Assembly (NCBI RefSeq): GCF_000270285.1
Contig: NC_015738.1
Span: 2,356,001-2,420,000, forward strand
Reading direction: 5' to 3'
Source: Eggerthella sp. YY7918
Lineage (GTDB): Bacteria; Actinomycetota; Coriobacteriia; Coriobacteriales; Eggerthellaceae
Length of the DNA stretch: 64,000 nucleotides
Part shown: positions 1 to 64,000 of the stretch, one piece after another
How positions within the stretch are numbered: the stretch's first letter is position 1
Layout: each line of letters begins with the position of its first letter
Notes under the pieces: generated by a model
Database searches by the model: none
Told to the model about the DNA's origin: nothing
What the model saw: the letters and a program-made list of their open reading frames with translations, nothing else
Position numbers and translations under genes: made by a program

Positions 1-2
1 TG

Positions 3-1184
3 CTTGTTCAAGAAACGAAAGCGCCTGAGGGGTATCTGCTCGACGACACCGTACAGGTGGTGCCCATCACCGGTGAAGGCACGGCCGCATCGGTGAACAC
101 GTACCACAAGCCTACACATGCAGAGCACGTAAAACGCGGCGACTTCGAATTTGTGAAAGCGGACGGAGCAACCATGGAACGGCTGGCGCGTGTTCCCTTC
201 TTGGTCACCTCAACAACCACGGGTGAGCAGCACGTTATTGTCACCGACGAGAATGGCTTCGTATCGACGGCTGCCGATTGGAACCCCCACAGCGCCCACA
301 CCAATGCGAACGATGCGGCGTTGATCGCCCCGTCGTCCAACAACTCGTCCGCGCAGGAGCACTCCTACAAGGTTGACGAAGCACTGCTCGATCCCGCCGC
401 AGGCGTATGGTTCGGACGCACCGCCGAGGGAGACGAGGCGCCCGTAGACGATTCCCTAGGAGCCCTCCCCTATGATCACTACACGGTTGAAGAGCTTCCC
501 TGCACCACAACTTCCGGCTATGAGCTTGTGCGCTTCGAGCTGACCATCTCGCGCAACGAACACACCATTGACCTGGGCACCGTCGATAACGAACCCCACC
601 CTCCGATCATTCTCGATACCACCGCGACATCGCTCGAAGGCGGCAAAGAGGTCGACGGGGGCGAGGAGACAAAAACCCGCGACACTGTTCAGTATGATGG
701 CGCACGGGTCGGCGAAACCTACACGCTCAAAGGCCAGCTTATCTGCGCGACCGAAACGACTCAGGAGGACTACGACGCCGGAGCCTACTCTCCGCTTGCC
801 CAGTCAGAAGCAACCTTTATCGCCGACAAAACGACCGGAGAACAGCAGCTGTCTTTCACCGTTGACACGAGCAACCACGCAGGTCACGACATTGTGACCG
901 TCGAAAAACTCTACCGCGTCAACGATGACGGAAGTCTCCCTGACGACCCCGTGGCCACCCATGAAGACCTCACCTACGAAGGACAGACCGTGCAGGTAAC
1001 CGAGCCGCCCGCCCCAGCCGAGCCGCCCGCGAAGCCCGCTCAACCGGTAGCGACAAAAACGGGCGACACGCTCGCTCACTTCTGGTGGGTTCCCCTTGTA
1101 CTCGCAGGAGCAGCAGCCGGAATCATCCTGGCACTGCGCTTTGGGCGTAAAGTTACAAGCACGCTACATAAGCAGAGACGGTGA
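3..1184 (+). CDS. VaFE/SpaA-type sortase-anchored surface protein (5' truncated by window)
   Basis: The reading frame is open to the left edge, so this is the C-terminal part of a longer protein. It opens with ETKAPEGYLL, the closing strand of a SpaA/Cna-B-like isopeptide domain. Around residues 200-330 of the visible part lies a VaFE-type repeat (DTVQYDGARVGETYTLKG at its start, then HDIVTVEKLYRV and HEDLTYEGQTV near its end). A Pro/Ala linker, a KTGD motif, one hydrophobic segment and a basic tail follow, which is the layout of a cell-wall sorting signal. The motif reads VATKTGD rather than a clean LPxTG. Probable role: covalently anchored adhesin or pilin-like surface protein. No sortase gene is in the window. 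Confidence 0.85.
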   Translation, partial: LVQETKAPEGYLLDDTVQVVPITGEGTAASVNTYHKPTHAEHVKRGDFEFVKADGATMERLARVPFLVTSTTTGEQHVIVTDENGFVSTAADWNPHSAHTNANDAALIAPSSNNSSAQEHSYKVDEALLDPAAGVWFGRTAEGDEAPVDDSLGALPYDHYTVEELPCTTTSGYELVRFELTISRNEHTIDLGTVDNEPHPPIILDTTATSLEGGKEVDGGEETKTRDTVQYDGARVGETYTLKGQLICATETTQEDYDAGAYSPLAQSEATFIADKTTGEQQLSFTVDTSNHAGHDIVTVEKLYRVNDDGSLPDDPVATHEDLTYEGQTVQVTEPPAPAEPPAKPAQPVATKTGDTLAHFWWVPLVLAGAAAGIILALRFGRKVTSTLHKQRR

Positions 1185-1239
1185 GCGAGTTCGGCTAGTA
1201 TACGATGCTGCGAGAAGTCGAGTGCGTACTCGGCGCACA

Positions 1240-1269
1240 AAGGGACGGGGCCATCAGACCCCGTCCCTT
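1240..1269 (+). terminator. Rho-independent-type hairpin after the surface protein gene
   Basis: Perfect 11-bp arms (AAGGGACGGGG at 1240-1250 and its complement at 1259-1269) enclose an 8-nt loop, about 55 nt after the stop codon. A T-rich stretch (CTTTTC) follows after a few bases. It may also stop the convergent EF-G-like gene. Confidence 0.75.
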
Positions 1270-1316
1270 CGACTTTTCAGCGCTTGTTGTACGCTGCGTC
1301 TGAGTTGCTGACGCGA

Positions 1317-3389
1317 TTAATTGCCCGCAGCGCGTGCCGCTTGATACTCCTCTACCAGCTTCTTTGTCACCTCGAAGGGCGCCGGCTCATAGCCCTCAAG
1401 CTCAAGCGTATAGGAGCCCGAGCCGCGCGTAATGGAGCGCAGATCCTTCGTGTACGAAACAACCTCAGCGTAGGGCACGCGCACCATGATAACGGTTTCG
1501 CCCGCATCGTTGGAGTCGGTTCCCACAATGCGCCCGCGACGCGTCGACACATCGCCCATGACCGCGCCGGCGTAGTCCTCGGTAACCGTCACGTTCAAAT
1601 TCGCCATGGGCTCAAGCAGAATGGGATCGGCTTTTTCGCATGCGGCACGGAAGCCGATACGCGCAGCGGTCTTGAACGCCATTTCGTTGGAGTCAACCGC
1701 ATGGTAGCTGCCATCATAGACGGCGCACTTGATGTCCACCATGGGGTACCCCGCCAAAAAGCCCTCGGTCATGGCATCCTGCACACCCTTGTCAACAGCA
1801 GGAATGAAGCCGCGGGGAATCTTGCCGCCCACAATTTCGTCCAAGAATTCGTAGCCGCCGCCAGGATTCGGCTCCAGACGCAGCCAGCAGTCGCCGAACT
1901 GTCCGGCACCGCCCGTCTGCTTCTTGTGACGACCCTGCGCCTCAGCAACTTTACGAATGGTCTCACGATACGGAATGCGCACCGGCACCAGTTTAGCCTG
2001 CACGCCGGTTTGCTCCTTCAAGCGCGCAAGCAGCGTCTCCACCTGAGCATCGCCCATAGCGGTAATAACGGTCTGGTGCGTTTCCTCGCTACGGCTGATG
2101 GTGAGCGTCGGATCGTTTTCGGCCGCACGAGCCAAGAACGTACCCAGCTTGTCCTCATCGTTCTTGTTCTCGGCCTCAATGGCTACCGGATACTGCGGGG
2201 TGGGCAGCGGCAAGGGATCGATGGCAACGTCGCCCGACTTGGACAGCGTGTCGCCCGTGCGCGTTTCATTCAGCTTCGGCACAACGATAATGTCACCGGC
2301 TTTTGCACTCTTCACGTCGTTGGCTTCCTTGCCCATCATGACGTAGAGATGGCCGAGGCGCTCCTTCTTGCCCGTGCGCGCATTCAACAATTCCATGCCC
2401 GGTTCCAGCACGCCCGAAATAACCTTGAAGAAACTCAAGCGGCCCACGAAGGGATCGGACAGCGTCTTGAACACGAACGCCGCCGGCTCGCCCGTCTCGT
2501 CGACGAGCGTTTCCTCGCCATTGGCCAGACGGAAGCGACCGTGATGACGCGGATGCGGAAAGTAAGTGGCGATGTCTTCCATGACGCCCTGAATACCCTG
2601 CTCGATGATCGTGGAGCCCACGAACACCGGAATGAACAGCTCCTGCGCGATAGCCTTATCTAGCAGTTGTTCCAGCTCGTCTTGGGTCAACTGCTCTTCG
2701 CCATCCAGATACTTCATCATCAGCTCGTCGTCGGCTTCGGCCACCAGATCGCACAGCTTGTCACGCGCAGCAGCCGCAGCGTCGGCATAGTCGGCAGGAA
2801 TATCCTCGACCCGTTCAGCGTCGCTGCCCTGATCGAAGTAGCGCGCCTTCATGCGAATGATATCGATAACGCCCTTGAAGTCTTTATCCACGCCAATGGG
2901 AATAGTCACCGGGCCCAAACGCGAACCGAAGCGTGCATGCAGCAGCGCCATGGCCGTGTCGAAGTCGGCATTCTCGCGGTCGATATGATTGATGAACACC
3001 GCGCGCGACAGGCGCATATCCTCGGCTTCACGCCATAGCTTCGTAGTCATAACCTGGGGGCCGGCTACCGCGTCGATCACAAACAGCGCCATTTCTGCCG
3101 CCTGCATGGTGGCCAGCGTGTCGCCAATAAAGTCGGGGTGCCCTGAGGTATCAAGCAGATTGATCTTGTAATCCTTGTACGGAATGGGAGCAATCGAGGT
3201 GCCGATGGTGAACTTGCGCCGGATCTCCTCTTCGTCGTAGTCGAGGTAGGATTTCCCGTCGTGCGTCGTGCCCATGCGGGGCGTACGACCAGAGACGTGC
3301 AGCATCGCCTCGGCAAGCGATGTCTTGCCGGCGCCGTCTTGGCCGACCAGCACAATGTTTCGCACGTGTTCGGTAGCAGGAGCTGCCAT
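1317..3389 (-). CDS. Elongation factor G-like GTPase (EF-G paralogue)
   Basis: About 690 residues with the EF-G domain order: GTPase domain with P-loop GQDGAGKTS near the N-terminus, switch region, G3 DTSGHPDF, then the beta-barrel and RNA-binding-like domains and an EF-G C-terminal fold. The guanine-specificity motif reads NHID where EF-G has NKxD, and G3 has DTSGH rather than DTPGH. Both mark it as an EF-G-like paralogue rather than the str-operon EF-G. No rpsL, rpsG or tuf neighbours are present. The frame opens at a TTG four codons upstream, but ATG at 3389 (MAAPATEH) follows an AGGAAAG at usable distance. Likely a ribosome-associated translational GTPase; the exact role is unknown. Confidence 0.85.
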   Translation of the reverse strand: MAAPATEHVRNIVLVGQDGAGKTSLAEAMLHVSGRTPRMGTTHDGKSYLDYDEEEIRRKFTIGTSIAPIPYKDYKINLLDTSGHPDFIGDTLATMQAAEMALFVIDAVAGPQVMTTKLWREAEDMRLSRAVFINHIDRENADFDTAMALLHARFGSRLGPVTIPIGVDKDFKGVIDIIRMKARYFDQGSDAERVEDIPADYADAAAAARDKLCDLVAEADDELMMKYLDGEEQLTQDELEQLLDKAIAQELFIPVFVGSTIIEQGIQGVMEDIATYFPHPRHHGRFRLANGEETLVDETGEPAAFVFKTLSDPFVGRLSFFKVISGVLEPGMELLNARTGKKERLGHLYVMMGKEANDVKSAKAGDIIVVPKLNETRTGDTLSKSGDVAIDPLPLPTPQYPVAIEAENKNDEDKLGTFLARAAENDPTLTISRSEETHQTVITAMGDAQVETLLARLKEQTGVQAKLVPVRIPYRETIRKVAEAQGRHKKQTGGAGQFGDCWLRLEPNPGGGYEFLDEIVGGKIPRGFIPAVDKGVQDAMTEGFLAGYPMVDIKCAVYDGSYHAVDSNEMAFKTAARIGFRAACEKADPILLEPMANLNVTVTEDYAGAVMGDVSTRRGRIVGTDSNDAGETVIMVRVPYAEVVSYTKDLRSITRGSGSYTLELEGYEPAPFEVTKKLVEEYQAARAAGN

Positions 3390-3657
3390 GTTGACCACCA
3401 ACTTTCCTGTTGTGTGGTCCTACGCCGTTGCCGTCTATCCACAAGGCGCGAACCACAGTCGAGCCTTACCAAAACAAGATCAAACGCAAAGCACAAAACG
3501 CTACCGCTTAGTGTATCGCATCTATCTTGGGATGCGTTCGAAAACGAATGAATTCGTTGCGGCCGATTTATCGCCACTCGTGCGAAACCTTCTAAAGTTT
3601 CGCGCCGTCTACAACCTGCGCCCGCAAACCGCTGCGCGGCGCCGGATAGTTTCTTCC

Positions 3658-4848
3658 CTACTGGTAACGCAGCGACTCTACGGGATCGAGCTTTGCGGCG
3701 CGACGAGCAGGGTAATAGCCAAATATCACGCCGATGAGCACGCATACGCTTACCGCGGCAAGCACCGCCTGAGGCGCGAGCACAGGTGTGAGGGTTATGC
3801 CGGGCATGGCAACCCCGATGACACTGCCAAGACCCCACGCCGCCAAGAAGCCAAACACAATGCCAAACACGCCACCCGCCACACACAACATGATGGCTTC
3901 GAGCAGAAATTGCTTCGTGATATCACGCCTGCGTGCGCCGAGTGATTTGCGCAGACCAATCTCGCGAATGCGCTCAGTCACGTTCGTCAGCATCATATTC
4001 ATGATGCCAATACCGCCCACAAACAGCGAGATGGAAGCCACTGAACCCATAAGTAGCGAAAACGACGCTATCATAGTCTCCATCTGCTTGATCACCGAAT
4101 CGAGCGACTGTACGTATACGTTATCGGGTTCCAGATTGAAGTACTGCGCTGTCCGTGTTTTTGTCGTTTCGACCAGCTGATCCATGTCGGTTCCCTCTTT
4201 GGCGAACCCGACAATCTGCCCAATACCGCCGTATATACCCATGCGCGTTTCTGCCGTGGTATAGGGCATATACATCGGCGCGCCACCCGACATAAACGAG
4301 GTCGATTCCAATACGCCAACCACCGTGTAGTCGTCATTGCCCAAACGAAGCGTCTTCCCCACCGCCTGCACGTTCGCATCGCCGAAGAACTGCATAAGCG
4401 AATTGGAATCGATAACCACGAGCCGTGCCGCGTTCGCTTCCTCAGTTTTGGTAAAAAAGCGTCCCTCTTTCAGCTTCGCTCCGGTCACGGTGAAGTAATC
4501 GGGGCGAACGCCCACGATAGACATATAGGTTTTCTGCCCGTCGGCCATGGTCATTTCTGCCTGAGTATAGGCCGAGCCGGTAAGGGCCTCGTATTCGGGC
4601 ATTGTCTTGGCAAGCTTATCAAGATCATCGAAGGTGACCCCGTCCGGCGTATAGACGCCGATAGACACTTGCCGCGCTTGAGAAAGACCCATCTCGCCCA
4701 TGAGCATGACCTGCATGCCGCCGATAAGCGACGTCATGGCGATATCGGCCGAAATACCGATGACGATACCGAGAATGGTCAAAAACGAACGCCCTTTGTT
4801 CGCCGAGAGCGCATGCCACGTTTCATAGAAAAGGTCGCCCAGCTTCAT
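3658..4848 (-). CDS. MacB/FtsX-family ABC transporter permease
   Basis: 396 residues. One N-terminal membrane segment (about residues 20-45) is followed by a large extracytoplasmic MacB-type core domain (about 50-260) and three C-terminal membrane segments with a conserved RIREIGLRKSLGARRRDI loop. This is the classic FtsX/MacB permease layout. The start overlaps the ATPase stop by 4 nt (ATGA), so the two are translationally coupled. It is the third gene of an adaptor-ATPase-permease operon. In a cell without an outer membrane such systems are usually exporters of peptides, antibiotics or lipids; the substrate is not readable from sequence. Confidence 0.9.
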   Translation of the reverse strand: MKLGDLFYETWHALSANKGRSFLTILGIVIGISADIAMTSLIGGMQVMLMGEMGLSQARQVSIGVYTPDGVTFDDLDKLAKTMPEYEALTGSAYTQAEMTMADGQKTYMSIVGVRPDYFTVTGAKLKEGRFFTKTEEANAARLVVIDSNSLMQFFGDANVQAVGKTLRLGNDDYTVVGVLESTSFMSGGAPMYMPYTTAETRMGIYGGIGQIVGFAKEGTDMDQLVETTKTRTAQYFNLEPDNVYVQSLDSVIKQMETMIASFSLLMGSVASISLFVGGIGIMNMMLTNVTERIREIGLRKSLGARRRDITKQFLLEAIMLCVAGGVFGIVFGFLAAWGLGSVIGVAMPGITLTPVLAPQAVLAAVSVCVLIGVIFGYYPARRAAKLDPVESLRYQ

Positions 4849-5573
4849 CGTGCGCCCCCTTTCCCATCCGCGAGTCTTTGCACGCCCGCGATGTCGGCCC
4901 CTTCGTACAGGCGACCGTCACGAATGTGAACAATACGATCGGCGTGGGCCGCCACGTCGGGTTCGTGCGTGATAAGCACAATGGTTTTGCCCTGGTCTCG
5001 CAAACGCTTAAACGTTTCCAACACCATATCGCCCGTAGCGGTGTCGAGGTTTCCCGTTGGCTCGTCGGCAAGAATGAGCGCGGGATCGTTCACAAGAGCA
5101 CGGGCGATGGCGACGCGCTGCATCTGTCCGCCGGAAAGCTCGTTGCTGTTGTGCTCGTAGAGCGCTTCGTCCAAAGACACGCTGCGCAACGCGGCATGAG
5201 CACGCAATTCGCGTTCCTTACGCGGGCACGCCGTATAGACAAGCGGCAGCATAACATTGCGCAGAACCGTCGCACGCGGCAGCAAATTGAACGACTGGAA
5301 GACAAAGCCAAGCCGCGTCGCACGGATTTCGGCCAGCTCGTCGTCTTTGTAAGCAGCCACGTCAACACCTTCAAGCAGGTAGCGGCCGCGCGTAGGCGTG
5401 TCCAAGCATCCGAGCAGGTTCATGAGTGTAGACTTACCCGACCCCGAAGGGCCCATGATGGCCAAAAACTCGCCCTGCTCCACCGACAACGACACCCCGC
5501 GCAAAGCGTGGGTAAAGCCTGACGCACTTTCATAGATGCGATGCAGATCGGTGGCTTCGACGACGTTCGACAT
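4845..5573 (-). CDS. ABC transporter ATP-binding protein, MacB/LolD type
   Basis: 242 residues with Walker [10 protein letters not shown] (about residues 41-49), Q-loop, signature [15 protein letters not shown], Walker [13 protein letters not shown] and a switch histidine in LITHEPDVA. This is the nucleotide-binding subunit that pairs with the FtsX-like permease encoded just downstream. It lies 4 nt after the adaptor gene stop, so adaptor, ATPase and permease form one transcript. The pattern is typical of MacAB-like or bacteriocin/antibiotic efflux systems in Gram-positive-type cells. Confidence 0.92.
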
Positions 5574-5577
5574 ACTG

Positions 5578-7032
5578 CTATCCTATGACCATATCGCCGG
5601 AAGCAACGGCGCCTTCGGGTGCCATACCCATGCCTACGCTGCCTCCGCCACCGTCTGCAATTACTATATCTCCTGCCTTCACCTGGCCCTTTATAACCGA
5701 AGTAAGTCCGTCAGAGGCAAGCACCTCAACGGCGCGCTGCTCTGTTTCCTGCGTTTCGGGATCGGTCATGACCAGAATGAAATTCGAGCCCATGCCATCG
5801 TCTTGCACCGCCGAAATGGGCACCATCAACGCATCTTCGATGGTCTGGGTTGTGATAGTGGCCTTGGCGGTCATACCGGGCTTGAGACGCGGGTCGGGCT
5901 CGGCAATAAGAAGCTTGACCGGATAGGACACCGCCCCGCCCATGGGACCCATGCCGTCAGAAGAACTTGCCGAGGTTGTCGCAATGCTCAACACCTTCGC
6001 GGGCAGGACAAGATCGGGTGCGGCCGTAAAAGTAATTTCAGCATTCTGATCGGCGGCGAGTTTAAGAATGTCTATTTCATTTACGTTGACCGAGACCGTC
6101 ATCTGCGACAAATCGGCTATCTGCACCGGCGCTTCTGCCGTGCCACCCGCCGCTCCAAGCGCTTTGCCCGGCTCAATATGAACCGCAATCACACTACCGG
6201 AAATAGCGGCCTTCACCGTGCGTTTATCCGCCCGGGCCACCGCCTCATCATAGGCTGCTTGCGCACCCTGCAGGGTCAGGTTTGCGCTATTGAGCGCAAG
6301 CTCGGCCTGACGAATGGCGGAATCGGCGCTGGAGGCATCGAAAGGTGCGCCTGCACCCGCACCGCCTTCAGCACCCGCGACGGCTTGTTCGGCCGCCTGC
6401 TGACCGTTTGCCTTGGCGCGATAGGCATCGTCAACCGCATTTTGCGCCTGAGCTACCCCGTTACGCGCTTCTTCAACGCTTTGGGCCGCCTGCGCAACCG
6501 CTTTGTCCAAATCGGCGTTAACCATCGTGTAGAGCGCCTGACCTGCTTCAACCGCGCTCCCTTCAGACACATACACCTCGCCGACAATGCCGTCTACTTC
6601 CGGCGCAGCGATAACCGAAGCTACCGGCTGAAGGTTGCCCGATGCCGAAACCGTCTCGGTGAAGGTGCCCTTTTCAACCACGCTTGTCTGAGGCGCAGCG
6701 TTTTCCAGAGCCTTTGCGGCCTGGTCGGCCATATACCACGCAATGGCACCTCCCGCCACAAGGACAAGTCCCACCAACACCGAGAGCGTGATGATAATTT
6801 TCTTGCGCTTCTGTTTTTTACGCTTGGCTTTAAGATCGTTGAAGGCGCGCATATCGGCAAGAGCCTGAGCGTCAACCAGGTCGTTTGACCAAACGGGATC
6901 GGCGGAAGAGGAGCCTTGCGGGATGGCGGCGCCCCTTGCGTGTCCGTCCATCGAAGGCACCCTATCGGGTTCGACATCAATCGGCGCCGTATCGTTGGCG
7001 CGAGGGGAGTGACGGCGGTTAATCGGTCTCAT
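5578..7032 (-). CDS. MacA/HlyD-like membrane-fusion adaptor of the ABC exporter
   Basis: 484 residues. A polar N-terminus ending in a Lys/Arg-rich stretch (about 67-77) precedes a single membrane anchor (about 78-100). Then come a biotinyl-lipoyl-like half, an Ala/Gln-rich coiled-coil hairpin (about 155-270), the second lipoyl half and beta-barrel domains. It ends with a Gly-rich tail (GGGGSVGMGM). This is the adaptor of an adaptor-ATPase-permease set, the first gene of the operon. Start ATG at 7032 sits behind GGGAGGT. The long cytoplasmic N-terminal tail is unusual compared with MacA. Confidence 0.88.
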   Translation of the reverse strand: MRPINRRHSPRANDTAPIDVEPDRVPSMDGHARGAAIPQGSSSADPVWSNDLVDAQALADMRAFNDLKAKRKKQKRKKIIITLSVLVGLVLVAGGAIAWYMADQAAKALENAAPQTSVVEKGTFTETVSASGNLQPVASVIAAPEVDGIVGEVYVSEGSAVEAGQALYTMVNADLDKAVAQAAQSVEEARNGVAQAQNAVDDAYRAKANGQQAAEQAVAGAEGGAGAGAPFDASSADSAIRQAELALNSANLTLQGAQAAYDEAVARADKRTVKAAISGSVIAVHIEPGKALGAAGGTAEAPVQIADLSQMTVSVNVNEIDILKLAADQNAEITFTAAPDLVLPAKVLSIATTSASSSDGMGPMGGAVSYPVKLLIAEPDPRLKPGMTAKATITTQTIEDALMVPISAVQDDGMGSNFILVMTDPETQETEQRAVEVLASDGLTSVIKGQVKAGDIVIADGGGGSVGMGMAPEGAVASGDMVIG

Positions 7033-7239
7033 CAGGGACCTCCCGTTTCAAAGGAGCGGGCCGTTTCCAAAAATCTCCTTTCAGCATAAGGGTAGCCCTC
7101 CGAAAAGAAAGGATATGCCCAAAACCCCACAAATGCTCCAATCAGAACAAACAGGGTCTCCTTTGGTTGAGATGGAGCGCCGTATGAAAGCTTTATCGAC
7201 AAGAACCACGCTTTCAAACAGCAGAAACCGTGTGAACAA

Positions 7240-7275
7240 AAAAGGTTTGCCATCCTTTCGAACAGCAAACCTTTT
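7240..7275 (-). terminator. Intrinsic terminator of the first flavoprotein gene
   Basis: Perfect 11-bp arms (7240-7250 and 7265-7275; AAAAGGTTTGC type) with a 14-nt loop. On the minus strand it is followed by six T residues. It lies 25 nt beyond the flavoprotein stop and separates that gene from the MacA-like operon. Confidence 0.88.
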
Positions 7276-7299
7276 AAGGGAGGGCCTTGTTGTTACGCT

Positions 7300-8925
7300 T
7301 TACGCGGCGCAGTTTTTGCCCGCAAAGTAGCCATGCGCGAGCGAAAGCGCGTTGCACAAACCAGGGACGATGTCCTGATACCCGCTTCCCATACGCCAGC
7401 CAACGCAATTGCCTGCGGCATACAGACCGGGAATGGGATCCCAATTGGAATCGAGTACCTGCAACTTGTTGTTGCATTTAACACCGTTTGCCGTTGCGTA
7501 GAAGTTGATCGTAGCTTTTACGGCGCGATAGGGTGGATCGTCGATCGGATCGAGATACTTCGGCAGTTTGCCGTAATCCTCATCGCACCCGGCCACACAG
7601 AGCTCGTTGTAGCGTTCAATCGTCTCAACCAGAGTATCCTTATCGACCTCAATAAGATCTGCCAGCTCTTTGATGGTGTCAGCTTCGTAATATTCGTGCG
7701 AGCTTTCCACGACTTCTTCCCATGCCGACAGCGGAATGCCCGTCGGAACCGTCATAGGCATATCAAAGTCATTCGTCGGCTTGATCTGCCAGCAGTAGTT
7801 TACGCCATCGGGAAGTTCAGCCAGCGTGTGGGTCGTGCACAGCCACGAGCCCGACTCGTTCATGAAACGGCGGCCACGCACGTCAACATGAAGGAACGGC
7901 CACCAGTAGTACCCCGTGCCGAACCACGAGTTAACGGGCGGATCAATCTGCTCCATAACCGCGCCAGCCCAGCACATCATCTTATGACCGGTACCGTCGT
8001 CCATCTTCTCCGTGGTCGTAACCGGACACGTTTCCGACGCACGGGCATTGTAAGAATTGTACGTCTTGGCGTACTTCGCCAACCAATCCGGACAAAATGC
8101 ATCAAGCATGCGCTCATCCCCACCATACGAGCCTGTGCACATAACAACACCTTTGGCGGCTTCGTAATACACATACTTACCTTCAGCATTGGTGGCAATA
8201 AGACCCGTCACGGTGCCATCTTCGGCCTGCACGAGCTTACGCGCACAGGTCTCAACGTCAATTTGACCGCCATTTTCCTTGATCCAGTCATGGAAAGCAA
8301 AAATGAACTTCTCCAGACTGTCGTTGCCTTCGGGGTCGAAGTCAACATGGCAGTTTTCGCTGATAGCAAGCTGTCCCGCACGATCAGCAGGAATGTCTTG
8401 AACGGGCACATTGCCAGGGCAGCCAGCTGGCTGCAAAACGTCTTCCTCAATGGCATCAAGAATCTCGCCGCTGTGAAAGCCCCACAAAGAAAGCAGGCTT
8501 ATATCGGCACGCAGCTGAAACTGGTTAAACACATCAGCAATAATCTTGTAGACGTTTTGCTCGGGTTGTCCGTTTTCCAACTGATAGCGAGAATTCAAAA
8601 AACCAATGCCACTACCGCTGATATGCGGATAGCCATTACGTTCAAGAACAATAACCGATGCGCCCTCTTTGAGGGCAGCATAGGCGGCAAGCACACCAGC
8701 CAGGGCGGAACCGACAATCACAACATCCGCCTGCTTGCTTTCTTCGCATTCCTCAACGGTCACGTCTGGCGCCGAACCCAGCCAGTCTGCCGCCTCGCTA
8801 TCAGCTGCAGCTTGCGCAGCAGATTCAGATTGCTTGGCCGGAGAGCAGCCTACAAGGGCACCTGCCGCAGCAACCCCACCGACAGCAAGCGTCCCCTTAA
8901 GAAACGACCTTCTATCCATGCTCAT
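7300..8925 (-). CDS. Tat-exported lipoprotein FAD-dependent reductase (fumarate-reductase flavoprotein family) no. 1
   Basis: 541 residues from ATG 8925, which has AGGAAGGG upstream; an ORF extension of 11 codons lacks such support. The N-terminus has a Tat motif MDRRSFLKG and a lipobox LVGC (Cys27), predicting export and lipid anchoring. The FAD-binding Rossmann strand is ADVVIVGSALAG (about 67-77). The C-terminal FAD region GLYAAGNCVGWRMG is present, but the GGL and NRLGGN segments that carry substrate contacts in fumarate reductases are missing (NFYATANGVKCNN, DIVPGLCNALSLAHG). The electron acceptor is therefore unlikely to be fumarate. It is divergent from a membrane LuxR regulator, its likely controller. 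Confidence 0.9.
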   Translation of the reverse strand: MSMDRRSFLKGTLAVGGVAAAGALVGCSPAKQSESAAQAAADSEAADWLGSAPDVTVEECEESKQADVVIVGSALAGVLAAYAALKEGASVIVLERNGYPHISGSGIGFLNSRYQLENGQPEQNVYKIIADVFNQFQLRADISLLSLWGFHSGEILDAIEEDVLQPAGCPGNVPVQDIPADRAGQLAISENCHVDFDPEGNDSLEKFIFAFHDWIKENGGQIDVETCARKLVQAEDGTVTGLIATNAEGKYVYYEAAKGVVMCTGSYGGDERMLDAFCPDWLAKYAKTYNSYNARASETCPVTTTEKMDDGTGHKMMCWAGAVMEQIDPPVNSWFGTGYYWWPFLHVDVRGRRFMNESGSWLCTTHTLAELPDGVNYCWQIKPTNDFDMPMTVPTGIPLSAWEEVVESSHEYYEADTIKELADLIEVDKDTLVETIERYNELCVAGCDEDYGKLPKYLDPIDDPPYRAVKATINFYATANGVKCNNKLQVLDSNWDPIPGLYAAGNCVGWRMGSGYQDIVPGLCNALSLAHGYFAGKNCAA

Positions 8926-9088
8926 ATCGAACCCTTCCTTTTCAAACAAACACAACACCCGTAAATCTAGTGGGAACAGGGCGCTTCCGATACATCCTCA
9001 TGAGGGTCTTTTAACCAAAATGGATACCCCCACCCTGGGGGCAATTTCTCATTTCTCCTGATGGGCAGACACTCCACTAAGAAAAGAA

Positions 9089-9118
9089 TTAGATACAAAC
9101 CCGAATGCGACGTATAAT
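9089..9118 (+). promoter_or_regulatory. Candidate promoter of the first membrane LuxR gene
   Basis: A perfect -10 box TATAAT at 9113-9118 lies 18 nt after a weak -35 (TTAGAT, 9089-9094). The expected transcript start near 9125 gives a short leader. The 8926-9147 gap also has to hold the divergent reductase promoter. Confidence 0.5.
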
Positions 9119-9147
9119 CGTAAAATGACATTCGCAGAGAGGCAGGG

Positions 9148-10719
9148 GTGTTTCTAGACGCTGGGGAGGGCGCTTACTCTATGGCACAAGTCAACGAGCA
9201 CGAACGCATTTCGCTGCTTGATAAAAAACTTCTTTGCTATCTGCTCGGGATAGGATTATGGCTTGCGTTTACATCCTATAGTGGATCATCCTACCCCCTC
9301 GCTACCTCCTCAGGAGACGATACCCCGCTTCAACTTGTTAGGATAAGTTGCTATTCTGTCGCCTTTTTTATCGTTGCAGGAATTGATTACGCACGCGGAC
9401 CTCTCCCCCAATTTGCATTGGCCACACTATCGTTCGTATCGTTTTGCTTCGCATTGCTTTTTCAATACGCGGTGACCTTCCTTAACCTCCCTACAATCTC
9501 GCTGTATTGTGCCGCGATGTTTTGGGGTATTGGAACTTCCAGCGGATTTTGCCAGTGGATACGCATCCTATCCTCTCAAAGCCGCCAAGCGGCACGCTTC
9601 CTGCTTGCAGCAGGATCGGTTGTTCCTATCGTAATGGGCGCTATTTTGGAAATCGAAATACAAACCGATGCCCAAAGCCTCATCACCAACACCATATTGG
9701 CCGCCACCAGCATCGCTCTTCTCTTCGTCAACATAAAGATCAACTCCGACAGCCTACTTATCCGCACAGAGACAGGCAAAAAGGACATTAAGCCCGTTGG
9801 TAAGGACGTACTTCTACCACTCGTATGTGCCATGGCACTTGTGCTCATCACCCCTATCGCCAACGCAGCATTTGGCGTTACTCAGGACATGCTTGTCTCC
9901 AACAACCGCGTTGTACCAGTTGCCTATTCATTTTCGCTTATTCTGCTGGTAGTTATATGGTTTATGCTGAAAAGGGATCTTGTCCTACCGCAGCTTTACT
10001 GCGTGCTTCTTCCCATCATGGCCAGCTTCATATTCCTCTTGCCGCTCTTCGCGCCTCATCAGGCGTGGATTATCCTTTTTCTTGGCGATGTCGGCATGTT
10101 TTTCGTATCCATACTGATGGTGACCACCTGCCTCGATATTGCAAAGGCGCGCAATTTCCCTGTGGTTGCTCTCTATGGCCTTTTCGCCGGATGCGTATAT
10201 TTTTCTGGCGTTATTCAACTCGTGCTCGAATCCATCGCAAACAATGGCACCTTTGACGTGGGTCCCTACGCAACCGCACTCGTGCTCATGTATGTGCTTA
10301 TGATTCCCGCATTCCTTCTTATAATCTCGCGACGGGACAACAAGAAAGGGCGGGTTAAACCTTCGCCCCATACGGACGGAATAGCGATAGAAAACGACAC
10401 GGAACCGAATGCGGGAGGTGCACTCGATATCGAACGCGCCTGCGCACAAATTGCTGAACGATATCATCTTCCCAAACGCCAGCGCGAGCTTCTTGACCTG
10501 TTTGCAGTAGGCCGCGATGTCACCTACATTGCAAAATCCCTCTATCTATCTCCCAATACCATACGATCGTACCGTAAGGCGCTCTACGCAACGCTTGGCG
10601 TGCATAGCAGACAAGAATTGATTGATCTTATCGAGAACGAACGTAAGGGTGCAGGGGTTGGTCAAAAATCCGAAAGCGCAAGTAGATGCTCGCCAATTAA
10701 TCCGCCATCTCACGATTGA
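9148..10719 (+). CDS. Polytopic membrane LuxR-family transcriptional regulator no. 1
   Basis: 523 residues. About the first 400 hold roughly twelve hydrophobic segments in a transporter-like bundle, followed by a polar linker and a C-terminal LuxR/GerE helix-turn-helix (about residues 430-510; LPKRQRELLDLFAVGRD ... TIRSYRKALYATLGVHSRQELI). The layout predicts a membrane sensor that acts directly on DNA, with no receiver domain. It is divergent from the Tat flavoprotein gene, the arrangement seen for reductase regulators in Eggerthella. GTG at 9148 follows AGAGAGG; ATG at 9181, behind GGGGAGGG, is an alternative start. Confidence 0.88.
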   Translation: MFLDAGEGAYSMAQVNEHERISLLDKKLLCYLLGIGLWLAFTSYSGSSYPLATSSGDDTPLQLVRISCYSVAFFIVAGIDYARGPLPQFALATLSFVSFCFALLFQYAVTFLNLPTISLYCAAMFWGIGTSSGFCQWIRILSSQSRQAARFLLAAGSVVPIVMGAILEIEIQTDAQSLITNTILAATSIALLFVNIKINSDSLLIRTETGKKDIKPVGKDVLLPLVCAMALVLITPIANAAFGVTQDMLVSNNRVVPVAYSFSLILLVVIWFMLKRDLVLPQLYCVLLPIMASFIFLLPLFAPHQAWIILFLGDVGMFFVSILMVTTCLDIAKARNFPVVALYGLFAGCVYFSGVIQLVLESIANNGTFDVGPYATALVLMYVLMIPAFLLIISRRDNKKGRVKPSPHTDGIAIENDTEPNAGGALDIERACAQIAERYHLPKRQRELLDLFAVGRDVTYIAKSLYLSPNTIRSYRKALYATLGVHSRQELIDLIENERKGAGVGQKSESASRCSPINPPSHD

Positions 10720-10757
10720 GCGAGCAACTAAAGAGGTGGCGTAAACATTGGAGGAAT

Positions 10758-12305
10758 CTACATCACGCCCGACCCGAATAGCACCACGTCAATCAGTTCT
10801 TGCTTGGAGTGAATATTGAGCTTTTCGTACACGTGCTTGATGTGGGTGCGCGTGGTGTTGTAAGAAATCAAAAGCTCTTCGGCAATGTACTTTGCGCTAC
10901 GCCCCATGGCGATAAGCCCCAGTATTTCCGCCTCACGCGGGGTGAGTCCGTATTCGAGCGCCAGCTTTTGGCAATACGCCAGAATTTCCGACGGAACACC
11001 TTCGTCTGCCCCTTCTGAGTTCTCGGGAGCGCGAAGATCGCTGTCATCTTCAACGTCGTTATGCACAGGCGCCGTGGCAGCCTCTTCGCGCAACAGTATC
11101 GCGGCAGCACCTGTCTTGGGCGAGCGAATGTCTTTCGCCTTCGACCCGCTCGTTCGAAAAAGCTGCCAGCATACACCGGCAAAATACAGCACGGTCAATC
11201 CGATGCCGCCAGCCAACGAATACGGCGTAAGATCAAGCGTGGACATGCGCGCGATAATTTGCGCCACGCACATCGCCTCAAACATAAGCCCAATTGCAAG
11301 ACCGCGCACCGCATACAGCGAATCGCGGATATCGTAGGCAAAAATAGCGATGAGCAGCACCCACATGTTGCTTTCCCAGAGCGCATCGGGCGAATGCGAG
11401 GGAATACCCGCACCTCCCATGACCAAGCCGATAAGAAACATCGGAATGTAACACACGCAAAAGGTGAGTACCGCCGCACCCCGCGGATGAAGCGAGGTGC
11501 TCCGTCGGGCAAAACCGCTCATCAGTCCGCAGCAGAACAGCATCAGCGTGATTGCCAGCACTTCGAACAACACCATATAGTTGAGGCCCGACGACAGCAC
11601 GTCGCCTTCATGGTCAGAGAGATACACCACGATGCTACACCCGATAGCGAACACGGCCGACACCACCACGAGCACCTGCAAAGCCTGGGCCCGCTCTCCA
11701 ACAAGGGTGGCCCCCTCCTGCGCGTCTCCCCGCCCGCCATGAATGATGCACACGATAGCCACCAGCGGAAGCGCGAGCAAAAAGCCTTGAGAAACAGCGT
11801 AGGAAAACGTGCTCACACAGCGAAACAGAAAGTACGCAACCACAGCCACCGCCAACGACCCGTCAACGTAAAACGAGGTTTCGTCGGGGCGCGCAGCATG
11901 AATGGTGGAGGTCCATATGACAACAATCCATCCGCACGCAAGACCCAAAAGGACGGCAGAAACGTAGAACAGCGTCACATCCACAACGGGAAGCATTGAG
12001 ATAAGCGCTACCGAAGCCCCCGCAGCCGCAACCACGCTCACCGCCGGAACTCCGAGCATCGATTCCACGAACAGGCGCGCCCGCATAAGAGGCGTTGCAA
12101 GCATGTGCGCGAGTATCGCGGCAATAACCACCACCATAAAGAAGGTGGCTAGTTCGGCCGTTGTACGATCGACTCCCACGTAATACATGGCGCGTATAAC
12201 CATGTGCGACGTGAAGAAGTACAAAACGCCAATTCCGACATCGAATACCGTCGGCCGACCGATGAATGAGGCTATGCGTTTGGTGCTGGCACTATCGTTT
12301 TCCAT
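10758..12305 (-). CDS. Polytopic membrane LuxR-family transcriptional regulator no. 2
   Basis: 515 residues from ATG 12305 (MENDSASTKRIASF); longer readings run about 200 codons into the next promoter region and are not credible. Roughly twelve membrane segments fill the first 400 residues. A charged linker and a LuxR HTH follow (LTPREAEILGLIAMGRSAKYIAEELLI...THIKHVYEKLNIHSKQELI). Its length matches the two other membrane LuxR proteins in the window (523 and 522). It is convergent with the first LuxR gene and divergent from the second flavoprotein gene, which it probably controls. The ribosome-binding site GGGGGAG sits unusually close to the ATG. Confidence 0.88.
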   Translation of the reverse strand: MENDSASTKRIASFIGRPTVFDVGIGVLYFFTSHMVIRAMYYVGVDRTTAELATFFMVVVIAAILAHMLATPLMRARLFVESMLGVPAVSVVAAAGASVALISMLPVVDVTLFYVSAVLLGLACGWIVVIWTSTIHAARPDETSFYVDGSLAVAVVAYFLFRCVSTFSYAVSQGFLLALPLVAIVCIIHGGRGDAQEGATLVGERAQALQVLVVVSAVFAIGCSIVVYLSDHEGDVLSSGLNYMVLFEVLAITLMLFCCGLMSGFARRSTSLHPRGAAVLTFCVCYIPMFLIGLVMGGAGIPSHSPDALWESNMWVLLIAIFAYDIRDSLYAVRGLAIGLMFEAMCVAQIIARMSTLDLTPYSLAGGIGLTVLYFAGVCWQLFRTSGSKAKDIRSPKTGAAAILLREEAATAPVHNDVEDDSDLRAPENSEGADEGVPSEILAYCQKLALEYGLTPREAEILGLIAMGRSAKYIAEELLISYNTTRTHIKHVYEKLNIHSKQELIDVVLFGSGVM

Positions 12306-12339
12306 GTCTCCCCCGCCATAGTTCGGTGCCATCATTTCA

Positions 12340-12345
12340 GTATAG
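12340..12345 (-). promoter_or_regulatory. Candidate -10 box for membrane LuxR no. 2
   Basis: TATACT on the minus strand, 34 nt upstream of the chosen ATG. No convincing -35 is visible, so it may need an activator, possibly the regulator itself. Confidence 0.4.
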
Positions 12346-12378
12346 AGGAACCTCGTCATTGCGGATAACGCATTTTGA

Positions 12379-12422
12379 GTGAGAAATAGCCCAAAACTCG
12401 GGTGAGAGAAATGTCGCCCAAA
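12379..12422. promoter_or_regulatory. Imperfect direct repeat, candidate LuxR operator
   Basis: GTGAGAAATAGCCCAAA (12379-12395) recurs as GTGAGAGAAATGTCGCCCAAA with 2- and 2-nt insertions (12402-12422), about 23 nt apart. A further GTGAGTGACGCATT follows the second copy and resembles CGCATTTTGAGTGAG before the first. The repeat lies between the divergent LuxR and flavoprotein genes, where the regulator should bind. Confidence 0.4.
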
Positions 12423-12534
12423 GTGAGTGACGCATTCGACGGTGTGCGCTTTTATGCTGAGCCCTATTCGAGCACCTACCGCACACGGCGTGCACGGTGC
12501 TCGAAGGGGAAATGTATCAACAAAGGAGGGAATT

Positions 12535-14295
12535 ATGAGCGAAAGAATCATGAACCGTCGCAGCTTCCTCAAGGGAGCAACCGTCGCCGGAGCCGCGGCG
12601 GCTGCAGCGGGAACCTTGGGGCTGGCGGGATGCGCACCGCAGGACAAGGGGTCTGCCGACGCATCGAGTGAACTCATCTTGGACGCCGACAAGTTCACCA
12701 CTGCCAAATGGAACTTTGAAATTCCGCCGGCGCCGATCGACGAAAGCAAAATCGAAAACACCGTCGAGTGCGAAATTCTAATCATCGGCGCAGGCGTGGG
12801 CGGCCTGGTAACCGCAGCCTCCGCCGTTGAGGAAGGCGCTGACGTTGTCGTTATCGCCTCAAGCTCGGGTCCCGTGTCGCGCGGTGGCTCCAACGCCGCC
12901 TTCAACACGCGCCTGACCCATGAGCTGGGGTTGGACTACACGCGCGAGCAAATTGAACCCATCTTCCAGGATATTTTCGCGCGCAACAGCTTCCGTTTGG
13001 ACCAAGAAAAGTGGTGGCTTGTTTACGACGAATCCGGCACGGCCATGAACTGGCTCATGGACAAGGTCGAGCCCTACGGCATCACCGCCGTTATCGAGAA
13101 CAACCAGCAAGACGGCGGCGCTAACTGGTGGGACGGCGGCCCGCTGAAGACGCTTAACGTGTCGCATTCGTTTGTCGCCGAAGGCGCTCAGGCCGCCGGC
13201 GCTTCGCAGCAGATCGTCGTAGAGGCGCTCGCCGAGATGATCCAAAAAGATGGCGGTCAGATCTTCTACAACACGACCGCCGTGCAGCTTGATCGCGAAG
13301 GCGAAAACACCGGTCGCGTCACCGGCTGCGTTGCCGAAAACAACAGCAAGTACACCCGCTACGTCGCATCAAAGGGCGTCGTGCTGGCCACAGGCGACTT
13401 CTCGCAGGACAAGGACATGGTGGCGAAATACTGCCCCATCGCTCTTCCGTTCGGCAACGGCGGCGTTTACGACGGCAGCGGCCTTAAGCTGGCCCTGTGG
13501 ATTGGCGCAGCGTGGCAGAAGTACACCCCCAATGCGCCCATGCTCGCCACAATGGGTGACGAAGTGCTGCCTTGCCGCTGGTGGGCGGAGGGCGCGCTGA
13601 CCACCTTCCCCGGCCTTCTGGTGAACAGCAAGGGCGTGCGTTACTCCAATGAGAATTGCACCTACGGCTACATGCCCTATCCGCAGCGCGTACAACCCGA
13701 CGGATGCGCATTCCTCATCTGGGACGAGAACTGGGTAGCCGACTCTGCCCCCTGGCAGGGCGACCGCGTCGGCGGCGAGCCGCGCGACACGCAGGAAGTG
13801 TACGACGCTATCCAGGCGCTGTTCGATCCCAATACCGACTGGACCACTACCGAGGAATACGCCGGCTTCGATGCCACGATGGCCGAGAACGCCGTCAAGG
13901 CCGATACGCTCGAAGAGCTGGCCGACGGTCTGGGGCTTCCGCGTGAGGCGTTCCTCGCCCAGGTGGAACGCTACAACAGCTATTGCGAGACGGGCCTGGA
14001 CGACGAATTCCATAAGGACAAGCGCTTCTTGCTGCCGGTGAAGCAGCCGCCGTTCTACGGCATCAAGAACGAACCCTACACGCTCTGCATCACGGGCGGC
14101 CTGAACACCGACATCCAGATGCATGTGTGCGATTCGAACAACGACCCCATCCCCGGCCTGTACGGCGTGGGCACCGTCGTGGGCGACATGTACGGCGACG
14201 TATATGACTACCACGTACCCGGCATCAACCTGGGCGGCGCCTGCACCACCTTCGGCTATCTGCTGGGAAAGAACCTGCACGCCGGAAACTGGTAA
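12535..14295 (+). CDS. Tat-exported lipoprotein FAD-dependent reductase (fumarate-reductase flavoprotein family) no. 2
   Basis: 586 residues from ATG 12535, behind a strong AAAGGAGGG; upstream in-frame ATGs lack one. Tat motif NRRSFLKG and lipobox LAGC (Cys33). FAD-binding Rossmann region ECEILIIGAGVGGLVTA at about 78-94, with the matching Glu-equivalent region beyond. The C-terminal FAD site TGGLNTD and GLYGVGTVVGDMYG is intact. However, the His before TGG of fumarate reductases is absent (CITGG), and the catalytic-Arg segment NRLGGN reads INLGGA. This points to a different electron acceptor. It is transcribed away from membrane LuxR no. 2 and followed by strong hairpins, so it is probably monocistronic. 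Confidence 0.92.
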   Translation: MSERIMNRRSFLKGATVAGAAAAAAGTLGLAGCAPQDKGSADASSELILDADKFTTAKWNFEIPPAPIDESKIENTVECEILIIGAGVGGLVTAASAVEEGADVVVIASSSGPVSRGGSNAAFNTRLTHELGLDYTREQIEPIFQDIFARNSFRLDQEKWWLVYDESGTAMNWLMDKVEPYGITAVIENNQQDGGANWWDGGPLKTLNVSHSFVAEGAQAAGASQQIVVEALAEMIQKDGGQIFYNTTAVQLDREGENTGRVTGCVAENNSKYTRYVASKGVVLATGDFSQDKDMVAKYCPIALPFGNGGVYDGSGLKLALWIGAAWQKYTPNAPMLATMGDEVLPCRWWAEGALTTFPGLLVNSKGVRYSNENCTYGYMPYPQRVQPDGCAFLIWDENWVADSAPWQGDRVGGEPRDTQEVYDAIQALFDPNTDWTTTEEYAGFDATMAENAVKADTLEELADGLGLPREAFLAQVERYNSYCETGLDDEFHKDKRFLLPVKQPPFYGIKNEPYTLCITGGLNTDIQMHVCDSNNDPIPGLYGVGTVVGDMYGDVYDYHVPGINLGGACTTFGYLLGKNLHAGNW

Positions 14296-14334
14296 AGACT
14301 TTGCAAGGACTGCAGCACCTTGCAGTCACGACAA

Positions 14335-14408
14335 GGGACACCTCGTCCGGTGTCCCTGTGCCAACCCAAGGCGGACCTCCCTCCCCTCCCTCCCTTCGGG
14401 TTGGCACA
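14335..14408 (+). repeat. Two consecutive hairpins downstream of flavoprotein no. 2
   Basis: The first is GGGACACC/GGTGTCCC (about 14335-14356). The second has perfect 11-bp arms TGTGCCAACCC (14357-14367) and GGGTTGGCACA (14398-14408) around a 30-nt loop very rich in C tracts. They abut each other and sit directly before the terminator. Confidence 0.6.
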
Positions 14409-14410
14409 GC

Positions 14411-14443
14411 AAACCCCGGTCCTCGCTTGAGGTGCCGGGGTTT
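14411..14443 (+). terminator. Intrinsic terminator of flavoprotein no. 2
   Basis: Arms AAACCCCGG (14411-14419) and CCGGGGTTT (14435-14443) with a small internal CCTC/GAGG hairpin, followed by GTTTTTA. This is a clear terminator between the flavoprotein and the convergent hisS gene. Confidence 0.85.
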
Positions 14444-14483
14444 GTTTTTACGTCATGTATCAGGGAAAAGGTTTGCGTCGAAC

Positions 14484-15857
14484 CTATTCGTCGCCCAGAT
14501 TGCCGAACAGTTCATCGACACTTGTTGCTTCAACGCCGTACGGATCACCGCCAAAACGCGCCAGAAGCGTGCGAACGGCGGCAAGATCCACAAGGCGTTC
14601 GGTATGCGTTTGCATGTTGCGGACCTTCGCTTTTCCCGTGGCCAGCTCGTCGGGACCAAATACGACCACGGCGACAGCACCCAGCTTATCCGCAAGTTTG
14701 AACTGGCTTTTTAGGCTGCGGTGCTGGTGGTCCATCTCGCCGGTAAGACCCGCGTCGCGCATTGCCTGCACAAGCGAGAACGCCTCGGCGCGCACCGAAT
14801 CGTCCACGCACGCCACGAAGAAATCGCAGCGCTGTGCGGGCGGGATCGTCTGCCCCGCCGCCTCAAGCGCCAGCACGCAACGCTCATAGCCCAGCGCCCA
14901 ACCGAAACCCGGCGTCGGACGACCGCCCACCTCTTCGGCCAACTTGTCGTAGCGTCCGCCGCCACCGATGGCGTTCTGGCTTCCCATGCCTTCAGTCACC
15001 TGCACTTCGAACACCGTGCGGGTGTAGTAGTCCAAACCGCGCACGAGCGTAGGATCTTCCTCAAACGCGATGTCGGCGCTCGTCAGATACGTCTTCACTG
15101 CTTCATAGTGTTCGCGACAATCGTCACACAGATGATCGGTAATTTTCGGCGCACCCTCCATGATGGCGGCGCAGGTGGGATTTTTGCAGTCGAACGCACG
15201 CAGCGGATTCAGCTCGGCACGACGGTTGCACTCGTCACACAGCTCGTCGGCGTGTTCGTCCATATACGCCTTCACCGCATCGCGATACGCAGGACGGCAC
15301 GCATCGCATCCCATGGAGTTTACGAGCAGACGCGTGGCCTGAACCGGAATACCGATGGCGGCATAGAAGCGCATGAGCATGATGATGCCCTCGGCATCGA
15401 CACTGGGCTCTTCGGCCCCCAAGCATTCGATGCCCACCTGGTTAAACTGACGCTGGCGCCCCTTCTGCGGACGCTCGGCGCGAAACATCGGACCCGCGTA
15501 CATGAGCTTCGCCGGCTGCGCCCCCTGCGGCACCAAATCGTGCTGCACCACGGCGCGCACAACGCCAGCCGTACCCTCGGGGCGCAGACTGAGGCGGCTC
15601 TTCGCTTTGATGGAACCGCCGTCAAGCAGCGTAGCCAGATTCTGGCCCGAGATGGCGGTGAACATTTCCTTCGACACCACGTCGGTGGCTTCGCCAATGC
15701 CGCGCACAAAGAGTTCCGTTTGCTCGAACACAGGCGTCTCAATGGGCAAATAGCCATAGCGACCGAAGATATCGGTCGCGGTTGCCTTAAAATGCGTCCA
15801 GAACTTCGCTTCGTCGGGTAAAAGATCGCGCGTTCCTTCAGGAGCTTGGAGGGCCAT
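14484..15857 (-). CDS. hisS: Histidyl-tRNA synthetase
   Basis: 457 residues from ATG 15857 (MALQAPEGTRDLLPDE), behind AAGGA; the longer reading adds 19 unsupported codons. Class II synthetase core: motif 1 region near FEQTELFVRGIGEATDVV, motif 2 around LRPEGTAGVVRAV and YAGPMFRAERPQKGRQRQFNQVGIE, HisA-type motif LVRGLDYYTRTVFEVQ, and motif 3 in GFGWALGYERC. A C-terminal anticodon-binding domain follows. It contains a Cys-rich stretch (CDACRPAY, CDECNRR, CKNPTCAAIME, CDDC), typical of the zinc-binding insertion in some bacterial HisRS. It charges tRNA-His. The usual partner aspS is not adjacent. Confidence 0.97.
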   Translation of the reverse strand: MALQAPEGTRDLLPDEAKFWTHFKATATDIFGRYGYLPIETPVFEQTELFVRGIGEATDVVSKEMFTAISGQNLATLLDGGSIKAKSRLSLRPEGTAGVVRAVVQHDLVPQGAQPAKLMYAGPMFRAERPQKGRQRQFNQVGIECLGAEEPSVDAEGIIMLMRFYAAIGIPVQATRLLVNSMGCDACRPAYRDAVKAYMDEHADELCDECNRRAELNPLRAFDCKNPTCAAIMEGAPKITDHLCDDCREHYEAVKTYLTSADIAFEEDPTLVRGLDYYTRTVFEVQVTEGMGSQNAIGGGGRYDKLAEEVGGRPTPGFGWALGYERCVLALEAAGQTIPPAQRCDFFVACVDDSVRAEAFSLVQAMRDAGLTGEMDHQHRSLKSQFKLADKLGAVAVVVFGPDELATGKAKVRNMQTHTERLVDLAAVRTLLARFGGDPYGVEATSVDELFGNLGDE

Positions 15858-15944
15858 GAGGGTGTCCTTCTTCTTCACTCGTTGGGTTTGTGGAGTGAAG
15901 GTATTGTAGCGCACATTGTTGCGTAAGCGCGGGTTCGCACAAAG

Positions 15945-16757
15945 TCAGCGGGCGTCAGTGGACGATTCGAATGCCACGAGAACGCCCGTGCGCGGATAGT
16001 AGACGACGCGCGCAACGCCACCCGCATCCACGAGGGGGCGCAGCGCCTCGCGATCTTGCTCTTTTACCGTAAGGTTCACAATGTTGCCGTCGGCATCGGT
16101 AAGCTCCACCGCAAGATCGGTCGTTGCAAGCGCACTATAGCGTCCCGTAGGTCGCTGCTCATCAAAACCGGTAAACGCGCAAACAGCCGTGCGCGATCCC
16201 ACAAGCGCGTCAGCCATCCCCTTGGTCGTTTCAAGCGCACCCGCCGTACAGGCAACAACGCCGAGTCCCGCCATGAACAGCATCAGCCCCGTCCACCTTG
16301 CGCGTATGTAGGTACGCGGATGACGTTTGCGCCAGCGGCGGTACAGCGCAAAGATAGAAACGCAAACAGCAATAATGATAAGAGAAGGTACTAGGACGCT
16401 ATCTACAACGGAAAAAGCGCCCAGCGCGATAAACACCGTGCCGCCGTACAACACAATGTTGAGCATGACTATACCAAACTCCCGTGCGCCGTCGCGCAGC
16501 TCGTGCTTCCATTCTTCAACGTTGTTCGGTCGGGTACGCCACGCATCGGCAGTGAAGATAGCAGTATACCCAAGCAGACCGAGCCCGAAAGCAAGAAATC
16601 CCGCAGTGCCTGCAATGTGGTTCGCAAGCCCAGCACTTCCCACCGAGGTGCCAAACTCGCTCACCAAGACTGCTGCAAATCCACCGAATAACAGCACGAG
16701 TCCGAGTATGGCGACCACTTTCTGCCAGGTACTCAATCCTGCCCGGAACACAGCCAC
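15945..16757 (-). CDS. Hypothetical membrane protein
   Basis: 270 residues. Two N-terminal hydrophobic segments are followed by a short cytoplasmic loop (TRPNNVEEWKHELRDGAREF), two more membrane segments, a basic loop and a fifth segment. A soluble C-terminal domain of about 90 residues ends YYPRTGVLVAFESSTDAR. I do not recognise a family. Start GTG at 16757 lies behind AAGGAGA. A TATACTGGC motif about 36 nt upstream could be its -10. Its position is divergent from the lantibiotic-protection operon, but no functional link is evident. Confidence 0.7.
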   Translation of the reverse strand: MAVFRAGLSTWQKVVAILGLVLLFGGFAAVLVSEFGTSVGSAGLANHIAGTAGFLAFGLGLLGYTAIFTADAWRTRPNNVEEWKHELRDGAREFGIVMLNIVLYGGTVFIALGAFSVVDSVLVPSLIIIAVCVSIFALYRRWRKRHPRTYIRARWTGLMLFMAGLGVVACTAGALETTKGMADALVGSRTAVCAFTGFDEQRPTGRYSALATTDLAVELTDADGNIVNLTVKEQDREALRPLVDAGGVARVVYYPRTGVLVAFESSTDAR

Positions 16758-16872
16758 TATCGATCTCTCTCCTTACTAAACACGTTTTTTGCCAGTATAG
16801 CGGGGCCTTTAAAGAATCTTTAGAAACGGGGCGCAAGATAGGGCGTGTCAACGAAAAGTGAAAGGAACGGGT

Positions 16873-17571
16873 ATGGGATACGTGCTTGAAACAAGAGGGC
16901 TCGTCAAGGAATTCAAAGGGCAGTGCGCAGTGGACGGGGTGTCGCTGCATGTGCCAGAGGGGGCGGTGTATGGGTTGTTGGGGCCGAATGGCGCGGGCAA
17001 GTCGACGCTACTCAAGATGGTATGCGGAATGCTACGGCCTACGGCGGGCGAGATCTTGGTGGCCGGGCGACCGTGGACGCGAAGTGATTTGGCCGACATC
17101 GGCGCACTCATCGAAACGCCGCCGCTGTACGAGAACCTCACGGCACGCGAGAACCTGCTCGTGCGCACGACACTTCTAGGCGTGAGCGAAGAACGCATCG
17201 ACGAGGTGCTGGCCGCGGTGGAGCTCACAGACACAGGCAAGAAACGTGCGGGACAATTTTCGCTCGGCATGAAGCAGCGACTGGGCATCGCACTTGCGCT
17301 GGTCGGTCATCCGCGGCTGTTGGTGCTGGACGAACCCACAAACGGGCTCGACCCGGTGGGCATTCAGGAGCTGCGAGCGCTCATCAGGTCATTTCCAGCG
17401 CGCGGCATCACGGTGGTGCTGTCGAGCCACATTCTGGGCGAGGTGGAGCATGTGGCTGATCTTGTGGGCATTATCGTGGAAGGACGCTTGGCGTATGAGG
17501 CACCACTTGATGGTAAGCAGGATTTGGAGCGGCTGTTCATGGATGTGTGCCTGGGGAAGGCGGTGGCGTAG
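16873..17571 (+). CDS. Lantibiotic-protection-type ABC transporter ATP-binding protein (LanF family)
   Basis: 232 residues from ATG 16873, behind AAAGGAACGGG. Walker A GPNGAGKST, then the LIETPPLYENLTARENL segment characteristic of LanF/BcrA-like ATPases. The signature is FSLGMKQRLGIA instead of LSGGQ, Walker B is LLVLDEPTNGLD, and the switch region SSHILGEV. With the two permeases and two-component system downstream it matches the LanFEG-RK or CprABC-RK layout, which removes lantibiotics or other cationic peptides from the membrane. It is the first gene of a tightly packed five-gene operon. Confidence 0.88.
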   Translation: MGYVLETRGLVKEFKGQCAVDGVSLHVPEGAVYGLLGPNGAGKSTLLKMVCGMLRPTAGEILVAGRPWTRSDLADIGALIETPPLYENLTARENLLVRTTLLGVSEERIDEVLAAVELTDTGKKRAGQFSLGMKQRLGIALALVGHPRLLVLDEPTNGLDPVGIQELRALIRSFPARGITVVLSSHILGEVEHVADLVGIIVEGRLAYEAPLDGKQDLERLFMDVCLGKAVA

Positions 17572-18387
17572 ATGAGGGCGATGGAGCAAGCGATGAGTGC
17601 GGAAGCTCGTGCAGGCAGTGCTGCCGCAGGATCGCTTTTCGCCGTGGTGCGAGCCGAGACGCTGAAGAGCAAGCGCGGAGCCGCACGCAAAGTGGCGCTC
17701 ATTGCACCGTTGCCGTTTTGCGTGATGGGCGTACTGGCCTCGGGTGTGCTGCCGGGGACAGGCGCGATAGGCGGCATAAGCACGGTGATGTGGAACTACT
17801 GGTACGCGCTCATGTTGCCCATCGCGACGGCGCTCATGTGTGTGTCGGTGGCGAACCTCGACGCGCGCCAGAAGCTGCGTCCGGTGCTCGGGCTGCCGCT
17901 GCCGCCGGTGCGCACCTGGTGGGCGAAGGTGTGCTGCGCACTCGCGTTGGTGCTGGCGGCGAACCTGGTGATTCTTGTGTGCTCGTGCGTGCTCACGGCG
18001 CTGGGAGCCGAGGGGCCGACGTTCTTCGAGGGTGCGGCGACCGTGTTCGTACTCACGCTGGCAAGTGCGTGGATGGTACCGGCGGGGCTGGTGCTTGCGA
18101 TGCGATTCGGCACGCTGGCGGGTATCGCAATTCCGGCGTTGCTGCAGTTGGGAATGGGAATTGCACTCTGGTCGTCGGGGTCGTGGTACCTGTTTCCGCC
18201 AGCGACGGCACTGTGTGCGGCCTCGCCGTTCACAGGCGTGGAACCTTCGGGTGTGCCGCTTGAGCCGGGCGCAGCGCTTGGCGTGTTTGGCTGGGAATGC
18301 TGGGCCGGGCTCGCCATCGCAGCAGCGCTGTTCGTAGTACTGGCTGCGGCAGGTGCGGCATGGTTTGCGAAGCGGGAGGCGAAATGA
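17572..18387 (+). CDS. Lantibiotic-protection ABC permease, LanE/MutE type
   Basis: 271 residues with six predicted membrane segments. The N-terminal RAETLKSKRGAARKVALIAPL is the MutE/EpiE-family entry motif (Lys-rich before helix 1). The ATG follows the LanF stop directly (TAG-ATG), and the 3' end overlaps the next permease by 4 nt. It should form the transport channel together with the LanG-like subunit. Export of an externally inserted antimicrobial peptide is the expected function, by analogy. Confidence 0.82.
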   Translation: MRAMEQAMSAEARAGSAAAGSLFAVVRAETLKSKRGAARKVALIAPLPFCVMGVLASGVLPGTGAIGGISTVMWNYWYALMLPIATALMCVSVANLDARQKLRPVLGLPLPPVRTWWAKVCCALALVLAANLVILVCSCVLTALGAEGPTFFEGAATVFVLTLASAWMVPAGLVLAMRFGTLAGIAIPALLQLGMGIALWSSGSWYLFPPATALCAASPFTGVEPSGVPLEPGAALGVFGWECWAGLAIAAALFVVLAAAGAAWFAKREAK

Positions 18388-19283
18388 TGGGCGCGCGGGA
18401 AAGCGTGAATGCTGGCGTGCTCGTTCGCAAGCGTGCACGCACATCTAAAACATCGGAAACGGCGGGCGCCCAGATGACGTTTATGTCGGCACTACGATCG
18501 GAGGCCGTACGTCTGCGTCGGTCGCCCTTACTGTGGCTCCATGCGGTGCTGGCGCTTACACTTGGCGGGTGTGCAGGTGCGTATTTCGCCACGACACCCT
18601 GGGATTCGCTGTTGGGCACCGATGCCTTCTTCCAGCTGATTGGCGCAGGAGCGCCTCTGCTCGCGGGCATCTCATGCGGACTTGCGGCCGACGCAGAGCT
18701 GCGAGCAGGTGACGCCGCAAACCTGTTGGGCGTTCCTTCACGCCGCCGCACACTTGCGGCGAAGGTGGTGGCCCTGCTGGTGCTGGGACTTCTGGCCGCA
18801 GCTCTGGCAACGGCGGTGTTCTGCGGAATTCTCGCGTCGGCGGGTCGGGAGCTTCCTGCAGTTGGCGCGGTGGTGCTCGCGGTGGCGGGTATCGCTGCAG
18901 GCAGCGCATGCGTGTATGCGATCTTTCTGTGGGTAGCGCTCAAGCTCGGTCGCAATGCGTCCATCGGTGCGGGAGCTTTCGGGTTCGGCACGGCACTCGC
19001 CCTCATGGGAGGTTTGGCGAACGGATTGGTCACCGGCACGCTTTCCGGAGGATTTGGCGTTGGACTGGCGGCGATTGTGCCGTTCGCGTGGCCTTCGCGC
19101 TTGGCATCGTTGCCGTTGGAAACATTCATCGCGCAGGCTGCGGGCGCGGCCGAACAGGCACAGGCGCTCGGCTTGGCATATGCCACAGTCGGCGCGACGT
19201 GCCTCGTGCTGACGGCAGTAGTTGCCTCCGTCTTGCTGGTCACCGCCAACCGCTTCGAAGGCCGCCATGGAGCCGGAGAATAA
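18384..19283 (+). CDS. Lantibiotic-protection ABC permease, LanG/MutG type
   Basis: 299 residues from ATG 18384 (MMGARESV), with a GGAGG a few bases before and an ATGA overlap with the LanE stop. A second ATG, 3 nt on, is equally possible. About six membrane segments follow a polar 30-residue tail. The region LRSEAVRLRRSPLLWLH matches the LanG entry motif. It is the second permease of the transporter. The longer open frame seen 5' of this start overlaps LanE and is ignored. Confidence 0.8.
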   Translation: MMGARESVNAGVLVRKRARTSKTSETAGAQMTFMSALRSEAVRLRRSPLLWLHAVLALTLGGCAGAYFATTPWDSLLGTDAFFQLIGAGAPLLAGISCGLAADAELRAGDAANLLGVPSRRRTLAAKVVALLVLGLLAAALATAVFCGILASAGRELPAVGAVVLAVAGIAAGSACVYAIFLWVALKLGRNASIGAGAFGFGTALALMGGLANGLVTGTLSGGFGVGLAAIVPFAWPSRLASLPLETFIAQAAGAAEQAQALGLAYATVGATCLVLTAVVASVLLVTANRFEGRHGAGE

Positions 19284-19325
19284 CGAACATGCTACACTCG
19301 CACGATGAGAGAAGGAGGAACTGCC

Positions 19326-19988
19326 ATGGCGCGCATTTTAGCGGTGGACGACGACCGCGCCATCCTCACCATGCTTGGCCGCATCCTGACCAAGGACGGC
19401 CACGATCTGACGACGACGGACGACCCGGCGCGCGTCGAAGCGCTCGATCTGGGGCGTTTCGATTTGATAGTGCTCGATGTCATGATGCCTGAAATGGATG
19501 GGTTTGAGCTCTGCCGTCGTATCCGTGACAAGGTGGATGCGCCCATTGCGTTCCTCACAGCGAAGAGCGCCGAGGAAGATGCGGTGTACGGTTTGGGCCT
19601 CGGCGCGGACGACTACGTGCGCAAACCCTTCGGTGCAGCCGAGCTGCGCGCGAAGGTGACCGCTCACCTGCGGCGCGAACGACGGGAGCGTAAGTGCGCG
19701 CTGGCGTTCGGCGACGTAAGGCTGGATGTGGCCGCGCGCCGGGCGTTCGCAGGCGAGCAGGAGGTGGCGCTCACCAAGACCGAGTTCGACCTATGCGAGT
19801 TTCTGGCGCGCCATCCGGGACAGGTGTTCTCGCGCGCGCAGATTCGCGAGGCGGTGCTCGGGTGGGACGCAGAATGCGATGAAGCCGCCATATCAGTACA
19901 TGTGGCGAACGCGCGAGCGAAGTGGCGCGCGGCGGGCGCCGAAGTGGTCGAGACGGTGTGGGGCGTGGGATACAAATGGACGGCGTAA
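19326..19988 (+). CDS. OmpR/PhoB-family response regulator of the lantibiotic-protection operon
   Basis: 220 residues, ATG 19326 behind AGAAGGAGG. The receiver domain has the acidic pocket DDD (8-10), phosphoacceptor Asp51 in VLDVMMP, and Lys100 in VRKPF. The C-terminal winged helix (about 130-219) ends VETVWGVGYKW, the usual OmpR signature. It lies 42 nt after the second permease, and its 3' end overlaps the kinase start. Probably activates the transporter operon in response to the peptide. Confidence 0.92.
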   Translation: MARILAVDDDRAILTMLGRILTKDGHDLTTTDDPARVEALDLGRFDLIVLDVMMPEMDGFELCRRIRDKVDAPIAFLTAKSAEEDAVYGLGLGADDYVRKPFGAAELRAKVTAHLRRERRERKCALAFGDVRLDVAARRAFAGEQEVALTKTEFDLCEFLARHPGQVFSRAQIREAVLGWDAECDEAAISVHVANARAKWRAAGAEVVETVWGVGYKWTA

Positions 19989-21403
19989 GGGTTGGTGGCG
20001 GCGCAGCGGCGGGGCGGCGTGGTCTGCCGCTGTCGCTTATCATCTTGCGGTATTTCGCCTACGTGCTGGCGGCGACGTTTGCCGTGGGGCTCGCGGCTTA
20101 TCTGGCGTTTGCGCTGGTGCTGAACATGGGCGTGGCGTATCCGGCGAACGAGGGCGATAAAGCACTCGAGGAAACCTCGGCACGCTTGGCCGTGCTCACC
20201 TCCGACGACGAGGCAGCGCTCGATGCGGCCATTCCGTCGTGTTATTGGTGGACTGTGTTCTCACCCGACGGCACGCGCCTTGGCGGGGATGCACCTGATA
20301 GCAAGGTTGATCTGTCGCGTGCGGCGGCGTTCGACGGGCTGGCGATGGAATACGGCGTGTTGAGCACAGCACGGCATGAGCCGGTGAAGCTTGCGGACGG
20401 CACGACATGCGTGTTGACATACGAATACCTGCCGCAATTCACGTCAAAAGAGATGCGCGACGCGTTGCCGAATCCGCAAAACCTTGTGTTGGTAACCGCT
20501 GCCATACTATTCGTGGCTGCACTGGCCGGCATCGTGACGCGGGCGGCACGCGTTATCGCACGCAAGATGCGCCCGCTCACGGAAGCGGCGCAGCGAATCG
20601 AAGGACATGACCTGGACTTCTCGGTGGAACGTTCCGGAGTGCGCGAGATTGACGACGTGCTGGGCGCGATGGACGAAATGCGCGCCTCGCTCAAGGAGTC
20701 TCTTGAGACCCAGTGGCGCAGTGAGCAGGAGCGACGCGAGCAAGTGGCCGCCCTCGCGCACGACTTGAAGACCCCGCTTACGGTGGTGCGCGGCAATCTG
20801 GATGTAGTGTTGGAAGGCGAGCTGCCAGACGAGGAGCGCGCATGCGCCGTCGACGCAGCTGCGAGCGCTGCACGTATGGGTGAGTATGTGCGCAAACTCA
20901 TCGATGTGTCGAACGGAGACGCCACGGCGTTCTCGCCGATCAATGCCAATGTACACCTATTTCTAACACGCATACACCCGCAAGCCAACATGCTCGCAAC
21001 CGCAAAAGACCTGCAGCTTGCATGGCACGAGGATCCTAAGCTGTCTGAAACAGCGCTGCGTTTGGACGAAGCGTTGCTTGAGCGGGCGATTTTGAACGTA
21101 GTAGCAAATGCGGTTGAGCATGCACCGAATAATTCAACGGTTGAGGTTGATGTACAGACCAGCAACAACGAAGAACTAACTATCAGCGTAAGCGACACGG
21201 GCCCCGGCTTCTCGCCCGAGGCGCTCCGCCGCGGTTGTGAAGCGTTCTATCAAGGCGACCCCGCCCGTGCCGCGCAAGGCCACAGCGGCCTCGGCCTTCA
21301 CGTAGCTGCAGAAGCCGCCCTCCGCCATGGCGGCGCGGTGGAACTGGCAAATCGCACAGACTCCCCCGGCGCCCGCGTAACCCTCCGCATCCCAAAGGCG
21401 TAG
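19976..21403 (+). CDS. Sensor histidine kinase of the lantibiotic-protection operon
   Basis: 475 residues from ATG 19976, overlapping the regulator stop by 13 nt. Two membrane segments (about 17-47 and 168-190) enclose a 120-residue extracytoplasmic domain. HAMP-like linker, then an H-box with His262 in AALAHDLKTPLTV. The ATPase domain has N-box VVANAVEH, G1 SDTGPGFS and G2 GHSGLGLHVA. Partner of the preceding response regulator. The large external loop is longer than in BceS-like kinases, so it may sense ligand itself. Confidence 0.9.
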   Translation: MDGVRVGGGAAAGRRGLPLSLIILRYFAYVLAATFAVGLAAYLAFALVLNMGVAYPANEGDKALEETSARLAVLTSDDEAALDAAIPSCYWWTVFSPDGTRLGGDAPDSKVDLSRAAAFDGLAMEYGVLSTARHEPVKLADGTTCVLTYEYLPQFTSKEMRDALPNPQNLVLVTAAILFVAALAGIVTRAARVIARKMRPLTEAAQRIEGHDLDFSVERSGVREIDDVLGAMDEMRASLKESLETQWRSEQERREQVAALAHDLKTPLTVVRGNLDVVLEGELPDEERACAVDAAASAARMGEYVRKLIDVSNGDATAFSPINANVHLFLTRIHPQANMLATAKDLQLAWHEDPKLSETALRLDEALLERAILNVVANAVEHAPNNSTVEVDVQTSNNEELTISVSDTGPGFSPEALRRGCEAFYQGDPARAAQGHSGLGLHVAAEAALRHGGAVELANRTDSPGARVTLRIPKA

Positions 21404-21439
21404 CTCACGGTCGCGGCAGATACCTAACACCTCAAACGC

Positions 21440-24256
21440 TTACTCCTCCAGCGAGCGCAATACGTTGACAAGGGCGTCGTCGGGGCGATAGCGCAGGCGT
21501 ATGGCCAGCAGATTGCGCGCCACGGGAAACAAGCCGGCATCGGTCGCCCGCGCTGCCCCTTCACCAAGCACATCGAGCACCTCCGCCGTCGGCGAAACGA
21601 CAAGGCCGGCCTTTTCTAGCTCTTCGTCGATATCCTCGCGAGCCACAATGGTCGTGCCCGTTTCCTCAACAAGCTCTTGCAATTCGGCAGTCGCCTGAAC
21701 AGCCATAACCGGCGAAATACTGATCGACTTCAAATAGCACGCCGCACCATCCTGCGCACGCCCCGCCTTCCACAGCACGTAGGCCAGCTGATAATACGCT
21801 ACCGCAATCTCGTTAGGTTGCGTTGCGATGCGCAGTCCATCCTGCAGCACACCAGCAGCGTTTTCCATATCGCCAACCAGCATGTAGGCGCGTCCTAATC
21901 GGCTGTAGCCCGCCGCTGAAGTGGGAGCAATCTCAAGGGCGCGGTGGCCAAAGCGCAGCGCTTCGTCAATCCGCTCAAAGGAATGTTCTAGCAGGTTCAC
22001 AATTTCCAAATGGCACAGATAGAAGGAATCCGAAGCCAGCTCGACGCTTTTTTCTGCGTCTTCGGTCGCACGCGCCGGAACCGAACTCAGACCCGCCCGT
22101 GCGCGGTTGTACAGCACGCGGGACGCATACGAATCGAAGGTGCGATACACCGTCGTCGCTCCGTCGACAAAGCCGTCAAGGGCGGCCGCCTCCGCAACCG
22201 CATCGATAAGCACGCGAACCGCTTCGGCCGGATCTTTTTGAGCAAGTGCACGAGCGCGCCCGAGCGCAACCAAGCAGCGATCCTCGCCCAAGAAGCAGCC
22301 GACCACGGCGTTTTGATCGCCCGAATCCAAACTGCCTTCGGCAAGGGCCGCCATCAGTCTCGTACACGACGAAACCGCACGTTCATCCATCATTATGGAT
22401 GCTTCGTCCTGCGCATTTCGTACGATACGAATCGCATCGGAAGCGCTTTCGGCTTTCACAATGCGGTCGGCCAAACCCTCGGCCATACGGCGATGAGCCG
22501 CGTCGAAATTGATGCGCATTCCCCAGCTGTCATCTATGCCGAAAAAGGTGCTCGCCGGTTCTAGAAGCGGATCTTCGCACGTCTCGGGAAGCTCCCGACG
22601 CAAGGTCGCAGAAGCGAGGCTGTTCACATAGCCAAACGCATCGGCATCCGTAACGTCGAAGAATGCTCCGCATGCCTGATAGACAGGCAGCGGATCGCCC
22701 GCACGCGCATCTTCGAAATGCCCATATCGCTCATAGGCACCGCGGTCGAAAGCTGCCTGAACGTAGGCGGACGGGGACAGCTCCACAGGAAACTCCCCTT
22801 CTTTTTCCTCCGCTTCGCCAAGCGGACGCGCAACCACATCCACTCGGCGGATTGCTTCCGACGCTTCGAAGGCGACAGACACCAACACAAGTCCCAGGTG
22901 AAGGGCATAGCGGCGCGCCTGCTGTTCGCGCGCCTCTGCTGTCGCCTGCACCCAGCCGCCTGTCGGAGACGCTGGCAGCGGCGCGTCTTGCCATACCCAG
23001 ATGGGCATGAGCGATCCGTCGGGAACCGTCATATCAAGGCCTACCGCACCCGCCGCCACATCAACGCGGAACGTTACCTCAATACGTACGGGAAGCCGGA
23101 GTCGCTCGATGGCCGCCCCGAGGGCGCACCGCACCTCCCATTCGCCGAACGGCGCACCCGAAGGAGCGTCGGCCAATTGACCCAAAAGAGGCCGCTGAAG
23201 TGCAACTGTTTCGATAAGGTAGGCATCCCACCGCGCACAATCCATATCAGTGGCCGCCGCCGCGTTGTCGCCGAAGGCTTCATACACCAGCAAAAAGCGA
23301 TTGATCGCCGCTTCAAGCCCCCAGATCGTCCGCGGCGCAATGCCGGTATCCGGCTCGTCGAGCGCCAGGTAGTAGGTGTTTGCATAGCGCGCGGTGCGCA
23401 CCAAACGCAGCGCATCGTCGCCGAGCTTATCGAGGTCGTGTAACCCCGCCTCCAGCAACCAACGAGCCAGGCATCGCATGAGCGCGGGCGGGCAAATGAC
23501 CGGATCGATTTCAGCCGCCTGCACGTCAGCAACAAGAGCGCGCAGCGACGTAAGGGGCTTCTCCGAGTTCAGCCTTCCACGGAGCGCCAAAAGGCCGCGC
23601 TCGGGCACCGCAGGCGCACCGAGCGAAGGACGATGAACAAACGCGAGGTAGGCACGCGCCATCGCCTCCTTATATACGAGATTGCTCGCATGCGGCCCAA
23701 AGTCGTACCACGAATCGAACAACGTGTAGCGACCGCGCGCGAAACGAAACTGAGCAACTTCCTTTTCGACTCCCTGCGCATGCGTTTCAACGCAGCCTGT
23801 TTCCTCGCCACGCACCGACTGCTCGGTATATTTCACGAAAGAAAGATCGGGATCATGCGCGGGCGGCATCTGCGACGGCTCGCTCATCGTGAACGCGCGA
23901 CCGTAGGGGTCGAGATACGCGAGAGGACGAATGGTGTCGGCGTCAACCACTTCTACCACGTATGCCCCGCTCGGACTCGGCATCGGAAGTCCCTTTTCCA
24001 AGATGCCAAACGTGGGCGACGAAGCGGACGACAAAGGAACGCTCGAAACCGCCTGTGCCGCGCTTGAGGAATCAGGTTGAGAAGAGACAGCGAGAGGCGA
24101 AGCCATATGAGCAGCCGCGCTTGAGGGTGCAGCTTGAGAAGAAGCGGCGGGCAATGCGGGGACGGCATCTTTCAGCACATCAACCCTCACGCCCAACATT
24201 TTGTCGGTCATCCCAATGCGGTATAAAACTTCGCTTTGTCCCTCTATTCGCTGCAC
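21440..24256 (-). CDS. Large tetratricopeptide-repeat protein, function unknown
   Basis: 938 residues. GTG start at 24256 follows AAGGAAGG at 7 nt. After about 30 residues comes a Ser/Ala/Pro-rich low-complexity region (about 30-75), then a long alpha/beta region without a motif I can name. A TPR solenoid at about 750-870 reads EALRFGHRALEIAPTSAAGY, GRAYMLVGDMENAAGVLQDG and AYYQLAYVLWKAGRAQDG. No signal peptide or membrane helix, so probably cytosolic. It stands alone, convergent with the histidine kinase. TPRs suggest protein-protein assembly; no partner is evident. Confidence 0.75.
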   Translation of the reverse strand: MQRIEGQSEVLYRIGMTDKMLGVRVDVLKDAVPALPAASSQAAPSSAAAHMASPLAVSSQPDSSSAAQAVSSVPLSSASSPTFGILEKGLPMPSPSGAYVVEVVDADTIRPLAYLDPYGRAFTMSEPSQMPPAHDPDLSFVKYTEQSVRGEETGCVETHAQGVEKEVAQFRFARGRYTLFDSWYDFGPHASNLVYKEAMARAYLAFVHRPSLGAPAVPERGLLALRGRLNSEKPLTSLRALVADVQAAEIDPVICPPALMRCLARWLLEAGLHDLDKLGDDALRLVRTARYANTYYLALDEPDTGIAPRTIWGLEAAINRFLLVYEAFGDNAAAATDMDCARWDAYLIETVALQRPLLGQLADAPSGAPFGEWEVRCALGAAIERLRLPVRIEVTFRVDVAAGAVGLDMTVPDGSLMPIWVWQDAPLPASPTGGWVQATAEAREQQARRYALHLGLVLVSVAFEASEAIRRVDVVARPLGEAEEKEGEFPVELSPSAYVQAAFDRGAYERYGHFEDARAGDPLPVYQACGAFFDVTDADAFGYVNSLASATLRRELPETCEDPLLEPASTFFGIDDSWGMRINFDAAHRRMAEGLADRIVKAESASDAIRIVRNAQDEASIMMDERAVSSCTRLMAALAEGSLDSGDQNAVVGCFLGEDRCLVALGRARALAQKDPAEAVRVLIDAVAEAAALDGFVDGATTVYRTFDSYASRVLYNRARAGLSSVPARATEDAEKSVELASDSFYLCHLEIVNLLEHSFERIDEALRFGHRALEIAPTSAAGYSRLGRAYMLVGDMENAAGVLQDGLRIATQPNEIAVAYYQLAYVLWKAGRAQDGAACYLKSISISPVMAVQATAELQELVEETGTTIVAREDIDEELEKAGLVVSPTAEVLDVLGEGAARATDAGLFPVARNLLAIRLRYRPDDALVNVLRSLEE

Positions 24257-24331
24257 GTCATGTCCTTCCTTTTCGTAGTGAGAAGCATAGCATGACCTTC
24301 CTGCGCTGAAGCGAAGTGAGTGGGATAAGGT

Positions 24332-24640
24332 TTATACCTCCAAGTCGAGCGATATGTTGTCGTGGAGCATGATACCGTGCGTTTTCTTGAGAATTTCAAG
24401 AACGTCGTACTTGGGAAGCTGCAATTCCTTCAAAGCATCGGCAGTGCTTTCGTCATGTCTGTTGGGAAACACTCTGCTGGAAAGAAACTTATTAAAGTCC
24501 TTGGCAGACATCCCGTCGAAGAGATAGAGCCTCGCTCTCTCATCTTTGATGTCCACCTTGACGGTTCCGTCGATGACCTCGACCAAGGCGATAAGCTTCT
24601 CTTTCCAATATATCTTTGCCTTTAGGTTTTTCTCGTCCAT
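24332..24640 (-). CDS. Small protein resembling stand-alone HipA-associated N-terminal modules
   Basis: 102 residues, ATG 24640 behind AAGAAAGGGGA. The pattern DFNKFLSSRVFPNR ... LKELQLPKYDVLEILKKTHGIMLHDN resembles small proteins that accompany HipA-like kinases in Clostridia (FNEWWxxRxIPxxR, then a Leu-rich helix, then a GLSLSD-type end). No HipA-like kinase is nearby, so it may be an orphan. Family assignment is from memory of the pattern only. It has more AT-rich codons than its neighbours, which could mean transfer. Confidence 0.55.
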   Translation of the reverse strand: MDEKNLKAKIYWKEKLIALVEVIDGTVKVDIKDERARLYLFDGMSAKDFNKFLSSRVFPNRHDESTADALKELQLPKYDVLEILKKTHGIMLHDNISLDLEV

Positions 24641-24811
24641 AGGTCCCCTTTCTTCCTCGGACGACGTAGGGGTATTCGACCCGCATAAGTTGCATAAGCT
24701 TTTATCTTGCCGGGAAGTACAAACCCCCTACGCACTACGCGAAGACTGTGCGACAGGCGGTGCCGCGCGCACAAAGACGGACGGCACCGCGCCAACAGCA
24801 GCGCCGAGCGA

Positions 24812-25192
24812 TCAGTGATGATGGTTGCAGGCCTGATCGGCGCTCATGATGGGAGCTTCGCCCGCAGCAACCGCACGCGCCGCGTCGCCCACGAGCGGGT
24901 GCGTGTTATCGAAGTACACCGTGATACCCGCCTGGTTGAATCCCATGAGCGGACGCATGCCCATACCGGCGGCAACAATGGCATCCACACCCGCATTAGC
25001 GAGCAGGTTCACCGGACGCAGGCAGCCACCTTCCTCGTGCGGCGGATTGGCGACCTCGGTTGTGTTTTTGATCTCGCCGTTTTCTATCTCGACCACCGTG
25101 AAGCAATCGCAGTGACCAAAATGCCCCGCACGCTGGGACTCAAGTCCGGCAGTTCCCATGGTAGGGACGGCAAGTTTCATCGTTTCGCTCAT
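24812..25192 (-). CDS. NifX/NifB-associated (dinitrogenase Fe-Mo cofactor) family protein
   Basis: 126 residues. LAVPTMG at the N-terminus, then the GHFGHCDCF motif, GMGMRPLMGFNQAGITVYF and a C-terminal CNHHH tail. This is the NifX/NafY-like fold (PF02579) used to carry Fe-S or Fe-Mo clusters. No nitrogenase genes are present. In anaerobes such small proteins are often controlled by PadR regulators, and a PadR-like gene lies just upstream. Cys and His residues suggest metal or cluster binding; the client is unknown. Confidence 0.85.
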   Translation of the reverse strand: MSETMKLAVPTMGTAGLESQRAGHFGHCDCFTVVEIENGEIKNTTEVANPPHEEGGCLRPVNLLANAGVDAIVAAGMGMRPLMGFNQAGITVYFDNTHPLVGDAARAVAAGEAPIMSADQACNHHH

Positions 25193-25262
25193 AACTCCTT
25201 CTTTCTGTTCTTAGTACCAAATCGTTTTGCCTCAAACCATCAAAACCCGGGCTCCCTGTACA

Positions 25263-25278
25263 TGTTTCACGTGAAACA
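25263..25278. promoter_or_regulatory. parS: parS site 1 (ParB binding)
   Basis: Exact match to the 16-bp palindrome TGTTTCACGTGAAACA, the near-universal ParB/Spo0J binding sequence. It lies in the gap between the NifX-like gene and the PadR gene, with an extra A/T flanking pair that keeps it palindromic over 18 bp. Confidence 0.9.
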
Positions 25279-25326
25279 TTTGTGCCTCATCAGGCTGAAC
25301 GCGCACCATCTGTTGCCGAACTAGAG

Positions 25327-25342
25327 TGTTTCACGTGAAACA
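25327..25342. promoter_or_regulatory. parS: parS site 2 (ParB binding)
   Basis: Exact TGTTTCACGTGAAACA, 64 bp (centre to centre) from site 1 and just past the 3' end of the PadR gene. The pair could bind neighbouring ParB dimers. Confidence 0.9.
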
Positions 25343-25360
25343 TTCCGAGAAGCCTGCGCT

Positions 25361-25786
25361 CTAACAAGGACCATCCCCCGCTTTGCCAAGTTCTTCAAGG
25401 CCGCCTTCCAGCAATTCGACCAGCAAGGTGTCGAGCCGACGACGCGCCCGCAGGGTATCGAGCCACTGTTCCGCAAGCTCCACGCCCTGCTGGGTGAGTT
25501 CGTACTCGCGCCGTCGCGGCCCCGTCTCGTCGTCGCACCAGCGCGAAACAACGGCGCCCTCTTCTTCAAGCCTGCGCAACGACCGGTACAAACCCCCGAC
25601 GTCGACGTCGATTTCGCCTTCAGTTCGCTCAAGGATGGTTTTCCGCATGTCGTAGCCATAGCCGCCCGCATACAGAAGCGCCGCGAGCGCCGCCGGCTCC
25701 ACAAGAGCGCCCCCTCCACCGCCACGTCTACGACAGCACGGCTTGCGCATATCGGAGAGCGCCTTATCGCATTCGCCATTCGGCAT
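25361..25786 (-). CDS. PadR-family transcriptional regulator
   Basis: 141 residues from ATG 25786 (MPNGECDKAL), behind AGAGAGG; an upstream ATG adds 15 weakly supported residues. A Cys/Arg/Gly-rich N-terminus (DMRKPCCRRRGGGGG) precedes a PadR winged helix: LAALLYAGGYGYDMRKTI, DVGGLYRSLRRLEEEGAV, then the wing PRRREYELTQQG. The dimerisation helices end ELLEGGLEELG. It is transcribed toward the NifX-like gene and may control it. The Cys pair near the start could bind a metal or sense redox state. Upstream AT-rich DNA contains ATATG/CATAT repeats, a possible operator. Confidence 0.88.
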   Translation of the reverse strand: MPNGECDKALSDMRKPCCRRRGGGGGALVEPAALAALLYAGGYGYDMRKTILERTEGEIDVDVGGLYRSLRRLEEEGAVVSRWCDDETGPRRREYELTQQGVELAEQWLDTLRARRRLDTLLVELLEGGLEELGKAGDGPC

Positions 25787-25918
25787 GAGCGAGACCTCTC
25801 TTCCTTCTGTTCCCGTAGCTTCATCCAACACTTATATGCTGATAACATATATACTCCTTGAACATGTATGTTGTCAACATATAAGAATGTTTTTAGTTTT
25901 CCCCTGATAGCGAACGAA

Positions 25919-25934
25919 TGTTTCACGTGAAACA
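25919..25934. promoter_or_regulatory. parS: parS site 3 (ParB binding)
   Basis: Exact TGTTTCACGTGAAACA between the PadR promoter region and the katA terminator. Confidence 0.9.
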
Positions 25935-25960
25935 TTCGAACCCAAAAGGGGTACGAAAAA

Positions 25961-25988
25961 GGCGGCTTTCCTCGACCGGAAAGCCGCC
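25961..25988 (-). terminator. Intrinsic terminator of katA
   Basis: Perfect 11-bp GC-rich arms (GGCGGCTTTCC at 25961-25971 and GGAAAGCCGCC at 25978-25988), loop of 6 nt, then T5 on the minus strand. It is 40 nt past the catalase stop. Confidence 0.92.
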
Positions 25989-26028
25989 CTGTGTTTGAGC
26001 GGTGCGAGTTTTGCGAAGCGTTCGGCCG

Positions 26029-27585
26029 TTATGCGCGAACCTCGCCACCCTTCTTGCGAGCGGGAACCTGCTGGCCGGTGGCAGCCATGCGCTCCTCGTG
26101 CGTCATCGCGGCGAGCTCCTGCACGCGGGCCACGTCCACACCGAGCGCCTCGGCCAGACGCGTGCCGTACTCGACGTCAGCCTTGTAGCAGTGGGCTGCG
26201 TGGCGCAGGCGAATGTTCTCCGTGACGCCTTCCATGTTGCGCATGGTGTTGCCGATAAGGGCGGCACGCTGCGGCTCCTCCATCAGGCGGTACAGGTCAC
26301 CCGGCTGGTAGAACGTGTCATCGGTGGGGTCGTCGGCCGGATCCCACGCATCCATGGGGCCGAACAGATCCAGCGGCGGCTCAGCCGCGTCAGCCTGCTG
26401 CTGCCACTGGCCGTAGCTGTTCGGCTCATAGCCGATGGTGCCGCCGAAGTTGCCGTCGGTACGCATCATGCCGTCGCGATGGAACTCGGCGTAGGGGCAG
26501 CGCGGACGGTTGACCGGAATGTGATTGTGGTTCACGCCCAGGCGGTAGCGCTGCGCGTCGCCGTACGCGAACAGGCGTCCCTGCAGCAGCTTGTCGGGCG
26601 ACAGGCCGATGCCCGGCACCAGGTGTGTCGGCGCGAACGCGGCCTGCTCCACCTCGGCGAAGTAGTTCTCGGGGTTGCGGTTCAACTCAAGCACGCCCAC
26701 CTCGATAAGCGGGAACTCCTTATGGCTCCACGTTTTCGTGATGTCGAACGGGTTCTCCTTGCAGTTCTTGGCCGTGGCCTCGTCCATCACCTGGATGGAG
26801 AACGTCCAACGCGGGTACTCGCCGCGCTCGATGGCCTCGAACAGGTCGCGCTGATGGCTCTCACGATCGCCCGCGATAATCTGAGCGGCTTCCTCGTCCG
26901 TGAGATTCTTGATGCCCTGCTGGGTCTTCAGGTGGAACTTCACCCACACGCGCTCGTTGTTCTCATTGATGAGGCTGTACGTGTGACTGCCGAAGCCATG
27001 CATGTGGCGGTAGCTGGCCGGGATGCCGCGATCGGACATGACGATGGTCACCTGGTGCAGCGCCTCGGGCAGGCTGCTCCAGAAGTCCCAGTTGCTCTGG
27101 GCGGAGTGCATGTTGGTTTTCGGATCGCGTTTCACCACATGGTTGAGGTCGATGAACTTCTTCGGGTCGCGCAGGAAGAACACAGGCGTGTTGTTGCCCA
27201 CCAGGTCCCAGTTGCCCTCGGGCGTGTAGAATTTCATGGCGAAGCCGCGGATGTCGCGCTCGGCGTCGGCCGCGCCGCGCTCGCCCGCCACCGTGGAGAA
27301 GCGCACGAACACGTCGGTCTGCGCGCCAGGCTGGAACACGGCGGCCTTCGTGTACTGGGAAATGTCGCCGGTCACCGTGAAGGTGCCGTACGCGCCCGAG
27401 CCCTTCGCGTGCATGCGTCGCTCGGGAATGACCTCGCGGTCGAAGTGCGCGAGCTTCTCGATCATCCAGTTGTCCTGGAGCATCATCGGGCCGCGCTCGC
27501 CGGCCGTGAGTGTGTGGTTGTTGTCGGCGACGGGCGCGCCGTTCTCGCTATACAGTTTCGTGGTGTCGATATGCTGGTCAGTCAT
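26029..27585 (-). CDS. katA: Haem catalase (monofunctional)
   Basis: 518 residues, small-subunit clade length. The distal haem side has His59 in RRMHAKG and the Asn pair of [11 protein letters not shown] (131-132). The proximal haem ligand is Tyr341 in [14 protein letters not shown]. It has the catalase core ([24 protein letters not shown]) and a C-terminal helical domain. It disproportionates hydrogen peroxide in the cytosol. ATG 27585 lies behind AAGGGG. Monocistronic, with a long upstream region holding an inverted-repeat element. Confidence 0.97.
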
Positions 27586-27729
27586 AGGTAGACCCCTTCT
27601 CGTAAGCCGCCATCGCGCCTCTCGCGAACGGCATGTAGATCATGGATCTATCCTACGTCCTTCTAAAACAAAAATCTATCCTTATTGATATTAATTCTTA
27701 ATAAGATCACATAGGGCCTGCCTCGCCCT

Positions 27730-27879
27730 GGCCCCAAATCGGGGGCTGTGGCAATTTTGAAAAGACTTGAGCAACCGAAAACTAATCGACGCAGCCAAAA
27801 CCCCTGGTCGCAATTTTCACAGCAACGGAATGATTCAATTTGACGAGACAGAAATTGCCACAGCCCCCGATTTGGGACC
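27730..27879. repeat. MITE-like element with 28-bp terminal inverted repeats
   Basis: Arms at 27730-27757 and 27852-27879 are complementary over 28 bp with one mismatch; the inner 25 bp are perfect (CCCAAATCGGGGGCTGTGGC at the left outer side). The 94-nt interior carries no ORF. The arms flank the katA upstream region (146 nt from the start) and lie downstream of leuB. No target-site duplication was evident. It could be a miniature element or a long stem-loop in the 3' region of leuB mRNA. Confidence 0.75.
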
Positions 27880-27977
27880 AAAAGGTTCAGCTCTGGACGG
27901 ATGCAAAGCAGCCATTGTTGGCACTGATTGAGAAATAAGGGAATCTGTATACGGGGCGATATAAGCGTTCATACAAA

Positions 27978-28012
27978 AATCCCTCCCCCAGCGTTGAGCT
28001 GCGAGAGGGATT
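27978..28012 (-). terminator. Intrinsic terminator of leuCDB
   Basis: Arms AATCCCTC (27978-27985) and GAGGGATT (28005-28012) with a 19-nt loop, then TTTTTGTAT on the minus strand. It begins 17 nt after the leuB stop. Confidence 0.85.
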
Positions 28013-28029
28013 AAAAAGACAAGCGGACT

Positions 28030-29139
28030 CTACAGGTGCGACACCACGAGGTCGCCCATCGCCACGGTACCCACCAGTTTGTCGGCAGGAGTGTCGGCGT
28101 TTTTGATGTCGCCGGTGCGCCAGCCTTCATCCAGAACGGCGGTCACGGCGCGGCGGATGTCGTCGGCAGCATCCTGCATATCGAAGCTGTAGCGCAGCAT
28201 CATCTCAACCGACAGGATTTGAGCGAGCGGGTTGGCAATGCCCTGCCCTGCGATGTCGGGAGCGCTGCCGTGGCTGGGTTCGTAAAGGGCCACCCCGTCG
28301 CCGAGACTTGCGCTGGCGAGCATCCCGAGCGAACCCGTGATCTGGGCCGCTTCATCTGACAGGATGTCGCCGAACATGTTCTCGGTCACCACAACGTCGA
28401 AGTCGGCCGGACGGCTGATGAGCTGCATGGCCGTGTTGTCCACAAGCAGGTCCTCAAGCTCCACGTCCGCATATTCCTCATCATGGATGCGGTGCACAAT
28501 TTCACGCCACATGCGGCTGGTCTCGAGCACGTTCGCCTTATCGACACTCGTCACCTTGTTACGACGCTTTCGCGCCACTTCGAACGCCTGACGCGCGATG
28601 CGCTCCACCTCGTACTCGCGATACTCAAGTGTATCGTAGGCGCGCTGGCCCGCAGAGCCACCCGCACCGCAGCCCTCTTCATCGTAGAAACGCTCGCGTA
28701 GACCGAAGTAGAGACCACCCGTCAGCTCACGGACGATCATCATATCCACACCATCTACGATCTCCGGCTTCAACGTGGATGCGTCGGCCAACGCGTTGAA
28801 AATCTGTACAGGACGCAGGTTTGTATACAGGCCGAGCGCCTTGCGGATACCAAGCAGTCCCTGTTCGGGACGCGGTTTCGCCGGATTGGTCGTGTCCCAC
28901 TTCGGACCGCCGACAGCGGCCAGCAGCACGGCATCGGATGCGTTCGCAGCCTCCAGCGTGGCATCCGGCAGCGCCGTGCCCTCCGCATCGATAGCGCAGC
29001 CGCCGATGAGCGCCTCGGTGTAGTCGAAGGTCGTATCGTACTTCGCGCCCACCGCGTCGAGCACCTTCACGCCCTCGGCGATGATCTCCGGCCCAATCCC
29101 GTCACCGGGCAGGAGGCAGATGTGGTAGGTTTGCGTCAT
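28030..29139 (-). CDS. leuB: 3-isopropylmalate dehydrogenase
   Basis: 369 residues. Start motif LLPGDGIGPEIIAEGV, then the substrate/Mg loop region and ENMFGDILSDEAAQITGSLGMLASASLG, with GSAPDIAGQGIANPLAQILS near the C-terminus. This is the NAD-dependent oxidative decarboxylase of leucine synthesis. It is 2 nt downstream of leuD, so leuC-leuD-leuB form one operon. Start ATG 29139 lies behind AAGGAGTAGTC. Confidence 0.97.
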   Translation of the reverse strand: MTQTYHICLLPGDGIGPEIIAEGVKVLDAVGAKYDTTFDYTEALIGGCAIDAEGTALPDATLEAANASDAVLLAAVGGPKWDTTNPAKPRPEQGLLGIRKALGLYTNLRPVQIFNALADASTLKPEIVDGVDMMIVRELTGGLYFGLRERFYDEEGCGAGGSAGQRAYDTLEYREYEVERIARQAFEVARKRRNKVTSVDKANVLETSRMWREIVHRIHDEEYADVELEDLLVDNTAMQLISRPADFDVVVTENMFGDILSDEAAQITGSLGMLASASLGDGVALYEPSHGSAPDIAGQGIANPLAQILSVEMMLRYSFDMQDAADDIRRAVTAVLDEGWRTGDIKNADTPADKLVGTVAMGDLVVSHL

Positions 29140-29141
29140 GA

Positions 29142-29639
29142 CTACTCCTTGCCAAGCTTCTCGCGCGTGCGGTTAATCAACCCGCCGGCTTCGATGATCT
29201 CGCGAATGAACGGGGGAAACGGCTGGGCTTGGAAGGTCTGGCCGGTCGTCTCATCCACAATCACGCCTGCGTCGGCATCCACGCTCACCACGTCGCCGGC
29301 CGAGATGGCGTCCACGGCCTCCGGGCACTCCATGATGGCGAGACCGGTGTTGATGGAGTTGCGGTAGAAGATGCGCGCAAAGCTCTTGGCAATAACCACA
29401 TCCACGCCCGCCGCCTTGATGGCGATGGGTGCATGCTCACGCGAGCTTCCGCAGCCGAAGTTCTCGTCGGCCACGATGATGTCGCCCGGCTGAACCTTTT
29501 GCACAAACGTCGTATCCAGATCCTCCAGGCAATGTTTGGCCAGCTCAGCCGGATCAGACGTGGTCAGGTAGCGAGCCGGAATGATAACGTCGGTATCGAT
29601 GTCGCGCCCGTAACGGTGCGCGGTTCCCTTGAATTTCAT
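29142..29639 (-). CDS. leuD: 3-isopropylmalate dehydratase small subunit
   Basis: 165 residues, the short type found with leuC of about 420 residues. [25 protein letters not shown] at the start, then [39 protein letters not shown], the swivelling-domain signature. It forms the LeuCD heterodimer that isomerises 2- to 3-isopropylmalate. It is followed after 2 nt by leuB. Confidence 0.96.
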
Positions 29640-29661
29640 TCAGTATCCTTTCCCAAAGGGG

Positions 29662-29774
29662 TTTTCGTGGCGAGTGCAGGTGGGATGAAGGTTCCGGAGG
29701 GCTGAACTCAGCGGCCTTTGTGCCGTGTGCGAAGTCCTCCGGGTTCTGAACCCCACCTGTGCCGCCACGGAAAG
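29662..29774 (-). repeat. Long imperfect stem-loop between leuC and leuD
   Basis: In the 137-nt gap, an outer arm GTGGCGAGTGCAGGTGGG (29667-29684) pairs with CCCCACCTGTGCCGCCAC (29751-29768), further extended by TTTTC/GGAAA. An inner CCGGAGG (near 29694-29700) pairs with CCTCCGG (near 29737-29743). The gap is unusually large for this otherwise tight operon. Confidence 0.6.
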
Positions 29775-29776
29775 CC

Positions 29777-31045
29777 CTAATCCAAATCTTCCGGCAGGCC
29801 AATATGACCGAGTACCGCACTCGCGGCGGCGACGGCCGGCGAGGACAGGTAGACCTCGCTCGTCGGATCACCCATGCGGCCGACGAAGTTGCGGTTCGTC
29901 GTCGCAATGGCGCGCTCGCCCGCAGCCAGAATGCCCATGTAGCCGCCCAGGCACGGCCCGCACGTGGGCGTGGACACGGCGCAGTTCGCGTCCAAGAACA
30001 CGTCCATCAGGCCTTCCTCCATGCACTGGCGATACACCTGCTGCGTGGCGGGAATCACAATGCAGCGCACGTCGGGGTGAATCTTGCGACCGCGCAGCAC
30101 CTCGGCCGCCTGGCGCATGTCGGCGATGCGACCGTTCGTGCACGAACCGATAACCGCCTGGTCAATCTTCACGTCGCGCGCCTCGGCTGCCGGACGCGTG
30201 TTCGACGGCAGATGCGGGAACGCCACGGTCGGCTGAATGCTGGCCGCATCGATCTCGTACACCTTCGCGTACACGGCATCCGGGTCGGAATGGTACTCGG
30301 TGTAGGGACGCTCCACACGACCGTCCATGTAGGCGCGCGTCACGTCGTCCACCTCGATAAGACCAGCCTTGCCGCCCGCCTCGATGGCCATGTTGGAAAT
30401 CGACATACGCTCGTCCATGTCCATGTTCTTGATGGCGCTGCCGGTGAACTCCATGGCCTGATACAGCGCGCCGTCCACACCAATCATGCCAATGATATGC
30501 AGGATGACGTCTTTGCCGGTCACGCCCGGCGCCAGCTCGCCTTCAATCTTGAACAGCAAAGACTCGGGCACCTTGAACCACGCCTTGCCGGTGGCGTATC
30601 CCACGCCGGCATCGGTGGAGCCTACGCCCGTAGCGAATGCGCCCAGCGCACCGTAGGTGCACGTGTGGCTGTCCGCGCCGATGATGAGGTCGCCCGCGCC
30701 CACAACACCCTGCTCGGGCAGCAGTGCATGCTCAACGCCCATGCAACCCACCTCGTAGTAGTGGGTGATGCCCTGCTCGCGTGCGAAATCGCGTACGATC
30801 TTGGCCTGTTCGGCGCTCTTGATGTCCTTGTTCGGCACATAGTGGTCGGGCACCAGCGCGATCTTCGTCGGGTCGAACACCTTTTCAACGCCAATCTTGC
30901 GGAACTCTTTGACGGCGATGGGGGCGGTGACGTCGTTGGAAAGCACGAGGTCAAGATCGCATTCGATCAGCTGACCCGGCTCCACCTCGTCGAGCCCCGC
31001 ATGGGCGGCGAGAATCTTCTCCGCCATAGTCATGGGACGTGGCAT
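29777..31045 (-). CDS. leuC: 3-isopropylmalate dehydratase large subunit
   Basis: 422 residues from ATG 31045 ([17 protein letters not shown]), behind AAGGAGCAACT; the longer reading adds 17 unsupported codons. This is the short-type (homoaconitase-like) LeuC. The [4Fe-4S] cluster ligands are in [17 protein letters not shown] and [13 protein letters not shown]. It binds the substrate with the small subunit encoded downstream. First gene of leuCDB. Confidence 0.96.
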
Positions 31046-31110
31046 AGTTGCTCCTTGGTTTACGGTGGTCGTGCGAACCCGCGCGAGCGCGAGCATAGAA
31101 AACGCTCATC

Positions 31111-31116
31111 ATTGTA
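31111..31116 (-). promoter_or_regulatory. Candidate -10 box for leuCDB
   Basis: TACAAT on the minus strand, 66 nt upstream of leuC, preceded at 16 nt by a poor -35 (TTTTGT). I see no leader peptide or T-box in this short leader. Confidence 0.4.
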
Positions 31117-31140
31117 GCACTCACGCGTGTGCACAAAAGA

Positions 31141-31162
31141 GAAGGACCCCGAAGGGCCCTTC
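31141..31162 (-). terminator. Intrinsic terminator of the Pro-rich membrane protein gene
   Basis: Arms GAAGGACCC (31141-31149) and GGGCCCTTC (31154-31162) with a CGAA loop and one A-C mismatch. TCTTTTGT follows on the minus strand. It is 80 nt past the stop. Confidence 0.7.
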
Positions 31163-31241
31163 GATATGAAACGATTCTACAGAATTATGGCGCAAGCGGA
31201 CAGCATCTTGTCTCCCAAGGCCTTCCGCCCAGTACGTCAGC

Positions 31242-31787
31242 CTACCAAGCTCCGTAGTAGTCATGGCCGTAGTAGCCCATCGAACCCATAGCGCCGGAAA
31301 TTGCCGCGGTAACCATGCCAGCAAACAGCAAACCCAAAAGGAAGCCGAGCACGATCCAAATGACAAAACCGATAACCGCAAACTTGAGCGCGTCGCTTTT
31401 CACCTGGGGCATCTTGTCAACGTTCACAAGCCACGCAATGATGATGCCCGGAATGCCCATAAGCGCGCCAATGACAACCCACGCGAACTTCATGCCGCCG
31501 GTCAGCTGCATGAGCGGTGCTGGCGGATACACCGGCTGCGGTGCGCCATACAGGGGCGGCTGCTGCACAGGCATTTGTCCCATAGGCGGCTGCTGAGGGG
31601 GTATCGGCTGTCCCATCGGGGGCTGATGCGGCGGCATCTGACTCTGCGGCGAAAACGGCTGTGCCGGTTCGGGAGGAGTCGGCCCACTTGCCGGAGGACG
31701 CGGAGCCACAGGCTGCGCGGGAGCCGGATCGGGCGCAGACTGGGGTTCGGGCGTGCCGGGAACGCTGTTGTTTGTCTCGTCGCTCAT
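31242..31787 (-). CDS. Proline-rich membrane protein of unknown function
   Basis: 181 residues. A Pro/Gln-rich N-terminal half (about 1-90, with repeated QPP, PPM and MGQ) precedes two membrane segments (about 98-120 and 138-165) and a Gly/Tyr tail (GYYGHDYYGAW). It resembles small Coriobacterial and actinobacterial proteins with a disordered Pro-rich tail and two TMs. SD region AGGAAAGCAGG before ATG 31787. Function unknown. Confidence 0.75.
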   Translation of the reverse strand: MSDETNNSVPGTPEPQSAPDPAPAQPVAPRPPASGPTPPEPAQPFSPQSQMPPHQPPMGQPIPPQQPPMGQMPVQQPPLYGAPQPVYPPAPLMQLTGGMKFAWVVIGALMGIPGIIIAWLVNVDKMPQVKSDALKFAVIGFVIWIVLGFLLGLLFAGMVTAAISGAMGSMGYYGHDYYGAW

Positions 31788-32012
31788 AACGCACCTGCTT
31801 TCCTGTCGTATCTATGTCCATTCGCGAAGCACCCTGCGCGACGCGAAAGAACGTATGGCTGCGGTTCAACCGCTTGTGCTGCCAGTATAAAGCCCGCGGG
31901 GAACGTGTTGCAGTATCGTCATCGAATCGAAACGCAAATACATCATCTGATGTAGGAAAATATGATACGTTTGGTGCAAAAACTGCGATCAAGTGCCAAA
32001 TACGTTAACGCG

Positions 32013-32906
32013 CTACGAAAGGGCTGTACATAACGCATCGAGAAGCGTGATGGCAAAGTGCTGCGCTGAACGACCCTCGCCCGCGTCCTCCCACATCGTA
32101 CCCGGTAATTCGACCGCAATACGCGAAGGTGCTGCGCTATCAGCCACACCGATAGCCGTCTCCAAACGAAGAGACAGCGTGCTCTCGTCTTCAAAACTCA
32201 CACGCGGCATGCCTGTAGTGTGCTCATCGGGCAAAACAATATGCACCAGCAGCATCTGTTTGTCGGGCGCCACTAGAAGCGAATCCGCACTCATAATTTT
32301 GGAAGCCGGATTGGTGGCCAGCGCAAGATTCGACATACGCGAGGCAACGCTACGCGTAAAACTCTGCGTTCCGAACAGGCAGAGCGCATTGCGTTCCAGC
32401 ACGTCGGCGGCGCGCGCAAAGCCAAGATGGTTCGACCCGTGTACCGCTTCCTTGCCTTCCCATGAATGGTGAAGATTGCGAATGGCGGCATAGGTATACG
32501 CGCCCGCAATGCCGTCGGAGGGCAGCCCGAGGTTCATCTGGAATTTGCGCAGGGCAAGTTCGGTGAATGCGCCGAATATGCCGTCGGTGGCGCCGCAGGC
32601 AAAACCAAGCGCCCCTAACGCGTGCTGCAATTCAACCACGTCGTGCCCATGGAAATGCGGCATACGCAGGTAGAGCGTACGATCGCCCAAACGGAATGAC
32701 GCGTCGACCAGCGCCGTCCACACCTTTTCGTCTACCTCGTCAGAAACGGGCAGATTCGCCTGTTTGCAGAACGCGCGCACGGCCTCACCGGTCGTGTCGC
32801 CAAACACGCCGTCAACTTCAGAAGAATCGAGCAGTCCAATGGTCGCAAGGCGTTGCTGCACGTCTTCGACCGCTGGACCTTTGTCATGTCGTTTAATGGT
32901 TTCCAT
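32013..32906 (-). CDS. Peptidoglycan-binding-domain protein
   Basis: 297 residues from ATG 32906 (METIKRHDKGPAVEDVQ). Two tandem PG_binding_1 modules (about 5-60 and 85-140): GPAVEDVQQRLATIGL, VDGVFGDTTGEAVRAF and HDVVELQHALGALGF, TDGIFGAFTELALRKFQ. The C-terminal 150 residues have no obvious catalytic motif. No signal peptide, so export is unclear; the ribosome-binding site is weak. A longer frame adds a Cys-rich tail that is unlikely. Probably binds the cell wall or a wall precursor, without a hydrolase domain I can identify. Confidence 0.8.
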   Translation of the reverse strand: METIKRHDKGPAVEDVQQRLATIGLLDSSEVDGVFGDTTGEAVRAFCKQANLPVSDEVDEKVWTALVDASFRLGDRTLYLRMPHFHGHDVVELQHALGALGFACGATDGIFGAFTELALRKFQMNLGLPSDGIAGAYTYAAIRNLHHSWEGKEAVHGSNHLGFARAADVLERNALCLFGTQSFTRSVASRMSNLALATNPASKIMSADSLLVAPDKQMLLVHIVLPDEHTTGMPRVSFEDESTLSLRLETAIGVADSAAPSRIAVELPGTMWEDAGEGRSAQHFAITLLDALCTALS

Positions 32907-33053
32907 GCAGGTCATAGTACCGCAGGCGAAACACCCATGCACACCGACCCGACCGGTTTCACCAAAGCAACAGAGGGCCGACATTTTGCCGTTTCGCTAT
33001 ACCCGGGTGCGCCGATGTCCCCTACCTCTGGCGGTATCAAAACAGATCGGCAG

Positions 33054-34103
33054 CTACTTCAGCCTGTTCACAAACCAATCGGCCATGGAAACAAGCAGAT
33101 CGCGCGCGCTCGAGGGACGCACCATATCTATCAGGCGATTCTTCGCGATGCTTGTGAGGTTTTCAGCGTAATTGCGCGCATACTCAATGCTGCCGGAAGC
33201 TTCCATGATGGCGACAGCCTCGGCCAGCACCGCCTGATCCTTCTCCTTCGAAGAGAGGATTTCGATAAGGCGTTCGCGCTTGTCGGAGTGTTGAAGTGCA
33301 TGGACGACGACGAGCGTGCGTTTGCCCTCCGTGATATCGTTGCGGAAATCCTTCTGCGTGCTTTCTTCGTTGCCGATGAGGTTCAGAAGGTCATCTTGGA
33401 TTTGGAACGCGAGGCCTGTATCAAGACCGTAGTTGCGCAGGGCTTCGATCTCGATTTCGGTACCACCGCCGATGATGGCGCCGATAGCCAGCGGCACAGC
33501 TCCGGAGTAATGCGCCGTCTTGTGCGTGGCCATAACCAGGTAGTCTTCCGGCGTGATGTCGTAACGGCCGTCACGTGCCCACCCAATGTCAAGCGCTTGG
33601 CCTTCAATGGTGCGGCGCGTCATGTCGATCAGCTCGGTGATGACGCGCACCTTCGTGGCGTCGTCGAGGGTCTCGTCAGACACAACCGTGCCGTTCACCA
33701 GCGACAATGCCAAATCGCCCATGTTGATGGCCAGCCCCATACCCTCGGTAAGATGAAGGCAGGGCTCGCCGCGACGCAACTCGGCCTCATCAGCGATGTC
33801 GTCGTGAATGAGAGCGGCGGTATGGAAGTGCTCAATGGCTGCCGCGGCACTCGTCGCGTGCGCCATGTCGCCGCCCACCGCGCGGCACGCAGCGAAGCAG
33901 ATAAGGGGACGATGGCGCTTACCGCCGTTTTTGCTGTAGTCGAGAAGCGGATCGTACAAATAGCGATCCATGTCGGGATGCGATCCGCGCGGGATGAATT
34001 CGTTCACCAGGTCGCCGACACGGTCAGCATAGTAGGAAAGGTACTCTTCAAACGATTCGGGAGGTTCCTCCACGGCTGCGATGATCTCGTTAATGGTATC
34101 CAT
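33054..34103 (-). CDS. Polyprenyl diphosphate synthase
   Basis: 349 residues from ATG 34103 (MDTINEIIAAVEE); an upstream ATG adds 14 residues without a ribosome-binding site. Trans-isoprenyl synthase fold. The first Asp-rich motif is DDIAD (about residues 99-103), then the second is DDLLN (about 236-240), where the usual last Asp is Asn. GGKRHRP near residue 60 binds the pyrophosphate. Most likely makes a C15-C40 precursor for quinone or cell-wall lipids. Chain length cannot be read from sequence. Confidence 0.92.
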   Translation of the reverse strand: MDTINEIIAAVEEPPESFEEYLSYYADRVGDLVNEFIPRGSHPDMDRYLYDPLLDYSKNGGKRHRPLICFAACRAVGGDMAHATSAAAAIEHFHTAALIHDDIADEAELRRGEPCLHLTEGMGLAINMGDLALSLVNGTVVSDETLDDATKVRVITELIDMTRRTIEGQALDIGWARDGRYDITPEDYLVMATHKTAHYSGAVPLAIGAIIGGGTEIEIEALRNYGLDTGLAFQIQDDLLNLIGNEESTQKDFRNDITEGKRTLVVVHALQHSDKRERLIEILSSKEKDQAVLAEAVAIMEASGSIEYARNYAENLTSIAKNRLIDMVRPSSARDLLVSMADWFVNRLK

Positions 34104-34239
34104 AGCGCTTTCTTGATCGGGCCTGACAGCTTGTCGGTTCGACATGGTATCACAAGAATCGTCAACGAATTCAAAGCGCGCTCCTAGCGGCTTGTTTTTT
34201 CGTTTTTATTGCATAGGGGGCGTGAAACTACGTGGAAGT

Positions 34240-34448
34240 CATGGTAGGGGCGGTGGGACTCGCGCATTCGCAAAGCGAATGCGCACCCCTCGGCATCATA
34301 GATGCCTCAGGCGTTTCGCTAAAAACATGCCACTGGCATGTTTTCTTAACGCGAAACCACCTCATCGGTTCGAGTCCCGTCAAAACTATCCTAGGGAACA
34401 ATGAGGGTCGCAAAGCGTTACGATTCATGGTAGGGGCGGTGGGACTCG
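34240..34448. repeat. Direct repeat of the tRNA-Leu 3' end
   Basis: A 23-nt sequence (CATGGTAGGGGCGGTGGGAC...) at 34240-34262 recurs exactly at 34426-34448, where it forms the 3' end of tRNA-Leu. The 163 nt between hold GCATTCGC/GCGAATGC (34264-34282), GGCATC/GATGCC (34292-34306), AAAACATGCCA/TGGCATGTTTT (34322-34344) and GGTTCGAGTCC, a T-arm-like string on the other strand. There is no ORF I believe. It could be an att-type scar. Confidence 0.75.
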
Positions 34449-34512
34449 AACCCACAAGACCGAAGCCGACGGATTTTAAGTCCGTTGCGTATGCCAATTC
34501 CGCCACGCCCCC
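34428..34512 (-). tRNA. tRNA-Leu (anticodon TAA)
   Basis: Read on the minus strand: acceptor GGGGGCG (G1 pairs with the final T of CGCCCCT as G-T), D-arm region, anticodon loop CTTAAAA giving TAA, long class II variable arm, T-arm GGTTCGAGTCC, discriminator A and encoded CCA. Length 85 nt including CCA. Confidence 0.95.
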
Positions 34513-34543
34513 ATGCGTTGCGCCGCTCTACATGAGCGAGCCT

Positions 34544-35545
34544 TTATGGTAGCAAAGTTTCGCCCGCGCTGCGAGTTTTACCGGCAGCATCCAAGATAAT
34601 GCCGTGCAGGATGTCCGATTCACTCACGGTAAACGAGTCAACGTCAGCCAAATCAAGCACCGCCTGCAAAATGATCATACCCGCCACAATGACCGAAGCG
34701 CGGCCCGGATCAAGACCAACAATCTTCTCGCGTTCGGAAAGTCCCACCCTGCGCAGCTGATCGTACACCGCATCAAGCTGCGCGCGTGAAACCTGGGCTT
34801 TGTGCACACGCGTCGTATCGTAGGTACGCATGCGCTCACGAATGGAAACGACCGTGGTAGCCGTACCTGCCACGGCAACCAGACGCTCAAGAACAAACCC
34901 GGAGGCCTGTAGTTCGTCGAAATATGAGCGCATCCCTTCCTTAATCCAGCTGCGCGCCGCGGCAAGCTCATCGTCCGTAGGCGGATCGGCAACGAAGAAC
35001 TTTTCGGTCACACGGCGGCATCCGATGTTGAACGAGTGGGCACGCTCGGGTTCGCATCCCGCACGACCAGCAACAATCTCGGTCGACCCTCCCCCGATAT
35101 CCAACACCAGCAGCTGCTCACCTGCAAAATCGCACGACGCGCCCGCGAACGAGAGCGCCGCCTCACGTGCGCCGGGAATCACGGCGAGCGTGATCCCCTG
35201 TTCGGCCAGCAAGCGTTCAAACTCGTCCGCATTCGCCGCATCTCGAGCCGCCGACGTGGCGATGGTTACCACGTGTATAGGAACGCCGGGTTCTTCAAAA
35301 CGTGCAAGCACCTTGCGAAAACGCGCAACTGCGTCCGCCACGCGTTGCATGGCTTCGGGTTTGAGTACGCCGGTCGCGTCAACCCCTTCGCCCAAGTTCG
35401 TAATGGTGTATTCACGGTCGAGTTCGTGCAGATGCCCTGTCGCATCCACGTCGGCCACCAGCATTCGACAGGTTACGGTACCAATATCGATAGCAGCATA
35501 GCGACCGGCGCGAGCGCCACCCGCGCCGTTCAAGCGATCTTCCAT
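34544..35545 (-). CDS. Ppx/GppA-family exopolyphosphatase / pppGpp phosphatase
   Basis: 333 residues. The ASKHA fold is marked by YAAIDIGTVTCRMLVADV near the start, then LVLDIGGGSTEIV and VAVAGTATTVVSI. It lacks the long C-terminal HD-like domain of larger Ppx enzymes and matches the short actinobacterial type. It hydrolyses polyphosphate or pppGpp. It sits 8 nt downstream of the division-protein gene, so the two are likely co-transcribed. No ppk is seen here. Confidence 0.92.
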   Translation of the reverse strand: MEDRLNGAGGARAGRYAAIDIGTVTCRMLVADVDATGHLHELDREYTITNLGEGVDATGVLKPEAMQRVADAVARFRKVLARFEEPGVPIHVVTIATSAARDAANADEFERLLAEQGITLAVIPGAREAALSFAGASCDFAGEQLLVLDIGGGSTEIVAGRAGCEPERAHSFNIGCRRVTEKFFVADPPTDDELAAARSWIKEGMRSYFDELQASGFVLERLVAVAGTATTVVSIRERMRTYDTTRVHKAQVSRAQLDAVYDQLRRVGLSEREKIVGLDPGRASVIVAGMIILQAVLDLADVDSFTVSESDILHGIILDAAGKTRSAGETLLP

Positions 35546-35553
35546 GATGTCTC

Positions 35554-36675
35554 CTATTCGACGCCGAACACCACGTCAAGGAACGGCGAATACCAGGTTT
35601 CGGGAGCCTTTACGCTGCCGGACACCACATTGGCGCGAAACGCAGGGTTGTCCCGCTCCGTTGCTTCAAGACCGACAACCTTCGCCGTTTGCTCGCCTTT
35701 TTTTACCCATCCCAGCTGATCACGAGCCTGGTTTTCTATGCCAGGAGCCGTTTGCAACGCGTTGACGTCTCCTTCGATGGCGCTGTTGCGCTCAACGAGG
35801 GCCGCATACTCCGCAGCCAGACGGTCGCGCTCCCTCAGCGCTTGATAATATTGCTGGGCGGTCGGATACAAAAACAAGCACGACAGCGCGAGACAGGCTG
35901 CCACGATACAGCTTGCAACCATCTTGGGACGCCTCGTGCGTGGCTCGGAAGAGGCGGCGCCAGTCGCTCGCTTGCTCTTGGTTTGCGAAGACGTTGTTTG
36001 CATGCGCGTCGCTTTGCGCTGTTTCGCTCCCATTTCGCCTTTGTAGACCGCAGCTCGCGGACCGGCCTGAGAGGGATCGGCGGACGGCTCGGTGCCGGCA
36101 AACTGTTTTTCAAACGCGCGCTCGGCCTTGCTCTTTGCGCGGGCACGCTTGGCCTGCTTCAACGCTTCAAAGCGCGAGGATCGCTTGGGGGCTTCTTCCC
36201 TCTGTTCGTCGAACTCGTCGAACTGCTCAGCATCCTCAAATGCAGCTGATGTGCGCGCAAAGGAATTCGAAATGGCCGCGCGCCGCGTTGAACCATATCG
36301 CCCAGTATTTGCGGAGGACGTACTCTGAACGACAGGACTTGCAACGTTGAGAGGCGTCACTCCGCGTCGCGGCGCTGCAAAGGCGCCGGACGTGTTGAGA
36401 CGGCTGGAACTGCGTGAAAACGCGTCGTCTAGCGCTGCCCCGCCGCGATACGGCGACGCATACCGGCGCGATGATGAGGACGGGCGCAGAGAGGCGTCGT
36501 TAGGTGCGGAAGCGAACGACGAATTCGTTGATGAACGACGCGAGAATTGAGAACTCCCGCCGCTTGGCCTTCCTGCCGCGTTTGCAGCAGATGGCCGACG
36601 TGCAGGCGCAGAAGAACGTGCGCGGTTACCGCGCTTTACCTCGTCGAACGAGAGAATATTCGCCTGCCTAGCCAA
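35554..36675 (-). CDS. FtsB/DivIC-like septum formation protein with long disordered N-terminus
   Basis: 373 residues. The first 245 are Ser/Arg/Ala-rich and probably disordered. A single membrane helix (about 250-272) is followed by a short coiled coil (ALRERDRLAAEYAALVERNSAIEGDVN) and a C-terminal tail. This is the DivIC/FtsB layout. The family is normally near 100 residues, so the N-terminal extension is striking; Coriobacteria and mycobacteria have similar extended forms. It helps recruit FtsL/FtsQ at the division site. Start ATG 36675. Confidence 0.85.
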   Translation of the reverse strand: MARQANILSFDEVKRGNRARSSAPARRPSAANAAGRPSGGSSQFSRRSSTNSSFASAPNDASLRPSSSSRRYASPYRGGAALDDAFSRSSSRLNTSGAFAAPRRGVTPLNVASPVVQSTSSANTGRYGSTRRAAISNSFARTSAAFEDAEQFDEFDEQREEAPKRSSRFEALKQAKRARAKSKAERAFEKQFAGTEPSADPSQAGPRAAVYKGEMGAKQRKATRMQTTSSQTKSKRATGAASSEPRTRRPKMVASCIVAACLALSCLFLYPTAQQYYQALRERDRLAAEYAALVERNSAIEGDVNALQTAPGIENQARDQLGWVKKGEQTAKVVGLEATERDNPAFRANVVSGSVKAPETWYSPFLDVVFGVE

Positions 36676-36901
36676 ACGGAAATGCGCTCCTCTTGCATCA
36701 TGGTTCGTTTAAATAGTGTGTTTCAATGCAGAAGCTGAGTGCAGCATACCACACTCTAAAGCTTTCTTCCACCTGCGCAAAACGCGTTCACGTTTTACAA
36801 AACCGCACGTGAAGGCCATAGAAATGCGGGAAAGCGAGCAATTACCTACAAAGGAAGGGATACAGAATTGTCAAAATTAACCGTCAAAGACAATGGCTCG
36901 A

Positions 36902-37282
36902 CTAGAGGTCGAGCTTCTTGATGTAGGTGCGCCATTTCGCGAACGAGTCGTCGCTGATGGCGTGCTCCATAAGGCACGCCTCATGTTCGGCCTGCTCTTC
37001 GGGGATGCCGACCGCCTTCGTGAGGAAGGTGAACAGGAGATGATGGCGATCCAGAACCGAGGTACCGTAAGCGTAACCATCGGAGGTAAGGGTAATATCA
37101 CCGTAGAAGGGCTGGTCAACTAAGCCTTTTTCCTTCAAAGCAGACACGGCCTTGTTCACCGAAGCTTTCGATACGCCCAGCTTGGTGGCAATATCAACCG
37201 AACGGACAGGCACGTCGGTTGTGCCGCCCAGCATTACGATGGCTTCAAGATAATCCTCATGCGACATGGACATCTTTTCCAC
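36902..37282 (-). CDS. DtxR/MntR-family metal-dependent regulator
   Basis: 126 residues from GTG 37282, behind GAGGAGG at 5 nt. An upstream start adds 12 codons without support. HTH MSHEDYLEAIVMLGG ... RSVDIATKLGVSKASVNKAVSALKEKGLV, then the metal-binding and dimerisation helices (HHLLFTFLTKAVGI, HEACLMEHAISDDS). There is no C-terminal SH3 domain, as in MntR. It lies at the downstream end of the feo region and may control it, but a terminator and its own promoter region separate them. Confidence 0.9.
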   Translation of the reverse strand: MEKMSMSHEDYLEAIVMLGGTTDVPVRSVDIATKLGVSKASVNKAVSALKEKGLVDQPFYGDITLTSDGYAYGTSVLDRHHLLFTFLTKAVGIPEEQAEHEACLMEHAISDDSFAKWRTYIKKLDL

Positions 37283-37339
37283 GGCTGCCTCCTCATGATC
37301 TTGCACACATAGTATCACAGGGTGCTAGAAAAAGAGAGA

Positions 37340-37374
37340 GCCAGCGAGGGGAAGGGGGGATGCCCCTCGCTGGC
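37340..37374 (-). terminator. Hairpin ending the feo transcript
   Basis: Perfect 12-bp GC-rich arms (GCCAGCGAGGGG and its complement) around an 11-nt loop, followed on the minus strand by CTCTCTTTTTCT. It probably separates the feo transcript from the regulator gene. Confidence 0.75.
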
Positions 37375-37477
37375 ATACAATGTGATGGATGACCAGACGA
37401 GAGGAGTCTCCACCACCGGGTAAGTGAGCATCAGCTAGGAGGATGAGGTGTGCCTCGTGCTGCTGATATTGTTAGTA

Positions 37478-37489
37478 TAGGTTAACTTA
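37478..37489. promoter_or_regulatory. Candidate metal-regulator operator A
   Basis: TAGGTTAACTTA, a near-palindrome centred on GTTAAC, resembling half-site pairs of DtxR/IdeR operators (TTAGGTTAGSCTAACCTAA). Confidence 0.35.
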
Positions 37490-37641
37490 CGCATGTCGTC
37501 AATCGAAGTTTACCTTGGTTTACAATTCCTTCATATCTCTGGCTGCTTGTGTCGATTTTACGTGCGCGGGGCGTGACGCGCAGCGAGATGGCGGCTCGTT
37601 GAGCCCGAGCATTTCATGCGTCGATCCTGTGGGTGGTGCGC

Positions 37642-37780
37642 GATGCGTGGTGCGTGGCGCACGCCCCGCAGGTGCAACACCTTCTACCAGCAGTATTGGT
37701 CATCTTATGGCACGTGATGCGTGGTGCGTGGTGCACGCAACACAGGTGCACCTACTCTACCAGCAGCGTTAGTCAGCTTA
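37642..37780. repeat. Imperfect 74-nt-period direct duplication
   Basis: GATGCGTGGTGCGTGG starts at 37642 and again at 37716. The following 50 nt (CAGGTGCA..., CTACCAGCAG...) align with about 80 percent identity over both copies. Nothing codes here except the C-terminal tail of the Cys-rich protein at the far end. Confidence 0.65.
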
Positions 37781-38039
37781 GCGGGCGGCCATCGTCCGTC
37801 TGAGTATCGTTTGGCTGATCGAAGCTGGTCAAAGGGATAGCGCAACTCGCGCAAGCCGCGCAACTGCTGCAACCGCTGCAACCGGCGCTCTCTTGCGCAT
37901 GCGCGCCCTTGCCGCGCGGCGAACCTTTATGGCAGTCGCACGTGCCATTACGATGCAGACGACGCGCGGCAAGAAACACGAGTACGACGAGCGCAAGGGC
38001 AACGATGATCGTTGCCGGCGAGAATTCCATAGACAACAT
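37773..38039 (-). CDS. FeoB-associated Cys-rich membrane protein
   Basis: 88 residues. One membrane helix (about 9-25), then CDCHKG and a Cys-rich motif CSGCSSCAACASC. This is the small FeoB-associated Cys-rich family (PF12669) often encoded after feoB. The cysteines could bind iron or form a redox switch. Start ATG 38039 behind AGAAGGCGG. It is separated from feoB by 332 nt that hold repeats and a parS site. Confidence 0.85.
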   Translation of the reverse strand: MLSMEFSPATIIVALALVVLVFLAARRLHRNGTCDCHKGSPRGKGAHAQESAGCSGCSSCAACASCAIPLTSFDQPNDTQTDDGRPLS

Positions 38040-38119
38040 GAGCCGCCTTCTTTCTATATCTTTCGCGAAAACCGGTCGCCCTGTTCAACGATCTCGCAAA
38101 ACCAGGCGCTCGGCAAGCT

Positions 38120-38249
38120 GGGTTTTGCCGCACTTACAACGTACGCTGTCACTCGGCACGTTGGGGTTTACCGCACTTGCAACGTTCACTGTCACTCGGC
38201 ACGTTGGGGTTTACCGCACTTGCAACGTACGCTGTCGCTCGGCACATTG
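38120..38249. repeat. Three 43-44-bp tandem repeats next to parS site 4
   Basis: Units at 38120-38163, 38164-38206 and 38207-38249 begin GGGTTT(T/A)CCGCACTT and end TCGGCAC(G/A)TTG, with only a few differences. They lie between feoB and the Cys-rich gene and stop 26 nt before a parS palindrome. No ORF. Confidence 0.85.
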
Positions 38250-38275
38250 CGCTGCACACGCAGATATCGTACGAA

Positions 38276-38291
38276 TGTTTCACGTGAAACA
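38276..38291. promoter_or_regulatory. parS: parS site 4 (ParB binding)
   Basis: Exact TGTTTCACGTGAAACA, downstream of feoB and next to the tandem repeats. Confidence 0.9.
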
Positions 38292-38371
38292 TTCGTTTCG
38301 GAAAGCGCCGAGCAAACCGCACGAAGCATTCGCTTCAAAAACACTTAGCCGAGCGACTGGCCGAACAAACC

Positions 38372-40732
38372 TTACGCCGCCGAAGACTCGAGGATCTTTC
38401 GTTTCCCTCCGCCTTCGCCCACACGTGTATCGTACTTGGGCATGGGACGGAACAGCTGAAACAGCATGCCCGCCAACACCACAACAGCCACACCGCTCCA
38501 CAGCGTGAAGGGGCCGCCCGCAAGCAGCAAGCCGAACTGGTAGATCATAAGCGCCACAGCCCAAGCGAACACGGTCATGTAGCCGATGGCGAACCAGGTC
38601 CACTTCGCCGACGCCATCTGGCGACGAATGGTGCCGATAGCGGCAAAGCACGGCGCACACAGCAGGTTAAAGGCGCAAAACGCGGCGATGGCCGGAACAG
38701 AGCCGCCCAGCATTGCAGCGAACGCAGTCCACATGGTCGGATCGGTCTCCCCCACATCTCCTGCCGCCGTCAGTACACCGACAGTTGCCACCACGTTCTC
38801 TTTTGCTACGAGTCCCGTGATAGACGTGACCGCGCTTTCCCAATTGCCGAAACCCAGCGGTGCGAATATCCAAGCGATAGCGCTCCCCAGTCCCGCCATC
38901 AGACTGTAGTCCATGTAACCTTCCATTTCGGTATCAAGCAGGCCGAACTGCCCCTCATAGAAACCGAACCCTTGCAAGAACCAGATGACGATGGCGCTCA
39001 GGAAGATAATGGTACCGGCCTTCACGATGAAGCTGCGAACGCGTTCCCACGTAGCCATGAGAACGTTTTTGACCGCGGGCACATGGTAGGCTGGCAGCTC
39101 CATGATGAAGGGCGTGGCCTCGCCGGCGAACATCTTCGTCTTGCGCAGCATAATGCCCGAGATAATGATGGCCGCCACGCCCAGGAAATAGAACATCGGA
39201 GCAATCCACCAGGTGGTGTCCGCATTGCCGCCAGCGATAGCGCCGAACACGAGCGCGATGATGGGCAGCTTTGCGCCGCAGGGAATCATCGTTGTGGTGA
39301 TGATGGTCATGCGGCGGTCTTTCTCGTTCTCGATGGTTTTCGTGGCCATGACGGCGGGCACGCCGCAGCCGGATGCAATAAGCATGGGAATAAAGCTTTT
39401 ACCCGATAGGCCGAATTTGCGGAAGATGCGGTCCATGATGAAGGCCACACGCGCCATGTAGCCGCACGCCTCGAGGATGGACAGCAGTAAGAAAAGCACG
39501 ATCATTTGCGGGACAAACCCAAGAACGGCGCCCACACCTGCGATAATGCCGTCAACCACCAGGCTTACAAGCCAGGGGGCCGTGCCTGCGGACTCAAGCG
39601 CGTCGGTGACAACCGGAGTAAGGCCAGGTACCCACACACCAAATGCAGCCGGGTCGGGTTCTTCTTCGGCGAGGGTCGCCAGTTCGGCTTCGGTGGCACC
39701 CGCTTCCTCGGCAGCAGCCACGGTTTCTTCCCATGCGCCGACCGCTTCGTCGTATTGTTCGGTGCCGGTATATAGCCAGCCGTCGCCGAACACGCCGTCG
39801 TTGGCCCAGTCGGTGAACAGCGTGCCTATTGTCGACACCGAAAGGTAATACACCAGCGTCATAACCACAATGAAGATGGGAATACCGAGCCAACGGTTCG
39901 TAACCACGCGGTCGATCTTTTGCGTGGCGGTGGTGCCGCGCATCGAACGCTTCACGCAAGCGTCCACCACATGCGCAAGAGCATTGTAGCGCTCGCCCGT
40001 GACGATGCTTTCCGCGTCGTCGTCCAGACGCTCTTCCAACCCTTCGCGCACCTTAGCAATGGCCTTGAGGTCGGAAGTCGGCAGGCTAAGCGCGTCGATG
40101 GTCTTTTGCTCGCCTTCGAGCAGCTTTGTGGCATACCAACGCACAACGTGCGGCTTCACGCGTGTGCCCAAAATGTCCGCGATGGCGGCAAGCGCCTCCT
40201 CCACCACAGCGTCGAAGCGCAAATCGGGCGCAGCAGGTGTGCGCATTTGCGCTGCCTCGACGGCAGTTTGCAGCAGCTCGTCCATGCCGCGTCCTTTGAG
40301 CGCCGAAACCTCTACCACCGGACAACCCAGGTGCTGTGAGAGCTTCCTCGCGTCGATACGATCGCCGTTTTTCTGAACGAGATCCATCATGTTGAGCGCC
40401 ACCACTACCGGAAGTCCCAGGTCAAGAATTTGGGTCGTCAGGTAGAGGTTGCGCTCAAGATTCGTGGCATCCACGAGGTTGATGACCGCGTCGGGACGCT
40501 CGTTCAGCAAATAGTCGCGCGTGACCATTTCTTCGGGCGAATACGGAGAAAGCGAGTACACGCCCGGCAGATCGGTGATGGTCACATCCTTGTTGCGCGT
40601 GCAGGTGCCCTCTTTCTTTTCGACCGTCACCCCGGGCCAGTTTCCTACGTACTGGTTTGCTCCGGTCCAGTCGTTGAACAGTGTTGTCTTGCCGCAGTTC
40701 GGGTTGCCGGCAAGCGCTATGCGAAATCCCAT
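38372..40732 (-). CDS. feoB: Ferrous iron transport GTPase/permease FeoB
   Basis: 786 residues. N-terminal G domain: P-loop GNPNCGKT (9-16), G2 TVEKKEG, G3 DLPGVYSL and G4 NMMD. A GDI-like helical domain follows, then the membrane core with Gate motifs (about residues 280-750), including FIPMLIASGCGVPAVMATKT. Imports Fe(II). The first gene of its transcript here; the two feoA genes lie about 0.9 kb upstream on the same strand. Start ATG 40732 with AAGAAAGGGAC before it. Confidence 0.97.
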   Translation of the reverse strand: MGFRIALAGNPNCGKTTLFNDWTGANQYVGNWPGVTVEKKEGTCTRNKDVTITDLPGVYSLSPYSPEEMVTRDYLLNERPDAVINLVDATNLERNLYLTTQILDLGLPVVVALNMMDLVQKNGDRIDARKLSQHLGCPVVEVSALKGRGMDELLQTAVEAAQMRTPAAPDLRFDAVVEEALAAIADILGTRVKPHVVRWYATKLLEGEQKTIDALSLPTSDLKAIAKVREGLEERLDDDAESIVTGERYNALAHVVDACVKRSMRGTTATQKIDRVVTNRWLGIPIFIVVMTLVYYLSVSTIGTLFTDWANDGVFGDGWLYTGTEQYDEAVGAWEETVAAAEEAGATEAELATLAEEEPDPAAFGVWVPGLTPVVTDALESAGTAPWLVSLVVDGIIAGVGAVLGFVPQMIVLFLLLSILEACGYMARVAFIMDRIFRKFGLSGKSFIPMLIASGCGVPAVMATKTIENEKDRRMTIITTTMIPCGAKLPIIALVFGAIAGGNADTTWWIAPMFYFLGVAAIIISGIMLRKTKMFAGEATPFIMELPAYHVPAVKNVLMATWERVRSFIVKAGTIIFLSAIVIWFLQGFGFYEGQFGLLDTEMEGYMDYSLMAGLGSAIAWIFAPLGFGNWESAVTSITGLVAKENVVATVGVLTAAGDVGETDPTMWTAFAAMLGGSVPAIAAFCAFNLLCAPCFAAIGTIRRQMASAKWTWFAIGYMTVFAWAVALMIYQFGLLLAGGPFTLWSGVAVVVLAGMLFQLFRPMPKYDTRVGEGGGKRKILESSAA

Positions 40733-40811
40733 AGTGTCCCTTTCTTCTTCATCGTATCCATGTCGTCGTATCCGTGCGTTTGTGTGCGTCAGTAGAATCG
40801 TACGTTTCCAA

Positions 40812-40832
40812 AAGTTAACTGTGACTAACTAT
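40812..40832. promoter_or_regulatory. Candidate metal-regulator operator B, upstream of feoB
   Basis: AAGTTAACTGTGACTAACTAT holds AGTTA and TAACT arms, 80 nt upstream of feoB. It shares GTTAAC with the sites at 37,478 and 42,563. A DtxR/MntR-like protein could bind it. Confidence 0.35.
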
Positions 40833-41173
40833 GTGCCATTAAAAATGCCCATTTAGGGCAACGCATGCGAAACCTCACAGTCGAGATCAGCGCTTTTCGC
40901 TCTCGCTTCGCAGCTTAGTCCAGTTGCAGACGGCAGAGGCGTGCGGCCTGGAGTTCGTTCGATCAGCGCTGAATGGTGCCTTTGCGATGAACCGCACCGA
41001 AGTTAGCATTTGCAGTCTCGCCTCGCAGCTCGTGGCTCGGAGTTCGTTCGGGTCATCACTGACGTTTCGGGCGTACATACGAAAACTGCCGCCTCGTGTT
41101 GTCAATCGTCGCCAGCGTCATCCGTCACCACCAAGCATCACAAACCAACATTAATTGCCGCCATTGCGCAAAA

Positions 41174-41189
41174 TGTTTCACGTGAAACA
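41174..41189. promoter_or_regulatory. parS: parS site 5 (ParB binding)
   Basis: Exact TGTTTCACGTGAAACA, in the long gap between feoA and feoB. Confidence 0.9.
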
Positions 41190-41361
41190 TTCGTTCGTAA
41201 ACTGTTCGCGAATCTGCCTCATTCAACAACTCATTTCACCATCCCAGTTCCAATGCAGCCAACTTAATTCATCCTCCCAGCACTCGCACAACCGCTCCCT
41301 TCACCTCAATTCCTTCATGGCCAACATAGCCAAGAATTTGAGAAACCGATGCTTTGCGTGA

Positions 41362-41377
41362 TGTTTCACGTGAAACA
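41362..41377. promoter_or_regulatory. parS: parS site 6 (ParB binding)
   Basis: Exact TGTTTCACGTGAAACA, 188 bp from site 5; both are followed by TTCGTTCG. Confidence 0.9.
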
Positions 41378-41514
41378 TTCGTTCGTGTAGCTTCTTTCAT
41401 GCGTCGACTAGTTTCGCCGGTCGTCGGGCTGGCAAACAAGAACCGCATAGCGTCAGCCGCCGGTCATCTGCGATCGAGAAGCTAGCGGGAGGCTAGCGGG
41501 AGGCCCGCAGAAAA

Positions 41515-41605
41515 GCCGAGCTGGAAGCCTATTAAGAAGTCGAGTTGCAGGCCTGCCGAGAAGCGAGTTGGAGCCTACTGGCAAGCCGAGTTGCGGGTTT
41601 ACGAA
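41515..41605. repeat. Degenerate 21-24-nt tandem repeat at the 3' end of feoA
   Basis: Units starting at 41515, 41539, 41563 and 41585 share G(C/T)CGAG(C/T)TG(G/C)A(A/G)GCCT with spacing 24, 24 and 22. A GCTAGCGGGAG pair lies just before. The last unit runs over the feoA stop codon. Confidence 0.6.
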
Positions 41606-41835
41606 ACAAGGATGTTTTCGGCTTCGTTTTTGCGAAGTGAGAGTTCATAGCCACGAACGGTTACCTCAAGGGGGTCGCCGAGCGGGGCAACCTTGCGAAC
41701 AAAAATGTCGGTCCCTTTCGTGATGCCCATATCCATGATGTGACGCTTGAGCGCGCCTTCGCCCGTTAAACGACGCACTTTCGCCGTGTCGCCGATGCGT
41801 ACATCGCGCAGTGTTCGGTTCTGATCTTCTGCCAT
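41599..41835 (-). CDS. feoA: FeoA-domain protein
   Basis: 78 residues from ATG 41835 (MAEDQNRTLRDVRIG); a longer frame adds 36 residues through a parS site and is not real. SH3-like FeoA fold: RDVRIGDTAKVRRLTGEGALKRHIMDMGITKGTDIFV, then VTVRGYELSLRKNEAENILV. It interacts with or modulates FeoB. It lies between the second FeoA gene and the long parS-bearing gap. Confidence 0.92.
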   Translation of the reverse strand: MAEDQNRTLRDVRIGDTAKVRRLTGEGALKRHIMDMGITKGTDIFVRKVAPLGDPLEVTVRGYELSLRKNEAENILVS

Positions 41836-41926
41836 ACCCTGTTTCCTTTCCCTATTCATGCAGTTCATTCGCTTACTTGATGGTGAGCACACACAAACCC
41901 GCATAATGTCCAAAAGACTGGTTAAA

Positions 41927-41942
41927 TGTTTCATGTGAAACA
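41927..41942. promoter_or_regulatory. parS: parS site 7, one mismatch
   Basis: TGTTTCATGTGAAACA differs from the consensus only at position 8 (C to T). It lies in the gap between the two feoA genes. Confidence 0.7.
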
Positions 41943-42105
41943 TTTGTTCGCGAATTCGGAAGGCCTCGCAACTCCCAACTCAGCGCCGAAAAGATTCAGA
42001 AGGTTGCAGGTGCCAGACGCGTGCAGCTTAGAATCCGCTCGGTTCAACGTTCAAAGATGCAGAAGGCTGCAAGCCGAACGGACTCAGCGGGTCGAACCGT
42101 CGAAA

Positions 42106-42504
42106 CTAGGCCGATAGGTTCGCCATAATGCGAGCGGCTACCTGACGATCGAGCGCGACCTGCGTACCCTTCACTTCCACGATCAAATCGCCCGCAGCCT
42201 CGGAGAGCACTGCAACCTGCACACCCTCGACAAAACCGAGCGTCTCCAGATGATGATGCACGTCTCCGCGTCCGTGTACCTTCACAATTGTGGCCACCTC
42301 TCCGCTTTTTAGAAACGAAAGCGGTATTTCGCCGCGGGATCCTTCGGAAGCCGTAGACGATGCTGCCGCTTCCACCGACAGACGTGCCGATGCGAGCGGC
42401 ACACCCATTGGATTTACGGGTCCGGACGAAGAGGCCGTTGTTTTTGCCCGTCGCATCATGCTATGCCTGCCTGCAACTGCCACGTTATCCATTGCTGCTC
42501 CCAT
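42106..42504 (-). CDS. FeoA-domain protein with N-terminal extension
   Basis: 132 residues from ATG 42504, behind GAGG; an ATG 12 nt on is an alternative. About 55 residues of Ser/Ala-rich sequence precede the FeoA fold (SGEVATIVKVHGRGDVHHHLETLGFVEGVQVAVLSEAAGDLIVEVKGTQVALDRQVAARI). A single FeoA domain is usually about 75 residues. First gene of the feo transcript. The HHH in the domain could bind metal. Confidence 0.85.
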   Translation of the reverse strand: MGAAMDNVAVAGRHSMMRRAKTTASSSGPVNPMGVPLASARLSVEAAASSTASEGSRGEIPLSFLKSGEVATIVKVHGRGDVHHHLETLGFVEGVQVAVLSEAAGDLIVEVKGTQVALDRQVAARIMANLSA

Positions 42505-42562
42505 CAAGTTAGCCTCGTATAACAAAAAGTATCATACGGTAAACTTTTCCAAAATGGAAGCC

Positions 42563-42574
42563 TTGGTTAACAAT
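42563..42574. promoter_or_regulatory. Candidate metal-regulator operator C, upstream of feoA
   Basis: TTGGTTAACAAT, almost a perfect palindrome on GTTAAC, 60 nt upstream of the first feoA start. Confidence 0.4.
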
Positions 42575-42692
42575 TTTTTACACAAGCGCAGCTCAGACGA
42601 TACTTGAGCCCACGCTAACAAGTAGTCGGGATAGCAGAATGGTTTGGATACGGCATGATGGCCAAGATATGGCAGATAGCTGGGATGTTGAG

Positions 42693-42708
42693 TGTTTCAC
42701 GTGAAACA
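42693..42708. promoter_or_regulatory. parS: parS site 8 (ParB binding)
   Basis: Exact TGTTTCACGTGAAACA in the divergent gap between feoA and thrC. Confidence 0.9.
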
Positions 42709-42847
42709 CTGCACGATTTCTTGGATACGTGGACGGCTATTCGTCCGCGCTCCTGTTGCGTTTGGTCTTGCAGGCAAAGTCTGTAGCAAGTCCTCGTGCA
42801 CAGGAAATGTCGGCCGATTTCTCCGATGTGGTGTTTGGACGGCATAG

Positions 42848-42853
42848 TATACT
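42848..42853 (+). promoter_or_regulatory. Candidate -10 box for thrC
   Basis: TATACT, 45 nt before the thrC ATG. No good -35 is visible. Confidence 0.4.
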
Positions 42854-42898
42854 GAGATCGGATAATCTCGTTAGGAAATCGAACAGAAAGCGCAGGAC

Positions 42899-44443
42899 AT
42901 GGGCCGTAATTACTACATCGACACGCGGGGACGCGGCGAGCACCCCGTCACATTTACCGAAGCCGTCATCAACGGACTGGCCACAGGCGGCGGACTGTAC
43001 GTGCCCGAGCATATCCCCGCGCTCACACTCGACGAGATTGCCGAGCTGGCGCAGCTGCCCTACGCCCAGCGCGCGGCGCGCATCTATCAAGCGTTTGACA
43101 TCGACCTGCCCGCCGACACCATCGAAGCGCTCATGGCGCAGACGTACGGCGACAACTTCGACGACGAGCGCATCTGCCCTATCACCACACTCAACGCGAA
43201 CACCCACGTGCTGGAGCTGTGGCATGGCCCTACGAGCGCGTTCAAAGACATGGCGCTGCAGTGTCTACCGCGCTTCTTCTCCGCCAGTGCCAAACAGTTG
43301 CGCGAACAGGGGAAACTCGACCACGACTTCATGATCCTCGTAGCCACCTCCGGTGACACCGGCAAGGCGGCGCTTGAGGGCTTTTGCGACGCCGAGGGCG
43401 TGTCCATTGGTGTGATGTACCCCGATGGCGGCGTGAGCGACATTCAGTTCAAGCAGATGGCCACCCAACGCGGCGAGAACGTGCAGGTGTGGGGCGTGCG
43501 CGGCAACTTCGACGACTGCCAGACGGGCGCGAAAAACGTGTTTGGTGACGAAGCGTTCGCCGAGCGACTGCTGAAAGAACACCACGTGGCGCTTTCCAGC
43601 GCGAACTCCATCAACTGGGGACGCCTCATGCCTCAGATCGTGTACTACGTGTCGGCCTACGCGCAGCTGGTGGCCGACGGCAAGCTGGGCCCGGGCGATG
43701 AGCTGGACGTATGCGTGCCTACGGGCAACTTTGGCAACATCCTGGCCGCCTACTACGCCAAGCGCATGGGCACCCCGCTCGGTATGCTCTTCTGCGCGAG
43801 CAACGAAAACCGCGTGCTCACCGACTTCATCAACACGGGCACCTATGACATCGCCGAGCGCGATTTCGTGCTGACACCGTCGCCTTCCATGGACATCCTC
43901 GTGTCGTCGAACCTTGAGCGCCAGCTGTTCGAGCTCACCGGTCGCAACGCGGAAGCCATCGCCGGTTGGATGGATGACCTGCGCGAACAGCGCCGCTTCC
44001 GCGTGGACGAGACCACCTTCGCGAAAGTGCGCGAGCAGTTCGTGGCCGACTCCATCGACAATGCCACGTGCTTGGCCACCATCAAAGCCGTGTTCGACGA
44101 GCATGGTTACTTGCTGGACCCGCACACGGCCGTGGCCTACCAGACCGCCGAGAACCTGCGCGGCGAGAACCCCGTCCTCGTAGCCAGCACGGCCCATTGG
44201 GCGAAGTTCGGCGACAACGTGTACCGCGCGCTGCACGACCTGGAGCCGGGCGCCCCGCTGCCCGCCGACGTGGCCGCACTTTCAGGCTGCGAGCTGAACG
44301 AACTTATCGCACGCGAAACAGGCCGCCGCGACATCCCGCGCGGTCTGGCCGAGCTGGACACGCTACCCATCCGCTTCGATGAGGTTATCGATGGCGGCAC
44401 TGATGACATCGAGAAGGCAGTGACACGCTTCTTGGCGAACTGA
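42899..44443 (+). CDS. thrC: Threonine synthase
   Basis: 514 residues, the long fungal/proteobacterial-type length. PLP-binding Lys116 in HGPTSAFKDMALQ; LVATSGDTGKAALEGF binds the substrate phosphate; GNFGNILAAYYAKRMG is the cofactor phosphate loop. Converts O-phosphohomoserine to threonine. Upstream AGGAC is too close to be an ideal ribosome-binding site, but the start matches the family (MGRNYYIDTRG). Gene-end neighbour is a repeat element. No thrA or thrB is beside it. Confidence 0.97.
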   Translation: MGRNYYIDTRGRGEHPVTFTEAVINGLATGGGLYVPEHIPALTLDEIAELAQLPYAQRAARIYQAFDIDLPADTIEALMAQTYGDNFDDERICPITTLNANTHVLELWHGPTSAFKDMALQCLPRFFSASAKQLREQGKLDHDFMILVATSGDTGKAALEGFCDAEGVSIGVMYPDGGVSDIQFKQMATQRGENVQVWGVRGNFDDCQTGAKNVFGDEAFAERLLKEHHVALSSANSINWGRLMPQIVYYVSAYAQLVADGKLGPGDELDVCVPTGNFGNILAAYYAKRMGTPLGMLFCASNENRVLTDFINTGTYDIAERDFVLTPSPSMDILVSSNLERQLFELTGRNAEAIAGWMDDLREQRRFRVDETTFAKVREQFVADSIDNATCLATIKAVFDEHGYLLDPHTAVAYQTAENLRGENPVLVASTAHWAKFGDNVYRALHDLEPGAPLPADVAALSGCELNELIARETGRRDIPRGLAELDTLPIRFDEVIDGGTDDIEKAVTRFLAN

Positions 44444-44458
44444 CCGTTTGCCGCCAGT

Positions 44459-44546
44459 GTAGGGCAAGGGCTCTGCCCTTGCCGACAACGCGCGTTGAAC
44501 CGCCGGCTACCACGACCGAGCGGTAAGGGCAAAGCCCTTGCCCTAC
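44459..44546. repeat. MITE-like inverted repeat, or bidirectional terminator, after thrC
   Basis: 25-bp arms at 44459-44483 (GTAGGGCAAGGGCTCTGCCC...) and 44522-44546 are complementary at 23 of 25 positions. Each arm is also a small hairpin (AAGGGC/GCCCTT). The 38-nt interior has no ORF. It sits 16 nt after the thrC stop and 22 nt before the next ATG. Confidence 0.7.
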
Positions 44547-44568
44547 GAGTTCAAAGGACGGAACCACT

Positions 44569-44913
44569 ATGAGCGATCTTGCTAATTTAAAACCTACAAT
44601 CAGGCTCTCCATTATGAATCCCAGCTCGGAGAGCGGATCGCTGTTCGGTCGCGGTATCGCCAGCCTGTGTTTAGGTGTACGCGAGTCCGGCTCGCTCAAC
44701 GCAGCCGCCAAGAATATGGGCATGGCCTACAGCAAGGCATGGCGCATTATTAAAGAGACGGAGCAGGCGCTTGATCTGCAACTGCTCAACCGCGACGGCG
44801 CACACGGCAGCGAATTGACCGAAGCCGGCAACCAGCTGCTCGACGCGTATCTGGCTATTGAAAAGAAACTGCAAAACATTGCCGAAGACGAGTTTTCCCA
44901 GATAGTAAGCTAA
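44569..44913 (+). CDS. ModE-like stand-alone winged-helix protein
   Basis: 114 residues, ATG 44569. Winged helix of the ModE N-terminal/LysR-like type: GRGIASLCLGVRESGSLNAAAKNMGMAYSKAWRIIKETEQAL, then LLNRDGAHGSELTEAGNQLLDAYLAIEKKLQ. There is no C-terminal molybdate-binding (MOP) domain. It lies close to a molybdoenzyme operon, so it may control molybdenum-dependent genes; no direct evidence for that. Next gene follows after 15 nt. Confidence 0.85.
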   Translation: MSDLANLKPTIRLSIMNPSSESGSLFGRGIASLCLGVRESGSLNAAAKNMGMAYSKAWRIIKETEQALDLQLLNRDGAHGSELTEAGNQLLDAYLAIEKKLQNIAEDEFSQIVS

Positions 44914-44928
44914 CAAAAGGCCACCGGC

Positions 44929-45594
44929 ATGCAGCGTTCAGCTTCTTTCTTCCGCTCAACAGAAAAGATGGTGCCTTCCGCACCAGCGGATAAAGCGAAC
45001 TCCCTACGTGCCGACGAAGCGCCCCAAAGAACAGCGCCGTTTTCCAAAAAGACAGCTCCCCGCTCAAACAGATGTCTCTTCGGGTTTCGATCCGGAAAAA
45101 CATGGCACAAGGTTTGTATTATTCTGCTTTTTGCTGCCGTTTATATCGCCTTTGTACTGACCGCCGTTCCTCCAGTTCCGGCCGGCAATGGCGATGTCGT
45201 CATCTACAAGCTCATTCGACTGGTAGTGCTTGCTCTTCCGATAGTATCTATCTTGTTGCTCTCGGATTTCTCCTGGTGCAAAAAGCTGCCGCTCTTTTCC
45301 TCTGCGCGAACATCCCAGCGGGTTCTTGGCGTTGCAACCCTTGCGGCACTTCTCATTTGTCTGTGCGCAAATTTAACTTATCTACACACCCCCGAATATC
45401 GGGAAGCGGTCACAGCAAAATGGAGTTCGCTCATCTCACCCAAGGAAAACATACCGCACGAAGAGGCATCTACGGCCCCCGATCGTGCGCCCGAAAGTGC
45501 AGAAGAAGCCCCGTCAACAACCACGTCCGACGAGGGCTTCGCTAACTTAAACGACGCATGGAATGAACGGCGGGAAGGCTGCGGAACCGATTAG
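44929..45594 (+). CDS. Hypothetical membrane protein with polar termini
   Basis: 221 residues. A basic, Ser-rich N-terminus of about 60 residues precedes three membrane segments (about 61-80, 91-108 and 132-150) and an acidic, Thr/Ser/Glu-rich tail that is probably disordered. No recognised domain. It follows the ModE-like gene by 15 nt and may be co-transcribed. Its stop overlaps the stop of the convergent TorD gene by 4 nt. The ribosome-binding site is weak. Confidence 0.65.
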   Translation: MQRSASFFRSTEKMVPSAPADKANSLRADEAPQRTAPFSKKTAPRSNRCLFGFRSGKTWHKVCIILLFAAVYIAFVLTAVPPVPAGNGDVVIYKLIRLVVLALPIVSILLLSDFSWCKKLPLFSSARTSQRVLGVATLAALLICLCANLTYLHTPEYREAVTAKWSSLISPKENIPHEEASTAPDRAPESAEEAPSTTTSDEGFANLNDAWNERREGCGTD

Positions 45595-46226
45595 CTTGCG
45601 TCCATCTGAATCCAGCCCTTTACTGCTTCGAGAAGCTGCACATACACGTCTTCTTCACCGCGTTGATGAGCAAACTCGCACAAAGTGGGAACCCAACTGA
45701 GATGCCTCGCAAGGAACTCATCGGCAAAGGCTTGAGCCGCCTGGGCCTTAACGCCTTCGCCAGCTTGCACCAAGCGCAGCTGAGCCATAAAGGCGAGCTC
45801 GACAACAAGATGATCCGGCCGCAACGAACCAACGAGAGGCTGAAACCCTTGCAACGAACGCGCGTCGAACCCGTAGATCCGATAGCATGCGCTCACCTCC
45901 GTCATAGGGCTCCCATCAACCTGACCCGCCTCAATTCGCCCCGATTCATCCTCGCGCGCGTACCTCATGCAGCTTTCAATTGCAGGTATATACAAAGTCG
46001 ATGTGGCTATGACCATACGATCATAGAAGCGCTGAATCAACGTCTTATCAGCAACGACAGGAGAAGATGCCTCCGTCCCCGTCGCCTCAAGAAGTGAAAT
46101 CATCTGGTCGACAGTTTTCTTGTCGGGTATCGCCGAAAGCGCCGAAGCGAAGAGCGCATATACCACTGAGCTCTCGGCAGCATTCATCCTCGCGCTATCC
46201 ACGCTTTGCTTTGTGCCCTGTTCCAT
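45591..46226 (-). CDS. TorD/DmsD-family molybdoenzyme chaperone
   Basis: 211 residues, all-helical, with the family core LVVELAFMAQLRLVQAG and FADEFLARHLSWVPTLCEFAH. It binds the Tat signal of the catalytic subunit and helps load the molybdopterin cofactor before export. Last gene of the operon after the NrfD-like subunit, with a hairpin in the 135-nt gap. Start ATG 46226 behind GAAAGGTAG. Confidence 0.9.
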   Translation of the reverse strand: MEQGTKQSVDSARMNAAESSVVYALFASALSAIPDKKTVDQMISLLEATGTEASSPVVADKTLIQRFYDRMVIATSTLYIPAIESCMRYAREDESGRIEAGQVDGSPMTEVSACYRIYGFDARSLQGFQPLVGSLRPDHLVVELAFMAQLRLVQAGEGVKAQAAQAFADEFLARHLSWVPTLCEFAHQRGEEDVYVQLLEAVKGWIQMDAS

Positions 46227-46261
46227 GAGCCTACCTTTCGTGTTGCAAGTCTCTACAAGAA

Positions 46262-46300
46262 GCGATCGCCTTACCCGCTACTGCGAAGCAAGGCGATCGC
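46262..46300 (-). repeat. Hairpin between the NrfD-like and TorD genes
   Basis: Perfect 11-bp arms GCGATCGCCTT (46262-46272) and AAGGCGATCGC (46290-46300), 17-nt loop, no T tract. It may stabilise the upstream mRNA or lower chaperone expression. Confidence 0.7.
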
Positions 46301-46361
46301 CGTCATTTCATCTCCCCCTTCAAAGATGCCAAGCACAAAGGCAGAGACGAACGAGGGCCGC

Positions 46362-47291
46362 TTACAGCACAGCACCCATGGTTACGCTTACTGCTGCCAT
46401 GATGATAAGGAAGCGAAGCAAAAAGCCTCCAACAAGCACGCCTACTTCACCCGCAATGGCAAGACCCGACGAAGCGGCAACCTGCGTCTCGGCCGTTGCT
46501 CCACCAGCAGTCGCAACCGCTCCGACAGAACCCCCCTTGCCCGCGCGAGCTTTCTGCATCAGCTCAATGCAGAACGGCAGAACCAAGCCAATTGCAACTA
46601 GCCCGATCCAGAACAGGGGTGCATACGAGCCGCTCACGAGGTTTACCACCGAAGCGCTTGCGGCAGGAAGTCCGCCATTGGCAATCCCCACAACACCAAG
46701 CAGCACCACAATAAGAACCGCTTCCACCACAGGAAGCATCAGACCGGTTTTGCGCAAAAATGCTATATCTTCGCCGTCTTTAAGCTTCATAAAATGGGCA
46801 ACCAACAACACCACGGCAAAGCCCGTCGATGCCGAAGAAACCAAGAACAGCAGCGGAAGCACTAAAGGATTCCAAAGGGGGAAGCCCGGCGCATTACCCA
46901 GCAACAATCCGGTATACATCGCCACACACACGGCAAGAACAATACCTATAACATCAAAAACCCGCGGCGTTGCATGCTTACGCGCCATGAGAACGAGCGA
47001 AACGATGCTCACGATCATAAACGCGATAAGTACGAGTACGCCCCACGCCATAACCGACGAAAGATTGGTCAGCAAACCGAAAAATCGCAACGGATTGGCA
47101 AGACCGGCCCTCGCATCCACCATAAGAAGCACCGTTCCTACACCCACCGCAACAGGCGCAATGATATAACCAATCATTCGAAACTTTACGGCATCAGGCT
47201 TCACCCATCCGGCAATAGCCGCCAAGGCAAAGGCACCGGCACCCATACCTGCAAGAAACAGATACGAAGCAATAACTCCATCCCATACCAT
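46362..47291 (-). CDS. NrfD/PsrC-like quinol-oxidising membrane subunit
   Basis: 309 residues from ATG 47291, behind GAAGGG; GTG at 47300 would overlap the ferredoxin stop. Eight or nine membrane segments with the family start VWDGVIASYLFLAGMGAGAFAL. It should take electrons from menaquinol and pass them to the Fe-S subunit. Part of the catalytic-FeS-NrfD-TorD operon, the typical CISM reductase set. Confidence 0.92.
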   Translation of the reverse strand: MVWDGVIASYLFLAGMGAGAFALAAIAGWVKPDAVKFRMIGYIIAPVAVGVGTVLLMVDARAGLANPLRFFGLLTNLSSVMAWGVLVLIAFMIVSIVSLVLMARKHATPRVFDVIGIVLAVCVAMYTGLLLGNAPGFPLWNPLVLPLLFLVSSASTGFAVVLLVAHFMKLKDGEDIAFLRKTGLMLPVVEAVLIVVLLGVVGIANGGLPAASASVVNLVSGSYAPLFWIGLVAIGLVLPFCIELMQKARAGKGGSVGAVATAGGATAETQVAASSGLAIAGEVGVLVGGFLLRFLIIMAAVSVTMGAVL

Positions 47292-47296
47292 TAACG

Positions 47297-47941
47297 TCAC
47301 CCTTCTACTTGTTCGAGTTTAACGGCCACGCGACCACCGTGAAGCACTGAAGACGATTTGGGCATCTCATTCGTCTCAGCCAAACCCACATAGCCTACGT
47401 TTGTTTGTATGCCCAGTTCAGGCAACATGCTTTCCGTTTGAAGCTTCGCTGCCTTTTTGGCAACTTCACTGTTGGGATCATTGAGATCGCCAAACAAGCG
47501 CGCATGCGTGGGGCAGTTACCTACGCATGCCGGCAGAAGTCCGGCCGATGTACGGTTTACGCAAAACGTGCACTTCTCAACTTCGCCACCGTCGTTTACC
47601 CAGCGTACCGAGAAGGGGCATGCAGCCATGCAATACTTGCAGCCAATGCATTTCTCCTGATCAACAAGAATAAGGCCATCTTCATTGCGATAGGTTGCGC
47701 CCGTAGGACATACCGAAAGACACGGCGCATCATCGCAGTGGTTGCACAGATGCGGCACGTTCGCGCGCACCACGTGGGGATATTCTCCCGCATCCCACGT
47801 TTCAATCCAGGTGTTGTATTGCTTGATGGCCAACCCGTTTTCAAACTTGCAGGCGTTAACGCAGGCGTGACACCCAATGCACAGCGACACATCAACCAGC
47901 ATGAAAGGACGTTTGCCCGATGTTGTTTCAGCTCGTTCCAT
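47297..47941 (-). CDS. DmsB-like four-cluster [4Fe-4S] electron transfer subunit
   Basis: 214 residues. Four Cys clusters: CIGCHACVNAC, CNHCDDAPCLSVCP, CIGCKYCMAACPF and CTFC...CVGNCP. It lacks its own signal peptide, as expected for a partner carried with the Tat-exported catalytic subunit. Lies 13 nt after the catalytic gene. Transfers electrons from the NrfD-like subunit to the molybdenum site. Confidence 0.94.
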   Translation of the reverse strand: MERAETTSGKRPFMLVDVSLCIGCHACVNACKFENGLAIKQYNTWIETWDAGEYPHVVRANVPHLCNHCDDAPCLSVCPTGATYRNEDGLILVDQEKCIGCKYCMAACPFSVRWVNDGGEVEKCTFCVNRTSAGLLPACVGNCPTHARLFGDLNDPNSEVAKKAAKLQTESMLPELGIQTNVGYVGLAETNEMPKSSSVLHGGRVAVKLEQVEG

Positions 47942-47954
47942 TATTCACCCTCCC

Positions 47955-50900
47955 CTATGCTTTAACGATTTTGAACATGCCGCCATTACGACCAGGCGTC
48001 GACGCCTCAGGATCGGAGAATGCGAAGATTGCACCTTCGCCCACCTTCGGGTCAAGCATCTGGCTTAACTGGACACCCGTGTTAATGGCCGGGTCGCCCG
48101 GAATTGTTTCGTCGCCTATCGTCACATCAGTGGAGCCATAAGCGTCTTGCGTATAGCCAAACGAAATGCCGATAGTGCCGCGGGCGGTACCACCTCGCAC
48201 CATGGCCACACCTTCCATGACATCGCCCGACGGATTGATGGCCTGTACAGCATCGCCATCCTGTATGCCCAAATCCCGCGCGTCTTCGATATTGATTTCA
48301 AGATAGTTATGCGGCGAAAGCTCGCGCAGAAGCGCGCTGTCCGAAAGCATCGTGACGCAACGGAAGTACGGCTTATGGCTTGCTGCACCAAAGGGGTATT
48401 CCTCACGCGAATACACCTCTTCAATAGGCGTGCCGTCGCTGAAGGTTTCGGGATGCCAACCGAGAGCTCCCTCGTAGAATTTGCCCGTGTAGTGATTCTT
48501 TACCGAGCCGCGTTCTTCGGAATAGAAGTTCACCATGTACGCGCCGGCATACACCTGACGTCCTTCTTCATCATAGGTATCCGACTCGGGCCACGTACGA
48601 CAGCCACGACTGAGCAAACGTAGAACTTTGGGCCATTCTTCAGCGGTAACGGCCTTTTCCCACGCATCGGGCAACGTATCGAGAGCCTGCATCTTGATTT
48701 CCTCGTCAGAAAGATCCTCCACGATACCGTCTTCGTATGCGACATTCGCCAAGGCCTTGATGTAGTAATCGCAGGCATCGTTATACGCAGTGAGTTCGCC
48801 CGTGGCGGAAAGAAGTGCTTTGTCGCCGTATCCCGGCAGATCGAGTTTACGTCCGACATCACATAAAAATGCATCGAAGCTCGCATGGCGCCCATCTTCA
48901 AGCTTCATCGATTTGGGTTCAACCATCGGCCACTGCAAGAAGTTGCCTTTATGACCCCACCACGCAGCGTGCTGAGAAATGCCGAAATGCTCACGATACA
49001 TGGTGTCGGGCACAATATAGTCCGCCATATGGGCAAACGTACCCTCTACCACATCGCAGCAAATAGCCAGCGGAATGATATCGGGATTTTTAAAAGCCTC
49101 CATTACCTCTTCGCGCTGGGCGCCCGGCGTTGCTTTGATGGGATTACATTGCCAGGTCAGAAGGATTTTTGCCTTATGCGGATAGCTATTTGCCAACGAG
49201 AGTACCATCTGGTTGTCGGAAGTACCAACACCACCGGGATACCAAGGCAGCATGGGTTTGGGGTCTTTCTCGCCAGCCGCTATACGCCGCTTGTACTCGC
49301 TCGTATCTTCCCAGGCAAACCCCGTGCGGTCAACGCGGGCATCCGCTTTATCCTTGGGCATACCCTCAGCCTTGCTCAGCAGATAGCGCTCGCCATTGCC
49401 CGGGCCGGTCGCACCAACAAACGTCGCAATAAGGTTGCCCTTCATGCAAAGCGCACCGGTAAGACCTGCGAGCGTGGAGAAACAGCTCGTCGCATCAGTG
49501 CCATTGGCCGACGTAACGCCGCCCGCTCCGTTGATGGATGATTTCGTACCATGGGCCACAAATTCCGCAGCCACTTCCTCTATGACATCGACGGGCACGT
49601 CGCACACCTTCGAGTATTCTTCAATAGTGTATTCGTTGGCGCTGTCCTTGATAAACATATAGGCGGTACGAACTTTTACACCGTTAACCTCGCCTTCCCA
49701 TTCCATCAGGGCCTTTTCGGAATCAAGGCTGACTGTGGGTTGTTGGGTAGCGGCATCGATGCAGACATATTGGTCCTCAAACGCGTTTTCTTTTTCAGAC
49801 GGCGTCAGACCCGCATCTTCCGGATGCATCATGTGGCGATAGTTCGGATGCTGTTCGTCAACGATAACAAGATGCGTCGCATTGGTACAGGCGTTATAAC
49901 CAAGCTTAACGGCTTGGGACAGATTCGGAGCGGTCATGAAGTCTTCGTTGTACTTTTTGTTATCGATGACCCAACGGATCATTCCCATGGTGAGCGCTGC
50001 GTTCGTCGCCGGTTTCATGGGATACCACACGGCATACTCCTGTGCGGGCGTAACAACGCCATTTCCCAAATTGGGATCGAATACCACAATTTTCGCTTGC
50101 TTGTTTTCGATGGTGGACGACACGCGCTTGAGGTCGCTCATGACAGAGCCGCCGTTGGCGCCAGGGAAGGTGCCCATCCAAATGGCGAACTCGTTGAATT
50201 CGCAGTCAATACCCAGATCATCGCCGTCACCCGACTGGTAGGGATACACGCCCTTTGCACCGTAGCATGACGAGTGATGCGAATATTTATTTGAGCTGCC
50301 ATACATGCTCAAGAAGCGTGTGGAAGTTTGTCCGCGACCATCGGTGCGGCCGCCGCAGTAGATAAGGCCATTGGCCTTTGAGCCAAATTCCGGTGCATCA
50401 GGCACAAGGAGCGTATCGAGGTCCCGCACGGCACGGAAGCCTTCGACATCGCGATCTTCACCAAGATGAGCAAAAAGCTTTCCACCTTCAACCACTTCGT
50501 CGATCAGCTGTTCCCAACTGATGGGTTCCCATTTGCCCTCGCCGCGCTTGCCGGCACGTTTAAGCGGCATCGTAATACGCCGAGAATTCAGGTATACATC
50601 CAAAGCGCCCAGCGAACGGCCACAGCAGGTAGCGGCACCCGTTTGTTTCGTGGGCGATTGCGTCATCGTACGGTACGCCTCCGTGAGCGGCTCATCAAAC
50701 GGAAGCACCGGATATGCATTGCAGGGATTATAGGGGTTGCCCGCCTGACCAAGAATCTCGCGTGAATCGCGATCGAGCTTCAAGCGAACGCCGCACATGG
50801 CATAGCAACCGACGCAGTTGCTATAGCGCACGATAACTTCATCATTAACGTTGATCTCATCAGTTTTAGGATCCCACGTTGCTTCCAGCTTTCGACCACG

Positions 50901-51044
50901 ACCCACCACGGGAAATTCCGGGTCTTCGGGCGCCGCTTCGGCAGCATCTGCCGCGTTCGGCAGACCCAGCCCCGTCAAGGCAGCAACACCAGTTAAGCCA
51001 GCTAACTGTGTGAAGCGCCTTCTTGACATTTCGGTGATTGCCAT
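47955..51044 (-). CDS. Tat-exported molybdopterin oxidoreductase, catalytic subunit (tetrathionate/DMSO reductase superfamily)
   Basis: 1029 residues from ATG 51044, behind GGAGGATTG. Tat motif SRRRFTQLAG. An N-terminal [4Fe-4S] site at Cys77, Cys80, Cys84 and Cys108 (CVGCYAMCGVRLKLD...NPYNPC). A probable Mo-ligand Cys260 in HHSSCYGAKG. Length and the GNPYNPC/GVRLK pattern resemble TtrA-like (tetrathionate, arsenate-like) enzymes more than DmsA, but I would not name a substrate. Operon order is catalytic, Fe-S, NrfD, TorD; a membrane LuxR regulator lies divergent. Confidence 0.93.
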   Translation of the reverse strand: MAITEMSRRRFTQLAGLTGVAALTGLGLPNAADAAEAAPEDPEFPVVGRGRKLEATWDPKTDEINVNDEVIVRYSNCVGCYAMCGVRLKLDRDSREILGQAGNPYNPCNAYPVLPFDEPLTEAYRTMTQSPTKQTGAATCCGRSLGALDVYLNSRRITMPLKRAGKRGEGKWEPISWEQLIDEVVEGGKLFAHLGEDRDVEGFRAVRDLDTLLVPDAPEFGSKANGLIYCGGRTDGRGQTSTRFLSMYGSSNKYSHHSSCYGAKGVYPYQSGDGDDLGIDCEFNEFAIWMGTFPGANGGSVMSDLKRVSSTIENKQAKIVVFDPNLGNGVVTPAQEYAVWYPMKPATNAALTMGMIRWVIDNKKYNEDFMTAPNLSQAVKLGYNACTNATHLVIVDEQHPNYRHMMHPEDAGLTPSEKENAFEDQYVCIDAATQQPTVSLDSEKALMEWEGEVNGVKVRTAYMFIKDSANEYTIEEYSKVCDVPVDVIEEVAAEFVAHGTKSSINGAGGVTSANGTDATSCFSTLAGLTGALCMKGNLIATFVGATGPGNGERYLLSKAEGMPKDKADARVDRTGFAWEDTSEYKRRIAAGEKDPKPMLPWYPGGVGTSDNQMVLSLANSYPHKAKILLTWQCNPIKATPGAQREEVMEAFKNPDIIPLAICCDVVEGTFAHMADYIVPDTMYREHFGISQHAAWWGHKGNFLQWPMVEPKSMKLEDGRHASFDAFLCDVGRKLDLPGYGDKALLSATGELTAYNDACDYYIKALANVAYEDGIVEDLSDEEIKMQALDTLPDAWEKAVTAEEWPKVLRLLSRGCRTWPESDTYDEEGRQVYAGAYMVNFYSEERGSVKNHYTGKFYEGALGWHPETFSDGTPIEEVYSREEYPFGAASHKPYFRCVTMLSDSALLRELSPHNYLEINIEDARDLGIQDGDAVQAINPSGDVMEGVAMVRGGTARGTIGISFGYTQDAYGSTDVTIGDETIPGDPAINTGVQLSQMLDPKVGEGAIFAFSDPEASTPGRNGGMFKIVKA

Positions 51045-51160
51045 AAACAATCCTCCCTCTCCTTATCTTGATTCCAATGCCACGTATTCGAGGCTAAGCA
51101 GCCTTTACCAAATATGCATCGGTGTGTTGCAATGAAACCCGTTTCAAGGCCATGAGACGT

Positions 51161-51179
51161 ATCATTCAATGTCAATGAT
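51161..51179. promoter_or_regulatory. Candidate operator between the reductase operon and LuxR no. 3
   Basis: ATCATT and AATGAT arms separated by 7 nt, in the divergent gap; a second palindrome GAAAC-CC-GTTTC lies at 51134-51145. Either may be bound by the LuxR regulator or an FNR-like protein. Confidence 0.35.
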
Positions 51180-51232
51180 TTTTGCCTTTGCGCAGGCGAA
51201 ACCACCTGTTGGAAAGAAATCCGCGCTTTTCC

Positions 51233-51261
51233 TTGCGTGCAAGCAACCGATATACTATAGA
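51233..51261 (+). promoter_or_regulatory. Candidate promoter for membrane LuxR no. 3
   Basis: TTGCGT (51233-51238), 17-nt spacer, TATAGA (51256-51261); TATACT at 51251-51256 is an alternative -10. Confidence 0.45.
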
Positions 51262-51301
51262 ATCAGCAAGCAGGCGATGGCGTTAGAGGGGGGATACTCG
51301 T

Positions 51302-52870
51302 ATGGCTGCTACACGGAAGCTTTCCGTGACTGAGCCAATCAGGCTCGTATTTGCCACCAAAGAACGCCGCCAAGCGCTTGCCGCCTTTGTCGTTATATAC
51401 GCATGGGAATACCTGGCATTCTTTTCAAGTACTCTGACAAAACAAGCGAGCGTTATAAGTCCTTGCTTGCCAGAACACAGCTGGGCTGCGGCGGGCCTCA
51501 CGATGGCCGTCTGCTCGACGATTATGCTCGTCAAAGCGCGGGCCCATATGCTTCGATTTTCGCGAGCAATCTACCTGACGGCCGCTCTCCTCATCGGGCT
51601 GTGCAGCCTGGGTATATGGGTGGTATATACCCTCAACTTCTACGCTGAGGTGATTCCCTATATACTAGCAGGCCTTATCGGTGGTGCGCTGCCGTTTATG
51701 TACCTGTATCGCATCGATCATTTCCCCGATTTAGAGGTTTCGTTTCTCGGGACATTTTTCGGATTGGTTTCGGTATGCTCCTTACTCGTATATCTTGTCT
51801 TCATTTTATTACCGTCACCTTGCGCGGTTATATTCTGCACCGGAGCACCCGTGGTGTTTTTCCTGGTTAACGCAAAGCAACCTGCACTCGAGCCGCAAAA
51901 GAGCACCACCGCCGAGCAAACGGTATCGCACTTCCCTCTCAAATCCATGCTGTGTAATTGCGCCACCGCTTTCATTCTTATTATTTGGCTCAACTTCGCT
52001 TTTTTCCGCATCATTGCGGCCCCTTGGGATTTTGAATCACGCGTATGGTATTACCCCTCGGTGTTTGTCACGACCCTGGTTGTTTCTCTGGTGCTCTTTT
52101 TGGCCATGCGGAAAACCGCAGATCGTCGGCACCAACGCGGACAGATTCGTTTTGCCATTGTGGCATTCGCAATCAGCTACCTGATTTTATATGTACGCTA
52201 CTACAATCCCTTCCTCGCAACTATCGCCTTCGCGTTCTGCTTTGCCTGCATGATTGCCCTTGAGGCGCTTGCGTGGAGCTTTTGGTCGCAGGCAGTCAAG
52301 CGGCAGTATCGCTTTGCCGCGGTACCCCTGCTTATTTATCTGATGGTAAAGGGTGTTGGCATTTCTGCCGGCGTTGGCTTGGGCGAACAGTTATGCCTGA
52401 TCACTGATGGAATTATTCCAGTTACGGCACCGCTTCTTTTCTTGATTGTGCTTTTCGCATGCGCCATAACCATCAAGCTGGAAGACTTCGACAAGCTGTT
52501 TGCAGGTGGTGACGCGCAACAGTCCTTGCAGGGATATGATACCGATTTCGGGCGCTTGCTCATCGCCGATGAGATGGGACCAAGCGATAGCCCAGCCGAT
52601 ACGTCAGCAAACCCCGAACCACCTGAGCCGGCGCACTCTCCTCTTGAAGCGGCCGCTGAAAACTTAAGTCAGCACTGTGCGCTTTCACCTCGAGAGACCG
52701 ACGTGCTTCGCCTTTTATTGGCAGGCAGAAACCGCCCCTTCATCAAGGATGCTTTATTCATTTCAACAGGAACCGTCAACTCGCATATTTCAAGCATCTA
52801 TCGAAAAACAGGCGTGAACTCGCAGCAGGAACTCATTTCTCTTGCAGAAAGCCTCATATCGAATGCCTAG
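51302..52870 (+). CDS. Polytopic membrane LuxR-family transcriptional regulator no. 3
   Basis: 522 residues, ATG 51302 behind GAGGGGGG. About twelve membrane segments, a Pro/Ala/Glu-rich linker and a C-terminal LuxR HTH (LSPRETDVLRLLLAGRNRPFIKDALFI ... SSIYRKTGVNSQQELI). Divergent from the molybdenum reductase operon, which it probably controls. Convergent with the NarL-type regulator, 6 nt between stops. Its length agrees with the other two LuxR proteins here. Confidence 0.88.
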   Translation: MAATRKLSVTEPIRLVFATKERRQALAAFVVIYAWEYLAFFSSTLTKQASVISPCLPEHSWAAAGLTMAVCSTIMLVKARAHMLRFSRAIYLTAALLIGLCSLGIWVVYTLNFYAEVIPYILAGLIGGALPFMYLYRIDHFPDLEVSFLGTFFGLVSVCSLLVYLVFILLPSPCAVIFCTGAPVVFFLVNAKQPALEPQKSTTAEQTVSHFPLKSMLCNCATAFILIIWLNFAFFRIIAAPWDFESRVWYYPSVFVTTLVVSLVLFLAMRKTADRRHQRGQIRFAIVAFAISYLILYVRYYNPFLATIAFAFCFACMIALEALAWSFWSQAVKRQYRFAAVPLLIYLMVKGVGISAGVGLGEQLCLITDGIIPVTAPLLFLIVLFACAITIKLEDFDKLFAGGDAQQSLQGYDTDFGRLLIADEMGPSDSPADTSANPEPPEPAHSPLEAAAENLSQHCALSPRETDVLRLLLAGRNRPFIKDALFISTGTVNSHISSIYRKTGVNSQQELISLAESLISNA

Positions 52871-52876
52871 ACTCGG

Positions 52877-53533
52877 CTATTTTGCTTGGTAGTAAAGAAC
52901 AACCAGTTGAGTGCGATTTTTGAGATCGAGCTTTTGCAGGATGGCGCTGATGTGATTGCGGACGGTACCTTCACTGAGGTAGAGGCGCGCGGCAATCTCG
53001 CGGTTGTCGAGGCCTTCGGCCACCAACTCCACGATGGCATGTTCGCGTTCGGTGAGGGATGCGAGAACGGAATCGGAGTCGGGCGCGGGTGTCGTAGCTG
53101 AACTGGACGCGGCAGCCTTCGTGCGCATAAGCTCGTCTACACGACCGAGCACTTCTCCACCGAGTACGCTCTGGCCAGCCATAACGGTGCGCAACGCGGG
53201 CGCGATGGTGGCTACCTCCTGCTTGATGAGGTAGCCTTTCGCCCCCAGGCGCAGGGCGCGTACGATGTACTCGTCGTCGGAGAACGTGGTAAGGAACACG
53301 ATGCGCGCGTCTGGGTGGGCCGCAAGGATGCCCTCGGCGGCATCGAGACCGCCAATGCCGGGCATCTGGATGTCCATGAGCAGCACGTCGGGTGCATGCT
53401 CGTCAAAGAGCGCGACCGCTTCCTCCCCCGTGCCGCCGAGGGCGACCACGGCGATGTCATCCTGTGCTTCGAGGATGGTTTGCAGCGACAGACGCACGAA
53501 CGGATCGTCGTCGACGATGATCGTTTGAATCAT
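52877..53533 (-). CDS. NarL/LuxR-family response regulator
   Basis: 218 residues from ATG 53533, behind AAGGAGCAAGT; a much longer frame upstream lies in the kinase gene and is ignored. The receiver has DDD (8-10) and phosphoacceptor Asp54 in LLMDIQMPG. The LuxR HTH at the C-terminus reads LTEREHAIVELVAEGLDNREIAARLYLSEGTVRNHISAILQKLDLKNRTQL. Start overlaps the kinase stop by 4 nt. Probably controls the divergent ABC operon. Confidence 0.93.
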   Translation of the reverse strand: MIQTIIVDDDPFVRLSLQTILEAQDDIAVVALGGTGEEAVALFDEHAPDVLLMDIQMPGIGGLDAAEGILAAHPDARIVFLTTFSDDEYIVRALRLGAKGYLIKQEVATIAPALRTVMAGQSVLGGEVLGRVDELMRTKAAASSSATTPAPDSDSVLASLTEREHAIVELVAEGLDNREIAARLYLSEGTVRNHISAILQKLDLKNRTQLVVLYYQAK

Positions 53534-54624
53534 ACTTGCTCCTTCGGGATGCTGGCGAACACGCGGAAGCCTTTGCCGGGTTGATGCTCGGCGCGCAGGC
53601 GGCCGCCGAGGGCGGTGACGCGTTCGTCCATGGATTTCAGGCCGAGACCCTGCACAGGCTGCCCGCCGGATGAGGAAGTTGGGGCCTTCTCCCCCGTGCC
53701 GTTGTCCTGCACGATGAGCTGATAGAGCGCGGGATATTCGATAAGCGACACCTCCACGCGGGTGGCGTCGCTGTGGCGTGCGACGTTGGAGAGCGCCTCG
53801 CGCACGAGCGCTACCAGGCAATACGCCACAGGAACGGGCACGTTGTGCGCGTCGTAGACGAGGCGCACGTTGGGCAAGCCGCACGCACCGATGACGCCCT
53901 CAAGGCGGATGCGCAGGTCGAAAGCATCATCATGGAGATCGTGGACGCTTTTGCGTACGGTATCCATAGCCTCGTGGAGCGTCGCGCCCACAGCAGCCAA
54001 CTCGTCGCGCACGCGCTCGTCGCCTGCGTGGACTACTTGAAGCGCCTCCACCTGGAGCACAGAGCGCGTAAGCAAGTGGCCCACATTATCGTGAATTTCG
54101 CGTGCAATGCGGGCACGCTCGGCGAGCGTTGCCAGACGCACTTCGTAGTCTTGGGCGGCCAAAAGGTCGCGGTTCTTCTGTGTGAGCGAGAGCGACTGTT
54201 CTTGGAGGCGATCGCGAAGAGCCTGATAGCGGGCTCGTTCTTCCTCCGCGCGCCGGGTTCGCCACGCCATAAGACACGCGACGGCGCAGAGTCCAGCAAG
54301 GACGGTCAGCAGGAGTGGGTCGAGCGCCTGCGCTGCCGCTGCCAGCGGAATGAGCCAGACGAAACGCAAGGGCCAGGGGCGTTCGGCGAAGAGCACGTAA
54401 GTCACGAGTGGCAGAAACGACACAAAGGCAGGCAGCGCGAGCGCTGCCACAAGGTAAGTGCCCACCGCGACGAAGCGCAGACGCGTGTCGGGCCGCAGAT
54501 CGTAGCAGCACACAACCACCACAGCGGCGAGCAGCGCCACAACATGCGTGCCGACAAACTCCGTGAGCGGCAAAAGCAGCAAGCAGAGGGCTGCGAGGAT
54601 CATTTGGTCGATGACGCGTTCCAT
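53530..54624 (-). CDS. HisKA_3-type sensor histidine kinase
   Basis: 364 residues from ATG 54624. The first 120 residues have four or five membrane segments with almost no external loop, as in intramembrane-sensing (LiaS/DesK-like) kinases. Then a coiled coil and a HisKA_3 domain with His178 in ERARIAREIHDNVGHLL, and an ATPase domain ending GLGLKSMDERVTALGG. Partner of the NarL-type regulator. A TATACT box 6 nt before the ATG hints at a leaderless transcript. Confidence 0.9.
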   Translation of the reverse strand: MERVIDQMILAALCLLLLPLTEFVGTHVVALLAAVVVVCCYDLRPDTRLRFVAVGTYLVAALALPAFVSFLPLVTYVLFAERPWPLRFVWLIPLAAAAQALDPLLLTVLAGLCAVACLMAWRTRRAEEERARYQALRDRLQEQSLSLTQKNRDLLAAQDYEVRLATLAERARIAREIHDNVGHLLTRSVLQVEALQVVHAGDERVRDELAAVGATLHEAMDTVRKSVHDLHDDAFDLRIRLEGVIGACGLPNVRLVYDAHNVPVPVAYCLVALVREALSNVARHSDATRVEVSLIEYPALYQLIVQDNGTGEKAPTSSSGGQPVQGLGLKSMDERVTALGGRLRAEHQPGKGFRVFASIPKEQV

Positions 54625-54630
54625 GATGCC

Positions 54631-54636
54631 AGTATA
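54631..54636 (-). promoter_or_regulatory. Candidate -10 box of the histidine kinase gene
   Basis: TATACT on the minus strand, only 6 nt from the kinase ATG. If used, the transcript would begin at or near the A of ATG. Confidence 0.4.
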
Positions 54637-54698
54637 GCCTCCCGCGCGCGGGGATGGGACATGGCGAGAACCGTTCGTGCGCGGACTCACCTCACTTT

Positions 54699-54712
54699 GT
54701 GACAAATGTCAC
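54699..54712. promoter_or_regulatory. Candidate operator between the kinase and the ABC operon
   Basis: GTGACA-AA-TGTCAC, perfect 6-bp arms, in the 205-nt divergent gap. A good candidate for the response regulator, which would act on both transcripts. Confidence 0.45.
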
Positions 54713-54829
54713 GACGCGGAGACAAAACGATGACGATGGACACTTCCGCCGCCGAAGCGCGTCAGGCACTATGGAAAACGAGAAGAAGCGCCGAGAGCAA
54801 CGTCTGTCGGCGAAACACAAGGAGGACCT

Positions 54830-55765
54830 ATGGACATCGTGGCCGTTGACAACCTGGTGAAGCGCTATGGCGACGTGCTGGCGCTCGACCATTTCAGCCT
54901 GCATATAGAGCCGGGTGAGATCTTCGGCCTGTTGGGGCCGAACGGGTCGGGCAAGACCACCGCCATCAACTGCATTTTGCAGCTGCTTACCTTTGACAAG
55001 GGCACGATTGAGCTGTTCGGCGAGCCCATGCGTCCGTCGCGCTACGACCTCAAACGCCGCATCGGCATCGTGCCGCAGAACGTGGCTGTGTTTGAGGAGA
55101 TGAGCGTGCGCGAGAACATCGACTACTTCTGCGCGTTGTACGTGAGCGACCGTGCGCGGCGGCGCGATTTGGTGGATGAGGCCGTGGCGTTTGTGGGGCT
55201 GGAGGACTACGAGAAGTTTCGGCCGCGCAAGCTCTCGGGCGGTCTGTTGCGCCGCTTGAACATTGCGTGCGGTATCGCACACAAGCCTGAACTGGTGTTT
55301 TTCGACGAGCCCACGGTGGCGGTGGACCCGCAAAGCCGCAACGCCATTCTGGAGGGAATCCAGGCGATGAACCGCGCGGGCTCCACCGTGGTGTACACGA
55401 GCCACTACATGGAAGAGGTGGAGGAGATTTGCACGCGCATCATGATTATGGATCGCGGGCGCGCGCTTGCCACCGGAACGAACGCCGAGCTCAAGGCCAT
55501 GATTGGTACTGGTGAGAAAATTCAGATTGACGTGCCGGAACTCTCCGATGCCACGCTCGCCCTCCTTGAGGCGCTGCCGCACGTGACGCGCGTGCTCTAT
55601 CGCGACAGCATGCTGCAGCTGGCCTGCGCAAATGGCACGCACAACCTGAGCGACGTGTTGGCCGTGCTGCAAGCAGCGGGCGCAACGTTCGGCCGCATCT
55701 ACGCCGAACCGCCCACGTTGAACGACGTGTTCCTAGAGATCACCGGCACCGAGCTGCGAGATTGA
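54830..55765 (+). CDS. ABC-2 exporter ATP-binding protein
   Basis: 311 residues, ATG 54830 behind AAGGAGGACCT. Walker A GPNGSGKTT, signature LSGGLLRRLNIA (LSGGQ variant), Walker B LVFFDEPTVAVD, and a C-terminal extension of about 80 residues typical of drug/DrrA-like ATPases. It pairs with the two permeases downstream. Likely exports an antimicrobial, lipid or peptide; the substrate is unknown. First gene of the operon divergent from the two-component system. Confidence 0.92.
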   Translation: MDIVAVDNLVKRYGDVLALDHFSLHIEPGEIFGLLGPNGSGKTTAINCILQLLTFDKGTIELFGEPMRPSRYDLKRRIGIVPQNVAVFEEMSVRENIDYFCALYVSDRARRRDLVDEAVAFVGLEDYEKFRPRKLSGGLLRRLNIACGIAHKPELVFFDEPTVAVDPQSRNAILEGIQAMNRAGSTVVYTSHYMEEVEEICTRIMIMDRGRALATGTNAELKAMIGTGEKIQIDVPELSDATLALLEALPHVTRVLYRDSMLQLACANGTHNLSDVLAVLQAAGATFGRIYAEPPTLNDVFLEITGTELRD

Positions 55766-55767
55766 CG

Positions 55768-55909
55768 GTTCCGCCGTTCTGCCGAACGGCGGAACGAGCC
55801 GATGCTGCGGCTTTGTGTGGCATCTCGCCTTGTCGCTTTCGCGCTTACCCTCACGTGCAAAAGCACGCTCGGCCGCGCGACACGGCAATACGAGGCACCA
55901 CACAAAGCC
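55768..55909 (+). repeat. Structured intercistronic gap between ATPase and permease
   Basis: A perfect 12-bp stem GTTCCGCCGTTC/GAACGGCGGAAC with a TGCC loop (55768-55795), starting just after the ATPase stop. A second pair of 12-nt arms, GGCTTTGTGTGG (55809-55820) and CCACACAAAGCC (55898-55909), encloses 77 nt. No T tract. The gap is 190 nt, although the next two genes overlap. Confidence 0.75.
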
Positions 55910-55955
55910 TCGCTGACTTTAGCCAAAACAGTAGGTGGAAAAGGAGACCAACATT

Positions 55956-57176
55956 ATGCTCAATGTGTTCAAAGGGACACTTTTGACGTTGGCGCGGGAG
56001 AAGGCTATTTTTATTTGGTCGCTGGCGTTCCCGCTTATTTTGTCGACGATGTTCATTTTCATGTTCTCGAATCTTGATGAGGCGGGGCAATTTGAGCCTA
56101 TTCACACGGCCGTGGTGGTGGATGCAAACTACGATGATGCACCGGCGTTTGCCGAGATGGTGGATGCGCTGGCAAAACCGGGCGACGACCAGATGCTCGA
56201 TGTGGTGCGTGTGAGCAGCGAAGATGAGGCTGTTGCACTCATGCGCGACACCGCTACCGGTGGTTCAACCATGAACGGCGGCCTGAATGAGGGCGTTATT
56301 GGCTACCTGATGGTGAACGCCGACGGTGAGCCAAGCGTGCATGTGCGCGGGGGCGCAACGCCCGAGTCTATCGACAGCGCGAACCAGTCTATTTTGAAGG
56401 TGATCGTAGACAACTACCTGCGCAGCTCTGCCCTCATCGAGGACGTGGCACAGGAGAACCCCGCCGCGCTTTCTGACCCGCAGGCTGTCGCGCAGCTGCT
56501 TGAGGTGCAGGATGTTACCGAGAAGATTGACATCACACAGAATCCGCCGAAAGAGTCTGTGCGCTTCTATTTCGCGCTGCTGGCCATGGCGGCACTGTTC
56601 GGCGGACAGGTGGGCATGGTGGCTATCTGTCGCACGCAGCCGAACCTGAGCGCACTGGGTGCACGGAGGGCCTTGGGTGCGGTGAGTCGCGGAAAGACGC
56701 TCGCCGCCACGTTGGGTGCGAGTTGGGTACTGTCGTTTGCCTGCTTGGTGGTGGCATATGGGTATATTCGCCTGGTGGCTGGTGTTGACTTCGGCGGGCG
56801 CGATGTTGCTTGCATTGTGGTGCTGGCCGTGTCTTCCCTGGTGGCAACCGCGTTTGGCACCCTACTGGGATCGATTGCGCGTATTGATGAAGGCCTCAAG
56901 GGCGGCGTGCTGAGCGGCGTGGTGTGCATTGCCTCGTTGTTTTCCGGACTCTACGGCTCGCCTGTCATGAAGATGGCCGACACCATTAACGCGGCCGCTC
57001 CCCTGCTGCAGTACGTGAACCCCGCCGTGCAAATTTCGCAGACGTTCTACAGCATTATGTACTACGACACCTACCAGCGCACGATTGAACACGTACTGAT
57101 ACTGCTGGTTATGGCGCTCGTACTGTTTGCCATTTCGTCCCTTTTCATCAGGAGGCAGCGCTATGCAAGTCTTTAA
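55956..57176 (+). CDS. ABC-2 type permease no. 1 (YhgE/DrrB-like)
   Basis: 406 residues from ATG 55956, behind AAAGGAGACC. One N-terminal membrane segment, an extracytoplasmic domain of about 170 residues, then five C-terminal segments. This layout fits ABC-2 exporters with a large external domain. Its 3' end overlaps the second permease by 14 nt. The two are probably a heterodimer with the ATPase encoded upstream. Confidence 0.87.
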   Translation: MLNVFKGTLLTLAREKAIFIWSLAFPLILSTMFIFMFSNLDEAGQFEPIHTAVVVDANYDDAPAFAEMVDALAKPGDDQMLDVVRVSSEDEAVALMRDTATGGSTMNGGLNEGVIGYLMVNADGEPSVHVRGGATPESIDSANQSILKVIVDNYLRSSALIEDVAQENPAALSDPQAVAQLLEVQDVTEKIDITQNPPKESVRFYFALLAMAALFGGQVGMVAICRTQPNLSALGARRALGAVSRGKTLAATLGASWVLSFACLVVAYGYIRLVAGVDFGGRDVACIVVLAVSSLVATAFGTLLGSIARIDEGLKGGVLSGVVCIASLFSGLYGSPVMKMADTINAAAPLLQYVNPAVQISQTFYSIMYYDTYQRTIEHVLILLVMALVLFAISSLFIRRQRYASL

Positions 57177-58395
57177 GGCAGCCGTTAAAACCGTGTTCCG
57201 GCACCCGCTCTACCTGCTGATTTACACAGTGTTCCTCAGCATGATGGGCATACTTATGGCAAGTAGCCTTCCGTTTGGCGAAGGCGACGATGCGCAGTTC
57301 GCGCAGTTTCAGACAAAGTTTTCAGTCATCGACCGCGATGGAAGCGACCTATCGCAAGGGCTGACCGCCTACCTGGACGAACATGGCATCGAGGTACCTT
57401 TGGAGGATACCGAGATGGCCCTGCAAGATGCCGTGGCCAAGGGGCAGAGCTCGTACGTGCTCATCGTGCCGGAAGGATTTGGGGAAGCGCTCGTAGACGC
57501 AGCACGCACTGGTGGCGACGCGCCTGAACTGGAAACCGTGTACAGCTACTACTCGCTTGAGGGCAGCCTCATGGATCAGGAGGTCAACGAATACCTGGGT
57601 ATTGCGCGGGCGTTCGCTGGGCTTTCCCCCGACGCTTCACAGGCCGCTATTGTGACACACGCTGATGATGTGATGGCCGAATCGGCCCCGGTGGAAACCG
57701 TGCAGTTGGGCGGCGGCACGAGTGAGGCACAGCGGTTTGTGTTCTACCTGGATTGGGGTACGTATACGTTGTTCGCCACCATTATTGTGTGCGTGGGGCT
57801 TTTGATGGGCACGATCAACCGGACCGATTTGAAGCGCCGCAACCTGGTGTCGCCAGTGCCCTCGTTCACGTATAACCTGCAGGTAGCCGCGGCATCGCTC
57901 GTAGTGATGGCTGGCGTGTGGCTATGGACGGTGGGTATAGGACTTATCGTATTCGCCGAATCTGTATCGCAGATCAGCAGCATCGGACTGGCCTTCATGC
58001 TGATACTGGCTTTTGTGTTTGCCACGGTGCCGCTGGCGATAGGCTACCTCTTGGGCCAGCTGGGTGTCGGTGAATTCGCGAGCAATGCCATCGGAAACAT
58101 TGCGGGTATGGTGGTGTCGTTTTTGGGTGGCGTGTGGATCTCCTTCGATCTGCTGGACCCAACCGTGCAGGCCGTTGCTCACTTCTCGCCCGCTTACTGG
58201 TACACGAACGCGTTGCAGCAAGCATCCCAGCTGGAGGCGTTCACACTCGATGCCGTGATGCCCATATTGGGCAACATGGGTGTGTTGATGCTGTTCACGA
58301 TAGCCATCTTTGCCGTAGCGCTGGTGGTGGGTCGGTTGCGTGTGCAGAGCGCTGAAGCCGGCGGCAACGCCGGGGCCGCCACAAACGCTGCATAG
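57163..58395 (+). CDS. ABC-2 type permease no. 2
   Basis: 410 residues, ATG 57163 behind AGGAGG. Same layout as permease 1: one N-terminal helix (HPLYLLIYTVFLSMMGILMA), an external domain, then five or six helices. The tail is Ala/Gly-rich. It completes the ATPase-permease-permease exporter set with the kinase/regulator pair on the other strand, a common arrangement for antimicrobial-peptide or antibiotic response modules. Confidence 0.87.
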   Translation: MQVFKAAVKTVFRHPLYLLIYTVFLSMMGILMASSLPFGEGDDAQFAQFQTKFSVIDRDGSDLSQGLTAYLDEHGIEVPLEDTEMALQDAVAKGQSSYVLIVPEGFGEALVDAARTGGDAPELETVYSYYSLEGSLMDQEVNEYLGIARAFAGLSPDASQAAIVTHADDVMAESAPVETVQLGGGTSEAQRFVFYLDWGTYTLFATIIVCVGLLMGTINRTDLKRRNLVSPVPSFTYNLQVAAASLVVMAGVWLWTVGIGLIVFAESVSQISSIGLAFMLILAFVFATVPLAIGYLLGQLGVGEFASNAIGNIAGMVVSFLGGVWISFDLLDPTVQAVAHFSPAYWYTNALQQASQLEAFTLDAVMPILGNMGVLMLFTIAIFAVALVVGRLRVQSAEAGGNAGAATNAA

Positions 58396-58455
58396 GGGAG
58401 CGGTAAGCGCGGCGATTTTGCAAACCCCTTTTGAAGCACCCCGACTTTGGAATAT

Positions 58456-59127
58456 CTACAGGGCTAGCACGACGACACACATGAACCACGCGACAAAAAA
58501 GGGAGCCATAGGCATTCCGTCACTCCAAGAAAGCGTACGTGCAGCCAAACCGCATAGTCCATAGAGGGCAGCCAACCCATAGCTCAACGCAAAACCGAGC
58601 GGGGCAAGTGCGCCGCTTGCCAGAGAAAGCGCACCCATACAGCGCACATCGCCCCACCCCACCGCCTCCCCGCTGCGCCTCAGCATGCGGTTAGCAATAC
58701 CGCATCCCGCCATAATGACACCTGCGCACACCGCGCCCACCGTTAAGCCGGCAAAGCCGCCAATCTGTATCTGCAAAATACTTCCCGCAAACGCCAGCAC
58801 GCCGCAGGTCTCAAAGGGGATAAGCCTGGCTCTTACATCGCACAGAACCGCAACTGCCATAGCGAAAGCGCAGATCGACAGCAAGAAAGCACGCAGGGCG
58901 TCAATATGCGAGCCAACGAAGACCACCCCGCATGCTGCACCGATGCTCGAACACGCACTATATTCTCTTCTGCTCGCGATTTCGACAGGCGACCAGCCTT
59001 CATGCAGGACGACTTCATTTATTCGACGATAGGCACGTCGCAGCAGTTCATCCGCAACTGCAGGAATTTCGCGCCCGATAAACCACCCCACCAGCGCAGC
59101 GAAGAGAGTGCTTACCATAAACGGCAT
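58456..59127 (-). CDS. Type IV prepilin peptidase (A24 family)
   Basis: 223 residues from ATG 59127, which overlaps the previous stop (TAATG). The two catalytic Asp are Asp97 in CDVRARLIPFE and Asp160 in GWGDVRCMG, both in family positions. The N-terminal methylase domain is absent, as in the short FppA/TadV-type enzymes. Cuts the leader from Flp and TadE-like pilins. Last gene of the Tad cluster in this window. Confidence 0.9.
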   Translation of the reverse strand: MPFMVSTLFAALVGWFIGREIPAVADELLRRAYRRINEVVLHEGWSPVEIASRREYSACSSIGAACGVVFVGSHIDALRAFLLSICAFAMAVAVLCDVRARLIPFETCGVLAFAGSILQIQIGGFAGLTVGAVCAGVIMAGCGIANRMLRRSGEAVGWGDVRCMGALSLASGALAPLGFALSYGLAALYGLCGLAARTLSWSDGMPMAPFFVAWFMCVVVLAL

Positions 59128-59621
59128 TAGCACAGTTCATCCATCGCGCATGCTACGTCTTCATCCGTACGGAATTCACGAACGCTACGAGTCCCGCGCC
59201 TCAACTCCAACACAATCACATCGCATCCTCCCTCGTTTTCCGCCGGTTCTGGCGCATTGCTCTTCGACGCAGGTGCGCCTTCCAGCTCAAAGCGCACCGT
59301 CCATCCCTGGCGACCACGCCCGGATGGCTCAGTGGGAAGAACTTGAACCATATGCGGCCGCACAAGAGGAAGGTCGACAAGATGGCGCGAGGGAGCTTCC
59401 GCAGGCGCCGAAAATCGCTCGTTCTCCACCCGTGGCGCACCGCTTGTTTGCACCTCGCCGTCCACTGCCGTCTTGGTACTTTCTGACGACTGTTCAGCTC
59501 CTTCTTTGGAGTTTGCGTTTGACGACAGTGGTGCATCCGTCTCTACGAAATGATGCAAACATCCGTAACACACTTCGGCATCTTCAAATGCCTGGGCCTT
59601 GCAAATGGGACACGTTTTCAT
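59127..59621 (-). CDS. Zinc-ribbon protein in the Tad cluster
   Basis: 164 residues. A short N-terminal zinc ribbon (CPIC...CYGC) is followed by a polar Ser/Glu-rich region and a C-terminal beta-rich segment. I recognise no family beyond the ribbon. Overlaps the DUF192 gene by 4 nt and the peptidase gene by the TAATG junction, so it belongs to the operon. Role unknown, perhaps regulatory or scaffolding. Confidence 0.75.
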   Translation of the reverse strand: MKTCPICKAQAFEDAEVCYGCLHHFVETDAPLSSNANSKEGAEQSSESTKTAVDGEVQTSGAPRVENERFSAPAEAPSRHLVDLPLVRPHMVQVLPTEPSGRGRQGWTVRFELEGAPASKSNAPEPAENEGGCDVIVLELRRGTRSVREFRTDEDVACAMDELC

Positions 59622-60094
59622 AGATCTTCCTCCTCAACAGGTACAACTCCAACACGATCGCCTTCCGAAAACCAAGGAGAAGCGCAGGACGAGAATCGCT
59701 CAACCACCGCAACGGCATTGCGATTGCGCAGCCGCCGCAACGGCCCCACGTTTCGATGCACTTCAAGAATGCGCCCCGTGTGATCAACAAAGGCGATATC
59801 TAAGTGCTGTCGCATTCCCACGGTATGTACATCACTGCAGGGAACAAGCAGCAGCGTTTCGTCATGGGGCTTCGTAAGCAACAGCCCTCGTGTTTTACTT
59901 CGTAGACCCACCGCCAACGACAGCGGTGCAACCCCCGCGCCCGGCAATTTCGCTCCACCTTTCAAAGCGCATGTTTCCTCCCCGCGTTTGGTGCGCCGCT
60001 GCGGTCTTGCCCGTCCCTGTCTCCCCTCTGACGAGCGCTGTTTGTTCTTAGCACCGTCCTGCGCTGCCGCCATCCTCTTTTTGTCTTCGCTCAT
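59618..60094 (-). CDS. DUF192-family protein in the Tad cluster
   Basis: 158 residues from ATG 60094, behind AAAGGTGGGG; an in-frame ATG further up lacks a ribosome-binding site. A basic N-terminal region of about 45 residues precedes the DUF192 domain (CSDVHTVGMRQHLDIAFVDHTGRILEVHRNV ... NRNAVAVVERF). DUF192 is usually secreted in other phyla; here no signal peptide is visible. It sits inside a pilus operon; the function is unclear. Confidence 0.82.
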   Translation of the reverse strand: MSEDKKRMAAAQDGAKNKQRSSEGRQGRARPQRRTKRGEETCALKGGAKLPGAGVAPLSLAVGLRSKTRGLLLTKPHDETLLLVPCSDVHTVGMRQHLDIAFVDHTGRILEVHRNVGPLRRLRNRNAVAVVERFSSCASPWFSEGDRVGVVPVEEEDL

Positions 60095-60120
60095 ACCCCA
60101 CCTTTCCCGTAATCCTTTAC

Positions 60121-60627
60121 TCATTTCACACTCGGACATATCTGCATCACCACACTTGTCGCGTTACCCACCGGGACACACGACACAAACAGCCATCGAT
60201 ACGCACCTTCGCTTTTAACAAACGAAGTGCACCCCGCTTCCCCCGCCATCGCCGTCCATCCCTTCTCCTCTAGTTCGCTTGCAATCGAAGTGCCCGTTTC
60301 ATCTGAACCCCGATCTACCGTAAAACCTACGATGCCTCCCCGATCATCCACCCGCACCTCGCTATATCCCCCAAGCGTGCATACTTCCTGTTCGAATGCC
60401 TGTGGCAATGCGGCTGCTTGGCCCGAATCAACAAGCATGCCCTCGATCCTTTCCCCTTCTTCCTCCCACAACGCAGGGTTGGTGGCTTCCTGCAACGTAC
60501 CTGTTTGCGTCAGCTTCCAAACGACCTCAACTGCAAAAACCGCCAGCAGAGCAACCGCTACAACCACGCAGGCCCAGCGCAGTCGTTTCCGCATAAGCTT
60601 CTCATTGCGCGTTCGTGGCCGCGTCAT
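60121..60627 (-). CDS. Membrane-anchored protein of the Tad cluster
   Basis: 168 residues. Basic start, one membrane helix (about 17-37), then an extracytoplasmic domain with a conserved-looking CTLGGYSEVRVDDRGGIVGFTVD core. No known family. ATG overlaps the preceding TadE-like stop by 4 nt. Probably a secreted pilus accessory protein. Confidence 0.75.
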   Translation of the reverse strand: MTRPRTRNEKLMRKRLRWACVVVAVALLAVFAVEVVWKLTQTGTLQEATNPALWEEEGERIEGMLVDSGQAAALPQAFEQEVCTLGGYSEVRVDDRGGIVGFTVDRGSDETGTSIASELEEKGWTAMAGEAGCTSFVKSEGAYRWLFVSCVPVGNATSVVMQICPSVK

Positions 60628-61115
60628 AACAAGACCCCCGGCTTGTAGCAGTCGACCGTCATCGATACTTCGTGGCTGAGCGGCGGCAGAGCCACCCCAA
60701 ACACCGACGACTTCAAACCAAGGCCGAACAAAGTCGGTGAAAACTCAAGTGTTGCCGAAAAGCAAGTGTGCCCTCCCGCTGCTCCCGCCACACCTACACG
60801 ACATGCCACATAGGGGCGATCAAACGCTTCGGCAAGAGTCGTTTCAATGTGAGCGCAACTTTGATCGGACCCTTGTCCGTAGGCAGGCGAGGTGGCATGA
60901 ACCCGCACCGCATCGCGAAATACATTGTCGAACGCTGCGCATTCCGAGAAAAACAACACGGCATTCACGGCTATAACGGCAATGATGATCACCACGGGAA
61001 ACGCGAGGGCAAGCTCAACGGTCATCTGTCCAGATTCCGTTCGCCTCCATCGTTCGGGCGCATTCTCCTTCGCGCTTGTGGCAAAACATTTCCCTCTGCA
61101 GAACCCTATTCCCAT
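60624..61115 (-). CDS. TadE-like pseudopilin no. 2
   Basis: 163 residues. ESGQMTVELALAFPVVIIIAVIAVNAVLFF is the TadE-type leader and membrane helix (about residues 28-57), with an extracellular domain after it. ATG 61115 behind GGGGGTGAG, overlapping the upstream gene by 10 nt. Likely a minor pilin cut by the prepilin peptidase encoded downstream. Confidence 0.85.
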   Translation of the reverse strand: MGIGFCRGKCFATSAKENAPERWRRTESGQMTVELALAFPVVIIIAVIAVNAVLFFSECAAFDNVFRDAVRVHATSPAYGQGSDQSCAHIETTLAEAFDRPYVACRVGVAGAAGGHTCFSATLEFSPTLFGLGLKSSVFGVALPPLSHEVSMTVDCYKPGVLL

Positions 61116-63271
61116 ACTCTCACCCCCGTGATCTGGGCATAGAGCAACCTCACACCGTCGGCCGCTTGTTGTATGACATCTGCAACCGTGTGCTTTACCG
61201 CAGGAGGAAGCGCCACCTCGACAGTCACCGACGGCCCACCATCGAATATCTCGATGGTTGCAATCTCAATCGTATCGAGAGACTGAACACCTTCGACAGC
61301 TTCATGCTCAACAGATCCCACCAGAGAAGTGAACACATCTCCCGAAGCGAGCGGATTCGACACGGCCTGCTGTTTGAGGGAAAGCAGTCGTGCTGAAAAG
61401 GTACTGCCATCGGCATTCGCAACATGGGCTGAATTCACGAGAACCGGCTTGAGCGCATCCAACTCGGCTGGTTTAAGCCCCACCGCCTCGACCACTTCAT
61501 TCAGTACGTTCGATGCCCACGTCCCCAGCCCGCTTGCACTTGCCAGAGGAAGGGAATTGAGCGCCGACGACACCGCCTTACCGATCGCTTCCTGCCCTGT
61601 TGCATACGCATACAGCAGTGTTGACCAGCAGTCGAGCGCCACCCCAAGAGCACCGACAGCACTTCCCCCCTCCTCCGCAATTCCATCAAGCAAAGATGTG
61701 ATCACCGTTTCTCCCTCGCCCGACGGGTCGGCAACCAAGGTGGCAGCCGAAACGGCCGCCCGCACACCCAATGTTCCGGTTGCCTGCACAAATGAGCTTT
61801 CAAACCCGGATGAAGGAGCAAGCTGACCGGTATTTACCGCGAGCACGATCACACCAAGACTTCCCGGCGGGTGCGCCTCGATGCGCAAAGAAGCAGCCTC
61901 CCCCAACGCTTCCTTTATAAGATCGAAAAGCCCCCGCGCCCGCTGCTTCACTTCATCCGAAACAGGGTCGAGTTCCGCCCGTGCCCGAGTGTACTCATCG
62001 GCCGCATCGGCAACGGCTTCATAGTGATACTCGAACCCGTTATCGATAGAGGTGGAGGCCGCAGCAACCTTCCCCATGCTCGATACCGTGAATTTGCACT
62101 GCTCGCACGTGGGGTACGACTGTTCTTCCATCTGCGCAATCGACCCCAACGACGAAGCACCCATCGCACGGGGACAACCCTCCCACGCATGCATGACAAG
62201 GTGTCCTTCCCCATCGTCGGCGAGAGGATACACGGCCTCGGTATAAAGGGGCGTCGTGCGCATCTCCGTCGTATTTTTAGGCAGATGCGGAAAGTACGCT
62301 TGGAACGAATCCGTCGTCTCGTGTACATAGCCGCGGTCAATCTCACTGACGGCATAGGTATAAAACCGCTTGCGCAAAGCAGAGCGTGCTTGCTCTTCAA
62401 CCGAGCTGCCCTCTGGTTTTTCCTGTGCGAGCCGTTCGGGATAGTACGTTTTTGCACGCTCAAGCGCTACTGAGAACGACCAGGCATCCACGCTTTGATA
62501 CAACGGATTGTCTACTCCGCTCATTGTGGCAAGCGATGCGGCACGTTCGTACATGCAGTATTCCGGATTTGCCCCGCAATCGCGCTCAAATGCACGCTCT
62601 TTCGCCTCGTTTGCCCGCTGAGCTGCCTCTTCCGCACGCTGAGCTGCCTGTTTGATAGCTTCGGCATCCTGCTCCACCGCATCTGCCACCTCGGAAGCCC
62701 GAGATCCTGTGGGAACTGTTAGCTCTTTTCCCTCTGAAGGAGCAAGCAGCGCAAGAGCGATATAGTTCGACGATCCGCGATTATTCGCTGCCGCAACGGA
62801 AGCCGCATTCGCTACAGCCAGAAAAGGGAGAAGGCGCTGCAGGCGATCAAGTCCTGCAGTGGCCTTTTCGGCAAAGGCATCTCGCGCGTTCGCAACGTTA
62901 CGCCCCGCAGCAAGCAGCGTTTCGGATGCCGGAGCAGTCACGGGCGTGCAAAGCGCCGCGATGCCTATGCCCGTCGTCGCAATACTCGTAAGCGACAGCG
63001 ACAATACCACCGCATCACACACCCGCACAACGATCATGAACTCTGCCACCTCATTGAGGGCGGCAAGAGCTGCAGCATCGGCCACATTCTGCGTCTCAGA
63101 AGCCGCAGCGTTCAGGCGGTATACCTGTGCCGCCGTGAACACCAAGGAGAGCGTAATTAAAAGAGCAATGACCACACCAATCGTTGTAAACCCCGCCTCG
63201 TCATTGAAAAAGGTGCGTTTGTTGTGCGTGCGCAACGCAGCACGTGCTTCGTTCGGCCGTACCCCGCTCAT
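61106..63271 (-). CDS. Large TadG-like Tad pilus protein
   Basis: 721 residues from ATG 63271, which shares an ATGA with the preceding stop. N-terminal EAGFTTIGVVIALLITLSLVFTAAQVYR is a TadG-like leader and membrane helix, followed by a second hydrophobic region. A long Ala-rich coiled-coil stretch (about 200-260) and a C-terminal domain follow. Probably a TadG-like component bound to the membrane and the outside. The fold beyond the helix is unknown. Confidence 0.8.
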   Translation of the reverse strand: MSGVRPNEARAALRTHNKRTFFNDEAGFTTIGVVIALLITLSLVFTAAQVYRLNAAASETQNVADAAALAALNEVAEFMIVVRVCDAVVLSLSLTSIATTGIGIAALCTPVTAPASETLLAAGRNVANARDAFAEKATAGLDRLQRLLPFLAVANAASVAAANNRGSSNYIALALLAPSEGKELTVPTGSRASEVADAVEQDAEAIKQAAQRAEEAAQRANEAKERAFERDCGANPEYCMYERAASLATMSGVDNPLYQSVDAWSFSVALERAKTYYPERLAQEKPEGSSVEEQARSALRKRFYTYAVSEIDRGYVHETTDSFQAYFPHLPKNTTEMRTTPLYTEAVYPLADDGEGHLVMHAWEGCPRAMGASSLGSIAQMEEQSYPTCEQCKFTVSSMGKVAAASTSIDNGFEYHYEAVADAADEYTRARAELDPVSDEVKQRARGLFDLIKEALGEAASLRIEAHPPGSLGVIVLAVNTGQLAPSSGFESSFVQATGTLGVRAAVSAATLVADPSGEGETVITSLLDGIAEEGGSAVGALGVALDCWSTLLYAYATGQEAIGKAVSSALNSLPLASASGLGTWASNVLNEVVEAVGLKPAELDALKPVLVNSAHVANADGSTFSARLLSLKQQAVSNPLASGDVFTSLVGSVEHEAVEGVQSLDTIEIATIEIFDGGPSVTVEVALPPAVKHTVADVIQQAADGVRLLYAQITGVRVWE

Positions 63272-63822
63272 GACGACCACGCTCCCACCCAACCCGAGGG
63301 ATTTCGTCCCGCCTCGACCGTTTCAACCCACGCTGGCTGCGTCTGTCCTTCTACACTCACCTCTATCGTAAAATTGCCTGCATCGTTCACGATGCCCAAC
63401 AAGGCACCACCTGCACCAATAAGAGGAAGAGGACGCGCTTCATTGGTTATCGTCACGCGTACGATATTCGTATTCTCGTCCCCTTCGAAGCGAATATCCC
63501 AACTGCATGCGCCCTCATGAAGGTGAAAGCACGAAACCGGTGGTACTGCTCCCAAACGATGACGTACAAAAGCTTCGCAGCTCTCGGTCATATCTCCCAA
63601 CGCATCTGTTTTAGTTGCAAGCAGGCGACACGCTTCGGATGCAGCTGAGGTCATGACCAAACGGTCATACAGAAGCACGCCCGGCTGTATAAGCAGCAGC
63701 AAACCCACGAACAGGAGTGGTATAAGAAAAGCCGCTTCAACCGTGCCTTGTGCTCGCTCGTCACGCATAGGTCCCCAAAGCGGACGGCTCAACCGCTGCA
63801 GCCCCTTTTTTGCGCACATCAT
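63268..63822 (-). CDS. TadE-like pseudopilin no. 1
   Basis: 184 residues from ATG 63822, behind GAGGGGGTGG. ERAQGTVEAAFLIPLLFVGLLLLIQPGVLLY is the TadE-family leader/helix (about residues 34-62). Overlaps the next gene by 4 nt. Two Cys pairs in the C-terminal half may form disulphides outside. Confidence 0.85.
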   Translation of the reverse strand: MMCAKKGLQRLSRPLWGPMRDERAQGTVEAAFLIPLLFVGLLLLIQPGVLLYDRLVMTSAASEACRLLATKTDALGDMTESCEAFVRHRLGAVPPVSCFHLHEGACSWDIRFEGDENTNIVRVTITNEARPLPLIGAGGALLGIVNDAGNFTIEVSVEGQTQPAWVETVEAGRNPSGWVGAWSS

Positions 63823-63835
63823 AGCTACCACCCCC

Positions 63836-64000
63836 TCAATACAAGAACACATCGGCAACAGAACCCGGAGAAGTCATCTGCACGTGATGGGACGCAGACG
63901 CGAGCGCGTGCTCAATAAACGTCCCCACCTCGATCTGTCTCCACAGAAGTCCAAGCACCACTACAACAACCAGCATGGCTGTAGCCACCAGGGCAAACTC
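63836..64000 (-). CDS. Flp/TadE-like pilin, 3' end (truncated by window)
   Basis: Not visible as a complete frame because the start is beyond the right edge. The last 54 codons read EFALVATAMLVVVVVLGLLW at the start, which is a pilin-type hydrophobic segment, then a short polar C-terminus ending VADVFLY. The stop is 13 nt before the next gene. It is probably a Flp-type major pilin or another TadE-like protein; the rest of the Tad operon lies to the right. Confidence 0.75.
   Translation of the reverse strand, partial: EFALVATAMLVVVVVLGLLWRQIEVGTFIEHALASASHHVQMTSPGSVADVFLY

Follow-up and report, generated by a model that had tools for sequence, protein, structure and literature searches.

The chromosomal ParABS systems of Bacillus, Caulobacter, Corynebacterium and Streptomyces share one 16-bp site, parS, and have ParA and ParB encoded beside oriC, where the sites form a dense cluster. 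One review puts the number of origin-near sites at up to 20-23 (PMC7333895), and another places the vast majority of parS within the 20% of the chromosome around oriC (PMC7022226). Such a location is the usual trait of chromosomal parS, not one that defines the binding site itself. Scattered parS are described as confined to few lineages including the Bacilli (PMC8357415, citing Livny 2007). Caulobacter is reported to lose fitness when an additional parS cluster is located at a distance from its native cluster, most of all at mid-arm (PMC5815017), and strong parS at widely separated positions are reported to lead to Smc collisions in B. subtilis (PMC8357415); arm-wide loading thus has a known cost. 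Hundreds of half-parS contacts away from the origin have been reported for ParB of Pseudomonas (PMC7022226), and the ParB-fold protein Noc of B. subtilis uses short palindromic sites that are spread over the chromosome.

The window, a stretch of 64,000 nucleotides from Eggerthella sp. YY7918 analysed here at its full length, was described in an initial annotation as carrying one cluster of eight parS. A pattern search reproduced the seven exact sites and the single-mismatch site at the same positions (Table 1), and a scan of the window allowing up to three mismatches found nothing beyond these eight. In dinucleotide shuffles of the window (n=100), 0.23 matches were expected at up to three mismatches, with a maximum of 2, compared with the eight seen, so that chance is indeed negligible as their source. 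Genome-wide, 103 exact parS and 112 sites at up to two mismatches were counted, and a reversed control pattern gave 0 and 2. Together the shuffles and the reversed pattern rule out chance or base composition. The window sites match the parS of a ParB encoded in the genome, far above chance. All eight are present and, according to our own gene caller, intergenic, but they are not evenly clustered: a group of three at 25.26-25.93 kb and a group of five at 38.28-42.71 kb lie 12.3 kb apart. The feo region holds the majority, as annotated, with five of the eight around feoB and two feoA genes. The remaining three flank a PadR-type regulator whose neighbours are a NifX-like gene and a catalase gene.

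Table 1. parS sites and neighbouring genes in the window (positions are those of the window).
Feature	Position	Strand	Remarks
parS, exact 16-mer	25263..25278	.	between NifX-like gene and PadR-type regulator
parS, exact 16-mer	25327..25342	.	18 bp from PadR gene (own caller)
parS, exact, within extended palindrome CGAATGTTTCACGTGAAACATTCG	25919..25934	.	between PadR and catalase genes
parS, exact, within extended palindrome	38276..38291	.	3' of feoB; Enteroscipio rubneri parS projects 252 bp off
parS, exact	41174..41189	.	between feoB and feoA; right flank TTCGTTCG
parS, exact	41362..41377	.	between feoB and feoA; right flank TTCGTTCG
parS, one mismatch, TGTTTCATGTGAAACA	41927..41942	.	between two feoA genes; exact E. 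rubneri site projects 17 bp off
parS, exact	42693..42708	.	between feoA and thrC
NifX-like gene (Nitro_FeMo-Co, PF02579)	24812..25192	-	adjoins parS sites
PadR-type regulator (PF03551)	25361..25831	-	adjoins parS sites
catalase (PF00199)	26029..27585	-	adjoins parS sites
feoB (PF02421 and others)	38372..40732	-	
feoA (PF04023)	41599..41868	-	
second feoA (PF04023)	42106..42408	-	
thrC, threonine synthase (PF14821)	42899..44443	+	

The genome is a single contig of 3,123,671 bp with dnaA at base 1 and parA-parB at 3.116-3.118 Mb, i.e. at the contig end, which puts the window sites 725-742 kb from oriC. This corresponds to 46-48% of the half-chromosome, nearly mid-arm, and lies outside the origin domain (20% of the chromosome around oriC). 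The sign change of the GC skew, taken as the skew terminus, is found at about 1.51-1.535 Mb. The proposal that the window is origin-proximal is excluded by dnaA, parAB and the skew switch alike. The sites are located away from parAB, as had been noted, and cannot be considered the chromosomal centromere: oriC is distant and a stronger cluster of 16 exact parS lies at parAB (3113301-3120358). The genome does carry parB, as part of a canonical ParA/ParB pair encoded at oriC. An even spread of sites over the genome was seen only in part, because the sites do extend along the arms but are clustered and densest at the origin.

Of the 103 exact sites, 51 are found outside the +/-10% origin domain, 19 beyond 1.0 Mb and 7 beyond 1.4 Mb from oriC, their numbers thinning with distance. 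They extend along both arms to about 110 kb from the skew terminus on each side and, when joined at gaps of up to 10 kb, form about 37 places. In the genome stretches retrieved for site mapping, five one-mismatch and no two-mismatch sites were found beside the 103 exact ones, and the 16-base core including its centre was invariant in 103 of these 108. Outside genes lay 83 of the 108 (exact or one mismatch), in retrieved DNA that is 85% coding by our own caller; the 25 scored inside genes may include wrong starts because the gene calls come from our own hexamer script.

In an alignment with Caulobacter ParB, the chromosomal ParB of YY7918 has R, A, E and G at positions 173, 179, 184 and 201. 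The specificity residues given for Noc are Q173, K179, K184 and R201, and those for parS-type ParB are R173 and G201 (PMC7383237); the YY7918 protein lacks the former set and carries the latter pair. The helix-turn-helix (HTH) stretch of ParB is nearly identical in genomes with high and low parS counts, and an altered specificity was rejected on this ground. Among the 15 most divergent ParB columns one lies in the HTH, residue 206, which is M in 14/14 high-count sequences and V in 12/15 or M in 3/15 low-count ones, with three Collinsella/Atopobium rows and four mid-count rows placed in neither group. Differences in the C-terminal part of ParB are confounded with descent. Single ParB_N genes were detected in the high-count genomes G004 and G024, and five in YY7918; binding by an additional ParB or by a Noc paralog was rejected for those two genomes, whereas in genomes with several ParB_N genes, such as YY7918, a paralog may be the binder. 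ScpB is present in 90/90 genomes, 11 of which have at least 20 parS, and loss of condensin is thus rejected as the reason why the sites are tolerated.

The same data bear on a use resembling that of Noc, in which ParB on the arm-wide sites would bar the division ring from unsegregated DNA and do both jobs in one. Such a use would fit a set of sites that occupies both arms and thins from the origin, as well as the single ParB_N gene in G004 and in G024, neither of which showed a Noc of this family. Noc sites are absent at the terminus, and the skew terminus of YY7918 falls in a 206-kb stretch free of exact parS. This gap may not be special, however, because it is one of four exceeding 200 kb, the other three lying elsewhere. 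Moreover, at two specificity positions ParB has R and G and not the Q and R of Noc, and its N terminus contains a GLGRGL motif, which we take to be ParA-contacting. A Noc-like function is considered unlikely.

The positions of the sites were compared with those in Enteroscipio rubneri, which has 48 parS versus 103 in YY7918. Although 32 of the 48 project to within 300 bp of a YY7918 site, this total is inflated because the dense origin cluster makes matching easy; there, 13/13 E. rubneri sites were matched with a control of 59%. Outside the origin cluster, 19/35 sites lay within 300 bp (17 distinct partners, as several E. rubneri sites share one) compared with 21% of random places, and 13/35 lay within 60 bp compared with 4%. 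The flanks of 27 paired sites, hand-picked from the 32 and including one (41927) with a one-mismatch core in YY7918, had a median identity of 0.58 versus 0.55 for unrelated pairs. The 16 unmatched sites comprise 11 without an anchor, because the comparison covered only retrieved YY7918 loci, and five that are anchored but more than 300 bp away. Judged from these projections, many parS places are kept between the two species despite drift of the flanks. The numbers of 48 and 103 sites, many of them unshared, also mean that parS turn over.

Pairs of parS spaced 34-36 or 48 bp start to start, with similar spacers, recur at unrelated places and in several genera, and the flank word TTCGTTCG occurs in 16 of 302 flanks compared with 0.6 expected. 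A flank module was found at 14/54 distal parS and at 0/16 parS of the origin cluster. Recurrent doublets and flank words would be expected if the sites had been spread by a short mobile or repetitive unit and were kept by chance without a function. Beyond the core, however, the YY7918 flanks share a longer repeat in just one site pair among 5778 comparisons, which speaks against a mobile repeat; exact copies vastly outnumber one-mismatch copies, and the conservation of places between two species with drifted flanks also speaks against this origin. We regard it as very improbable.

In another reading, the palindromes act as RNA or DNA stem-loops, the parS match being secondary. Compared with shuffles, six doublets fold much better (z -4.05 to -6.37), the mean palindromic extension of the parS flanks is 2.28 versus 1.41 in shuffled ones (maximum of 500 shuffles 1.78), and a few sites such as 101502, outside the window, sit in long palindromes that look terminator-like. 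Yet a stem-loop does not need 16 identical bases, and the core is fixed in 103/108 sites, some of which lie between divergent genes. In the window, one site folds like the shuffles (z -0.36) and another moderately (z -2.78). Between 24500 and 43500, 18 terminator-like hits were obtained where 19.4 are expected by chance, and none overlapped a parS. The window sites lack the GC-rich hairpin and T run of an intrinsic terminator at gene ends, the parS set shows no gene-end bias, and a role as hairpins or terminators is the least probable of the explanations weighed.

Another use would be a ParB regulon, in which ParB at intergenic parS would repress or tune nearby genes, in the window feo, catalase and the PadR regulator. 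This is consistent with the mostly intergenic location of the set, with the presence of parS in the feo region of several genera, and with effects of Pseudomonas ParB on expression as reviewed elsewhere (PMC7022226). On the other hand, no promoter preference was observed among 77 typed intergenic parS. Tandem gene pairs enclose 51 of them and divergent and convergent pairs 13 each, which is near the composition of the intergenic DNA of these loci (64%, 24% and 12%, respectively). Regulation as the purpose of the sites is quite doubtful.

At least 20 exact parS were counted in 21 of the 89 Eggerthellaceae genomes sampled and at least 100 in eight, whereas the maximum in the other Actinomycetota sampled (n=383) was 21. 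The counts include 108 for G004 (one contig; 100 of the 108 positions listed), 104 for G024 (draft) and 130 for G069 (91 of the 130 positions listed). An exact 16-mer count may underestimate lineages with degenerate parS; consensus drift was nevertheless rejected as the cause of low counts, since the gap remained in the 89 genomes when two mismatches were allowed. On the ParB tree, genomes with high counts group together, with 3 changes versus 11.4 when shuffled; this tree has long branches and open forks and omits L085 and L114 (in L114 the script found no ParB). Near feoB, an exact parS was present in 7/19 genomes with high counts, where 2.0 were expected (P 0.002), and in 0/11 with low counts, in a set of 30 hand-chosen genomes with loci of unequal reach, in which the feoB of G057 is a distant paralog. 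Among the matches listed in a literature search, no earlier report of an arm-wide parS set was found.

The best explanation of these results taken jointly is an arm-wide set of genuine parS, built up in one Eggerthellaceae lineage, that would load ParB and condensin; we assign it a probability of roughly 0.57. As part of this explanation, the eight window sites are most likely two mid-arm groups of the 103-site set. ParB is most likely loaded along both arms, and condensin probably as well. The chromosomal ParB would form CTP clamps, be loaded at some 37 places rather than one, slide over adjoining DNA and recruit Smc-ScpAB along both arms, the outcome being ParB- and condensin-organised domains around the nucleoid. 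The dense oriC cluster would keep its role in ParA-driven segregation. In evolutionary terms, the change would be one of site placement, with the DNA-reading helix of ParB hardly altered. Binding at the distal sites may be weak, or these sites may serve another purpose.

A tentative and farther-reaching reading of the sequence data is that the origin centromere has turned into a distributed one, with canonical ParB as a whole-nucleoid organiser, partly via composite elements. ParB would then be loaded at dozens of kept places on both arms, up to about 110 kb from the terminus. The composite elements would consist of two parS at a fixed spacing of 34-36 or 48 bp, with spacers that are similar and often palindromic, plus a flank of the TTCGTTCG type; they would label distal sites and might bring in another factor. 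If true, this would violate the permissive-zone rule and provide a bacterial counterpart of the holocentric chromosome. With about 100 exact sites kept in a lineage of the human gut, either arm loading of ParB and condensin would be tolerated or ParB would be used otherwise, and either outcome bears on questions described as open in a review, namely the variation in parS number and what keeps the sites clustered (PMC7333895).

About 100 exact parS along both arms of this Eggerthella relative are in conflict with the rule from other bacteria. YY7918 resembles the chromosomal ParABS systems in the 16-bp site, in ParA and ParB by oriC with a dense cluster there, and in the presence of Smc-ScpAB (ScpB), but differs from them by its 103 exact sites with 51 outside the origin domain and 7 beyond 1.4 Mb. 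Compared with the scattered parS of Bacilli, the roughly 100 exact sites occupy both arms and occur in an Actinomycetota lineage whose member E. lenta has been described as non-sporulating (PMC3035228). The half-parS of Pseudomonas have 7 bases and are common in genomes, whereas the YY7918 sites are full, exact 16-bp sites, many of which are kept in place. Dispersed palindromic repeats of the REP/BIME type have a conserved unit that extends beyond the core at many places; in YY7918 a longer repeat was shared by the flanks of a single site pair, but the doublet spacers recur across genera. B. subtilis Noc is likewise a protein of the ParB fold whose short palindromic sites are dispersed along the chromosome, but the YY7918 sites are parS and not NBS, the ParB residues are of the parS type, and the high-count genomes G004 and G024 have no dedicated ParB_N paralog.

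The ParB palindrome TGTTTCACGTGAAACA had been reported at eight places in the window, seven exactly and one (41927) with a single mismatch, and all eight were recovered. No further match with up to three mismatches was found in the window; shuffles of the window gave a mean of 0.23 matches at this threshold. All eight sites are intergenic according to our own gene caller. They form two groups separated by 12.3 kb. The first consists of three sites around a PadR-type regulator, a NifX-like gene and catalase on either side; the other five lie around feoB, two feoA genes and thrC. A DtxR-type repressor gene and a tRNA gene of the window are listed in the table below.

The initial annotation also read these sites as an origin-proximal chromosomal centromere. 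The genome (G000) is a single contig of 3,123,671 bp, in which the window spans bases 2356001-2420000. Judged from the translations, dnaA begins at base 1, and dnaN, recF, gyrB and gyrA come next; the opposite end, recognised in the same way, carries genes of the yidC and jag types, an rsmG-like reading frame, parA, parB and rlmN. Among the fetched stretches, the 19 between base 1 and 1.41 Mb all show positive GC skew; of the 22 from 1.61 Mb onward, 21 show negative skew, the lone exception being +0.012 at 3.03 Mb. With 20 additional stretches the sign change was narrowed to about 1.51-1.535 Mb. Because of dnaA at base 1 and this skew pattern, oriC is placed at the contig ends. The window sites are therefore 725-742 kb from oriC, at 46-48% of the half-chromosome, which is mid-arm and not origin-proximal.

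Genome-wide, 103 exact sites (perfect matches to the 16-bp palindrome) and 112 sites with up to two mismatches were counted, against 0 and 2 for a reversed-pattern control. The fetched stretches recovered all 103 exact sites, plus five one-mismatch and zero two-mismatch sites. Exact sites reach their highest density at the origin, where 17 lie within 50 kb, but are not confined to it: 54 are more than 230 kb away, 36 more than 600 kb, 19 more than 1.0 Mb and 7 more than 1.4 Mb. Four gaps of more than 200 kb lack exact sites, and one of them, of 206 kb (1409394 to 1615569), contains the skew terminus. The sites fall into 37 groups (gaps of at most 10 kb), whereas 1000 uniform draws averaged 74 groups and never gave fewer than 61. 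By our gene caller 85% of the fetched DNA is coding, and 83 of the 108 exact or one-mismatch sites lie outside genes.

Two stretches lacking exact parS sites flank the origin, each holding one further parA-parB pair, with a GC content of 64% around the pair at 3.09 Mb. These stretches look like integrated elements, and newly acquired DNA may thus lack parS. The origin-side parA and the rsmG-like gene both begin with the codons for MFHVKH, which resemble an in-frame translation of a parS site; a second such stretch in parA is read as VSRETF.

The first sample of relatives comprised 149 genomes including G000, 89 from the Eggerthellaceae and 60 from other families of the same order. Twenty-one of the 89 carry at least 20 exact sites, eight of these at least 100, and the remaining 68 carry 0-15; the maximum among the 60 is 3. 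A second sample of 396 genomes was drawn over the Actinomycetota, and the maximum among its 383 members outside the family is 21, in a genus with sampled genomes of 6-10 Mb. High counts were found in Enterorhabdus P55 (126), Rubneribacter badeniensis (122), Eggerthella sinensis (109), Ca. Rubneribacter avistercoris (104), Gordonibacter pamelaeae (78), Gordonibacter An230 (63) and Adlercreutzia ZJ176 (47), low counts in Adlercreutzia hattorii (2), A. caecimuris (3), Berryella wangjianweii (3), Slackia exigua (3) and Collinsella provencensis (1). The trait therefore cuts across genus names, Adlercreutzia being both high and low; excerpts of PMC8898433 give Enteroscipio two GTDB species, one being sp000270285, alias Eggerthella sp. 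YY7918. The split persists when two mismatches are permitted. Two other single-contig relatives also carry sites more than 1.4 Mb from the origin: 21 among 100 of 108 listed in G004 (origin referenced to parB) and 11 among 91 of 130 listed in G069 (base 1 assumed). We infer that G069 is the E. lenta type strain, as its 3,632,260 bp is the length given in excerpts of PMC3035228. High counts cluster on the ParB tree (3 changes vs 11.4 shuffled) and may have one origin.

Positional conservation was assessed by projecting 48 Enteroscipio rubneri (G001) sites onto G000 via flanking alignments, 37 of them anchored in fetched loci. Thirty-two lie within 300 bp of a G000 site; for positions drawn at random from these loci the figure is 22%. 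In the origin cluster (16 exact sites at parAB) 13/13 matched, with a control of 59% that is high because dense sites make matching easy. Outside it, 19/35 lie within 300 bp of 17 distinct partners (control 21%) and 13/35 within 60 bp (control 4%). The matches include three of the 1.615-1.620 Mb group (1615715, 1618302, 1620425) and two in the feo region, offset by 17 bp and 252 bp. Over 60 bp of flank, 27 hand-picked pairs have a median identity of 0.58; unrelated pairs have 0.55, with a 95th percentile of 0.61. Of the 27, 19 fall within the unrelated range and 8 above. On these alignments the core keeps its position while its surroundings have mostly diverged. Selection on the site would leave such fixed cores in drifted flanks, and so would regain of a site in that position. 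An exact site occurs around feoB in 7/19 high-count genomes (2.0 expected, P 0.002) and a one-mismatch site in one more, whereas none of the 11 low-count genomes has an exact one there.

The oriC ParB of G000 aligns with solved ParB structures and retains the equivalents of R173 and G201 (Caulobacter numbering), described as absolutely conserved in ParB in excerpts of PMC7383237. The Noc residue pattern is absent from this protein. Five ParB_N genes are present in G000, two of which belong to the additional parA-parB pairs, located at 85 kb and at 3.09 Mb. The high-count relatives G004 (108 sites) and G024 (104 sites) have a single one each, and therefore no other ParB_N-family candidate binder was found in them. 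The helix-turn-helix stretch is nearly identical in high- and low-count relatives, whereas residues 286-342 (ParB sequence P0001) differ: A300 is found in 14/14 high-count and 0/15 low-count genomes, and a FEEL motif near the tail in 14/14 high-count genomes. These shared C-terminal features may reflect mere descent. ScpB is present in 90/90 genomes.

A weaker extended palindrome, about CRAATGTTTCACGTGAAACATTYG, surrounds the core, and the left and right flanks of the sites match each other beyond shuffled expectation. A TTCGTTCG-type flank adjoins 14/54 distal sites, 5/33 others within 230 kb and 0/16 origin-cluster sites. Doublets with starts 34-36 bp apart occur in all four genomes inspected (two in G000, one in G001, at least eight in G004, at least five in G069); three of these genomes also have 48-bp doublets. 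They sit at unrelated places in several genera, with spacers alike within a class across genera and often palindromic; GCGC is central in 6/9 34-bp spacers. Single-strand folding of six doublets was strong (z -4.05 to -6.37). Candidate explanations of the doublet and flank structure are a second-factor binding site, a terminator or a relic of site multiplication. Three G000 sites would resemble intrinsic terminators: each lies in a long perfect palindrome, and TTTT follows one of them.

Coordinates of doublets and other features (L numbers, fetched loci; C1, G000 chromosome contig)
Feature	Genome	Position	Remark
34-36-bp doublet	G000	1268356/1268390	
34-36-bp doublet	G000	2109909/2109943	
34-36-bp doublet	G001	L165	
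34-36-bp doublets	G004	L209-L216	
34-36-bp doublets	G069	L218-L222	
48-bp doublets		L156, L217, L223-L225	
parS in long perfect palindromes	G000	101502, 117162, 3120358	
parS-free stretches	G000	C1 about 10-93 kb and 3018-3113 kb	L022, L023, L028, L029; exact sites
parA	G000	L021:2018-3109	
rsmG-like gene	G000	L031:5050-5391	
DtxR-type iron-dependent repressor gene	G000	window 36902-37318	near feo genes
tRNA-Leu (TAA)	G000	window 34428-34512	minus strand

Most likely, ParB clamps would load at dozens of chromosomal places, slide locally and bring Smc-ScpAB to the loading places, the usual role being retained by the origin cluster. Rival readings are a Noc-like role of the scattered sites, a ParB regulon, a hairpin function of the palindromes and spread of sites without function. 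Such arm-wide loading is surprising because of its known cost in Caulobacter and B. subtilis. In excerpts of PMC5815017, Caulobacter tolerates a second parS cluster within about 500 kb and disfavours it mid-arm; in those of PMC8357415, a strong parS placed far away in B. subtilis leads to collisions, and scattered parS are termed counterproductive from that viewpoint. No earlier report of such a parS set, in Eggerthella and Coriobacteria or more generally, was among the matches listed in the open-licence literature. The high end of parS number per genome is 20-23 in the review excerpts (PMC7333895), and for 12 gut species a Hi-C study, excerpted from PMC10197239, gives one to ten when two mismatches to this consensus are allowed, in contrast to the 103 exact sites of G000.
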